Below are positions 1 through 64,000 of a DNA stretch of 64,000 nucleotides, piece after piece. The translations under genes were made by a program, and so were the position numbers. This DNA comes from Tigriopus japonicus (Eukaryota > Arthropoda > Copepoda > Harpacticoida > Harpacticidae). The stretch is from NCBI GenBank assembly GCA_010645155.1, contig CM021318.1, forward strand, positions 9,162,897-9,226,896, given 5' to 3'. Numbering within the stretch: position 1 is the stretch's first letter; each line of letters opens with the position of its first letter. The notes under the pieces were generated by a model. That model was not told where the DNA came from. It was given only the letters and a program-made list of their open reading frames with translations, and ran no database searches.

Positions 1-94
1 TTTTCATTCATCTGTTTCACCTCCTTTAAACACTGTTAGACCCAAGTGAAAGCAAAGTTTGGATGACGTTTTTTGTGCTTGTTATCTTCTATCG

Positions 95-344
95 CAGGGG
101 TAGGCAACCGGTGGGCCGCAGCCCACAAGTGGGCCCAAGGGTTATCTTTGGTGGGCCCTGGAGCTATGGGGAAAAGCCCAAAATAGTGGGCCCGCGAGAC
201 ATCCATAGTACTGTACTAGTGGGCCCAAAGCTCTTGGATCGTTAATTTATGGGCCCCTGAACCTATCAACGTTTGATTGGTGGGCCCATGACAAAATGTA
301 AGCAATTTTTTGGGCCTTGACCCTATAGTGGTTGCCGACCCCTG
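95..344. mobile_element. Non-autonomous hAT-type MITE, 250 bp, with 8-bp target duplication
   Basis: The left end reads CAGGGGTAGGCAACC and the right end, reverse-complemented, reads CAGGGGTCGGCAACC (14 of 15 identical). The element is flanked by identical 8-bp copies of TTCTATCG at 87-94 and 345-352. CAGGGGT-type terminal inverted repeats with an 8-bp duplication are the hallmark of hAT transposons. There is no transposase frame, so it was mobilised in trans. The interior is unusual: GTGGGCCC occurs at 129, 151, 186, 219 and 280, with a TGGGCCC variant at 250, giving a spacing of about 22-35 bp. The intact target duplication suggests a fairly young insertion. Confidence 0.88.
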
Positions 345-352
345 TTCTATCG

Positions 353-2022
353 CATATTGTAGCTGAATTGTTTTTTCACATTGGTTCAAAACATTCTATT
401 CTAGTGATATGTGGGCAAATCTGGTTAGTAATGGATGGCTTCGGTGCCTTTTTTAACTCAAACACGAAAAATAGTCAAAATTAACTCTAAAAATAGAAAC
501 AATGAAGAGTGAAATGTCTGGAGATGAGCTTGATATCCGGATCACTAAAGAGAACATTTAGACCCCTTAAGAAAGTAAAACAATAAATCGTAGTTTCATT
601 TTTCCGTCAAATTATAAAATTAACTGATTTATTTCATTTAAAATTATATTTAGTTTTTTGACTTCAAATCTTTAAAGTCTTACTTGAACTCGTTATGGCC
701 ATTTTTCTTCCGCTTTGTGGTTAAATCTGTGAAGGGTCATTTATATAATTAAAAAATTTCAAAGCAAAATTCAAGGTTGGTATTCATTTTGAAGGTCCAA
801 AAACGACCGTGGACTCTTTGATCGAGCCAATGGATTGTGTTTATTATTATCGATCTCGGGTCAATGAATGCTGTGGGCATTCGCTCGCTTCTGAGTGTTT
901 TGAGATGATGCTATTTCGCTCAAAACCATCCAGTGGGAGGTTAGTTTGCCCCCCAAAGTTTGAAACCAATCGCATGATGAGAAAAGTTGCCGACAGTTTT
1001 TCTTTTTAAACCAGGGAGGAGTTTCTTTGGCGTCGACAACAATAGATGGTTTGATGGCGTGTCGGTATTTTAGAAAATGCACACTTTTGGATCACCCTTG
1101 GCACCAACTTTTTCTTCTTCGTCTTCTTTTTTCTATTCTTTTCAAAGAGAAACTAGGGAATGCAGTCATGTTGGAGCAAAAGCTAAGAGGCCTTCTTGAG
1201 CTCTCTAACTACCACTAATTGGGTCATTTATGTGATTACATATAATGTGCAGAAAAACGGAGCCTTACATTTCGATAAAAATGCGACAAAGTCATTGCTC
1301 TAACTTGGCCCATGGTCCAGAGCTTGTCGTTTGTTTAATGCAGTATTTGTGCGAAATTCTGGACTGCATGTCAGCAAAAGCGGCTGACATTCCGGTCAAA
1401 ATGAAAACGGCTTTGATTAAGGTCAACAAAAACCTTGAGCGAATAACGGAAATTATTTGGCTCAATTTTGCACTAAATCGAGTTCAATGCGCTGCCAATG
1501 TGTTAATGTTTCGTATCCATTCTTGGGAATGGTACAATGTGACACTATCATGCTGTGGAACCTTTTTCTTCTTCTCTAATCTTTTGACACTTTTAAGGTA
1601 CTTTGGTCGCCTAACCTTCTAAATGAAAGCCTTACGGAACACTGCCTCAAAGATATGGTCTGATGTTATCGGTGAAAGGGGAAGAAGTTTCCACACTTTT
1701 GTCGGAGGCTTCAGGGTCTGGAATCGAACAGAAATCTTGTGACTCTCCCAAACTTTGCATCCACTCAAAGATTGGAACATAGTGAGAAAATTTACTCGTA
1801 AAATCCACTCGATTCTCTCCATTCTTAGGAAAAAGGCCAATGATCAGTTTCAGGGGCCGAGCTATTGTCTTGCTATCTTGGGTGTAGAATTCAAAAGTAC
1901 CTTAACATAGGTAGGTCGTAGTTGGTTTTATGAAAGAGTTGGAATTTGTTGGTTGGCCCTTGGCAAATTGGCAAACTTTGTCTCATGACTGAGTTGTCGT
2001 GGTTGTTGTAAAAACACTCGCA
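353..2022. other. Intergenic or intronic, no supported gene
   Basis: AT-rich DNA with only short open frames that lack convincing codon structure or splice context. The longest, on the + strand at 1245-1622, has 125 codons. It resembles nothing I recognise, has no signal peptide and ends in a Phe/Leu-rich tail from a T-rich stretch. I see no RNA gene. Confidence 0.5.
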
Positions 2023-2056
2023 TCTCTCTCTCTCTTTCTCTGTTGTTGTTGTTGTT
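2023..2056. repeat. Compound microsatellite (CT)n then (GTT)n
   Basis: A CT run with one interruption passes directly into five GTT-type units. This is simple sequence. Both ORFs that cross it owe their length to it. Confidence 0.85.
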
Positions 2057-3738
2057 CCCCAAGGGTGGGCGGGACATGGAACATGGGAAAGTCTCCAAAG
2101 GGTCTTTTCATGTAATTGCAGGCTCTTAAGTGCCAGCTGTGCTCTGCAATCATACAACACACCGGGAGAACTCCTTGGAACGACAATGGAAAACAAAATC
2201 TGCTTTAAATTTGGAACTTCTGGACATTGTGATTCGCCTTAAAGAAGAGGCTCTACCTAGAAATTTTACATAAGTTTGCTAGAAAACCAACCGTGAATAC
2301 TCTAATCAGATCCCCGCTTTGTACTTGGTGAACACCATTGGGCAAATTTGGTCATGCAAAGACCATGTTCCACCACGCTCCACGAACTAAGAAGAGGAGG
2401 ATAGAAGACATTTTTTTGGGTTGGAAAGTGACAGGCTGTGACTTTTCATCCGCTCTATGCGGATTTTCTGACGGGGTCTTGCACAGGTTCGTGGGACTTT
2501 GAACATTGGAACACGTGGACCAAGGAAGATTGGCTGGAATGGATTTGGAGCTGATGCGGGCTTTAAACCTAAATCATAACTTGATCACACCTCTTGGGCA
2601 TTTTCTTGTAAAAATGTACTCCAGTTTAATTCGATACTTTCAATGAATGAGTGAATAGATGTCCTCAATGGCTCCTGAAGATGGAAATGTCTCTTCATTC
2701 AGGGACGCCAATGTTAATTGAATCGAGCAACCCTGGGTAAAGTGCAGTTTCCAGATGGTGGAACTTGGACTTTTTTTGTGGAACTTGGCTGCCTGAGCAC
2801 CAGATGTGCCTTGATTTATGGAATATCTATCCCACTTGCGTTTGAACGGAATTTTTTGGTTCTGTTCTTTAGTGGATGTTCCATTCTGAATGGTCCAATG
2901 ATTTACAACCGTGACCCAATTTGGAGTGAGTTAAAATTTTGGAACTCGTCGGGGGTCAGCTTGGTCAAAGCTAACGGAATTTGTTCCAAAGATGACACGA
3001 GCTTTGGCTTGGCCTTTCTAAGAAAAAGTGTCATTATGAGTTTCAGTGCCAAGTTTGCCCCTCTTTGTATCAAGCGAAAGTTTATGTTGATTTGTTCGTG
3101 TTTTACGACCTTTCCGTTGCAGAACGAGAATGCAGTCTCATCACACAAGTTTGTGCAAAGACCCAAATTCCAGTCAAACAAAGAGTAGTGTCTTGAAAAA
3201 GTAATGTGACAACATGATTTTTTCAAACAAGTCGTTTGGAATGGTTGTCTATTCGTTATCAAGAAATGGTTCCATCTCCACAATTCTACTAGGGATTTTT
3301 GTTACTTGGAACGAGATTCACCGGTGGGACTATTTGTCGTGCAAGTTCCACTGTCTTTCTTTTCCTGAGACATTTCATGAAAATGAGCTCATAAACTGTG
3401 AAAATGGGAATTGTCGGGGACAAAAGAGCCCACCTCGAGCCTTGAGGTCTTAGTAGCAGTTTCAGGCCTTTAAATATTTCTCAGCCTTCGCTCTTGTGTG
3501 TCCGAAATCAATTCCGGGTTAATACGCCACAATTTTGAAAGAAACTTTGGGCTATTTTTATCCACACGGCTTAAAAAGGTTCAATGGTATCAAAATGGAG
3601 AGGTGGGTAAGAGCTTGGCAAAGAAAAAAACCTGCATCAAGGTTGTGCTGGTCCTCCACCTGCAACAACAAGAGGGAGACAAATGGATATTCGGAAAGCA
3701 ACACCTCATGGATGGCATGTGGCGAGATTCGAGTCCCA
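2057..3738. other. Region with exon-like fragments but no confident gene
   Basis: Two short segments on the + strand look like exons. 2873-2925 lies between a T-rich acceptor and a GTGAGT donor. A segment starting at 3123 after TTTCCGTTGCAG reads a Cys-containing frame (ECSLITQVCAKTQIPVKQR). Their phases are compatible: the first ends one base into a codon and the second supplies two bases. They could be upstream exons of the gene whose last exons are at 5255-6139, but I cannot connect them. Confidence 0.25.
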
Positions 3739-3890
3739 ACAGGGTGCTCAATAGTTTCAGTTCCTTTTGCAATACAACTTTTCCTTTTATGTCAGAAAGG
3801 AACCGGAATTTCAGTAAAATGGAACTCTTTTCCAGGTTTAAATGAGACCTTTTTTAATTGACGAACTGAAATGCTTTTGGCGCACCCTGT
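3739..3890. mobile_element. Mariner-like MITE relic, 152 bp
   Basis: The left end is ACAGGGTGCTCAATAGTTTCAG-like and the right end, reverse-complemented, starts ACAGGGTGCGCCAAAAG and continues to TTTCAG. This gives inverted ends of about 22-25 bp with a small indel. ACAGGGTG ends are typical of Tc1/mariner-IS630 relatives. No TA duplication remains at the two edges, so the copy is decayed or my edge calls are off by a base or two. There is no transposase frame. Confidence 0.55.
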
Positions 3891-5254
3891 GTTCCACCGG
3901 CAAGAAAAACAATGAGCAAAAACGAAGACAATATATACGAAATGTCTTCTGTCTTCTGGCTCAAGTATGGCCTTCAGAATAAGTGGAGCAGTGGAACGAA
4001 CACCCAAACACCCATCGACACGGGAAAGGCGAAGGAAGAAGAAGGAGACCAGTTTGTTTTTGCTCTGGGATATTCGGTTTGCAGCCTTTTTGGTGTTAGC
4101 ACCAATCTACGAAGAGAGAAAAAAGGCCGAGGTAGAGAAAGAGAAATCCGTCTTGAACACGGTGTATCACCTGAAATTGAATGCTCAGCTCGGGGAGAAG
4201 AAATCTTTCACGTTTGTTTGGACCCACGCAGATCGATCCAGGGTCCAGTGGTTTTAGGTATTATCAATATGAGGATGGTGGCTGACCGGATTTGGCGGTA
4301 TTAAGTCTGCACCTGCTCAATAACACGAGAAAAACAACAATGCGTGCTTCCTTGTAGGCCGAACTCCCAAGGGAACGAATGAGCTTAAGATAAGGTCCAT
4401 TTTGGGAAGTTGGAACACAGTTGATGGCCCTTCTCACCTCCACTGACCTGACCAATGTTTGCCAACCCACTTCATACTTGTGGTGTTCAATAACAATGGT
4501 CCACGCCAAAAATACAAAGATCATCGGAACTCGGCGAGCTGCCTTTGAAATGGAACTGCTTCTTTGGGAACATGATTCATTGGTAGCCGCGTTATGGCCT
4601 TTTCGCCAACGCTGAAACGACAGAACATTAATTTATTGGGCTCGTAGACCCATTGCCAGACGAGGGGGAGATTGTCATAGTTTTGAAATCTGCCTAGTTT
4701 ATGCCAGTGAATTAAATGTGTTCCACGTAGATCGTTGGCTTGGACCCAACGAGTTGTTGCATTGGGTCTAAACCAGGAAAGATCAGAGGAGCAACACAAG
4801 TCTGTGAAGTGATGCAATTCGGGTTTTTTGCTAGAGCAGAGCCTTTGGCATTGAGATTATTGAAAATGTGCTTGAAGGCTTTCGCTCACGAATCATGTTA
4901 TGGCTTGCCGATCCAAGATCAAAAGATTTCCATATTCCTCAATAAAGAAAGGGAATATCAAAGCATTCGCAATGACTGGGTATTGAAGGTCCATGATCGT
5001 CCAAAATTTATTCCCGAAAATACCAAGAGCTTCTTTGAAACATTCCTACTTTGGCCAACATTCCTCGATAATCGCCCAAGCTTTCACTTACAACATTTTT
5101 CTTGTGTTCCACTCACAATCTTTTCAAGAACCTTTTCTCACAACTCGTGTCAAAACACGAGATTTGGGTTCCAAACAATTTTAGCATCAGTGATATTGTT
5201 ATCATTATATACAAACCTCGATTTCATAACTAAAGAGAGTATTTTCTTTTCCAG
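3891..5254. other. No confident gene; probably intron or upstream DNA of the 5255-6139 gene
   Basis: The stretch holds long but unconvincing open frames on both strands. The + strand frame from 4740 runs 221 codons but passes through exon 5255-5401 in the wrong frame. The DNA directly before 5255 (TTTTCTTTTCCAG) is a good splice acceptor, so coding exons further upstream are expected, but I could not place them. Confidence 0.4.
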
Positions 5255-6139
5255 GGAACATGTCTCGCCATGCCTCGGATGCTTGTTCCAATTTCTACTT
5301 CAACACCAAAGCTCCCTTTCATACGCTGATTGCGGAGCACGTGAGTGTCGAGTGTCCACTTCAAGGGAAATTTCAGCAAATCCCCGTGATACTTCACCAA
5401 AGTAAGTGGATATGGAACCAAATTGGGCGGATTGAGTTATTCCCCTCTTTGCCAAAGCCCTAGTTCAATACAGATTCCATCGTCGCTCTTCTTTCAGGTG
5501 TGGACCATTTTCGACATTCTTCGCCTTGTAAAGGTTGGATGAAGGGCGGATGTCCACTCTCCAGTAACCTTCAAATGTTTTCTTGTGAATTGTCAGACTT
5601 GCCTCGAATTGCAGGTGAGCGTAATTGTAAATTAGATTTGAACAAAAAGAAAGAGACACGGGAAAGAGTCGAAACTGAAATGCCATCAAATAACAAGGCT
5701 TTGACCAAATTGAAAGGGAACATGCTCGAAATGCACCAACAAACTTTGAAGCTTCGAATGTGTATTCCTTTGTATTGCAGATTTCCAGTGCATTGGCTCG
5801 TGGAGCAATGAAGAGACTGTTGTGAATGCGTTGAATGCCACGATTCATCCCGTTGCTCCGAGATCACAGCATCTGGTGCTGACCTCGAGTCGATCGACCA
5901 TTTGCATCTCATATTTGAAAGAAGGCTCCCTAGTGAACATCACGCTTTATAAAGGCCATTGTGAGGCTCAAACCAAGGCTGACATTCAAATGAGGCATGA
6001 GGGTCCCTGTCATGATGCGCTCATTGACTCATCTTCCATATCGAATTCTCCCCGAACTCCTGTCCTGACATCAAGTTTTATCATGTTGATGGAAACGCCA
6101 ATTCTTTCTTTTCTGGTTTTCTCTCAAATGTACCTGTGA
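5255..6139 (+). CDS. 3' exons of a secreted or membrane-anchored cysteine-containing protein (partial)
   Basis: Three exons join in frame: 5255-5401, 5498-5614 and 5781-6139, with stop TGA at 6137. Acceptors are T-rich ending CAG; donors are GTAAGT and GTGAGC. The first exon begins two bases into a codon, so the N-terminus is missing. The ATG at 5260 is in frame but gives no signal peptide. The visible protein is about 206 residues, with Cys-rich blocks containing VECPLQGKF, SPCKGWMKGGCP, FQCIGSW and RSTICISYLKEG, NxT/S sites, and a hydrophobic C-terminal tail suitable for GPI attachment or membrane anchoring. The CxGSW...CxxYLKEG pattern reminds me of the arthropod DUF7042-7045 secreted proteins; that family call is tentative. 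An AATAAA signal lies 55 bp past the stop. Confidence 0.72.
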
Positions 6140-6193
6140 TTCAACCTGGTTCATCCAACATATTCTTAATGTGTTTTATACTTTATTCGTCTG

Positions 6194-6199
6194 AATAAA
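6194..6199 (+). terminator. Polyadenylation signal AATAAA
   Basis: A canonical hexamer 55 bp after the stop of the gene ending at 6139 and before the transposon at 6265. Its position supports the 3' end of that gene model. Confidence 0.7.
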
Positions 6200-6264
6200 C
6201 GTGAAACTAACGGAGAAGATTAGGTTGCGAGATTATTGATTTGTTTCTTCCGCTTTCCCCTTAA

Positions 6265-7513
6265 CTCTTTCAGGACGTTTGGGTGTTATAACACCCAAAC
6301 ACTATTCTTGTTTTAAATTGATTTTCTGTCGCCCCGGTACATTATAACGTTTTTTTCAGTAAAAAAGAGTTGCTTATTTGAGAAACACCTTCATTCTCGT
6401 CTTAAAAGTTTGAAATTTGACAGAAATTTAACGAAGTCACGTAAAGAAGAATTCCGGAGGTAATTCTCTTAATTTCCTAAGTACTAAAGCTGCTGTTAAA
6501 TTAGTTGTACAATTCAAATTAAGTTGCCCTTTTATGCTATAACACTTCGCATGTTTTTGCATGTGTGTGCGAAGTTTTAAAACTTTTTACATCACAGTTT
6601 ATGTGCAGTGAGCCTTTAAATTTTGGGTGTTTCAACACCCAATTGTCTGGAACTGCCTTTTACATTTACGACATTTTGTACGATGAAAATGAAAAATGAA
6701 AATGTTGTATGAAAAAATGCCCATTTTTGACCTCCAAAAAGCAAAAAAAACCGCTTCGGGTTTTTGAAAACTCAAATTTCCAAGCAATCTATGTAGGTTT
6801 TTGATAGTAATAATTATATGAGATCTCTTCATTTTTGTTTGGGCAAGACAGGTCAAAAAAATAATAAGTATTAACTAAATCCTACTTTGATTTTTTTTTT
6901 TGAAAAACGGTGATCTAATTATCTTCACATCACTAAGTTGAATGTTCATTTAAAAATTTAAGGAAATCTACTGAACAGACGTGTCTTTAACCGTGTGAAT
7001 ATGGTTTTTCTCGAAGAACCATGCTCAATTTGGACCAAAAGCGATTTTTCAAAATCTTACAGAATTTCACAAAATTTGAATTGAACACGTACCAACAAGC
7101 CCTTTTCTTGATTCATAAGGCATTTTTCAAAACTGCGTATTTTAAGTGTGCTTAAAATTATATTTTTATCATTATGACTTGCAACTAAATATAAAAAATG
7201 ACGTATTTTCATGCTGTTTGTGTGAAACCTACGACTTCTTTTTTCGCAATGTAAAGGGCCAAAGTTGTTTTGATGATTTTCATGCACCTTTTTAACATCA
7301 CAAAGTAATAACAAAAGCCAAAGTTATGAATATCTTTAGCCCTTTCATTCCAATTGGGTGTTGTGGCACCTAAAAGTTTAACCTTTGATATAGTCACGGT
7401 CATGCAGTATAACACATTCAATTTGTTGCATTCAATACCAGTACTAAAGTACCTTTCTACCTTAAAAAGATTTCACATGTACAGTGTCTAACAAAAGTTT
7501 CGTCCTGAAAGAG
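6265..7513. mobile_element. Non-autonomous piggyBac-like element, 1249 bp
   Basis: The ends are a perfect 13-bp inverted repeat, CTCTTTCAGGACG at 6265-6277 and its reverse complement at 7501-7513. Each end abuts a TTAA (6261-6264 and 7514-7517). TTAA target duplication with such ends is diagnostic of the piggyBac superfamily. No frame longer than about 85 codons is present, so no transposase is encoded. A perfect 24-bp palindrome centred on GGGTGTTATAACACCC follows the left end (6277-6300). A related palindrome GGGTGTTTCAACACCC lies near 6625, and GGGTGTTGTGGCACC near 7358. These may be internal binding or folding elements. Confidence 0.87.
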
Positions 7514-7517
7514 TTAA

Positions 7518-8147
7518 CTCTAGGCCGTCATGTATTTCCTAAGGCTGAATGCGGCCGCCTTACAATTCTTGAGTGTAATGCTAAAAACTTTTCTATCAAC
7601 ACACTAAATATTCAGATCAACAAAACGGGAGTTTCGTTTCGAGTCATGACCAATTTCATCGTGTTCATGCATTCGTGCGTTTAAAGAAACATCATAAAGA
7701 AAGTGCATGTTGACAAATAACGCTATTTTTCATGAACAAAGTTCGAACAATTCTCTTAAAGGGATGGGTCTGGATCAGCCATGAGCCGGCTCAGTATGGT
7801 TCGTCTTGAATCGGATCTAAAAACCCAGGAACCGATCCAAAATCGGAACCAACCTCTGTGGAGTCGGCTCGTAAGATTTATATAAATGTTACTTGAAAAC
7901 TCAACTTTATCTTTAGCAAATTCCGAGCCATATTCAAGATAAGAAAATACCTCACAAAAGTAAAGCACAGCGTACTCAGAAAAAATACAGAAATACGAGG
8001 CTTTCTCATTCCACTGTTCTTAGAAGTGAATCAGGTAAATTTCTGTCTTGAAAGTGAAACAAAGAGGACAATTATGTGTTAAGGTTTAATCAGTTTTGAA
8101 GCAAAAAAAGGAAGTTTCCTCTGGTTGAAAGCAACAAGTTTCTTATA
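7518..8147. other. No gene seen
   Basis: Around 7765-7870 there is a short patch rich in GATCCGAT/GAGCCGGCTC-like words, probably an old repeat fragment. Nothing else stands out. Confidence 0.4.
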
Positions 8148-8286
8148 GGTCGGTTGTTGAGGTGGTTTGGAAGTATAGTAGAAGCATATTTAGAAGCATA
8201 GAAGCATCCTTCTTTTGTGTTTTTTCTTTACTTCTAGATATGCTTCAACTACACTGTATACTTCAAAACTACCTCAACAATCGACC
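8148..8286. mobile_element. Fold-back (hairpin) MITE of unknown superfamily
   Basis: The left arm begins GGTCGGTTGTTGAGGTGG and the right arm, reverse-complemented, begins GGTCGATTGTTGAGGTAG. The match continues through GAAGTATA and GAAGCATAT with small indels, leaving a loop of about 50 bp. Nearly the whole element would fold into one stem. I could not define a clean target duplication, so the superfamily is open. Confidence 0.65.
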
Positions 8287-10080
8287 TTACAGTATATGGA
8301 ATTAAATTTCTGGAGCTTGATGGCCCGGAATTTCAGGACAAGCAAATGTAAGAAATCAAATTCCTTTTCATCTTTTACATGTCCTTAACTTCCTTGTTTC
8401 CAAATCTTAAATGGTTACCCAACGCTTGGTTAGTATTCTAGGTTAGTAAAGAAAACTTTTCTTTATGACTTCAAGACTGAAAAAAACCAAGTCGAGTCTC
8501 CTTTAAATCCCTTTTTGTGAGAATTTCGTCCTCGTTTTTTTCAAGCTTTCATGAGTTTTCATCTTTATCAGTACAAATTGTATTCGTTGCAGGTCCTTTG
8601 TTACTTTCCCAACAACCCTCAACAAGTTCGCTCGAAAGGTGGTTGCCCACAGTTTAGGAATATTAGAAGGTTTTTCCTCATCGTTGTTAGCAAGCAACTA
8701 GTTTCCAGACATAGATATCGATAGATACGACATGCCGGGCCAGTCCCCGTACCACTCTGTGGAAATCCGTTATGGTGAGTAAAGTCGTTCATCATAGTAA
8801 AACCTTGATTGACTATGTCCACATGGAAGGAGTTGAAGTACATGGGGATAAGAATAAATTTGAATTACTATTTATCAAACTTATGTAGCTGCTGAATTTT
8901 ATAATATTTCAGTCTGAAATGTTCTTACTCCTCTAAATCTGGCATTTTTTTAAATTATGAACCACTTACTTTGAGAAATTAAGACATAAACATTGTTCCG
9001 CGTTATACTTGTTCTGAATTTTGGCCATACTTGGGGGAATAATGGTCGGAACTTTCAGTAATATTTTTGGCACCTTTGGTCAGCTGTATGGGAAAAGTGG
9101 CCTCTAAAATTGGCATGTATGCAAGTATCACACATCTATGAATATCTATGTTTCCAGATGACGAGTTTGTAGCTTCGATCTACAGTCTGCAGGGGTTCTC
9201 GAGTTTTTTCAAATGGTCGTAAATTGTCAATCTGACGCACCGGCGAGTTGCCTCGTTATCAGTAGTGAATGCGGTTTATTTGGTTTAGAATATATTCCTA
9301 TATCATTTAACGACTTGGTGAGTTGTGCATCTTTTTATGCCAAATTGCGTTGCTGGACAACATTTAGTTAACATAACCTTGTCGCAAGATAATCAATGCG
9401 AGCAAGTCAAAATTATTTCAGGAATGCTCTCTCGAAAACTGCCGAAACCAATCGTGATAGCTGAAACTTGGCTTGTATTCTTGTAAGGATAGGTCGAAAT
9501 TCTTGACTTTTTAATAGTTTTGGACCACACAGCGATTCCGATAAGAGTTTCAGCTCCAGTTGGTCCAGCCAAAAGTAGAAATGAAATAAAATTTAGCGTC
9601 ACAAAAAGACCTTCAAAGGAAGAATGATTCGATTTTGATTTAATTTTTACATTCAATCTTGCCATAGGCTCGAGACATTTTAAAACAAACTGTACATATA
9701 TTTATTTGTTTAATTTACGGCCGTTTTTTCCGTTTCAGTCTTACTTCAGTCCCTTTGGTGGCAAAATGCTCTTTCAGTTCATCACTATTTATAAATCTTA
9801 ACCCAACTAAATTTCGTTCTCAGCTACCTTAGTTTACTGTACCTTTGTCTGATTGCCCGAGGATAAAGAGGAGCCAAAATCATGTTCTCACCCAGAGCTC
9901 TAACATGAAAGTGAGCACTCTTCCTTCTTAAACAACCTACTAGGTGTTCAACATCAATTTTAGAACCAACCAAAAGTATTTCTACTTCTTATGTCATGTG
10001 TAGAATTTACTTCAGTCAACCCATAACCAATTTTCTCTGTTCATTTACTTTATGTTATCTTTTATGTTTTCTGAAATTTT
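8287..10080. other. No gene seen
   Basis: AT-rich DNA with short open frames only. The 90-codon - strand frame at 9393-9665 has no recognisable product or splice context. Confidence 0.4.
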
Positions 10081-10130
10081 TTATATATGTGTATACATAT
10101 ATATTTTATATATATGTATTTTTTATATAT
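10081..10130. repeat. AT-rich microsatellite (TA/TATG-type)
   Basis: An imperfect run of TATATATG and TATATA units. The + strand open frame across it owes its Tyr/Ile-rich sequence to the repeat. Confidence 0.8.
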
Positions 10131-12246
10131 GTCTGATATGTTTTACTATTGAGGCTGGACAAATGTCTTTGGGCATTTCTGGCAGTCCGGACAAATCAAA
10201 TACAGGACTTTTGAACGAATGGGCCTGGCAACCCCTCTACTCCATTCAAAAAAGACGATTGAAGTACTTCCTTGGCATGTCTTGATAACTGATTCAATCC
10301 CCCACAATGGCTAATTCACACCTACAAATTACGTGTCATGATGAATTCCCTCATCCTGTCGTTTACTCTTGTCTAAAACATCTTATTTACAAAGATTAAA
10401 GTAGGGTTTTGTTTTTCATAATCAAACTTTTCTGCCCATCAAAGCGGGTGATTTCGTTTCACCATCTTAAATATCTCCCAATGGGCCACCAAAGTGATCA
10501 AAAACGAGTACTTTTATTTGCTTTGGACTACTCTTTCATTCTTGATTCTCGCATGTTGACCTGAACATTACCCCAAAACGGTCAAAGATCTGGCATAGAA
10601 GATGGGCCATGTAGAAACACCTCGACCATCTTTGGGCTCAAGGTAAAGTTCAAGAGCCACTGATGACCTTGAAGCTCACCCTTATCAGTCCAATGGTATT
10701 CGTTACTGGGATCTTTACTGAGCAACTCGACTTTGGAAGTCGGTAAAAAATACCTCGAAATTGCGTGACAAGCACTATGCATCACCCGAATCTTGAGGAT
10801 CCTTCAGAATTGCTTCAAGAACCTGAATTGCACACAGTATATATGATATGTATGCATGGAGCTGATCTTGAAACGCTTTTGACGGAAATGATTTTCAAAT
10901 CCTTTGCTTTGGACACTATCCAAAGATGGGAAAGAGGGGCTTAAAGCTCTAATTAACTTTATTTTAACTCATAAAGCTCTATATTCTGGCAACCTTAATT
11001 CTCAATCCTCGTCTTCTTTGAATATTGAGGAAACATTTGGGCTTTAACGGACATCCATCTACTTTTAGTACCTATCCTCATACTCTATGCATATCTTTAA
11101 TGGTGTCTTGTAAACATTTGGCTCGCCAACACAAATTTACAAATCTCGCGTTAAGCTATTTTAAGCTCAAGGAAGTGCCAATTACTGAAGAGATGAGCCA
11201 GAAAAATCCGGAGATCTCAACGTCTTCCAAGAACTCGAAAAAGTACGAGAGCTGTCGTCTGATTGTCGTTGTTCTTCATCACCCGGATCTTTCTGTTCTT
11301 TGAATGGGAGACTGAAGGGAATTCCCTCTGGCGAAGAATGGGAGCTTCACTCAAAATTACTTTCGAATTCGTACTCAAGAGCATCAATGAGTCTTGGGAA
11401 TGAGAATTTTCCTCGGTCGCTCCGTTTGCAGCGAGTTGTTTGTCAAGGTGGTGGGTGATTGATGGTTATTCTTTGGTTTGAGGTTCTTCGGCTCCTCCCC
11501 GAACTCATCAGTCGTCAACTCAGCAAATGCCGGGTGCGTCTTACGTAACCGAGGTTGAACCCCGAAAGCGACGAAGAAGCCCTCATAAAGCAAGCCAAGA
11601 ATAGCCGCTATTCAGTACCCAATATACTGTAGTTTATCATAGGGCCTTTGTGCGGGCCCAGCGTCTCGAGAATACATGATAATTGGCAAGGAAAATAGAC
11701 CCGGTCCTGTTGAAGTCAGATGACCGGGGTCGGTCTTAAAGAAGTACGTTCACCCGACCAGACAATTGGTCAATTTGGGATTTAGTCTTTTTAAGAGAGC
11801 ATAAATGACAAAAGTGAAGCTACTCAATTTACAATGGGAGCCAAGAGATGAGTTGCGTGTTCGTTCGATTAGTAATTTTCATTTCAATATTATTCTTATG
11901 GCGTTGACAAAAATGTCTGGTGGGGAAATGAAGATGAGCACCTCATCCATTGCACATATGTTACCCATTGAGCAGGAACATGGTTGTTTCGAACGACGAT
12001 GTTGGATTAAGATTGGGCAAGCGTTGCTCCCGAGATCGTTGAAAGTTTTCTTTGACCAGCCACACGTTGAGAAATATCAATCACCGTGGCTTCAAACAGA
12101 TTGAAAATGACTCTTGAGCACAAATTCCCCTGGTTTAGCCGATACGGTCGTCGACGTCATAACTAATGGGGACGATGGCAGCATTCACGGGAATCTCAAC
12201 AACATTGGATACCGACAGGATGGGAGGCCTCCATCGGTACAATACA
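10131..12246. other. Intergenic; weak open frames on the - strand
   Basis: On the - strand, 10582-10785 (67 codons, ending ...GPSSMPDL) has an AATAAA signal 64 bp downstream (10518-10513 on that strand). It could be a terminal exon or a relic, but a stop lies just upstream in frame and no acceptor fits. Between about 11150 and 11600 the - strand shows protein-like stretches in more than one frame, which suggests a decayed coding region. I recognise no family. Confidence 0.25.
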
Positions 12247-12253
12247 TATAAAA
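12247..12253 (+). promoter_or_regulatory. TATA box of the first cysteine-repeat gene
   Basis: TATAAAA lies 31 bp before the A of CCATTTT (A at 12278), which fits the initiator consensus YYANWYY. Transcription from there would give an 85-nt 5' leader before the ATG at 12363. This is the best core promoter in this half of the window. Confidence 0.65.
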
Positions 12254-12362
12254 GAGAGCTTTCCAACCCATCTTCCCATTTTGAAAGTCGATCTGCAGCC
12301 GACAGGTCAGGAATTGTTCCATTCCTCTTTCGCCAATTAGTGAGCAGCCGTCATCGCTCAAA

Positions 12363-15300
12363 ATGACTGGGCTCAAGGTATGCATTTAATCCAGATTAAT
12401 CCAGTCAGTTTTAATGATGCCTTGCGGGAATGATGGGTATTGAATCTGAGAATATTGACTGATCCTCTTCATTTTAGTTTTTGGTGCTTTGCTTGCTGAC
12501 CGTCCAAGCATTGGCTGTACCTCATCCCTTTGCTTCGCCTCGAAAAGATTGCCGATTGGAACGAAGCCGAACGGATACCGGCCAATGCTTCTTGGAGCCC
12601 GAATGTGAGGAGAAGTGCAACACGGTCAATGAGCAGAAATGTTCCACCGTCAAAGAAGATGAATGCTCCACTGTCAATGAACAAGAGTGCTCCACCAAGA
12701 ACGAGAAGCAATGCCGTACGATCCAGGAACAAAAGTGCAGCACAGTCCAATCCCGATCATGCGACACGGTGACCGAGAAGAAATGTTCCACAACCAACGA
12801 GCGTGAATGCCAAACCGTGACTGACACGGTCAACGAAAGGAAATGTGAAACGGTCAACGAGAGGAAGTGCTCGACCAAGAACGAACGGGAATGCACCACT
12901 GAAAATAAGCAGAAGTGTTCCACGGTCCAGGAGAAGGAGTGCCGAAATGTTCCCGAAAGAGAATGCAAGAAGGTGCCCAAACAGGAGTGCAACACGGTCA
13001 ACGAACGGGCTTGTGAGACGGTCAACGAGCGAAAATGCGAGACCGTCAACGAAAGGAAATGCGAAACGGTCAAGGAACAAAAATGCGATCGAGTCATGGA
13101 ACGGAAGTGTGAGCAAGTTCAGGAACAGCAATGTCGGAATGTGCCAGAACAGGAATGCAAGACCGTCAATGAGAGAAAATGCGAGACCGTCAATGAGCGA
13201 AAATGCGACACTGTCAACGAAAGGGAATGTAAGACCATCAACGACAGGCAGTGTTCCACCCAGATGGAGGAACAGTGCTCCACCAAAATGGAGCGGGAAT
13301 GCTCGACGACGAATGAACAAAACTGCGAGACTGTGAACGAGGAGAAGTGCGATACCGTTAACGAAAGGAAATGCGAAACGGTAAATGAAGAGAAGTGTTC
13401 CATGGTTCCCGAACAAGAGTGTGCCACCACCCAAGAGCGGGAATGCCAGACGGTCAACAAGCAACAATGCCGAACGGAGCAAGAACAACAATGCTCAACC
13501 GTGAATGAGCAAGTTTGTAAGGACATCCCCGAGCAAGAGTGCAAGACGGTCCAGGAACAGGAATGTAAAACCACCATGGAGAGAAAGTTTGAGGAGCAAT
13601 GTTCCACCATCAACGAACAACAATGTAAAACCGTCCCTGAGCAAGAGTGTAAGACCGTGAATGAGCAAGAATGCAAAACAGTCAATAAACAAGAATGTAA
13701 GACAGTGATGCAACGGAAAATGGAACAAGAGTGTACCACTGTCAATGAGCAACAATGCCGAAACGTACCCGAGCAACAATGTTCCACGGTCATGGAACAA
13801 GAATGTTCCACCACAGATTCCCGAACAACTGAGAATCAATGCACAACCGTCAATGAGCAGCAATGTACGACTATTAACGAACAGAAATGTTCCACGGTTA
13901 ATGAACAACAATGCTCAACCCAGTTCGAGCAACAATGTTCAACAGTCATGGAAGATGAATGCTCCACCACTAACAACCAGCAATGTACAACGATCAACGA
14001 ACAACAGTGTTCCACTGTTAACAAGCAGCAATGCTCCACCGTCAATGAACGATCATGCTCTACTGTCAACGAGCAACAATGTTCCACGGTGAACCAACAA
14101 CAATGTTCTACTGTCAATGAGCAACAATGCTCGACCGTTAATGAACAACAATGTTCCACTGTCAACGAACAACAATGCTCCACGATCAACGAGCAAAAGT
14201 GTACCACCAACATGGAACGCGAGTGCTCCACCACTTACGAGACCGTCACGGAACAACAATGCTCCAGTGGAGGTCAGGCACAATGTAAAACCGTGTATGA
14301 CACCAAGAACGAACAACAATGCAGTACCGTGAACGAGCAGCAATGCAAAAAGGTTTGGAAACAGGTTTGCGATGGGGGAAACTCGGGAGGTCACGGCAGC
14401 TCATCTGGCAGTAGCTCCTCTGGAAGCTATGGCAACAGTGGAGGGCATAAGAGATGGAAGAGAAGTGCCAGTCCATTCTTCTTGAAGAAGTTGCAGAAAC
14501 TATTTGGCAAGAACAATAACAACCGAGGCGGACATCGCCGTAGTTACAATAATGGTGGTGGGCACAGACGAAGCTACAACAATCACGGAAGGGGCAACAA
14601 CCAAAACTATGGAGGAAACCGAGGTCACAGAAAGATCAACAACGGAGGTCAGTTCCAACAACAACAAAACCAACAACAATGTCGAATGGTGGAACAGCAG
14701 GAATGCAATACTGTTCCAAGACAACAATGCTCCACTGTTACGAAGCAGGTTCCTCGTCAAGATTGCTCAGGTGGCAGTCAACAAGTCTGTAAACCAGTAA
14801 GCCGTCAAGTGCCTAAGGAGAGTTGTCGCAATGTGCCAAGACAGAGTTGTCAGAATGTTCCCCGACAGCAGTGTTCCAATGTTCCCAAGCAACAATGTCG
14901 CAATGTCCCTCGACAGGAATGTAAGACTGTTCCTCGTCAACAATGTCGAAATGTACCATCTCAACAATGTAAGACCGTTCCTCGGCAGAACTGTCAAATG
15001 GTTCCACAACAAAGATGTTCCAATGTACCCCAACAGGAGTGCAAAACTGTACCCAGGCAATCGTGCTCCAATGTCCCAAGCACTCAATGTAAGAAGGTTC
15101 CAAAGCAAAGTTGCAAATCGGTTCCTGTGCAGAAATGCAACATGGTTCCCCAACAGAAATGCCAGAATGTACCCCGACAACAATGTCAAAACGTTCCCCG
15201 ACAACAATGTAAGCAGGTTCCAAGAAACAACCCGATGCAACAATGTCGAATGGTTCCCAAGCAGAAATGCACAACGGTTAACTCCCAGAAATGCGAGAAT

Positions 15301-16479
15301 GTTCCTCGTCAGAAGTGCTCAATGATCCCGAAGATGACCCCTCAACAAGAGTGTAAGAATGTTCCACAACAAGAATGCCGGAATGTCCCCAAGCAGCAAT
15401 GTCAAACCAAGCAGACCCAAAAGTGCGAGAATGTTCCACGTCAAGAATGCAAACAGGTGCCTCGCATGGTTCCTGAGCAACAATGTCGAACGGTTCCTCG
15501 CCAAAAATGTGAGACCAAGACGAGGAAGCAATGTCAAAACGAGCCTCGCCAACAATGTCGTACCGTACCCAAGCAGAATTGCCAGACTGTCCCAGAGCAA
15601 GAATGCAAGAATGTTCCAAAACAGTCTTGCAAGACTGTGATGAAGCGAATGTGCCAAAATGTCCCGCAACAGAAGTGCAGAAACGTTCCAGAGAGGAAAT
15701 GCCAAACTGTTCCACGGCAGCAATGTAAGAACGTTCCTAAGGAGGAATGCCGGATGGTTCCAAAACAAGACTGCAAGAAGGTACCCAAGGAAATGTGCCG
15801 GAATGTTCCCAAAGAGATGTGTCAAAATGTCCCTCGGGAAAAATGCCAAAACGTTCCAAGACAAGAGTGTAAGAACGTCCCAGAACAGAAGTGCTCCACA
15901 GTCCAAACCCGTAGATGCGAATCGGTCCCAAGGGAAAAATGTAGCATGGTTCCAAGTCAACAATGTCGCGATGTGGATCGAGAGGTTTGCAAAAATGTTC
16001 CTGAGCAGAAATGCCGTGATGTTCCACGGGAACAATGTCGCAATGTTCCTCGACAAGCTTGCGAAACCGTTCAGAAAGAGGAATGTCAAACAATTCAAAA
16101 GGAACAATGTCGCATGGTTCCCAAGCAGGAATGTAAGAACGTGCCAGAACAAGTTTGCAAAAACGTTCCCAAAGAGGAATGTAAGGATGTTCCGAAGCAG
16201 GATTGCAAGAATGTCCCGCGACAGGTCAGTCGACAGGATTGTAAGAACGTTCCTAAGGAAGTATGTAAAGATGTTCCCAAACAAGAGTGCCGCAACGTTC
16301 CCAAGGAAGAATGCAAGACTGTTCCACGAGAGGAATGTCAAACCATTCCTCGCCAAGAGTGTAAGTCAGTACCGAAGCAGAAGTGTCAAAAGGTCGACAA
16401 ACAGGTTTGCAAAAACGAACCGCGTGAGGTTTGTGAGGAGCAATGTGAGGATCTCTATTGGTGCAAGGTCTGCAATTGA
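12363..16479 (+). CDS. Secreted cysteine-periodic charge-block repeat protein (paralogue A, 1338 aa)
   Basis: Exon 1 (12363-12377) encodes MTGLK. After a 100-bp phase-0 intron, exon 2 (12478-16479) continues FLVLCLLTVQALA, completing a signal peptide cleaved near residue 18. An N-terminal box C-x5-C-x3-C (12586-12618) opens an acidic repeat region to about residue 636, built on CxTVNEQQ/CxTVNERK. A linker (about 637-739) is rich in Gly, Ser, Asn and His and holds HKRWKRSASPFFLKKLQKLFGK-type basic sequence (14446-14511). A basic repeat region built on CxNVPRQQ then runs to the end, closed by C-x3-C-x5-C-x2-C (16432-16473). I estimate roughly 150 cysteines. Linkers between them are almost always 7 or 11 residues. 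Extracellular disulfide-linked structural material is inferred; I recognise no named family. A nearby paralogue follows at 18685. Confidence 0.9.
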
Positions 16480-18684
16480 AAGGTTCAATCAATATCAATC
16501 AAGCTTTAACTTCTTGACATACTCAAAGGAGCCAGCCAAGTCATCCGCATCATGTGCAAAATCATCATCATTCTCACTGCCAATGTCCATCCGTGATAAC
16601 TTTGAAATATATCCAGTTACCGAAAATGTCTCTTGTCCATTTTATGTCTTATTTGTCATTTCTCACGCAATACGCGCGTTTTACAAATAACAAACAGTAA
16701 GAATCAGTTCATTTTTAATCGATCTCGTTTTTAGAGATACTGAATTGAATGACAATCCAAATTAGTTTTCAAATGTTGCAATACCTAATATGAGGGTATG
16801 GTTAAATTGAACAAGGAAGTATGGCTGAACAGCGGGACATTTAACAAATCTTATAGCTTAGCGATAAGCCACTTGAAGCTTTCCATTCGCACTCGATGTG
16901 TTATCTTGTAAATGACTTGAAATATGTGTCTGGCTTGCTTTTCAAATATACGATATTTTCTGCTCAATGATTACTCAAGGATCGTTGTTTACTCTAGGGT
17001 TTTAATGGCTCAAAAACGACCAACTTTTGGCGTTATGGTTTTCATGTTGAGCCACTTGAATGACAACAAGTCTAAGTGAAGCTTCAAATCTGTCACAGAA
17101 ATTGAGTGCTAATTGAGTTTTCGTGTTTGAAGTTGACAACTGATGAATTGTTGAAGCCATGAAGAAGTACAGTGCAACGTACTACTCCAGCATATTTGCT
17201 GCTTTTCTAGAATTCTAAAGACAGAGATTGAGACCTTGCAGAGAATTTTGTACTTTTTGAAAGTTTTTTTTCAAATTTACAGTCTAAGAATCCCAATGTA
17301 TTAAGAAATAGAAGTTGTTTTATACATTTTCCTGTTGAAACCATTGGGTTTACATATGGAGGGTGCGTGTGAGCGTGATTAACTCGCCTTGAAATGGAAG
17401 ACGGTTCATTTTTGACGAGAAGAAGAAAGCTAATGGTTCCAGAACAGATTGAATAACTTCATGATTTAACAAGAAAAATGTCTCAAAATTTAACAGGACC
17501 AAGACTCAAACAGAATTCACATCATGTTATAAAACCTGATTTGCTCTTGTGACGACCATTGAACCATCACCAAAATATGAATCCACTGAAATCAACCATA
17601 AAGGGGCAATTGTATATCGTGCTTTGGGTGCTTCTCAAATCATGGACACATCAACTTTTATCAAAAACAGAGCCTTAGGGAATCAATTCATTTTGGTGTT
17701 TACCTACAACCTTGTAAAATATGAAAGGAGGTTGTAAATGACTGATAAGCATATTTCATTTTGTAAACCTTCGTTTGCAATTAGTAAGGCAAAAATAAGT
17801 GATTTTGTTATGATTGCCAACAGGCAAAGATTTATGTGTCACCCTGTATGAGCCTCGATTAGATCTGAAACAGACGCCGGTTATGTACTAAAAATGCCAA
17901 AATCTACACTTGGACCGCCGACCCTGTAACTTCGTGTACTCGATCAAGTTAACAATTTTCAACAACAATTCACCTATTCCCAAAAATCCAACTTACGTAA
18001 GTCTGTCGATTTTCTTCGAACCGGCAAAGTAATCCCTGAACCAAACCACTAATTAAATCTCTTCATGAAGAACAATTCATGTCTTGATTGTATTATGCAT
18101 GATTTTTCAATCTAAAACAACGTCCCACTGGTTCCAATTCTTGGTAATTGCCAACTGCTAGAAAAAAATGAGAAATATTACTCATGTAATACCAAAAAAA
18201 TTACGATGGACTGATAACGTGCCTGAAGAAGGCTCATTGTATATTCATCGGACTCAAACTTGATTCGACTCGGTGCATCTACGTAACAAAACTTTGATTG
18301 AACATTAAGAAGGAATCTTTTTTTTTTCAAGTCAGATGAAATGCCCAAGCCTTTAAGATGAATCTCAAGTCATAGCCTGGATGCTAAATGTTATCCAAGT
18401 GACCTTGAAACAGTTTGGAGTGACCTATGAACATGGCCATCATCAGCCAAGTTTTCTAGCTTCTCGTTCAAATTCACCGATTGTCAAAGTCGATATTTGT
18501 GCGCTATCGCTTTGAAACTCGAAAAGAGATGCTCAAAAAGACATCTTGATTGTCTTAAACGAACGAGAGAAAAGGAATGGGTCAATTCGTAAATGTCACA
18601 CTCCCTCGCCAATTGACCCTCATCCCTTAAGTGTCATGGTATTGTTTAGTTCTCTACGAAATCAGTTCGATTTCTGCCCTCAAA
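16480..18684. other. Spacer between paralogues A and B; no gene seen
   Basis: About 2.2 kb of AT-rich DNA. No canonical AATAAA occurs in the first 400 bp after the stop of the upstream gene, so its 3' end is not defined here. Near 17838 the words GTGTCACCCTGTAT resemble a single transposon end with no visible partner. Confidence 0.4.
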
Positions 18685-21600
18685 ATGGACACATTTCTCT
18701 GGTTCATAGTAAGCAACTCGTCTTTAGTATTGAGATTCCACATATTGTTACATTTCATGCTTGGGTTTCCTTTAGGTTTGCGTCCTCTTCAATGGATGCT
18801 TAATATCCAGTTTTCCGCACGACTCATCACAAAACTTAAATCGTAAAGAGCGACAGGCTTTGCACTCAAGAAGGCAACTATTGGCAAAAGGTCTTTTGTC
18901 CTATTTGCCACCCAAAAACGAAACCATTGTTCCTGAGGAACCAGAATCTATCTTTGAAGACTCTAAATCAGAGGCCAATTGCCCATCTCGAGTTTTTGAA
19001 AGTGAAATGGAAGCCAAAGAAGCGGGAGTTCTGAACGTGACCAAATGTCAAATGGAAGAGCATTGTGAGTCTATTTGTCAACTCTACGAAGAATGTAAGA
19101 TCACAACCGACGAGGTTTGCGAAAGTGGTGTTCCAAATGAAGATGTCACTTGTCGAATTGTGGAACAAGAGTTTTGTAATGGCACAAGGATAGAGGAAAC
19201 TTGTATGGAAGCCATGGAGGAAAAATGTCAAGTAGTCCAAAAGTTAGAATGTCTGGATGTATTTCAGTCTCAATGCCGTGAGGAGGTTAGTGAGGAATGT
19301 AATCCAAACCCAGTTCCGTTTTGTATTGAGGTTCAAGAAGAAGTTTGTCGAAATATTTCAACCCCCATTTGCAAAGTAGTTCCAGAAGAAATTACAAACT
19401 TGGAATGTTCCAATGTTGAACCGGAAAATGTTTGCCAAGAGATCATAAAAGAGGAATTGGAGGAGGTTTGTTCCCACGTTCTGGATGAAAATTGTCGCTT
19501 AGTTGAGGAAGAGGAATGCCAGAGGGAAAATGTGGAGCAATGTCAAGAACTGGAGAGAATTGAAGAAGTGGAAGAATGTTCCGAAGTTAATGAAGAACAA
19601 TGTGAAACTGTCAATGCACCTCAATGCGAAGTAATTCAAAAGAGTAATTGTACTGAAAGTACCTTGCAAATACCAGAAATTCAATTGGATTGTCAACCTC
19701 AATTCAAACAACAATGCCGAACTATTGATGAGCAAATATGTACGGTCAAACTCGTTCAAGAGTGTGAAAATATCACGGTATCCAAAGCTGAAGAGCAATG
19801 CAAAATTGTTCCACAAAAGGTATGCCAATTGGTTCAAGAAGAAGTTTGTGAGGAGGTGGTTGAAGAAGAATGCCAAGATATTACCGAAAATGTCGAAAAC
19901 GAAGAATGCTCCACAATACAAGATCGAAGTTGTCGTGAATTGAAGGAAGAAAAATGCGAGATTGAAAACGTGGAACGCTGTGAGGTCGTTAACCGAGTTG
20001 TGGAACAACGCGAATGCGAGAATGTTCCTCATGAAGAATGCTTTTCTACTGAAAAAGAAGTTTGTGAGGAGAGCAAAACAACCGTGGTCGAAATTGTCGA
20101 TGAAGAGGTTTGTGAACTCGTCGAGGAGACAGTTTGTGAAATGGGATATGTCACTGAGGAGCCCGAATGCGAAAATGTGGATCGCCAAGTTTGCCAAGAT
20201 GTTCCAAAGTCACAATGTGAGACGATTCAGGAGGAAAAATGCGAAACCATTCAACAAAACACTACAGAGAACAAGTGTGAGGTAGAGAATGAACGGATTT
20301 GTCAAGAAAAAATTGAACAACAATGTGGGACAGTGGTGGAACAAGAGTGTGGACCAAAAGTACAAGAGGTTTGCGAAGATGTTGTTCGTCAAGATTGCCA
20401 AATGAAGACCAAGACCGAGTGCTCAAATGTAGAGAAAGAAGTTTGTCAAACAACCGAAGTTAAAGAATGTGGAACAACCATGGAAAAGGAATGCAACATT
20501 GTTCAAGATATGAAATGTTCCATCAATTATATACAAAATTGTCAGACCGTCAACGTGGAACAATGCGATGAAGATGTTCAACTGGATCTCTATGGACCGC
20601 CCAAAACATGTAAACAAGTTGCCAAATTGGAATGCAACGACGAGCCAAAAGAGACTTGTGAGGAAATTTCCAGAGAAGTTTGCCAAAATATTCCAAAAGA
20701 GACCTGCCGAATGGTTCCAAAGCGAGAATGTCATTCAGAACTTATCCCAGAATGCAAAGAGGTTTTGAAACAGGTTTGTGAAGATTTGATAGAACCCAAG
20801 TGTTCTCAAATCGAGAGCACAGCTTGCCAAGCTGTGGAAGTCGAAAAATGCCAAGAAATTCCCCAAGAACAATGTGAAATCGTTCCACGAACAGTTTGCA
20901 GAGACATCGAGAAGGTAATCCCACTAATTCGATGCGAGTTTGTTCCTAAAGAAAAATGTCAAGACGTTTTGGAACAAATGTGCGAAATGAAGCTAGAGGA
21001 AGTTTGCATTGGTGGGGGCATGAAAGAAGTGGAAACATGTGTGCCCGTTCCTTTCCGAGAATGCAAGATTGTCCCACGGAACAAAACTCGGGAGATTTCA
21101 ACGCCCAATTGCCGCACAGAGCAAGTTGAAGAATGTCGGAATGTTTTCAAAAAGGAATGCAAAATTGTTCCAAATAATGTAAAGGAGACCCAATGTCAAC
21201 TTGTTCCAATGGAAAAATGTCAAAATACGTCACGGGAAATTTGCGAGGACATACCCAAAGAAGAATGTAAGTTGGTTCTTCAACCAACATCGAGAATAGA
21301 ATGCAATCCTGTGTCAAAGACGGAGTGTAAAGAAGTTGAGAAGGAGAAATGTAATGAAACACCGGAGGAAATATGTCAACCAGTGGTCATTGAAGTTCTT
21401 GAAGAGCAATGTGACAATGTTCCACAAGAAGAATGCCAACTTGTTCCCAGGGAAGAATGTCAACAGGTTCCAGCAGGACAAACTTGTACTGAGATTCAAC
21501 TGTCTCCTGTTGCTTCAAATTGTGGCACTTTTCCAGAAGAGGTCTGCCGTGATGTTCCAAATCAGGTGTGCCAGAATGTTCCTCGACAATCTTGTCAATA

Positions 21601-22219
21601 TATTCAGGTTCCAGTGGAAGATGTGGTCTGTTCCGAAGTACCCAAAGAAACTTGCAACATTGTCGAAAAAGAAGTTTGTGAACCTTTCGAACGAGAAGTG
21701 TGCGAAAAAGTTCCACAAGAAATTAGAGCTCAAGAGTGTTCATTGGTTCCACAAGACCCAATTTGCGTTAACCTGACCCAAACTGTGAATCAGGAGACTT
21801 GTGAAGACATCATAACTTTGGACTGTAGCCTTCAACCTGACGAAAATTGTACAGACGCTCAAACGGAAACGTGTGTTTTAACCACCTACGAAATTTGCGA
21901 GGACGTTCCAATTCGGGATTGCCAAAATGTTCCCCAAACCATCTGTCAAAACGTCCCATGTCGTGATTGTCAACTTCAGGAGGTTCCTAACTGTTCCAAA
22001 ATAGAAACACAGCAATGTGATCCCGTTCAAAGCCCTGATCAACAACAAACTTGTGAAATGGTTACCAAAGAATCTTGTGGTGATCCATTTGAGCAATGCC
22101 AAGAGATCTGTTCCAATCGGCTGCATTGTCCAGTCTGCGATCTGGTTCCAATTGAAAAAAATGTGGTAACGAAGATTTCGTCGCTTCTTCAACTTCAGGT
22201 GCCAGAAAATGACCAATAA
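18685..22219 (+). CDS. Secreted acidic cysteine-periodic repeat protein (paralogue B, 1155 aa)
   Basis: Exon 1 (18685-18708) encodes MDTFLWFI. A 67-bp phase-0 intron (GTAAGC...TTTAG) follows. Exon 2 (18776-22219) continues VCVLFNGCLISS, completing a signal peptide. The mature start holds basic HSRRQLLAKGLLSYL. The repeats are far more diverged than in paralogue A and rich in Glu with few basic repeats, but cysteine spacing is still mostly 8 or 12 (for example CKVVPEEITNLEC). A box C-x5-C-x3-C-x5-C opens the region (19046-19096) and C-x3-C-x5-C-x2-C closes it (22097-22138). There are about ten N-x-S/T sites, including NVT, NIS, NCT and NLT. The gene lacks the Gly-rich linker and the basic VPRQ half. 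Its stop codon lies inside an AATAAA hexamer. The gene is clear; the function is unknown. Confidence 0.88.
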
Positions 22220-22220
22220 A
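22215..22220 (+). terminator. AATAAA signal overlapping the stop codon of paralogue B
   Basis: The hexamer contains the TAA stop (22217-22219). The context CAATAAAGTGG resembles CAATAAAAGTGG downstream of the third paralogue (52126), suggesting a homologous 3' end. A second AATAAA at 22564-22569 could serve instead. Confidence 0.5.
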
Positions 22221-22850
22221 GTGGTGATTTATCTTCATCGGGACTTGATATGAAATATTCAGAGAGAACCGTGATTAATTGAAGACGCCCATCTTGTTTC
22301 TTTTTTTTGGCGGGCGTTGTGGAATTTTATTCTTGGGTTTATTTGTGAACTTCATGCATCTGTTGCCAAGGGTCACGCAAGCTTGACTTGTGCACATTTT
22401 CGACAAGAATTATCTGATCATGGAATATGTGCTCACTCAAGATGAATACAAACAGGTTTTACTTGCTTCAAAGAATCATTTGTATTTTTGACTGCCATAC
22501 TGACCTCCCAAATTTTGAAATCAAATCCAAAAAACTATCCATGCCTTTCATGAATTATTTGTGAATAAAACATGTTTTCATGGACGTTTAAATCTTCAAT
22601 AAGACTTTATACTGCAGTTCACCTGGCTTTATTGCAAGATGTTTAATTATTTCTTTTTGGCAATTTCTGACTTTGAATCATAACTCATCTTAAAACCAAA
22701 CGAGGAGAGTCATTCTTAAATTCAAATCAACTATTCAACATCTTTGTACTACAGTAAAAAACAAGACAACATCTTCTCATCCCAAGTACTTGGTGTCCCC
22801 AAGTAAAATTACGTAGGATCGATGACCTTGGGATTGAAGGAGGTCTCTGA
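22221..22850. other. Downstream of paralogue B; no gene seen
   Basis: AT-rich DNA with an alternative + strand AATAAA at 22564 and TTTATT (AATAAA on the - strand) at 22628-22633. Confidence 0.4.
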
Positions 22851-23054
22851 TCAAGATTGATGGCCATTTTTTCCCCTCTTCTCCGGAGTCCAAAGTTCAA
22901 AGTCAAATTCTCGTCTTGTAGGTAGCTTCTTTACACTCGCAAAATAGTCCGTCATGCATTCCTGTAACTGTTTGAGAGTGTTCCAACAAACGACGGGGTA
23001 TGACTTGGAATATTTTAGAGCTGTTGTGACATGATTGGCTTCAAGTGAACTCAT
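22851..23054 (-). CDS. Hypothetical small protein, 67 aa
   Basis: An intact ATG-to-TGA frame with a protein-like, charged and non-repetitive composition. It begins MSSLEANHVTTALKY, contains CWNTLKQLQECMTDYF and ends in a basic tail (EKRGKNGHQS). It has no signal peptide or membrane segment. An AATAAA lies about 220 bp past the stop on the same strand. I do not recognise the family. It could be a single-exon small gene, one exon of a larger gene, or chance. Confidence 0.33.
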   Translation of the reverse strand: MSSLEANHVTTALKYSKSYPVVCWNTLKQLQECMTDYFASVKKLPTRREFDFELWTPEKRGKNGHQS

Positions 23055-26000
23055 GTGTTCAAATTGTCGGATTATCCAGTTCTAATCATACACCGTGAGA
23101 TGAGATTTACCCGTGATCTCCAATTGAAATCTCGTCAGTCATCTTGGAGAACTCGTGAAGAGCACTCCGTAACTGTACACGAGAGTGTTGACCAGGATTT
23201 TGGAAGATATGAACGTGAGATTGATTCTGGGACGTTCATTAGAATAGGAGAAGACGAAGACTCTTTTTGTCCTCTGGAAAGGATGCTTTAACAAGATAAA
23301 TGACGTCACTCCTGTGAAGTTTTGAGAACTGTTGCCTCGCTCACAAAAGGTAATCATTTCTCACGATTTGTCTTGAAAAGGTAGAGTCCACTCCTGTCAA
23401 CTCAAGTCTCCGTATATTGTGATATTGTGCATGCTGGTGTTGGAGGATCAACATTTGTGAATGCATAAGAATGCACCATTATTCTATTCAAGCACGAACC
23501 TCATCACGGATTCCTGCTCATTTGTCGAAACAAATCCCATAGTCTATGATGTATCGCATGGAATGATTCAAATGCCAGTTGTTATTATTAAAGGTGGACA
23601 TTCATGCGTTAATTCTTAAATATTTGTCCATGGTGTCATCTTTTTGAAAACAAAGTATTGACAAGCTTTGGTTTGTTCAAAAAATGTATCAGCCATATCT
23701 TTTCCCTCTCTATACATCACTCAGTTGAAACATGTCTTCTTTTTCAGCAAGTTTTTAATTAGTCTAATTTCTTAACAAGACTGCGTAAATGAAATAGCTA
23801 TTCTTCAGAGATCACAAGAACAAGATGAAATCTGCAGCTATCCTTGTTGGGCTTTTTAGCTTACCTTGTTCAAAATCAATCAAAATACATTTAGGCTTGT
23901 TTACCGAATGTACGAGTGCATGCCCATCTATAGAAACTAAACAAGGTACGAACTAGTGATGTACTTGATTTTTTGCCATCACTCAATCCTAGGAGCTCAA
24001 CTAGCTCCTGACATTGTTCAAAATCATCGTCGCTTATTGAATATCAAGTGTTGCGATAAGTTTGCATTATTTGCAATTATTTGCGCTACCTCTCACGAGC
24101 ACCTACTAAATGAATGTACTGTACATGACACGGAGCCAAACATTGTCACAGCTTCTTTTCATGCGATAAACAGCATGAGCTTGCTCATTCCGTCATTCCT
24201 TAGCGTAAAGTGAGCCTTCTCGAAAGGTTGTAATTTTTGAACAACGAATTGTTCAACTCCTCGTTTTGTGGCTCGTCATGTAAGAACTAAATTCAAAGGG
24301 CAAGCAGATCACTAAATCAAGGAGCTAAGTCGCAAACCCGTCCACTTGCAGATTTTGTGCTAATCTTGGGTATTTTTTCATAAGGGCAAGTCACTAAATA
24401 CTTTTCGTTCACAACCCATTTCTGGACGCAGAAAGGGCTGCACCTTGCAAAAAAAATTAAGGATTAGCTAAGATACCTGTGGTTTTTATAGGTTTTATAG
24501 GCCATAAAATTTGAATAATGCGGCTTGCCTTGAGTTTATTCCTCAACATGGCTTGCAAATATCATTTTCATTTTATTTTGGACTGATTGCGCCCCTCGAC
24601 TCAAAAACCAACAGAGGTTGAGAGAGTAATTGGATCAAGTTGCGTCGCCTTCTCGAACTTCATGAAAAAAAATGCTACAATTTATAATGAAAACTGAGAT
24701 GGATGCTCATTATCTTGAGGAACTCAAATTACTTTTGGCAAAGGAGATTGAGGTCATGAATTCGTTTTATGTGCGAGGTATTATCCTGAGCGATGACCCT
24801 GCAAATCTGAGATAATTAAAGCAACTATTTGGTGTCGCGACCTTCAGGCTTTTGAGCAATTGAGCCCATGGCAAAAAGTGAAAAGTGCAAAAAGCCAAGA
24901 TTCAACCAAACCAATTATCCTCCACCAGCCATTGGGTGTCAAACTCAATGCCCATTGTTGCCATCCACTTCAGTTCCGTAAGTGCCATTCGCATTCCAAA
25001 AAGAAATATGACAAGTGTTGTAAAGGGTTCGTTGAGTGGTTGAATACCAATGAAATTGAATTTCTTGTCCATACCTCAATAGCCACTTCTTGTTCAGATT
25101 ATTCTTTTTCTAGACAAGGTGCAATCATTTTCTAATCTGTGCATTCCATGGCCATGTGCCAAATTTTTCTCCATTTATAATGCCAAGTCAATAGGAACCT
25201 TGCTAATGATGCTATCCTCTGAGAGCTATTAAGTTGCGATTACTGACAACGTTTCATAATTGGTCATATTGGTGATAATCAAAACCTCATTTTGGCAGCT
25301 CATTGGAATACGTTTGATGTTATTGCACTTTTTCCTGGATCCCTGTCAGACATTTGGGAACGATGTGCAAACGACAATCAAGTTGATATTTGCATTCCAA
25401 TCCGCAAATTCGACTCATTGTACTCTGCACATCAGGCCAAATAAAAAGATTGAGATGTTTGCACACAATAAATATTGGATGTCATTGGCAAATTTAAAAG
25501 CCATATTACCATTTCCTTCATCAAATTTGCCTCCACAGAGCGTTCGACACTTTGGGCGAATATTTGAAGAGGCCAATAGTAATGCCGAAAATCAATGGGT
25601 CCTTTTTTTATGAGCTTACAATTAAACCAAAGTTGACGGTGCGCAAAGCCCTTTGAACTCATAATTGAGGTGGGTAATGATGCAATGTAACCAATGTAGG
25701 CGTGGGCTATTGTGATTAACCACTTGTCCAGGTGACGGTATCAAAAATTCTTGAGCCTCTGAATACAAAACAGACTCTTTTTTTTTAGTAAGCGGTTTTA
25801 TAGTTGGTCGGCAATCACGTTAAACATTGGCAAAAAGCGGCTTGGAAGTTGCCAGATCATGAACTTGGGTTGTTGGAGGAAATCAAGCAACATTTGATCA
25901 AGGTTGATTGTCTAGCCTCTTGGTTTCAAACTGATAAAAAGACAGAGATGAGATGCTCATTAGAGACCAGAAATCGAAGTATTCATCTGTAAAACACTAA

Positions 26001-29000
26001 AAAAAAGAGGAAATGACTAGGTTTTGGGGTTCACGAGAGGAGAATTCCGTTAGTTGGCATTCAGGCCAATACTCTGTACTACATGGAAATCTCTCTTTGA
26101 GTGACACTCCTTGCAATTCTTACCTTCAAAGAGATGCAATCGGTCGATTCGCCTAAAGCAAAATCCTTCGGCTAATCCATTTCCAACCAACCACAACTTC
26201 AATTTGAGACCACATTTAAAGAATAGGGATACGTCACAAAACCTACCCTTCGAAAATATTAGAAACTGTTGGATAGTAAGTGCTTGAAAAAATCATTTGT
26301 CCATTCATGAATGGCTTACTTCTCTTTGGGATGGACTGATCCTTCCATGGTAGGACACTCAAGATTTTTTTATTAGCCGGAATAAAAAATTTCACTTAAA
26401 AACCTGAGCTCTATCTGCCCATCAAAAACATCATGACGAGCCGACATCCACAGTCATGTGTAGACGATACACGTAGGTAATTGATCGTTCTCGTCAATGT
26501 TTAGGGTTAGCCAAAGTCAAGGTCTAGACTTTGTGTAGGTAGGAGAAATAACCAACAAGATGGTAAATTATCATTTATCAAGTATTAGAGTGACAAGCGT
26601 GCCATAACACTTCACAAACCAGATTTCGGCGTAGGCTCGTCGAGTCTGTAGATCGACTAAAGAATGTGATGGGAATAAAACCGATGGAGCCTGAAAATAC
26701 ATTTTTGAAGACGATTCAACTTTTAGAGTGATTGCCACTTTGCGGTCTTTTGTGGGCTTTTTTGTTTTTGTTTTACGACCTCTCTTCTAGCAATTCATGG
26801 AGCGATCTCCACAAGGAAAAACACACATCAAAGAGCAGCCAAAAACCGCTTCACTTGACTTCCTTTTCATTCATGCTCGGACTGGTTGAGACGTTTCTTG
26901 TCCATGCATGACGCTCATGTAAGTACATGTATCATCATGATAAGTGCCCTTTACGATACATTTTCATACGAATACACCCTCTCATAGCGATAGAGGGGAA
27001 ATCAATCTTCTTCCTCGTCAGTGTTTGTGAGCTAAATAGATGAATCCCGTGGAACCTTTTGGCCGTGAGTATTTTTGGAAGTGCGACTGATGAGACGTGA
27101 GTCCGTACTTCAAATCGTTCCAATCAAACTTACCCCTCAAAGTACACGAAGAGCCTTGAGAATGAATTGAAAGGTACAATTAGTTAGTGTGATGGAGTCT
27201 TGCCCTCAAGACATATCGAGCTCAAAGACGACGAGTGTTGTCAGATTGAATTGCCTTTTCCTGGTTTGCGCGAGCATTGGGTCTAAATTTGCGGCTAGAT
27301 GTGAACAATATGAGACAATTGAATGAGGAACTTAATCCCAAATGACTCGGTTTGACGTCATATTGTTCGTCAACTTTTGGCAAAATTCGGAATGGAGGAA
27401 CTCATCGGGCACAATTTGTCTCGTCAACAGAAAGGACTATTTTTAAGGGGTGGGGTTTGACAAGGATAAGAATCTCGATGAATTTTCATCCCTAGACATA
27501 CTAATATAAAGGTAAGACAAACTAATGGATCGGCTATAAATGGTGTTAGTCCGCCTTCCGAGAGATCTTATCGAATAAATACAGGGCCATTACAATACCT
27601 TGTACCTTCTGCGCGTATACAGTAGACAAAAGACCATCGAGCAATTGACGAGACTTGGCTGCCACCCACCGACAATTCCGCCAAATGACTTGATGTGCTT
27701 CATGCTCATGAAAGGCGCCTAATTACGGATTTCATCCCTCCTGATCCCTGTTGTAAAAAAATAGAAGAATGGCAGGTGCCCTTGGGTGACTCGAATTTGA
27801 TTAGGACGCCATAGGAAATGGATTTTCGAGTAACGCCTCAGGCTGGATTCCAAACAAAGTACCTTAGTCACACACTCTGACTGCCTTATCGGGAGGTTTA
27901 CAACTCTTTCGCTTTCGCTTGGATGCATTTCCGATGGTGACCTTCTCCATTGATCGTGCTGTTGGTCAAGGTAGACTACTTAAAAATACTTGATCATACT
28001 ACTAGCCACTCAGAAATTGAGAGCATTTTTGCCGCGATGGATATTTGACTTGAAGCCGTCCTAAATTAACTTTGAAGTTCCCTGAGATGCGTTAAAATGT
28101 AACTGTAATTGTCTCAAACGTGGTTCGAGCTGCACATCATCTTTGGACTATTCAATTGGTTGGCCCAAAAAGTGGCTTCTTCTTGGTCTCAAGGTCGAAG
28201 ATTCGATGACGAGGACAAAGAACAAGGCAATCCCAAGAATGATGGTGTGTAATTAGTCTCCATAAATTGACCACATGCAAACTAAGCCAACCCTACGTAC
28301 AGACTCGAAGTCCCTCATTTGATGGAACTGGCTTCGTGATTTATGTCCATGAATCAATGATGAGTGTTGTTGGCCTTGGGTTATCAACACGTGGCTTGAA
28401 AAACATTTTAAAATACATACGAGTACATTTGAAAGGTATCCATTTCAATGAATTTCCATTCGACAGGCGAGCTAAATTAGGGCTCGTTGTCTGGCAAGAT
28501 GATTGGATTCGGCTTTCATTGGGAATGTGTCATCTTAACAATAGGATAATCCAATTGGTTTTCGGTTCATCTGACAGATCAGCCCCAAAAACGTAAATGA
28601 ATAAAGCGCGACCAAAACCAAAATGGAATGCGAACTGTACTTTCCGTGTGAGAAGATGGGTTGCCAGGTTCTTCAATGGCTACTTTCATGAGATTCATCT
28701 ATTGAACAACACCTTAACACCCACGAAAAGATTGCAAAGTACATTCTTCTTTTTTGTATTTTGAGACCGGCTCAAATAAAACCCCATGGAGCCAATTCTC
28801 GGGTTAAAAGAACGTTGTCATCACCCGTGGTGAATGCATTGATCACTGAACATTAAGGAGTCACCGTCAAGCGGAAATGTTATAACCTGAGACTCACTAA
28901 ACATGTGCTGTTTTCACAACTTATTTCTGGTCTACCAAAAGTTAGTATACGAAGTTTTTTATCTTTAGAATTATCGGATTTTGTTTTAGAAAATTCAAAT

Positions 29001-29218
29001 AAATTTCCATTATCCCATTTTGGATGGGGTCATTTAAGGCATCCCACAGTGGATAACTTCCGTCCCTTGGATTCACCCTTCTTTCTGTTGAGCACCTTTA
29101 AATACACTATTTGTTGATATTAAATGTATTTTTTCTAATGTCTTTTTGATTGATTTGAAAAAGGCGGCATGTTAACGTAACTAATTCAAAAAACTCGAGT
29201 ATACCAAAATCGAGTTAG
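23055..29218. other. Gene-poor stretch, no supported feature
   Basis: Six kilobases of mixed AT-rich DNA. Open frames reach 117 codons (25260-25613, +) but none has a recognisable domain, signal peptide with splice site, or supporting poly(A) context. Just before the assembly gap (29190-29218) the word TCGAGT recurs, and it recurs again after the gap. Confidence 0.4.
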
Positions 29219-29381
29219 NNNNNNNNNNNNNNNNNNNNNNNNNNNNNNNNNNNNNNNNNNNNNNNNNNNNNNNNNNNNNNNNNNNNNNNNNNNNNNNNNN
29301 NNNNNNNNNNNNNNNNNNNNNNNNNNNNNNNNNNNNNNNNNNNNNNNNNNNNNNNNNNNNNNNNNNNNNNNNNNNNNNNNN
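29219..29381. other. Assembly gap (163 N)
   Basis: A run of N. Both flanks carry CGAGT/ACTCG words (29195-29217 and 29470-29525), so a short repeat may have caused the break. Confidence 0.97.
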
Positions 29382-32300
29382 CTGTAAAGAGAGTTAATCA
29401 TTATTATAGTTTCAATAATTAATGTTTATATGAAATTTGATCTACCAATCGCATTTGGCCCGAATTTGAACACTCGAACTACTTCGATTTCGAGTTCCAT
29501 CAATAGCTACACTTATGGATTTCGAGTTGGCAGTGCTGCCATGTTTTATGGCAAATAAGGTCTATTGCTTGTTGAAAAGTTAACTTGTGGTCAGATTTGA
29601 GACCCTAAAAACCAAAATGGCAAAACTTTGCCAAAATCCTACTCGAAACACATCAGTAGTTCTGACGTCATCATGCTAAATGTAGAAATCTGTAAATCAA
29701 GCCATGACAACGCAATAACAAAAACGAAGACGACGACGTTGCTGATAACAGCAACATAACTACAACTTAGGAGCAACATCCACTTAGCCCTCTAGGAGCA
29801 ACGACAATTTCGGGCATTGATAAAACAAGGATGATTGGCACAAATAGTGAACACTTGCCTGCAAAGGCACACAGCAAAGATGGGTCTAGATAGGTTGAGA
29901 ATGGTGTCCGAAAAGGATACTGAACATTGTGGCTATTGTTGTTGATCGTGATGATGGTCTTGAGTGGATTGTTGTTGCTTAACTTCAAGAGTGACCTTCG
30001 ACCAAAGAGGGATCCTTAATGGGGATCACAGCCTCCAAAGTGTTGTTGGTGTGGGCATTTTAGGCCATTAATCACAAGAGCTGCCGCATCACTGACCAAA
30101 CCTCATCTGGGCTTCCTTTCATGACTTTAATTTCCTTTTCTGAAAGGTGATAAAGCGGCACCTAATGAGACTTTGTGTACGGATCGCTTGGACTCCTCGA
30201 GCTTCCTAATCGGCTAATAAACTAATGAAAAGACCCCAAATGACTATTCTAGTACGTGGTGATTTCTCTATTCTTTACTTTTGAACAAAGAGGCTTAGAG
30301 CTTGGCCAAGTCAGAATTTCCTCGTCTCAAGGCTTCCCTTTTGAAAGGCTTGGACGAGTTTTAATTTGGACAACCGACCAACTCGGCTCGTTTGGCTCAT
30401 GTGTGTGTATGTGTGTGTGGAATGCATTCCAAATGCAAATGCATTAGTCAAATCAAAGGGTGTGTCTCATCTCACAATGGCCTGCAAATGGATATTGGCC
30501 ATCGACCCACTTCCTGTTGGCCACCCTGATGCGAAAGTGTCTAACCGGAAATAACAAGAAAGTATGCTAATCACAGGGCCCAAGTAACTCGGCACCCTGT
30601 TGATTGCTGATGCGTAAGTGTGTTCATAAAAAGGAGCTTTTCTTTAAGACCCCCGAAACGCACAACAGTAACTCTGGATAACCCAGGAACCCAGGACTCG
30701 AGGATAACTCGCTTAAGAATAACAGGATGAAAGATCAAATCAACTATCCAACATTGTAATGATTCCAAAAACACGTTTACAATACTTTTCCGATGACATG
30801 AAATGTCATGTCTCTCTTTGTGAGGTAGCCGATGAACCTGAAAATCTGGTGCAGAGATTTTAATATCTAAAAGTGAAAAAACGGAGAATGGTCCTGAATT
30901 TTGTTAAACCTTTGGTTGCCTATGTCACAAGAATCAAAGCAAGCAAAAAAGACGAAGTGTGAACGTGTTTGAAACAAACAAAATATTCATGGCTCCACGA
31001 TCCCACTATTAATTTTGGGCATTCATGATCCCAACCAACCCGAAATAGCACCTTGCGCCCACCAAAAAATTTGGCAGAATACCTTTATTAGACGCAAACA
31101 TGAAGTATGGAGAGGCTGAAATTATCCTTGCACCAAAAAGGATTGTGGTTTTTAATCTTGGTGTGTGAGTACTGCATATTTGCTGAAGGGACTTCCTAGC
31201 CCACGGCCCAGAAAAGACTCTTTTCTTGCAAAGTAACTCATATATCTCGTTCTCGGACAAAATCTATTTACATTATGCCGGCATTTCATCGGTTGACTGA
31301 TTAATTGACTAAGAACCTGTACCATTGGCACCCTCGGGTGCTTTCCGCTTGTCACAAAAGTTAAAAGTCAGCGATCTCGTGCAATGCGCTTTTGTTAGCT
31401 TGAATTACATCTGGAAATGAGGGGAAATGAGAGCGTGAATCAAGTCACGTTTATGATGCAGTCACACACGCTCATTAGAGACAACCTTGGTCTTTGATTT
31501 GGTCGAAAAAAAAACTCAGAACTGAGAATAACAGAGAAAACTGGAACTCTTTTTTAGATATCTTACTATTCAATTGAATTATCGACAACTTTATAGATTT
31601 AAACGATTTAAACGTCCCAAAAACAAACAGTAAGTAAGTTTGATCTTGTTTTTTGAAGAAGTAGCGTAAGATTGTGAGCTCTGTTGTCGTTTTTGTGATC
31701 TTTCTCCCTGATTTGTACTCTCCATTCAATTTTTCTTGTCACAGTATACAAAGATCTCATGGAGTTGACGCCAAGTAAGGTCATCTTCGATCTTTTTGTG
31801 TATATTACCCCGATTGAGAGTTTTGTTTGGGTAGAGCGGAAATGCTCGCAAGATCAGCCAGTAGAGATAGGTTTACAGAATGACAATGAACGGGATAAAC
31901 GAGAACCGTACCAAACTCCGAAGATAAAAGATTGAATATATCGAGTGTTCAGGGTGACGACTAGTGGCGGAAAAGGAGGGTGCTCAAATGCTACGAAACG
32001 TACGTTTGAGCAATCTTTTAGTTGAACCAGGTTGACCTCCAGTGAGCAATTTTTTTTGCCCATCTCATCTTCATCATTTTGGGTCGTGTTCACATTGACC
32101 CTACCATGGCCAAATTTAAGCGTCTGGAACTGGCTGAGATTTGACATACAGGGTGGTGGATGTGGTTGAAATTTGAAGCTCGTGTGTTTGTGTAAATACC
32201 CAGAGCAGATTCAATTGAAAACAGTACAATCAGAATATGATTTATAGCGTAAGGGTAAGTTTCAAGACATTCGTTTTTCTTCAAATTAGATGTTGAAGGT

Positions 32301-35300
32301 GAGTTGTTTGCATTTGGAAGTATAGAGGAATTCAATGCAAATTCGGTATGAGTGTTAAACTTGTATGTCGTTGTTCACCTTTACTAACACATTAGTTGAC
32401 CTCTATTATAATCTTTTCCACAATTTTTGGAAAAATCACTACTACGAAAAAACTGTCAAAAAAAATATTTTCTTAAAATAAAAGTGTTTCTTACTGGATC
32501 TTTTTTATTGTGACCGAATCCAATCACAAAATTTACGTTAAGTGAGAATATTTGTCAGTTGATTGAATTATCTTTGGCTCATTCTTGCACATGATTACAA
32601 ACTCTGAGAATCTCTTCTTAACTTGACCACCATGCGGTGGATTGAATCAACCATGCCAGTAACTGAATAATACCAGCTATACCAGCCAATTCAAGCAAGG
32701 GCATGCCAAGTGTCGGAGACCGCGTACTTTACACTTGAAATCTCGGCGTACTTCCAGCGTCGACCCGTCAAGAAAGACTGGAGAATATGTTCACCTCCAA
32801 ATGAGACTGTATTCAAGACGATGCAGTTCCTGCCTTGCGAAGTATATACTGGAGTATCTTTAACTAATACCCAAGGTCGCCATGGGTCCACGGAGCAACA
32901 ATTCGAGAGATGAGGTATGTACTTTGGCGGAGACGATTCGACCGGTTGGTGGCTTTTTGTTTGCCGATGGTTTCGTTGACGGCGAACCAGTCATTCGGTT
33001 GGGGAAGTGATCGTTCGCGGTTTGAATCTGAAGTCATGATAAATCAAAGCTGAAACAACACACGCGATATTGAAGAAGAGCTCGGATGGTTGCGACTACC
33101 CCACTACAGTATGACAGTAAAGTCATGACCTCTTTCAAAAATCATGGAGAGGAATGCTGAGACGATTTTTCAGCTTGGTAGGCAAATCAGGCTGTAATCG
33201 CCACAAAAACTTCCATGATCAATGCTGGTCCAATTTCTCTGCAACTCAAAAGCAAATTTCTGTTAACAGTCCGAAATTGTTGGCTTTTCTTCTTGCGTTT
33301 TGTCATCAATTCGAGTGGACATCGTTGAATTATTAAAGAAAAAATGCAATGCATTAGTTTATTCTGTGCTCAAAGGTAATCAACAATAAAAAAAATGGAA
33401 ACGCTAGAACGAGACGAAGGGAGTCATGGTGGCGATTTAAAGAACCTTTAACCTCTCTATAGGTACTTTTTTGAAAGGGCCACAACCTTTTTGTCACACT
33501 GTAACATGAAAAGGCATCATAGTGTTAAAATTTGCAATTGCGTCTCATCGATAGGCAGGAAGTGTGAATGCAGAGGAAATTTCAAAGTTCACCCACTTGG
33601 TTTGTTTTGCACTTGCGTACAATATGGGTATAAACCGAGCACTAGAGATCAAGATTAGTTGTTCAAAGACTTTGCTTAGCATGTTTGACGAGAATTTGCG
33701 CGATAATTGTTAGGGTATCTATTTCCTGAAATGGACCCTTCACCCATCAGCACGTCCGTATCTTCTTTGCATTCTCTTCACATCTTATCTTAATGGTTTG
33801 ATCTTCTTGACCTTTGCGATTGTCCAGAGACAACTGAACAGATTATTATTATTATGACAAAAAGTATGTTTACGGTACGGCCTGGCTGAAAAAGCCATTC
33901 CGTTTTAACAACTCAATAATGAAAATTGCAAATAAAAACCAGAATTTTTTTGCGCAAATTAGTATTCCATTGAAACATGATCGATAACAAGGATACAACT
34001 TTTTGCTCGTGTTTTAGACCTTATTATAAGGTTTTATGATGTCGGGTTCAAATAATTCTAAACAGGACACAGACCCTCAAGAACGATGGGTTTTGTATTA
34101 CTAGTAAGCGTGGAAAATATACGTTATAATATAATGTCTTCGAGTGAATATGGGTGCGTACAAACTATCTCGATCTCTTTCTGATCACTGAAGAGAACCA
34201 TCTAAGGATATTGGATTGGGCACAATACGCCTTCCTTCCATGAAACCCACAGAATTGTCGAAAAGGTTTCAAATTTGGCTATTGAACCATCGCTTATTTT
34301 CATTGGGATAGGTCCTGATCACTGAAGAGAATGCCCACTCGGTCCTTATTTGGTCTCTTTCAAAGCTTTCAAAGGTCTCTAAGGCGTCGAAAACGTTAAA
34401 TCCAGTATGGAATGGCTGAGTCATCCTTACAACTCAATATTTCTCCTCTCAAAAGGCATTGAACCTTAAGTCCATTCGTCGTTGTGGCTTTAGGTTGCCA
34501 AGTGTTGCCTTGAAAGACAAATAATCATCCAACAAAGTACAAACTCTTTCTTGACCGCTGAAAAAAATCCCCCATTTTGGATCTTCAAACACATTGGTGC
34601 TTGTGGAAATTGCCTAATTTGACATTGCCACAAAAGTGTCCATCCATTCGCTCGCACGTAAAAGTGTCAAATACGTGAATGTGTCCCCTATCAAAACAAG
34701 CGTTCACAAGGCAAAATCCTTTAGGAGTCAAAAAGCCTAAACATAGTGCAAGGCCATTCCAATTTGGACAACACGATCAAATGAGGGAGTCTTCGTCCTC
34801 TTCTCGACCAGAAATCCAAAATCCAAACACCTTCGGTTCATTGAAAAGACGGGGATTTCGCATAACGAATAGGCTAGACTCAAAATGGGGGGGTTTCTAT
34901 AAGCTCAAGAGTTGAAAAATGAACAGCATGACTAAAGGCGATGATTGAAAGGGCCAAGTCATTCATTCACTCACTCGTATCAAGGATACTACATTTCTTT
35001 CTCTTCAATTATACATTTCGAATGAGTGTTATGGATCACTTGGACGTTGAGTCAATCGCTCCTGATTGGCCTCCAACAAAACCTGGACCCCTTCCGGCAT
35101 GAACCTCAATGATCTTATCCATGATTTGATCTCGGGCCCCATAATTGCCCAATAGGAGAGGTCCAGGGACAACAGTCGTCCTGGCAACAGTCTCCACAAC
35201 CACGACTGACTGCATTGTATGATGATGATGATCTTATCTGAGAAATTTACTGACGAAGCTCTCACGATGCCGTGTGTTCATGGTGTATTTACTGTATATA

Positions 35301-38300
35301 TAGTATGTACACACTCAACATTGAAGGTCGTTCGTTATAAGATTAAAGGAAGTCATCTTGGTCGAGTGTAAGTTGACGAAGGAGGATCGTCATGATGACA
35401 CTGCCACCTTCTGAACCAAGCAAGAATTATGGGTTTTACCGCCCTAAGTTGTCCACACAATCGGAACCTCAAGGATTTCCACCCAACAGCTTAATTTCTC
35501 CTTGAAGGTCTTGGAGCTATAAAACATTGGCGCAACAATTATCATCATTATAACACCCGACCATTGGGTACAATTGATATGGATCTAGGGATCTCAAATT
35601 GGATTGGCAGGGAGCTCAAAGAGTGACAATCCTTGAAGAACCGAGTGCCGGAAATGCCTCCCTCATCGATTCTACGAACCCATAACGTGGCTTTTAAGAC
35701 TCTTCAATCAGTAGACACGTTGAAAGCGAGTTGTTGAAGCTAAAAGCTGTCTGTGAGGGCTCAATTTCCTTACTTCTTGAGATGAGGAATTAACAAGACG
35801 GATCAATCATGCTCAAACTGTCTTCTTACGTTTGATAGCGTCGTAAATACGCAAAAGTGCAATCGGATGCAATCGGATTTTGGGGGATTCCTACAATCAC
35901 AAAAGATTAATTAGTTCCCTCTATCAATTACATTGCGTTTTTGGTGGTATTCGCGTCGTTGTTTTCAAAGTGCACTATGAATATTCACTTGGTCTGGTTC
36001 CTGGATTTTTTACGGGTCATTTTCGTGCGGTGTCAGTTGCGAAGAGTAATCAGACATTCAAATTGCTTCCTGTCAACTCACAAGAAGGAACCTTCAAGGT
36101 TAGCCGTTTCCAATCTACAGTCTACATTGCAACTCTCGTCGGGTCGAGAGTTAAGTCTTGAGCCCTCGAGTTGATAGCTTGCAATTTTCATTTCAGCGAA
36201 TATGGCACGAATAAGATCACCACTACCATCATCATCATGATTGTCATTGCCGAGTGACGCTCTGGCTTGAGCTCACAAAGAGTTGCTTGATTATGCGAAG
36301 TAATGCTAATTATAGTCCACCAACCTGGATTTAAGTCCTCATACAAATGGGAATTATGCTCGTTGGTACTTTGGGCCAGGAACAAATGCAAGAAAGAAAA
36401 GAATGCTCTTGTCAGACTTGTAAAAGGACACAAGGGAATCTCATTTGCCGGATTTGACATATTCTATACGTACTCGATGGCTGGCCGAATCGAGACAAAT
36501 GGTCATGTGTGAGTTACCCTGTCTTACTAATTAGGACAACAAGACACATCATGAGAATGGCCTACAAGACGATCGAAATTGAATTTCTTGCACGAGGTCT
36601 GACTTCCAAGGAAATCCCTCACAATTCTGGCAAATTTGGCTCTAGTACGTACGTAGTCTTTCCGAATTCCAGCACGAAAATTTGTCGAGTAATTGGCGGC
36701 CTAGATTTGCTGATTTTCAAAGCACGCATGATGATTTTCAAGTTCAAGGCTTTGATCCTAGACTGTGTCGATGCGCAGAACGTGTCATTAAACCAACCCT
36801 TTTCCTTGTTATCAACCAAATGAATGGGAAATCTTGGAGTCTAGTGTATTGTTATTACAGAGCACCTATTGAGCTCGAAAAACCTTGAAAATTGCTAGAT
36901 TGGGAACCACTGTACTTCTTTCAAAAATACAACTTGGGTCCCATTATTGTACTATAGTATGAGGTTTTTGCAACAAAACATAGTTCTGATAAATTTTCAT
37001 AATATTGATTGGACCCAAGGTGTATTTTGACAGTAATCCTGCCTTGATACATCCCTTGCTATATGTACTTTTATTTTGATAAAAGGTACATATTGCAGTA
37101 CAAACTTAAGTCGTCGTTATTAAAGAGATTTGGTCAGACCTCGGTCAAGTTCAGCAGAAAAATACTTGTTCAATCATTGAACTATGACCAAGGTGATCGA
37201 TAAATCAACTGGATATCGAATTACCATACGCATTTATACCTCCACTTTGATTCATTCCGTCGAGATATGCAACCTTGATGAAAGCAGATGGCTCGATACA
37301 CGTGTAGACGCAAATCCATGCATGTTTGTCATTGTCTTCACGATTTATTGCATAAAAAATACGTACAAATCCACTCTGAGGCGACAGGGCTGGTGCAAAC
37401 GAAAAATGATAATTGATATAATAAGCGTCGGAAATACCTCGATCGAGTTTTGCCCTTTTCAAGGCAATCTAGAGCTCGTTTAACCGAGGATGCTTTCGGT
37501 AACAGCCATCACCTAAAGATGGCAATTTGCACGTGTCGCTCTCGCATTGAAATAAATAACAACGAGGCTGAAACAAGACGTTCCTTTGGATCAGAGCTCA
37601 TGAATGATGGAGTCGACTTATGAAAAGGTTTTTCAAGATATTTGGAACATGTTTTTTCCAATGGTACTTCTTCCTTGAAAAGACACTTTTTTCACTGTAC
37701 TATTGCTCAAAGGAATAAAAGCGACAGTTTTAAAATCGTTGATGCCCATTCCAGGATGTTAATGTTATTGCATAGAATTTCTGAGGAAGAGACTTCAATA
37801 GAATTTGGACCATGAATCGCCTTCTCTAACTTGGAAGGGACATTCACCAATGCATAGGAACTTTATTACTTTATGGACGTAATTAACACCTGAATGTTGA
37901 AAACAAGGACCAAGAGAGCTGCATTGTCACTTCCCAAAGCTGCATCTGTTTCATTCTCTTAAATTTTGACAACCTATCGTTGAAAATGTATTACAAAAAA
38001 GATTACGTCTTGCAAACGAGAGCTCTAATCAATTTGTGACGTCATTAAGGAAACAATCGGGATCAAACCCACAACCAGTATCGATTCCATCCTGATGATC
38101 GCCGACGTGATCTCATTAATCGGGATGCTTTAGTATCTTCAAGCAATCTGGATCACGTTTTCCATGCAATAAATTCAACCAAAGTTCAAGTGGATTTCGG
38201 CTAGGCCTGAGGTTTTTTGGTTGTTCTATTTTCCATCATCTCTCAAGAAATGCATCGGGAATGAAACTGCATTGGCCTCTTCGTAAGCTGATGCTTTGAA

Positions 38301-38468
38301 CGGATGAAATCTAGCCCCAACGCGGATCAATTTAATCGAACCAGGAACAACTTTGGCCAAGTTACTCCTATCCTTTGGCGAATACATAAAAAAACTGATG
38401 CTGAGAACCAGAGTGGATGGCTGTCAAAAATAGCTACAAATTGGCGATGCTCGAGTACAAAGATGTGG
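29382..38468. other. Gene-poor stretch, weak repeats only
   Basis: No gene is supported. The word CTGATCACTGAAGAGAA occurs at 34181-34197 and 34315-34331, with a degraded relative near 34551. At 32700-32912 the + strand has a protein-like frame (67 codons, SETAYFTLEISAYFQRRP) of unknown meaning. At 36900-36912 TTGGGAACCACTG looks like one hAT end without a partner. Confidence 0.35.
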
Positions 38469-38564
38469 ACATCCATTATTTTTTTAATCCTCGTTTATAG
38501 TGCGTACGTTATGCAAGCGGCCAGACCTGTGTCGGATACCATTGTAATGTACTTAATTAATTAA
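38469..38564 (+). CDS. Possible small secreted peptide or signal-peptide exon
   Basis: From the in-frame ATG at about 38462 the frame reads MWTSIIFLILVYSAYVMQA, then ARPVSDTIVMYLIN and a stop. The hydrophobic core followed by small residues is a good secretion signal. The mature part is only about 14 residues. Alternatively the exon splices at ATTGTAATG before the stop and encodes a neuropeptide or secreted-protein precursor whose other exons I cannot find. A CATAAAA word lies about 80 bp upstream. Confidence 0.28.
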   Translation, partial: TSIIFLILVYSAYVMQAARPVSDTIVMYLIN

Positions 38565-41468
38565 GATTACAATACACCACTTTCAAAGTAATGGATAACA
38601 AGTGATTTACATATTTAGAAAAGATGAGTAGTTAATTCTACTTTGAAATCGTCAATGATCACAAGAAATTGAAAAAAGTATGAAATTCACCAACAAATAT
38701 AAAATTACATTATTCAGTTACAATACTGTAAGCTCAAGATTAATCCACTGCATTTTACTTTAAGCTGGAATATATAGATTTTGAATCAATCAATAGTCCA
38801 TCATAACTACTCCGAGTTCAACTAAAGTTAATCGCAATTACGTGGAAATATAATTATAAGTACTTAATTGTAATCACATTTACAATTGCGTCACATGTCT
38901 GCCAGGGATGCATTGTCGTCGGGCATTGAGAAGCGTTGGAGCAAGATTCACAGAACAACCGGTCCTTATTTTGTAATCTCAGGGCATTATTACCAACTTC
39001 TTTTGTCCTCAGTCACACTCAACCGCGTCCGTCGAGAAGGCAGCCAATTACCTCAGGCCCATAAATCACCCCAAGTTTGAAGTAGTTCATAATTTTTTAG
39101 CAATGAGCGGCACAATTGGCGGAGAACAAATATTCGGAATGAGCGTGTCTGGTGGTCAGTCAATCTTTTTCAACAACAAAATGAATAACCTTGACATTTT
39201 CCTTCGACAACTTGAACGTCTTCAAAATTCCTTTTGGACCGAGACGAGACTTAATGTAGAACGACAACGAGGGTGTTAAATCTACCTGCCCGTCTTCGCC
39301 CAGTTTTCCTTATAACCCCCAAATTCCAGACACACAAGTAGGTGACATCTTCGACCCCCACAGACCTGTTACTAAAATAACACCTTGATCCGATCCTTGA
39401 GCAAGAAAACGAGGAAATGCATCCATTCTGATCCGAGAGCTGCTTTGAAACGAGTCTTACCCAGTTTCATTATGCTATAAAAATAATAATACCTTGCTTG
39501 AGGGGAAGGGTAAATGTTTCAACGTAGTCAGTGGTCAAAAGTTCCTCCGAACATGATGATATCCACGTAGCAGGAAAATGAAACTTTCCTCATTGCTTCC
39601 ATTCAAGTGCACATAAATAAGAACCGAACACTTGGAAGGGATCTTCGGGATTTCTTACCTCTGTGGTTAGACTCTTGTTGAACGTAGAGACTCTAAAGCT
39701 CAGGATATCTAGTTGAACGTACAAGTCCTTACCAGAGGTAGGTAAAGTACTGTGATTTATGGGGGTCCTCATTGTTCAAAGGTCAATTCAATTATATCGG
39801 TAAGGAAGATCTCAAAAGCGAGACGGTTTCCTGGTTCCCATTACTTCTACTATTACTCCTACTGTTGCTATTTCTGCTCCTACTTATAGGTCTTTGTTCA
39901 CGATTCAAATCAAAGCTCAGTTCAAAGATCTGGAGGGAATTCCCGAAGAAGTTCATCATCCATCATCGATGATGGGATTTTTCACCCCAATGGTACACGT
40001 CTGGACCGGACATTAGATGGGTTCCATTCCATTTGTCATGGCTCATTCCTTGGGAGAAGAGAAATGAGTCTATTCGACCTCAAGGCTGAAGAAGTCATCA
40101 GTTTTGGGGTAATACAGAATATACGTACTACGAAGTTTGTTGGTTTCGCCATGACCAGGAAATCATTTTGGGGCTTGCAGAAATCCAAACATATCATTAT
40201 CAGCGAAAACAACAACAGCAAAGGCATCATCATTAACTTCATCACCAGTCGTGACTAATACGCAGAGGTCAGTTCATTCTTGCTTTGTTTGTCTGGTACA
40301 ATCTGGCAAAGTCGTTTGGATCACGATGACTTGTCAGAGATGTTGTGAGCGAGCTTACTTGCTCTCTGTCTCGCTTTGAAGGAGTGAATTGTAGGAAAGC
40401 GAAGCAAATGCATTTTCTCACACATGTTTTACAATTGCGGTTTCCGATCTGAATTCAGAATGCATTTCTGGGATGGCCAAGGAGCAAACCAGTCGGTGTC
40501 CAGAATCCGGATTTTAAACCTCCATTTAATCATTGTAGCCTTAGACATGATGATTTGGAATCGCATATTGTTGAGATGGATTGTAAGGTAAAAGAGTGAG
40601 GAATTTACAACGCTCACTTGATCCATTTTTTCTGAAGTTATGCTGAAATTGCCCATGTATTTTGATTGATCCTGTCGTTGCTTAACGAACAGTACAACAG
40701 CAATCAAATTCAAAATAACTATAATACAAACTTTCTAAGATATTGTGTTATGCTTCAAAAAGTAAATCATTCAATATCTAATATTTGGCCAGTAGTAAAT
40801 GTGTGGATGTACACTGTCGGTAAGTGTTTTAAGATGGTTATTGAAGAGTACTCAATAATTCCATTAATGAACCCTGATTATCGATTGTCATTAACCTATG
40901 ACCGAAAGGCCCAAATGTGCAGGAAAAATCACCTGAAATATTAATACCTCAAATGTTATCCTTGAAATAAACAATTCTAAATGAAAGTAATGAAGGACCA
41001 AAAGGTCTCTTAACCGAACTCGAAAAAATCGGCTGAATGATGGTTTAACCCAAACCGAAAGAAGCCGACTTCAAAGTTTTACCTCTACACACGTTATTCA
41101 CATGAAGAATATTTTTACCTTTAGAAGAAGGGCCAATCGAAATTTGTAAATTAGGAAATGATTCTGTGTTAGAGGTTTTTGGACAAGGAAAAATTCAATT
41201 TTATCTCTTAAACTCCATTTTTTTTGAGTGGCCGCCTGTTTTTTCGAAATCCGAAGCCTAAATTTCGGCTAGAGTTTCGACCGAAAGCGCTCTTGGTGTA
41301 GCACTAAAAGGGTAGGAAAAATTTTTGATTTGAGGAATAGTTTTTTATCTTCAACATCTGCTTTACAATAGTTTTTGATCCAAATTCTCTTCATGTCAAG
41401 TAGTTTGGACAACATTTAGCAGAAACTATTCCATCTTAGGACAAAGAATAGCTATTTCTTTTACCCGG
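38565..41468. other. Gene-poor stretch; T/C-rich low-complexity tract near 39840
   Basis: No gene is supported. 39838-39890 is a (CTN)n-like tract that creates a poly-Leu open frame. 38800-38900 has AATTGTAATCAC/TTACAATTG words similar to those at 47338, probably a dispersed repeat. Confidence 0.35.
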
Positions 41469-41670
41469 NNNNNNNNNNNNNNNNNNNNNNNNNNNNNNNN
41501 NNNNNNNNNNNNNNNNNNNNNNNNNNNNNNNNNNNNNNNNNNNNNNNNNNNNNNNNNNNNNNNNNNNNNNNNNNNNNNNNNNNNNNNNNNNNNNNNNNNN
41601 NNNNNNNNNNNNNNNNNNNNNNNNNNNNNNNNNNNNNNNNNNNNNNNNNNNNNNNNNNNNNNNNNNNNNN
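41469..41670. other. Assembly gap (202 N)
   Basis: A run of N flanked by CCCGG on the left and GGGTTCC on the right. The two open frames reported across it are artefacts of the N run. Confidence 0.97.
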
Positions 41671-43997
41671 GGGTTCCACTTTCCGTAACGGAAAATCAAT
41701 GCAACGATGTTCCAGAAAATTTCATGTCAGTGCTTAGCGTCAATTAAGATGGTGTGAAGAAACAAAAATATATTACCATCTTTTAAGTTTCTTTTGGTTG
41801 AAATAGGTGATTTGTATGCATTAAGATCGTCTTCCCACGATGTTTTATTCACCTCGATGGAGGTCAGATTACAAAAAGTTAGAATTGTTGTACACAAGTT
41901 TCTCTCCACACAATTTACGTATGCTTCAAAATGGAACAATGTTTCAGTCGTGATAACTTTTGGCGCAAAAAGTGCAACGTATGTAGTGAGTTTTCGCTAG
42001 TGATTGTTGTCGGTTTCATTGGAGGATTCCCAAGACAGAAAAAGAGCTTATTCGACCACAAAAGATCTCGAAATAGGAAGTAAAAACAAAAGAAAACCCA
42101 GGGCGAAGGTCGCAGATGAATGAGTAATGATAGCAACGCCATGGGAGGGACGACCAACGACATAAGGAGGATGATCTAATTTCAAGTCATCCATCCAAAC
42201 CTTGAATATTTGTGCCCATTGAAAAAAATACTCAAAGAAAAAGAAGTTCAATGCCTTTCCCAATTTGGGTTGATGGATAGACGTGGAATCAAATCAGCCA
42301 GGAAGTCCTGAAATGCAAATAAAAATTGGCGAATCCTGCTCGCTTCTTGTCGTCCTTGACTTGACACTTGAAGTGCTCTTCTTCAAGTATCTTTACCCTT
42401 AATAGCCTGGCTCTAACGTTTCGTTCTGAAGTGCTCCAACTATTGAAACTAAAGAGGTCTTCGAATTCGCCGTTGCTTGTACTGCATTTATATGGACAAA
42501 GAGACAATGTATTACTTACTTGTGATTTGTATTGTTTCTGTGATTTTTTCTGACATTCTAATATATCATTAACCAAAAACAAAGATATGAAATTGGGTTT
42601 AAAAAGAAGTTCCTAACTGGGTGGAAAAGAAAACTTTGAGCAATCGCTGAAAATTACTTACATTAGGAGCAACTCGGAAGCTATCAGATCATTCACTTTA
42701 AAATGCGTTTTTGAACGAGTGTTCAAAGGATTATGGTTTGGCAGTTACGGAAAAATTTGTGGAATGACACGATTAATCGATGTTTGGCTTCACTTTGAAG
42801 AGTGGTGATAAATTGCGTATATATCCTTGTCTTTGTTTTAGTTCGCGTAGATGTAACTGCAAAAAGAAATATATTCTAATGCACACACTTTTTGCGATCG
42901 AATTCAAGGCAATTCTACTTTGTTCAAGTGACATTGAATTGAGAATCATTTATCACATTTTTAGCAGTCAAATTGTTGCCCAAGCTAGTCAAAATTGTTT
43001 GTTATAATAATCAACTCTAGAATCGCCAGTTTCTGACATAAATTCAATGGTTAAGTATTTTGCATTAAATCACATGTCAAAATACTTAGTTCCTTAGACA
43101 TTCCAATTAACTCCTGGCAGTCATCTATTCATCTAGGAACTGAATCGAAACAAATATCTTGGTATGAATAAAACAAAAAGGCACAAAATGCAGTTTTGAA
43201 AAGTTTAACCGACTTTGTAATCAAGTGTTCCCGCCAATGACAAAGATGTCAATGAGCAGGCAGCCGAGTAAAGTGGAAAGTCATCGTTGTTAGTTTTCAG
43301 ATCGCGGAAATTGCGGACAATGCCAGTCCCAGGGATCGATTCCGACCGACGATGCCCTCACTCAAAAGACGTCAAAGTGGATAAAAGATTCATTCAAAAA
43401 AATCCTTGAAGTGACTCGAATCCAATTTGAAGGTGGTCGAGCTTCCCAGAAAGGTGCAAGCAACATCTCAGCCGAAATAATATTTTCCCTGGACTTGACA
43501 ACGAGTGGGCACTTCTGTACGTAGGCAGGCTAAGAAGCAACAAAGCTTTGCGGTCGCTAAAACATCAAAAGTGGCCTGCAAAGTGAACACACATCCGTTC
43601 GTACATATGGATGTACGCGTGCACACATTGAGATCCTACCTCAAAGTTCAATCGTCCGTTAATCATTATACTTACCATATCATGACGAGCGTTCAAATCA
43701 CTCAAGGGAATCTGTGCACATTCTATGACGCAAGGAATATGAAGTCATCATCATCATCCAAACTCTTCACCCCGTGCCCCTTACAAGTCGATTTAATCCA
43801 ATAAAGTCATCGTTTGTCAGGGTGTTTGGTTTCAATTAGGTGACACCAATGGACAAAGGCAAATGATGAATCGCCAAAAAGTATTTGCGGACTCGTCTTC
43901 AAAGTGGACAAATGAAATGTGTAATGTGCATTTGCGTACGATGTGCATGCACGCGTATAAGCATGAATTATACTTGGGTTAAGAGAGTTGTTGGCAC
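41671..43997. other. Gene-poor stretch, nothing supported
   Basis: AT-rich DNA with open frames up to 99 codons on either strand, none with recognisable domains or splice support. Confidence 0.4.
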
Positions 43998-44259
43998 TAG
44001 TGATAGGCCGGAAGAACCGTTAACCGAAACCGACACAGGTTTGCACTGAAAGGAGATCTCAACTCAAGGGAAGTTTCTGATCATATATGCATGCTTTATG
44101 TTCAATATAAAAAGTCAGTTAATGGAAAAATAATAAATAGCCATTCAGTTTTGTCCGGGTACATCTTATTGGGAGATCTGGTTGACATAAGATTCAAACC
44201 CAAGCCCCTTCGTTGCAGCGAATACTACCGAAACCGAAAGGGCTTTCAAACCATCACTA
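43998..44259. mobile_element. Probable hAT-like MITE, 262 bp, degraded
   Basis: The left end TAGTGATAGGCC and the reverse-complemented right end TAGTGATGGTTTGAAAGCCC share TAGTGAT. Both subterminal regions carry ACCGAAACCGA words in inverted orientation. The flanking 8-mers (GTTGGCAC and GTTAAGAT) agree only at GTT, so the target duplication has decayed or the edges are slightly wrong. There is no transposase frame. Confidence 0.5.
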
Positions 44260-44280
44260 GTTAAGATAACGTACATTTAC

Positions 44281-44472
44281 CGCAAATTGAGTTGTCTCCA
44301 ACGCCTTCGATGAACAAGTACATGATGATACCAGGAACTGCTCTCGGTAAAATACATACAATCCACAGAGAATTCCCGTCTATGCGCGTCAGATTCCGAC
44401 AAAACAAGACGCTCTCCAAAACGTCGTCGTCGACATCTTTAAGAGGACCAAAAAAATCACCGTAAATTGGGC
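44281..44472 (-). CDS. Possible internal exon, unknown protein
   Basis: On the - strand a 192-bp segment lies between a strong acceptor (TTCTGTCTTTGTTCCAG) and a GTAAAT donor. It is open in only one frame and symmetrical (phase 1 to phase 1), as is common for extracellular modules. It reads GPIYGDFFGPLKDVDDDV, then a Cys/Trp-containing hydrophobic stretch (SLWIVCILPRAVPGIIMYLF). I do not recognise the domain. A - strand signal-peptide-like frame lies about 0.8 kb upstream (near 45280) and might belong with it. Confidence 0.3.
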
Positions 44473-47337
44473 CTGGAACAAAGACAGAATATCGAGCAAA
44501 GATGCTCATCTTTGCCAACAAGACTTTTGAGGCTTAATTGCGATGATGAGGGTTGATCGAGATTGGCAAGAAGCTTCTTTTAGCGATGCGTTTGCTAGAT
44601 ATGAAAAGAGATTGCCAAAACCGCATTGCAACACATACGTATGATATGAACCATTGTACTATAATGCATTGTGGTAACCAAACCGACCGAGAGAAGAGGA
44701 TAAATGTCAATGATGTTTAATGAACAGTTCCCATAGAATGCGTCAGAATAATAGATACGTAGATCGTCAATCCTCCTGTGGTAAAGCGTTGGTGTAAGAT
44801 TGCTCAATTGCCATGTAAATCAATGCGCATTCTCAACGCGTTGTCGTAAAATGAGATTCAATCAATCCGTGAAAAAAAGAGGCAGGAACTGGTTAAATCC
44901 CTAACGTTAGTGTATAAAATATTCGTTGTTGATGAAGTGGTTGGTTGTTCGTTTGCCGACAAGAATCTGAGGTATGAAAATACTTATTTAATACCAATGG
45001 TTACTCATCCGTTTGGCATGACAATTGAGAACCTCAGTGACCCCTCTATTTTTAGAAGACTGGCCGAACTTGAACGCTAATTTGCATTTGTGACATGGAC
45101 TGAAGGCCGATGAAGATATTCATTTCTAACACTGAGTAATTCATCATAAACTGTGCCAAGCATGAAAAAATGAATTTTGAACACATTTTGAAGGTCACAC
45201 GTGAGAGTTGCTTTGCTACACCTTATGACACCTACGAACATCATCGCCAACACCAACAATCGTGGCATTTTCCAACCAACAAAACCAACCGTCTTCATCG
45301 TCTTTAACATCTTGATGTGGTGCTTAAAGGCGACGCTTTCGTGGCTTCGCATTATTTCGCAGTCGGATGAAATTTGCATATTGCAAAAACCAAAACCAAA
45401 ATTATATTCGCTCCTTCCAAAGCGACTTTGGGTTGGTTCAATTACTGGCACTTGGATGTGGCTGTAGAAGGAACACAAGGTATATCTGTTCGTAGATGGT
45501 TCAAGCCCCATTAGACATCCTTTCTAAACAAGCATTTTTCCCTTACTTTGTCGAGTTAACTGCATTGTACATTTAAAAATAACCCTCCATTCATCCACTC
45601 GCTGAGTGGAAAGGTTTGAGGCGAGCGTATTTCATCAGCACGCGTTCTGTAACATGTTGAAAATACAGTCTTGACAATATCGACCATACGAAAGCACTAA
45701 AGCACAAAATCATCAAATTCACAAATGTTCAAAAAGTACGATATGCCACATGCAAACCAAGGGAGCGAAAAAATATTCCCGATGACATGACATCTATTCT
45801 TCAAGTGTCCGGTCGGCTTAGTACTGCATTCATATTTGAACTCTGAATCCAAGGCTGACGGGGTTGTCCACCATCAAGTGCATTACCATGATGGATATTC
45901 ACGCATTCCCAATGATTCCTGAACCCGGTAGTATCGATGGTGGGCAGAAAGGACTTCCAAAATATTACCCGTTTCGGAAGATGATCCCACTTCTCCCCTC
46001 TCTTCAATTGACGATGGATTCCAGAATTCAAATCAAACTTCCTTGTTGGCTTTATGATGAACTGATCCGAACATGAGAGGAAAGTTTCGACGCGTTTCCA
46101 ATCGAAACACGCCAATGAACAAACGTACAGGGTCATCCACATTGGTGCTCGACAGATCGTTAGTTCACTTCACTTTTCTTTTGCATTCATTTTGCCCCCG
46201 GGGAAATCCCTCACAGGCCCTAGTTAAATGTACAGCATGCAAAGGTACAACCACGCATGAAAAAACTTTGCAGGAGCGAAATCATGAACTGCAACTTCTC
46301 ACAGGGTGTTGTTTGACTAAGGACTACAACGAATATTAATCAACAATAAGATTCCAAGTGGAAAACTTCCGGCTAGCCCCATCTCACCGCTTTAGCGCTT
46401 CCATTTGGACGACAAAAAATGAGAAGAAACGGTTCAAATTGTTGGTGATAATGGAGGCACAACTTGGAGCATAACAATGCTACCGGGACTGTTTTGATAA
46501 TTTTTGTTTCAAATGAACCGTTTACGGAAGGAAGTTTTCATGCAACGATTCAAAAAATTTCCTCAAAGTTGGATGTGACTAATGATGGTCAATGGATGTT
46601 GTTGATGCGTCGGTGGCCGCTTTGCCTTCATGCTACCATATGCCACAAAAGATTGATGGAACATTGGGCATTGTTGTATCTGACTTGCGGCAAGAATACT
46701 TGACGCTTTGAACCCTGATCGATCTTGACATGTTGGCTTCTGGGAAACGAACACCTATTGATCATTGCACAGTTGCCCATCGTGCCTTTCGCCCAAAATA
46801 CCTATGGTGAATTGGATTTCAGGCTGAGGAAGTAGCAAGGTCGTTCTCTGTGCTTTCGAGTTTCGCGTGTTCAACAATTTGGATTGTCAAAGTCTCAAAA
46901 CATCGAGTTACGAGAAAAGGATACGAATGCTTTCAATAACTCCCCCTTCAAGTTTAAGTAAAATATTCAAAGTGCTGAGTTAGGATTTGAAATCAACAGT
47001 GCCATAAATTGTGTGTTCGAATCGACAGTCCCCAAATAGATAACATCACTTTGTCGCTAAATATGTACATATTTTTCAGGTTTCTTGGGAGGTCTGCATG
47101 TGAAAAAAAATGTTGAACTGTGAACGGCGTCACCACGACTGGGCTCCTCTAAAAATGGCCAAAATTGAATGGAAAATTGCCAAAAGTGTGTTTATTGAAA
47201 TTGAGGGAAAAGAGATCAAAACCAACGCATTTAGAAAATAATTCAATTTGTAACAAGTCAACGATGCTCTATTTGTATGCTGTAGACTCCTAATTTTCAG
47301 CATTTGAAATTTTGAATATTTTTCTCACAATTCAGTG
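44473..47337. other. Gene-poor stretch with one secretory-looking frame
   Basis: On the - strand a frame ending at 45077 contains MPRLLVLAMMFVGVIRC preceded by further methionines, which resembles a signal peptide, then about 55 residues to the stop. It may be a first exon. No other support is visible. Confidence 0.25.
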
Positions 47338-47359
47338 AATTGTAATTGCAATTACAATT
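47338..47359. repeat. Perfect 22-bp AT-rich palindrome at a transposon-like end
   Basis: A perfect palindrome centred on TAATTGCAATTA, followed at once by ACTCCCCATCCCTG. Reversed, the sequence starts CAGGGATGGGGAGTAATTG, a hAT-like end. No partner end was found nearby, so this looks like one surviving terminus. Confidence 0.45.
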
Positions 47360-49306
47360 ACTCCCCATCCCTGCATGAAATAAGGGTTCACTTGAAACGG
47401 CTAAAGAGATTAGTACTCCTGATGGACGGTTTATCAAACACACTCTTGAAATACTTAGATATTTGAATCAGCGTTGTGAATAAACGACTAAATTTCTAAG
47501 CTCTAAATGGCAGCATAAAATCCAGTAGTGTTACAAAATGCATCAAAGTGGGTGACAATCAATGAATATATTGTCATGGAATGCTGTGTTTTGTGTAATT
47601 CGAAGATGTTCGACTTTTATTTTCATTTTTTACACAACAAAGATGAAATATGCCAGCCTCCTTGATTCAAATAATATTAAAGATTCACCTCGTCCTAAAA
47701 TTAGGTCGCATCTCAGAGAAGAGAAATAATTTTTTGATTGCACAATCAGAATGAGTGAATCGTTTGTTCAAGGTTGTTCATAATGGCACAAGATGAATGA
47801 CTTGATCTATTTTGGGTTACTGGATTGCTTTTTATGGCGTTGATTATTCAGGCATTGCTCATGAACTTTTTATTACAATATTGCTGCTCCGTTCTGATAG
47901 ATACCAAAAATTGAATTATTCAAGTCAGACAATTTAAAGCTCAAAACTGGGGAATGGATGCAATCGATGCAATAGTCAAAGCATCAACCAAACTTTTCGC
48001 AACGGATTCCGACGTTGTTCACCGAACGCAAAACGCTTTGCCTCTTTAAGAATGCAATTAAATAAAATGTTACTCAAATGCATGGGCGCATTTTCCATAA
48101 TTAGAAGCAGCCATGGAAAGATGAAATGCACCTTAAAAGGCAATATAGGTATTCCTGAATCAGAAATGGATACCAAACTATGGGTCATCTTGTAAAGACA
48201 GCTCGGTCAAATATTGGCTAAATATTCATGTTCCCAAAAACTGCTCTATCACTTCAAGTGGTTTCTTTCTGTGGGTTTTGACAATTTTGACAATCACTGC
48301 TTTGGATGCATTTCTTTCTTGGTTTGAGCCAACATGCAGTTCCTCGTTGCTCATTGACATTTAATGCTTTAAAATCTGCTTCTTACTCTTTGCCAAGCAA
48401 GGGGTGCATAATCAGCATATCTCATACCAAGGTGCAAAGTTTGTTAAGGTTTGTTGCCCCAATGCAACTCACAACACCATAGAATCAACCAACTCCATCT
48501 TGACGTGTTTTGCACAAACATCGACATGAATGTATATAAATGGTTACCCGGTTTCAGGCTTACGAAAAAAGAATAACTTTGACCCTGACTCTAAAGACTA
48601 GAGACAGAATCAACCATTCTCTTGTTGGTCGCAACAAAAATGGGCGTAATAAGGGTACATGCACACATACGTCGAAGTCTCAACTGACGCCAAACCTTCA
48701 GGAACGACATGACGCCTTCAAACTTCAAGTAGAGTGGTAACGAATCAGCCTGCATTCTTTCTTTAGGATCTTCTTCACTGCTTAATGGTCACTGGACAAA
48801 CGAACCGACCCAAACCCTATGTCTGAAGAATCGCCAACATTTCCCCTTGCTCGAAGGACGACTCCATTGATTTTTCATGACCAAGCGACTAGACTTCAGT
48901 GTAAGCTAAGCATTCAGTTGTAATCTGTATATGATATGTCTTAACAACATCTAGTCGAGGAATTATGCAGAAAATGGCGAAAAAGCAATAAGTCTTGAAG
49001 AAAGATTTTCCCTCATAATGCCTATAGTCATCCCTCATTTGCTTCGATGCTTCGCGTAGCAACATGAGCGTTGGTTGAGTTGGTTACTGACGTGAGTGCG
49101 TGCCAACGAACTTCCAAGGCGAGAGGCACAAATCATGTGTTGTTGCGTGTACTATACGCAATACGCAAATAGTGAGAAGCGTACGGTGTGCGAGAGAAAA
49201 AGATTGGGAGGGGATTGTAAGGGGGCGGAGAGTCCGGCATTCCGGCCATGGGGAGGAATCGGAATCCTTCAAAAATGACGCGGGCAAGCGTCACTTTTCT
49301 CCCAGG
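47360..49306. other. Upstream DNA of paralogue C; no gene seen
   Basis: AT-rich DNA until about 49080. It is then more GC-rich up to the TATA box, with a GGGGGCGGAG word near 49220 that may be an upstream promoter element. Confidence 0.4.
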
Positions 49307-49314
49307 TATAAATA
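49307..49314 (+). promoter_or_regulatory. TATA box of the third cysteine-repeat gene
   Basis: TATAAATA, 35 bp before the A of a TCAG initiator-like word (A at 49342). The inferred leader is about 87 nt before the ATG at 49429, close to that of paralogue A. Confidence 0.62.
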
Positions 49315-49428
49315 CAAATCTTAGATACTTTCATGACCATCAGGCATTAAGATCAAGGGGTGTAGATCGGAGCTCAACGATCCCTCCTCTAATTTTGTGG
49401 CATTATAACTTATTCGTCTTTTTCCAAG

Positions 49429-52029
49429 ATGCGAACTGCTTTTGTGGTAAGTCGACTAGAATTGCCACGTAACGAAACTTAAGATTGGGCACGAATGGTA
49501 GAGAACTAATCACTTACATTGCTCACATTTTAGGTTCTTTTGGCATCATGCCTGTTTATGCAGGCCATGAGTGGACCCATGTCCAGCCAAGTCATGTTCA
49601 AACGGCTTTTGCAAAAGCGAAGTGCGAAAGCTGAGGCTGAGGCCGATGCTGATGCTGACGCTCAAAGAAATTACGGCCAATCTAATAATGCCGTGGCTCC
49701 CGTATCAAATTATGGCGGTGCTCAGCAAGAGTGCCGGACCGTCAATGAACAACAATGTTCGACTGTCCAAGAGCAACAGTGTAACACGGTTCAAGAACAG
49801 CAATGTAATACCGTCCAAGAACAACAGTGTTCCACGGTCCAGGAGGAGCAATGTTCGACCGTGAATGAGCAACAATGCCGCAATGTTCCTCGCCAGCAAT
49901 GTTCCACTGTCAACGAACAACAGTGCAACACTGTCAATGAGCAAGAATGTCAAACGGTCACTGATACCGTGAACGAGCAACAGTGCAACACAGTTAACGA
50001 GCAACAATGTAACACCGTCACCGAGACCGTGAATGAGCAAGTTTGCAATACGGTCAACGAGCAGCAATGTAACACCGTCACCGAGACCGTGAACGAGGAA
50101 GTGTGCAATACGGTTAACGAGCAACAGTGCAATACGGTCAACGAGCAACAGTGTAATACGGTCAACGAGCAGCAATGTAGCACCGTCGTGGACACTGTCA
50201 ACGAGGAGGTCTGCAATACGGTCAATGAACAAGTTTGCAACACCGTCAACGAACAACAGTGCAACACGGTCAACGAACAGGTCTGCAACACCGTCACGGA
50301 CACTGTTAATGAGCAGCAATGCAACACTGTCAATGAGCAAGTGTGCAACACCGTTTCCGAGACCGTTAATGAGCAGGTTTGCAACACTGTCAACGAGCAA
50401 CAATGTGAGACCGTCGTTGATACCGTCAATGAGCAAGTCTGCAACACTGTTAATGAGCAAAAGTGCGAAATCCAATACATGACCCAATACGAGGAGCAAT
50501 GTAGCACTGTTAATGAGCAAGAGTGTAACACGGTCAACGAGCAAGTGTGCAACACTGTCAATGAGCAGGTTTGCAACACTGTTCAAGAACAGGAATGTTC
50601 CACCGTCCAAGATCAACAATGTACCACCGTCAATGAGCAACAATGTAACACTGTCAATGAACAAGTATGCGAAACCACCACCCGTACAGAATATAGAGAA
50701 GAGTGCAACACAGTCAATGAGCAACAATGTTCCACTGTCCAAGAACAACAATGTTCCACTGTCCAGGAGCAACAATGTAACACCGTTAATGAGCAAGTGT
50801 GTGAGCAGGTCTGTGATCAAGCTCAAGCCACCTATGGAGGATCTTCTGGTGGACTTTCTGGTTATGGTGGATCTCAATCTGCCTCTTCTGGATATGGAGC
50901 TGCCCAACCCCAATGTAGACAACAATGTCGAAACGTTCCTCGCCAACAATGCCAGAATGTACCCCGTCAACAATGCCAGAATGTCCCCAGACAACAGTGC
51001 CAAAACGTGCCCCGGCAACAATGTAACCAAGTTCCATTCCAAGTTCCCGACCAACAGTGCCGTAATGTGCCAAGACAACAATGCCAGAACGTTCCCCGCC
51101 AACAATGCCAAAATGTGGCCCGAGAGGAGTGCCGAAGTGTCCCCAGACAACAATGTAACAATGTTCCTCGTCAAGAGTGCAACAATGTTCCCCGGCAAGA
51201 GTGTCGCAACGTCCCCAGACAAAGTTGTCAACAAGTTCCTCGCCGTGTGGAGGAGCAAGTGTGCAACAACATCCCAAGACAAGTTTGTAACAACGTCCCC
51301 CGCCAAGTGCCCCGCCAAGAGTGCCGCAATGTTCCCCGTCAACAATGTAACAACGTCCCCAGACAGGTCCAACGCCAGGAATGTAACAACGTACCTCGTC
51401 AGCAATGCCAAAATGTTCCCCGCCAAGTCCAACGCCAGGAGTGCAACAATGTGCCTCGCCAAGAGTGCCGCAACGTTCCCAAACAGGAATGCAACAATGT
51501 GCCTCGTCAACAATGTAACAATGTTCCCAGACAGGTCCCCAGACAAGAATGTACCACTGTTCCACGTCAACAATGCCAGAACGTTCCTCGCCAGCAATGC
51601 CAGACCGTTCCTCGGCAAGAGTGCAACAATGTGCCCCGTCAAGTTCCCAGACAAGAATGTCGCAATGTTCCCCGTCAGCAATGTAACAACGTGCCCAGAC
51701 AGGTTCCCCGCCAGGAGTGCCGCAATGTGCCCCGTCAACAATGCCAGAATGTGCCTCGACAAGTCCAAAGGGAGGAATGTAGAAATGTCCCCAGACAACA
51801 GTGCCAGAATGTTCCCCGCCAACAGTGTTCTACTGTTAATGAACCCGTCTGCCAGAATGTTCCTCGCCAACAATGCCAAAATGTCCCCAGGCAACAATGC
51901 CAAAATGTTCCCCGGCAACAATGCCAGAATGTGCCCCGCCAACAGTGCCGAAATGTTCCCCGCCAACAATGTCGATCCGTTCCCAGACAGGTCTGCGAAG
52001 CTGGACAGCCTACATATGGTGGAAAGTAA
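49429..52029 (+). CDS. Secreted cysteine-periodic charge-block repeat protein (paralogue C, 837 aa)
   Basis: Exon 1 (49429-49446) encodes MRTAFV. After an 87-bp phase-0 intron (GTAAGT...TTTTAG), exon 2 (49534-52029) continues VLLASCLFMQAMS, completing a signal peptide. A basic stretch FKRLLQKRSAK and an Ala/Glu/Asp run follow. The acidic repeat region (about residues 67-433) is the purest in the window, mostly CNTVNEQQ/CSTVQEQQ with 12-residue variants such as CNTVTETVNEQV. A Gly/Ser/Tyr linker (about 434-466, YGG motifs) leads to the basic region (467 to about 826) of CQNVPRQQ and CNNVPRQVPRQE units. The chain ends EAGQPTYGGK. It lacks the C-x3-C-x5-C-x2-C end box of paralogues A and B, but C-x3-C marks both sides of the linker. 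Near-identical repeats with synonymous differences suggest recent repeat expansion. Confidence 0.9.
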
Positions 52030-52125
52030 AGAGCTCAGTCAAGCCTTCGAGAGGCCTGTACAACTATTTATTAATCTCCTATTTATGAAAAGTATCATGC
52101 TCAATTTTCAAAAAACGGTTTGAAC

Positions 52126-52131
52126 AATAAA
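52126..52131 (+). terminator. Polyadenylation signal of paralogue C
   Basis: AATAAA in the context CAATAAAAGTGG, 97 bp past the stop codon. Confidence 0.7.
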
Positions 52132-54625
52132 AGTGGAATGGATGTACCTCAAAAATAGATAAAGCCGACTTTGATTTTTTTTTAATTTGCGGATTTTTAA
52201 CCGATACACGGAATGTCAGATTGTTGTAAGATTTGTAGAACATATCTAATTGATTTTGCTCGTGGTTAACTTACGGATTAGTTGGCAAATTGGTCGATCT
52301 TTCCGCTTGAGAACAAAGAATAATTGACCATTCGAGCATCTGACGGACGTGCCTGTTTCTGAATTTTGTTTGTCGCCTAAAAAGACTGTTAAATACAATA
52401 TTCGAATATTGTTCCGAATTAAAGAGGCTCATTATTTTTAGAACATACGCTAAAAGAGGTTGCAAAAAAAGGTTCATAATGTTTTTTTTTGGTTAAACAA
52501 TTACAAAAAGCTATGTTCTTGCAAGACTAATATAGCTTATCTTAGAGTGCAAAGGAATGTCCGTGTTGGAACTTTTGAGGTGTTTGCAACATGTGCATCA
52601 CACTCTGGCCCGGGGGTTTGTTGGTTGCTTGTCGTCATCTGGAGAATACACTGAGGATATCCTACTTGCTAAAGGTCATTTTGAGTCGGTGAAGTAGATC
52701 TAACTTATCCATTCACCTCCCCCAAAAACACAAATAAAGGAAACTTGAAGGATTTCCCATCTCGATTGACGAACAAAGATGGCGTGGTTGCAATCCATGA
52801 TTCCTCATCTCGCCAATCAAAATTTTGCACAAGAACAAGGTTATCGTTTCATAAGGATTGAGGTGTGTCTCCCGTGCGAGGAATTGACTTCAGTGTGCAC
52901 ATTTGGCGGCGACTAAAGGAAGGAACTTGTTGCTCACCGAACTAAGATGAAGACAGATGACGCTTTGGTCCATCCAAGTCAAGATACTTCTTGTGGAAGA
53001 ATTCTCAAAGGAATTACACCGTCGTACTTTGTTGCTGCAAAATGCGGTGTTGTGTCTAAGCATGACAAAGGGTAATTGGTTCTTTCAATCAAATAATTGG
53101 CTTGTAAAATGATTACTTTTCTTAAACTGTTCTGTGTTTCTTGTAAAAGAAGATTTACTCAGTCTTTCCTTTTGCTCCAAGGTGTGTTCCGAAATATTCA
53201 CAAACACAGTTATTTTGTCATTCAATTGTTCCCATGAAAGAATTGTTGCAGAAATATGAAGTAAGTTATTTTTGTGATAATAACGGTTTGAGGGACAATC
53301 ACTCGTTTAAGAATTGCAACATTGGTAAGCGAGCTTTAAGGAACAAACTCCTTGAAATTTTGATTGAATGGAAACCTTGACTTGATTGAAGCAAAGCGAG
53401 CAAAGCACGCATTGGTCTTCGAATGAGATCTAATTAGCACGATCTCTTTCTCCGCAAAGGGTTCAAAGAATTTTCTAAGCAGTCCATCATCATGAAGCTC
53501 CTACTTTCATGACCTTTTTCATTGATGATGTTTCCATGGCTTGAATTATCTTCCTTAATCAAAGCTCCCATAGTTTCGTTTCGACATCACCCTCTGCATT
53601 CTTAAGAGTTTGATTTGTTCTTGTCCTTGTCAGCCAAAGGTGGAATGTTAATTACCAGCATACGCCCAATTCCAAATAACTGAAGAATATGAAGTAAAGG
53701 CATTGTATTTAGCCAATCCATGGAAACGCACCTGACAAGTCCATCACGATTAGGATACGAAATCAGTGTTTTCTCAAGTGCGAAATTAGCCCACGACAAA
53801 TTTGCGAATTTTAAGTCGTAGAAATTCACTGGGAAATTACTTCACTTCGTGAAGGAGGCTCGGTTATTAGATTGATGACATTAGACAAAGCGGTAATGCT
53901 ATCTTAGGCGGTTTGTTAACGAGTCCTAATCTTTAAGGATGAAACAGATGTGGTCATCGTGAATTTGGATGGACAGTGCGAATACCAAACCCAGGTTATG
54001 GGACGATGACAAGCTGATTTTTAGTCAGTGCAGATTAAATCTCGCAAACGAAGTCAATTGCAATCATATCTGTGATGTGAAAAAAATCAAGGTTCTTTAA
54101 TTATCCTCCACCCTCCACGCATTGTACCCCCACTAACAATCATCACAGCCTCCTAAAATTCATGACGCAGCCAATGTATAGCCAGACACGTGCAGGGCGT
54201 TTCAAGTGCAATTGTGTCCTGAATTCGTAGTTACTTGACTTTTCATTAGAATGTTTTGATTCGGATTCATTGTCAATACTTGTCGTTGCAAATGGCCCAG
54301 AATTGATGTTCGCCCGGAGTGTCATTAAAAAGTCAACATTCAAATGTATTTTTTTATTAAGCAGCAAAACTTGCGACTGCATTTGGACGTTCTTGGATAT
54401 GATTCTGGTTTTTTTTGTGGAGAAATTGAAGGTTGGATAGATCACTCTGAGAGCAATTTTATAGCACTTTCAAGTGTCAAAAACGGGTCAGACATGTATT
54501 CGCCATATTGTCTGATTTTATCTTCCCTTAATTGTGGAAGGAAAGTACTCAAATGTGATTTTTATCTGGTCTTTTAAAATGAATAGCTCACAAACGAAAT
54601 TAATCAAGGGTCATAAATGATAAAT
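52132..54625. other. Intergenic between paralogue C and IARS2; no gene seen
   Basis: Open frames up to 100 codons on either strand have no recognisable content. TTTATT near 54351 could be an AATAAA signal for the - strand gene ending at 54626, about 270 bp past its stop. Confidence 0.4.
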
Positions 54626-57620
<2,995 letters not shown>

Positions 57621-59703
57621 TTTGTTCACTCGTTCTTGAGCCCGCACTTAGCGGATCGATTCACAAGTCTGCAACAAAAAAATAGAAGAACTCTCTAAGA
57701 AGAACTTGTGACATGTTTCATTCATGTTGACAAAACGTGTTTGTTTGATGAGTCGCCCTCTAGTGGAAGTTTGGTTTTCCAAAACAGACAACAACGAGAC
57801 TCCCTTTTCCAACAGTTCAAGAAATGAGAGGTGGAGGAATTAAATTTTTGATAAATTGAACGATGGATTTTCCTCACACGATTTTCTTGACAGATGTGAG
57901 ATGAACGATAAAAAGATGTTTGACAAAGCCTAAAGCATTTAAGATGCCTGAAATGCATTACGTTACAAATTGAGTGATATGTCAGGCAAAAGCTATGGCT
58001 TCTATGGGTAAATAAAATATCCAACAGATTTTTATTTTTTTTCTCAGCCTTTGTTCCAATTCAGATTCTCTCTTCAAAGTTGTGATTTCTTCATAAGACT
58101 ATCCAAAAATACGGGCAAAACATTCTGAAATAAAATACGTGAACCTTAACATACCCATGATTTTCAATGCTATTCAATCGAACAATTTCTCAAAAAGCAC
58201 TAAAATCCGTTGATCAGAGGATAGAAATCTTGACTGCTGGATGTTGTACGACCGACCGCTTGCTTGGTAAATTAGTACATTGAACAGTCTCCTGGGAATT
58301 GATCACAAACCGGTTTATTGTACTGTTTTTCCAACCAACCAAGCGGTCGTCCGCCATCCAGTGTCAAGAAATCTATGATCAGAGGCTTCTAGTGGGTCCT
58401 TGATTTAACTACTTTAGGGTTCGCGCAACCTTTGGTTTTTGTCTTCGTTGAAAACGACCTATTTGCGTGCCTTCAGAGACTAGTACGAAAAGTCCATTGT
58501 AGTTCAGTGTACAATGCATGCACTGAGTGCACAGGTGATTTGGTGACGTAGTGTCAAAATATAGTCTTTGGAGGATTCAATCCCTAGTTCTTTCTTTATT
58601 GTGGTGAAACTTTCGGTTAGGACTTGATTGTCCGACCCGATTCCTGGCACGCCCTCATCATATCTCGACCTCGAGCTATCCCTTGTGCTCACCCGGCAGG
58701 GGAACGAGGAGGAGGAGGTGTGGTAAGGGTGGGTCGAACCCCCCCGTCCCCCTTCATGACCCCGCCCATCGCCATCCAACGGGCTGCTGCCGCCGCCTTG
58801 CCAGGTCAGTTCATCATCTCTTTTTTTCAATAATTAGAACCATTTCTTCACTTGAAGGTGTAAACAGTTTTCCAAGGTCAATCAAAATGGAATGGTTTGG
58901 AACTCGTTTGGATTTTGGGGTTCAATGGGGCGGTTTTCCACGCTCTTTGAATAAATCTTTGAAAATGATTATCATTTGAGGTCTTTAAAACATATGTTGT
59001 AATAAGCGCTTTTAGTTGATTCACTCGAGACAAGCGCTAAAAACTTGTCAAATGTCAAGTCATTTGTCCGTTCAACACCCGTATAAATTAATGCAATGTC
59101 TGAATCACTCACTCATCCCATTTAAAGCTCTCCCATTGCATTTGGGTTTAACATGTTATTCGAAACTCTACATATACTAAATTCTACGTCGAGAAATTCC
59201 TAAGTCCAAGCCAGACCTGGCCTTCAAAAACCCGGTTAGTGATCCCACGATCTTGACTACGAGTTGTGGTTCATGGATATGATACCAATTAGCAACCTAA
59301 CGACGAAACGATCCAGGCCCTCGGACAATCGGAGTGGTTGGGTAGGGATCAATGGAACTTTCTCTGGTGTGGAACAAACGCTCCAGAGGCCACAGGGAGA
59401 TAAAAGAAGAGAAGAAGGAACAAGGGGGACAAAAGGGGAGGAAAGGAGAAGGAGCGAGTCTAGTTGGAACGGAGAGAAAGGGTGGGCGAGAAAGCTTCAT
59501 GCGTGCACCACACACCACGTACTGTACAGTGAAAAGGAAGAGCATTGTCATCATTCCTGACATAAGTTTTCTCGACCAAATTTCCAAACGTCGCTGGCCA
59601 AGGTCATCACTGTTCATGCATTCAGAACTTTTAACCGCTTTGAGGATTTTGTAGCGAGTTCCCCTTCAGTTTGGAAAGGATTGGTTGATTGGGTGTGGCA
59701 ACC
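57621..59703. other. Spacer between IARS2 and KIF3B starts, with a GC-rich exon-like island
   Basis: 58620-58810 is markedly more GC-rich than its surroundings. It reads as Pro/Ala-rich on the + strand (MTPPIAIQRAAAAALPG then GTCAGT donor) and Gly/Ser-rich on the - strand (then GTGAGC donor), so an exon of an unidentified gene on either strand is possible. 59395-59458 is a polypurine tract upstream of KIF3B. A TCAGT initiator-like word near 59667 may mark the KIF3B start site. No TATA box is convincing. Confidence 0.4.
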
Positions 59704-61992
59704 ATGGCTAAAACCGAAGAGTGCGTGCAAGTCATTGTGCGATGTCGACCTTTGAACCAGAAGGAGACGGAACAATGCCATGAACAATGCGTTCGATTAT
59801 TGCCCAAAGAGGGTGTGGTCGAGATTCGCAATCCCAAAATCGGGCCCACGGACCCGCCCAAGACGTTTACGTTCGACGCCGTGTACGATTGCAACTCCAA
59901 GCAAGCCGATATTTACGAAGAGAGTTTCGCCAATTTGGTAGATTGCGTTTTGAATGGCTTCAATGGCACGATCTTTGCTTATGGACAAACGGGTACGGGC
60001 AAAACTTTTACGATGGAAGGAATCCGAGGTGATCCGGAATTGCGCGGAGTCATTCCTCGATCCTTTGAGCATATCTTCTCCCATATCGCCGATTCCTCCG
60101 ACGAACAGTATTTGGTTCGAGCCTCGTATTTGGAGATATATCAAGAGGAGATTCGTGATTTGCTTTCGAAGAACCAGACCCAACGTCTGGAGCTTAAGGA
60201 GCGTCCTGATACCGGGATCTACGTCAAGGATTTATCCTCATTTGTGTGCAAGGGCCAATCCGAAATCGAGCATGTCATGAACGTCGGCAATCAGAATCGG
60301 AAAGTGGGTCCCACCAATATGAACGAACACTCGTCCCGCTCGCACGCCATTTTCATCATCACGGTCGAATGCTCAAAGCCCAATGAAAAAACGGGAAAAC
60401 CCAATATTCGTGCGGGCAAGTTGAATCTCGTCGATTTAGCCGGTTCTGAGCGTCAGGCCAAAACCGGTGCAACTGGCGAACGACTCAAAGAAGCCACCAA
60501 AATTAATCTGTCTTTGTCCGCCTTGGGCAATGTCATTTCCGCCCTGGTTGATGGTAAAAGTACCCACGTACCCTATCGGGATTCGAAATTGACCCGATTG
60601 CTTCAAGACTCGTTGGGAGGCAATGCTAAAACCGTCATGGTCGCCAACATTGGTCCTGCCGGTTACAATTACGAGGAGAGTTTGACCACTCTGCGATACT
60701 CAAATCGCGCCAAGAACATCAAGAATAAGCCTAGGGTCAATGAAGATCCCAAGGATGCCCTTTTAAGAGAGTTCCAAGATGAAATCGCTCGACTCAAAGC
60801 CAAATTGGGAAACAAATCAGAGCGCGACGGAAGTGGAGGCAAACGCAGGAAGCGACATAAGAGCAAGAAATCCAATCCTGACGATACTATGGAAACGTCG
60901 AGTATAAGTGGGGGATCATCCGTGTCCTCTCCAGAGCCTCCTCTGATGAGCGATGATATAGATTTGCAACAAAAATTGGTTGACGAGCGAGATCTGTTAG
61001 AAACCGACACCTCTCTCCTAACCACTGAAAAGGAACGGTTGATGTGCGAATTAAAAGCCAAGGAAGCGGCTTTGAATAAAGAAAGGCAGGAACAAGAACA
61101 GATGAAGGCCAAGATCCGGGCCATGGAATCCAAGTTGCTCACGGGAACAGGATCCGGTGGAAACATGGTGGAACACACCAATGAGCAGAAGAAAATCTTG
61201 GAAAAACGGCGTGTTGATATCGCGGAAAGACGCCGAGCAGAGCGGGAAGCAGCCCAACTTTTAGAAGAGCGTGAAGAACAAGGTATTGAGCTCGAGAAGA
61301 CGTACTCGTCCCTTCAGCAAGAAGTCGATACGAAGACCAAGAAGTTGAAAAAGCTCTTTGCCAAGCTACAATCAACCAAGCAAGATATCTTGGATGTGAC
61401 TGACGAATACAATCGTGATCGAAGAGACTTGGAAGACACTCAAAAGGAGCTCTTGAAAGAGCTGAAGTTGAAATACCTCATGATTGAAAACTTCATCCCT
61501 CCAACCGACAAAAGCAAGATCCTAAGCCGCGCCCAATACGACGACGACGAAGATGGATGGTTCTTGTCCACTCCCGGTCAAACAGCGGCCAATACAATCG
61601 CCAAAAGGCCAGTCTCTGCGGCTGGTTCTCGCCGTCCAATGTCAGAATATGCCCGTCTAGCCAGTAGCAACTTGAACTCCATGAATGGCAGTCGTTTCCG
61701 AGGCGAAAACGTGATGCGACTCAGTCTAGACCGGTCTGGACGAACCACCCGTGACTATGAAGGTCCAGCCGTGGCTCCACGGGTTCAAGCCGCACTTGAT
61801 GCCGCCATGCAGAATGTCGAGCCCGACATTGATATCGATGTGATGGCCTTGAGTAGTACTAGTCACGTGAAAGGAATGCGTCATGGCCTCAAGAAAGGCT
61901 ATAATAATAGCACTACCCAAAGTAATCGCAGGTCAGAAATGAAAGAGAATCAACCCCTGTACCCTTCTTCTCGAGGTCTTGTGCCCAAATGA
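59704..61992 (+). CDS. KIF3B: Kinesin-II motor subunit KIF3B (95-kDa type)
   Basis: Plus-end microtubule motor. In animals KIF3B pairs with KIF3A and KAP3 for anterograde intraflagellar and axonal transport. The frame from the ATG at 59704 (context CAACCATGG) gives 762 residues without introns; an upstream in-frame TTG is ignored. The motor has the P-loop GQTGTGKT (94-101), switch I SSRSH (210-214) and switch II DLAGSE (244-249). The neck [19 protein letters not shown] is kinesin-II specific. A Lys/Arg-rich patch and an acidic segment precede the coiled coil (about 420-600). The tail carries [20 protein letters not shown] and ends [10 protein letters not shown], which distinguishes KIF3B from KIF3A. 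It is full length. ATG13 follows on the same strand 507 bp later. Confidence 0.97.
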
Positions 61993-62400
61993 GATTGGTT
62001 GGCTCCAACTGGTCGTGCTCCGTTTTGTGCTTTTGCTTTGGATTTACTTTCGCTCTGTGCCGTTTTACTTTTGATTTTGCAATGCCTTTTCAATGCAATC
62101 ACCACATAAATAATAGCACTTCATGGTAGATAATTCAAATATCTAAACAAAGACAATCCTATTTGAAATCCCATTATTTATAGAACCAGAAACTTTTTGT
62201 CCCGTTTGAACCTTTTGGCCGAGTTGGAGCCTGCTATAGGGATTCTCCAAGACAACCTTGATATGATTCAGACCATTCCGTCCAACATTCCCAGTCCTCG
62301 ACCAGCCTTGCCAAAACCATAATTATGAAGTGTTCACCAATTTGTTCTTTCTATCGTCGATCTTTTTTAATGTTATTGTTTCTAAACACGTCATCGTTAC

Positions 62401-62406
62401 AATAAA
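62401..62406 (+). terminator. Polyadenylation signal, probably of KIF3B
   Basis: AATAAA 409 bp after the KIF3B stop and 94 bp before the ATG13 start codon, the only canonical hexamer in the spacer. The two genes are therefore packed very tightly. Confidence 0.6.
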
Positions 62407-62499
62407 AAGTCAAATACACGACTCTATGACCCACTTTGAACGGAACTTCTTCAAATACCCTTCACAATTTCCATTTATTTGCCCTTTTTAGAGCACAAG

Positions 62500-64000
62500 A
62501 TGTCATCTCCCAGGAGGAGGTCCACTCTTATGGGAGACAGTGCATCCCAAGAACTGGAACGCTATGTGAAATACATGTACTTCAAAGCTGCTCAAGTGAT
62601 CGTCCAATCGAGACAAGGAGAAAAGATTGCCACACTCTCCAATCCAAAGCCCAGCAGCCAAACCTGGTTCTGTGTCACAATCAATGTAAGTACCCTCGTT
62701 TTAGTAGAACGTTTGACCAAGCTCATTGCTGTCCGTAATTTCAGGATATCCCCGAAATCTACCAACAATCGAAATCTGCTGTTCTTTCTTTAGAGGGGAA
62801 AAGTGTCCTCTCGTATCCATTATGTATCGAGATTTCTCTCAAAACCGCCGAAGGTGACTCCATGATCTTGGAAAATTGGACTCTGGCCATGGAGGACGGA
62901 CCTGACTTCAAATGCGCGAGCAATGTTATTTACAACAAAATGAGTGTGATGCTCAAATCTTTGATTTGTGTCACCCGTTCTGTTCCTGCGTATCGCTTGT
63001 CCAGAAAGCAAGGGCCAGAATCGTTTGTAATCTGCTACAGACTCTTTGTCGGCGAACCCTCTTCCAGTGTCCTTGGAGAAGGCTATCAATCCTGTCCCGT
63101 AAGTAGAAGCAAGCAGAATTTACCGTCTCGATATGCGATGTTTCAATAAGGTTCCTTCCCTTTTTCAGGTGGGACACGTCATGACGGGTCTGGGGACCCT
63201 AACCTTGAAGGTGGATTATCGGACATCCATGACGATATCACCCTCACACCCGACCAATACCTCTTCCGAAACGTCTTCCAATCTCAGTTCTCATATGATG
63301 ATGAAAAGCGATCACTTTGACTCGGATCATCATCATGGAGGGAGTCACGCCTTCTATCAGAATTCCAACAATAACAACAATACCCCCGCCAATAAACCCC
63401 GAAGATGTGACTCCTTCGGGGCCAGAGTCTCTGGGGACGAGTTTGAGCAACAAATCACGTCAGATGAATCCGGAGAGGCCATGCGAATATTTACGGCTAG
63501 CCCTCAAGAACGACCAAGCTATTTGACCGACAATTTTGAAAACCATATCGTCAAATTTGGCGCCTTTGCCTCTCAAAATCAAGTGACTCCGCCCCCATTA
63601 GAAGATAAAGACCCTGCGGATTTGGACAATCTCATGGATCTCTTCACCGTTGAGGAAGATCAAGAAGCCAGCGATCCAACTACCGACGAAGTCGAGTCCA
63701 AACTGTCCAATCTTGGTCTACAAAACCGCCCAGAACCTCCTCTAAACCGCGAGGATTTGCGACGAACTCAATCCGAAGTGGAAATTCAAGCTCGAGAAAT
63801 GACTCCCATGCGACCTCGAGCTGGTTCCTCGCCCAGATCAGGACCTCAACTTGTGAGTGGTGCCTTTTCTCAACGCATGAAATCCAACGAAGATTTCGAA
63901 ATACTCGACCTGAAAACGCCCTTCTCTGCCAAAATGGGCGATCCTACCGGGGATTTGGGGGTGTTTTTCCGCGAGCCGCCGTTAAAGACCATCAACGAAG
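62500..64000 (+). CDS. ATG13: Autophagy-related protein 13 (5' part, runs off the window)
   Basis: Regulatory subunit of the ULK1/Atg1-FIP200-ATG101 kinase complex that starts autophagosome formation. Exons 62500-62685, 62745-63098 and 63169 to the window end join in phase 0 through introns of 59 and 70 bp, giving 457 visible residues. The N-terminal HORMA domain is clear: VKYMYFKAAQVIVQSRQGEKI, INDIPEIYQ across the first junction, CIEISLKTAEGDSM, VPAYRLSRKQG and VGEPSSSVLGEGYQ. A disordered Ser/Asn/His-rich region follows. Near the end lies NEDFEILDLK (63889-63915), matching the position of the animal LIR motif, then GDLGVFFREPP, a conserved C-terminal block. TTTTTAG just upstream (62485-62491) may be the acceptor of a 5' UTR intron. 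The stop lies beyond the window. Confidence 0.94.

Follow-up and report, generated by a model that had tools for sequence, protein, structure and literature searches.

Three giant secreted-looking copepod proteins with cysteine spacing that reads alike from either end

Three two-exon genes in the window

Three genes (A, B, and C; proteins P0001–P0003) lie on the + strand (12363–16479, 18685–22219, and 49429–52029; Table 1) of the window, the whole 64,000-nucleotide stretch of Tigriopus japonicus DNA that was analysed. Each consists of a short exon with the ATG (15 nt in A, 24 nt in B, and 18 nt in C), one phase-0 GT-AG intron (100, 67, and 87 nt, respectively), and a single long open exon, with signal peptides and splice sites called by eye from the sequence. 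The spliced products of 1338 (A), 1155 (B), and 837 aa (C) total 3330 aa, in agreement with the more than 3300 residues of the original prediction, whose three paralogous same-strand loci with a common gene structure and a signal peptide were also recovered at their coordinates. Cysteine made up 11.2% (A), 10.8% (B), and 10.3% (C) of the residues, with 85–149 Cys in the long exons and a spacing of mostly 8. The number of Cys with another Cys 8 residues on (A, 128; B, 84; C, 62) confirmed the predicted period when set against the maxima of 500 composition shuffles (28, 24, and 15, respectively), and gene C was the most regular and gene B the most diverged, as had been proposed. The end motifs said to be common to all three were found in A and B (Cys steps 6,4 near the start and 4,6,3 at the end), with gene C having neither; in gene A, the 4,6 of the C-terminal cap is the mirror of the 6,4 of the N-terminal cap.

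Table 1. Coordinates of genes A, B, and C and their features within the window
Feature	Position	Strand	Remarks
TATAAAA, TATA-box-like, upstream of gene A	12247..12253	+	motif match only
Gene A exon 1, start of signal peptide	12363..12377	+	GT donor at 12378
Gene A exon 2, remainder of 1338-aa protein	12478..16479	+	
Gene A N-terminal cap	12550..12618	+	Cys steps 12,6,4
Gene A arm 1, 585 aa	12616..14370	+	acidic, TVNEQQC-type units, net -31
Gene A central loop, 103 aa	14371..14679	+	Gly/Ser/Asn/His-rich, one RWKR furin-like site
Gene A arm 2, 585 aa	14680..16434	+	basic, NVPRQQC-type units, net +64, mirrors arm 1
Gene A C-terminal cap CEEQCEDLYWCKVC	16432..16473	+	Cys steps 4,6,3
Gene B exon 1	18685..18708	+	
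Gene B exon 2, remainder of 1155-aa protein	18776..22219	+	
Gene B arm 1, 497 aa	19076..20566	+	net -87
Gene B central turn DEDVQLDLYGPPKT, 14 aa	20567..20608	+	
Gene B arm 2, 497 aa	20609..22099	+	net -47, diverged mirror of arm 1
AATAAA overlapping gene B stop	22215..22220	+	
TATAAAT, TATA-box-like, upstream of gene C	49307..49313	+	motif match only
Gene C exon 1	49429..49446	+	
Gene C exon 2, remainder of 837-aa protein	49534..52029	+	
Gene C arm 1, 361 aa	49732..50814	+	TVNEQQC units, net -53
Gene C arm 1, sole VPRQ-type unit	49876..49902	+	sole one among 31 rungs with 8-residue steps; opposite 51826-51852
Gene C central loop, 33 aa	50815..50913	+	Gly/Ser/Tyr/Ala
Gene C arm 2, 361 aa	50914..51996	+	NVPRQQC units, net +39, exact mirror of arm 1
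Gene C arm 2, sole TVNE-type unit	51826..51852	+	sole one among the same 31 rungs; exactly facing 49876-49902
AATAAA downstream of gene C	52126..52131	+	

Mirror spacing, charge, and proline

The main point of the locus, missed by the original prediction, is that the Cys spacing of the three giant secreted-looking proteins reads alike from either end. With signal-peptide Cys left out of the count (those ahead of long-exon residues 20, 40, and 60), 73 of the 74 possible Cys pairs of gene A satisfied i + j = 1364 (P0001 numbering; gap-shuffle maximum, 51; observed count reached by 0/1000 shuffles) and all 42 pairs of gene C satisfied i + j = 884 (P0003 numbering; maximum, 32; 0/1000). In gene B, 36/60 pairs occurred at a single exact sum (maximum, 36; 1/1000). 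When local slack was allowed in gene B, 60 rungs paired, leaving 1/121 Cys unpaired (alignment score 86 vs ≤33.5 in 60 shuffles), though with 53/59 steps equal and 6/59 unequal the mirror is not exact.

The steps that depart from 8 residues coincided between the arms in antiparallel order (A, 8/8; B, 10/19; C, 10/10) but rarely in parallel order (A, 0/16; B, 0/30; C, 4/16), and in 20,000 shuffles of the arm 2 gaps the number of coinciding steps never exceeded 4, 6, and 7 for A, B, and C, respectively. The positions of these odd steps differ among the three genes, and a 4-residue insertion in one arm is matched in the other at a distance of 106 to 1120 residues. DNA inverted repeats were rejected as the cause of the mirror, there being four pairs of 18–22 nt in A and B and none in C.

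Facing units were charge-complementary at one diagonal offset, +2, in all three proteins (A, -58, register slips ≥ -41, reached by 0/63 slips; B, -20, slips ≥ -9, 0/40; C, -32, slips ≥ -28, 0/30), with weaker deviations at +4 and +1 in A and at 0 in B; units of one protein are mutually related, as are the bacterial-like proteins described below, so that neither these tests nor those on proline are fully independent. Matched charge swaps were detected at unit position 5 (pooled table 86, 4 / 2, 7; Fisher p = 7e-7) and none at unit position 1 (p = 1). Both arms of gene B are acidic, unlike the acidic and basic arm pair of A and C. All seven arm 1 Pro units of gene A were opposite non-Pro units (Fisher p = 5e-7), a rule that was not significant in gene B (p = 0.61), in the relative P0006 (p = 1), or in gene C alone (p = 0.065), where a second non-Pro arm 2 unit is opposite an ordinary unit. 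Within the 8-residue units, Pro was at Cys-parity positions in 126/126 cases in the window proteins and in 305/307 and 228/232 cases in the two sets of relatives.

Relatives in eukaryote-like and bacterial sets

A homologue search with gene C, which scored the 7990 candidates sharing most words, returned 83 relatives from eukaryote-like and bacterial sets, while a search with gene B returned no matches. The claim that the proteins belong to no known family stood insofar as they are secreted-looking, Cys-rich, and without a Pfam or NCBIfam name (one Pfam match is read as a period-8 coincidence), but has to be set beside these relatives, nearly all themselves unnamed. Among A, B, C, and the relatives, bacterial ones included, 76 of 90 proteins (75 with 200 shuffles) had a significant mirror at a cut-off of p = 0.01, with P0004 and P0005 (tRNA synthetase and kinesin) and P0084 (no Cys) left out. 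The mirror was not significant in 14/90 (P0007, P0019, P0020, P0033, P0036, P0043, P0053, P0055, P0066, P0067, P0083, P0086, P0090, and P0093), several of which may be fragments or non-relatives.

The relatives were sorted into bacterial-like (n = 49) and eukaryote-like (n = 23) by sequence features and, in a few cases, by the name of the source (Bacteriovorax: P0048, P0057, and P0060). Offset +2 was again the strongest, with charge below the slip mean in 29/30 eukaryote-like and 68/79 bacterial-like groups; the bacterial-like set also had weaker deviations at offsets 0, -4, and +3, and deviations of the opposite sense at +1 and +4. In 46/56 loop segments, compared to 203/2104 other segments, the residue exactly at the mirror centre was Gly, and in 35 of 65 short loops the centre was Asn-Gly (n = 28) or Pro-Asp-Gly (n = 7), both classic tight beta-turns.

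Unnamed Cys-period-8 proteins (P0006, P0008, P0009, P0028, P0048, and others) resemble A–C in mirrored spacing, strongest diagonal charge offset, and proline parity, but the ladders of significant relatives are shorter (8–25 rungs). P0006 and gene A have the start motif ECEEKC and the end motif YWCK.C in common; gene A has all of the P0006-type features (caps, an acidic arm, then a VPRQ arm), gene B keeps the spacing of the caps without their letters, and gene C has the two arms without caps. Some relatives are joined to other domains, such as P0009 to a reprolysin-like protease and P0011 to an amine-oxidase-type domain (precomputed Pfam). The precomputed annotation also places PF27846 on P0008, a match that the Pfam scan of P0008 did not report.

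An AlphaFold2 model of the bacterial-like P0028 (pTM 0.49; ladder mostly pLDDT 52–78), read for strand limits, had strands at 52–174 and 181–305, separated by a six-residue break centred on the palindrome centre (177.5), and a C-terminal beta region. A 280-residue fragment across the gene C loop, modelled from a 4-sequence alignment, gave no usable fold (pLDDT 28). Antiparallel beta-strands with a turn between them find support in the proline parity and the diagonal charges.

A probable folding of each chain in half and comparison with known systems

Mirror spacing, register-specific charge complementarity, and proline parity can be read from the sequences directly; disulfide formation, beta conformation in A, B, and C, rod shape, tissue, and function are what we infer. 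The mirror-spaced Cys suggest a chain doubled back on itself and zipped along a rod of great length and little width, and it is highly probable that each chain folds at its central loop into an antiparallel beta-hairpin rod zipped by disulfides. Arms 1 and 2 would form a two-stranded beta-ribbon with the central linker as hairpin loop, and Cys k counted from one end would bond Cys k from the other, giving ladders of about 73 disulfides in A, up to 60 in B, and 42 in C. The acidic arm 1 of A and C (TVNE units) would face a basic arm 2 (VPRQ units), placing Glu diagonally opposite Arg/Lys of the facing arm and helping to set the register. The irregular 12-residue steps, matched on both arms in the A and C ladders, would be register keys, a slip by one unit costing 9/73 (A) or 11/42 (C) disulfides. 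Pro would be confined to positions with the backbone NH expected to point outward, which would leave the ladder unbroken and may stop edge-to-edge stacking of ribbons. The predicted product is a stiff, covalently zipped rod with arms of 361–585 residues, about 120–190 nm if fully extended, that might serve as strut or filler within extracellular material.

An antiparallel homodimer, in which two head-to-tail chains bond arm 1 to the partner's arm 2 and the linkers cross at the dyad, would give identical mirror spacing, and the register-specific complementarity fits such a two-fold dimer equally. We consider it unlikely, as the arms are still mirrored across linkers of 14 (B), 33 (C), 103 (A), and 300 aa (P0006), as is the way of hairpin loops; the turn motifs at the centres of the short loops and the modelling of a single P0028 chain as two long strands around a short break also stand against it. 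A crosslinked network, in which Cys mainly bond separate chains into an insoluble matrix and arms lack a fixed partner, was implied by the original prediction and would suit the high Cys, Gln, and Asn content, the apparent secretion, and the Cys-rich cement proteins described in a copepod (PMC6947537). It is nonetheless improbable and was not favoured, since the mirror order, register-specific charges, and matched swaps that were found are not required by a network. Most disulfides are expected to be intramolecular rungs, given that almost all Cys of A and C are matched by an exact mirror partner within their own chain.

A triple-stranded beta-helix like the C-terminal domain of phage T4 gp5/VgrG is scarcely credible. 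It is suggested by PF22178, which matches gene A at 53 bits (cut-off, 30.9) and falls below the cut-off in gene C (25.6), but gene B lacks the match, and a parallel trimer predicts no mirror between arms that in A and C mirror each other almost perfectly; the match is read as a period-8 coincidence.

The chain folded in half would probably represent an undescribed general architecture in animals and bacteria, in which single chains fold into zipped beta-rods of up to about 190 nm, with register set by a charge code and matched irregular steps and preserved during evolution by insertions that compensate one another across as many as about 1100 residues. Literature searches gave no described protein with end-to-end mirror Cys spacing over >1200 residues. 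Through the analysis, what was an anonymous Cys-rich repeat protein acquires a structural prediction that maps the disulfides bond by bond; if true, the coevolution of two strands could be read from each locus, and the rod would be programmable, genetically encoded, stiff, and designable at the nanometre scale.

Among copepod proteins, A–C resemble FCGS1–6 of the salmon louse female cement gland, which are described as secreted, with 11–16% Cys and EGF and TSP1 domains (PMC6947537). Those two domains were absent from A, B, and C in a Pfam scan of P0001–P0003 at E up to 1, in which no cuticle-protein family (such as the chitin-binding R&R type) was matched and PF22178 was the sole listing. The T4 gp5/VgrG C-terminal domain, a parallel trimeric beta-helix, has an 8-residue repeat in common with A–C, but nothing in such a helix calls for mirrored Cys steps. 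Theta-defensins and other disulfide-laddered beta-hairpin peptides have two antiparallel strands with stacked cross-strand disulfides, generally two or three rungs, theta-defensins being very small with about three disulfides. The constant i + j of this cystine-ladder class holds for A (73/74) and C (42/42) and exactly for 36/60 pairs of B, whereas at 837–1338 aa and 85–149 Cys the three proteins are outside the size of the theta-defensin family. Compared to the cystine-ladder peptides, A–C have 42–73 mirrored Cys pairs over 837–1338 aa, and a spacing code as well as a charge code.

Mirrored cysteine spacing

Genes A, B and C encode secreted-looking proteins containing 10.3–11.2% cysteine, in which exact eight-residue steps between successive cysteines (A, 128; B, 83; C, 62) far exceed those in composition shuffles. 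Each gene has a first exon of 5–8 codons, lying within the putative signal peptide, one phase-0 GT-AG intron (67–100 nt), and a single long exon thereafter. TATA-like boxes were matched 116 nt (A) and 122 nt (C) upstream of the ATG, with none within 200 nt for gene B, and AATAAA signals occur at genes B and C, with none within 400 nt for gene A. A six-frame scan of the window for stretches with at least four cysteine pairs eight apart returned none beyond those overlapping the three genes. The neighboring tRNA synthetase is presumably, judged by sequence, a mitochondrial-type isoleucyl enzyme, and we take the kinesin to be probably a kinesin-II subunit.

Predicted features and supporting matches
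Feature	Positions	Strand	Details
Gene A	12363-16479	+	1338 residues
Gene A, long loop	14371-14679	+	RX[KR]R furin-like site
Gene B	18685-22219	+	1155 residues
Gene C	49429-52029	+	837 residues
Class I tRNA synthetase	54626-57127	-	tRNA-synt_1 and Anticodon_1
Kinesin motor protein	59689-61992	+	PF00225, E 1e-121

With signal-peptide cysteines omitted, the first half of gene C has the steps 8,8,8,8,8,8,8,8,8,12,8,12,8,12,8,8,8,12,8,8,8,12,8,12,8,12,8,12,8,8,8,8,8,8,8,12,8,8,8,8,4,34, and the second half is this list reversed, with zero exceptions. For gene A, 72 of 73 steps are mirrored each side of a central 104-residue step, the sole mismatch being the outermost (12 vs 3). The arms of gene B (the chain halves flanking the central loop) have diverged with mirror order retained, including matched steps of 16, 11, 9, and 12. 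Cysteine pairs of constant i+j number 73/74 (A), 42/42 (C), and 36/60 (B), counts equalled by 0, 0, and 1 of 1000 step shuffles, respectively; allowing local slack, 60 rungs (facing cysteine pairs) are paired in gene B and 53/59 steps are equal. Odd steps match when arm 2 is read antiparallel (A, 8/8; B, 10/19; C, 10/10) rather than parallel (A, 0/16; B, 0/30; C, 4/16), and 12-residue steps of arm 1 have a mirror step in 9/9 cases for C (106–586 residues distant) and 6/7 for A (136–1120 residues distant). Six steps are unmatched in gene B, and the five inside the outermost (6/7, 11/12, 9/8, 14/12, and 8/9) cancel, leaving both arms at 497 aa (Cys 73/1080 to 569/584); these steps are possibly intermediate stages of compensating insertions.

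Because odd-step positions differ among the three genes, the mirror is kept up independently in each. No type of mutation known to us would write a protein pattern backwards, and the only DNA inverted repeats are four pairs of 18–22 nt; we read the mirror spacing as the result of selection for pairing, each chain probably folding back as an antiparallel hairpin whose facing cysteines would bond to give a long rod.

Charge and proline across the arms

Charge products of facing units (eight-residue cysteine repeats) were set against those obtained after slipping the units along the ladder. In each of the three proteins they were lowest in true register at the +2 diagonal, two residues off the direct partner (true register/slip minimum: A, -58/-41; B, -20/-9; C, -32/-28). 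This offset was first noticed against permuted units, with nine offsets tried, and weaker deviations occur at others (A, +4 and +1; B, 0). At unit position 5, Glu lies opposite Arg/Lys, and a swap on one side is usually accompanied by a swap on the other (86, 4, 2, 7; Fisher p 7e-7); matched charge swaps are absent at position 1. In gene C, the only VPRQ-type (basic) unit of arm 1 directly faces the only TVNE-type (acidic) unit of arm 2. Both arms of gene B are acidic. All seven proline-containing arm-1 units of gene A are opposite units lacking proline (p 5e-7), a rule giving p 0.065 in gene C taken singly and absent in gene B (p 0.61) and P0006, a relative found by similarity (p 1). Within the eight-residue units of A, B, and C, proline is confined to positions 2, 4, and 6, in parity with cysteine (126/126), as in two sets of relatives (305/307 and 228/232). 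Reasoning from work on hairpins, cross-strand disulfides would favor non-hydrogen-bonded sites, where the backbone NH points outward and the residue can be proline, and the +2 diagonal would fit the other face.

Relatives and predicted structure

Similarity searches recovered 83 relatives with gene C, 10 with gene A, and none with gene B. P0006 and P0007, from merc (which we take to be a marine eukaryote transcript catalogue), have in common with gene A an ECEEKC N-terminal cap and the succession of an acidic arm, a long loop, and a VPRQ arm; the YWCKIC end is present in P0006 and missing from P0007. The resemblance is a slight hint, and nothing stronger, of a marine arthropod as host. Local palindromes were significant (p 0.01) in 76/90 proteins, gathered by similarity and not by symmetry. 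Relatives that we class as bacterial-like use step alphabets of mostly 8, of 7 and 8, or of 8, 9, and 10, and the majority are mirrored with a few small mismatches, though these sequences are inter-related and protein counts do not equal independent events. Bacteriovorax is the source named for some of them; two single-protein scans confirmed no relatives in bacterial and archaeal genome contigs. Asn-Gly occupies the exact mirror centre of 28 of 65 short loops, and Pro-Asp-Gly that of another 7; central Gly occurs in 46/56 loop segments vs 203/2104 other segments. The +2 offset is the strongest in both relative groups (below the slip mean in 29/30 and 68/79 groups), with other offsets also deviating.

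An AlphaFold2 model of the relative P0028, built with 39 bacterial-like sequences and used for strand limits only, places strands at 52–174 and 181–305, with another beta region after them; pTM is 0.49 and pLDDT averages 76, the ladder being modelled less confidently. The centre of its strand break, residue 177.5, is the palindrome centre derived from sequence alone. AlphaFold2 gave no usable model for a fragment of a window protein.

Several relatives have additional features. By eye, the step lists of three eukaryote-like proteins (P0010, P0012, and P0025) resemble successive smaller palindromes, and these chains seem to hold two or three smaller hairpins. A mirror ladder accompanies a metalloprotease domain in P0009 and an amine-oxidase-type domain (precomputed Pfam) in P0011, which gives the ladder the look of a portable stalk. 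P0033 (645 aa) has a reverse-transcriptase-like region (precomputed PF00078) followed by 15 cysteines spaced by eight in gene A-like units, which could mark a retroelement beside or within a ladder gene or could come from fused gene models.

Proposed folding, use and known systems

Once the chain is in the secretory pathway, its central loop would juxtapose the inner cysteine pairs and the hairpin would zip outward, with charge pairs steering the two strands and disulfides fixing them in place. A ladder made purely of eight-residue steps could slip by whole units; matched 12-residue steps would penalise this, since a one-unit slip is computed to retain only 64/73 (A) or 31/42 (C) pairs. At 0.33 nm per residue, arms of 585 (A), 497 (B), and 361 (C) residues would extend about 193, 164, and 119 nm, lengths that twist would shorten. 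RX[KR]R furin-like sites lie in the long loops of gene A and the relatives P0006, P0007, P0015, P0024, and P0087, one such site being expected in about 13% of gene A loop shuffles; cleavage there might, tentatively, leave two chains held by the disulfide ladder. The product may be a stiff strut that withstands proteases, used in the cuticle, the lining of the gut, a gland secretion, or an egg covering.

Pfam, NCBIfam, and PDB returned no match explaining the ladder, with the provisos of PF22178 in gene A and PF27846 precomputed for the relative P0008. No description of a mirror ladder was recognised in searches of the published, mainly open-access literature, and an earlier one may exist. Cysteine-rich secreted proteins are employed by another copepod, the salmon louse, as cement, and these are built of EGF and TSP1 domains (PMC6947537), which Pfam did not match in A, B, or C. 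Small cystine-ladder hairpins are already known, and the mirrored code and scale of the present proteins surpass theirs.
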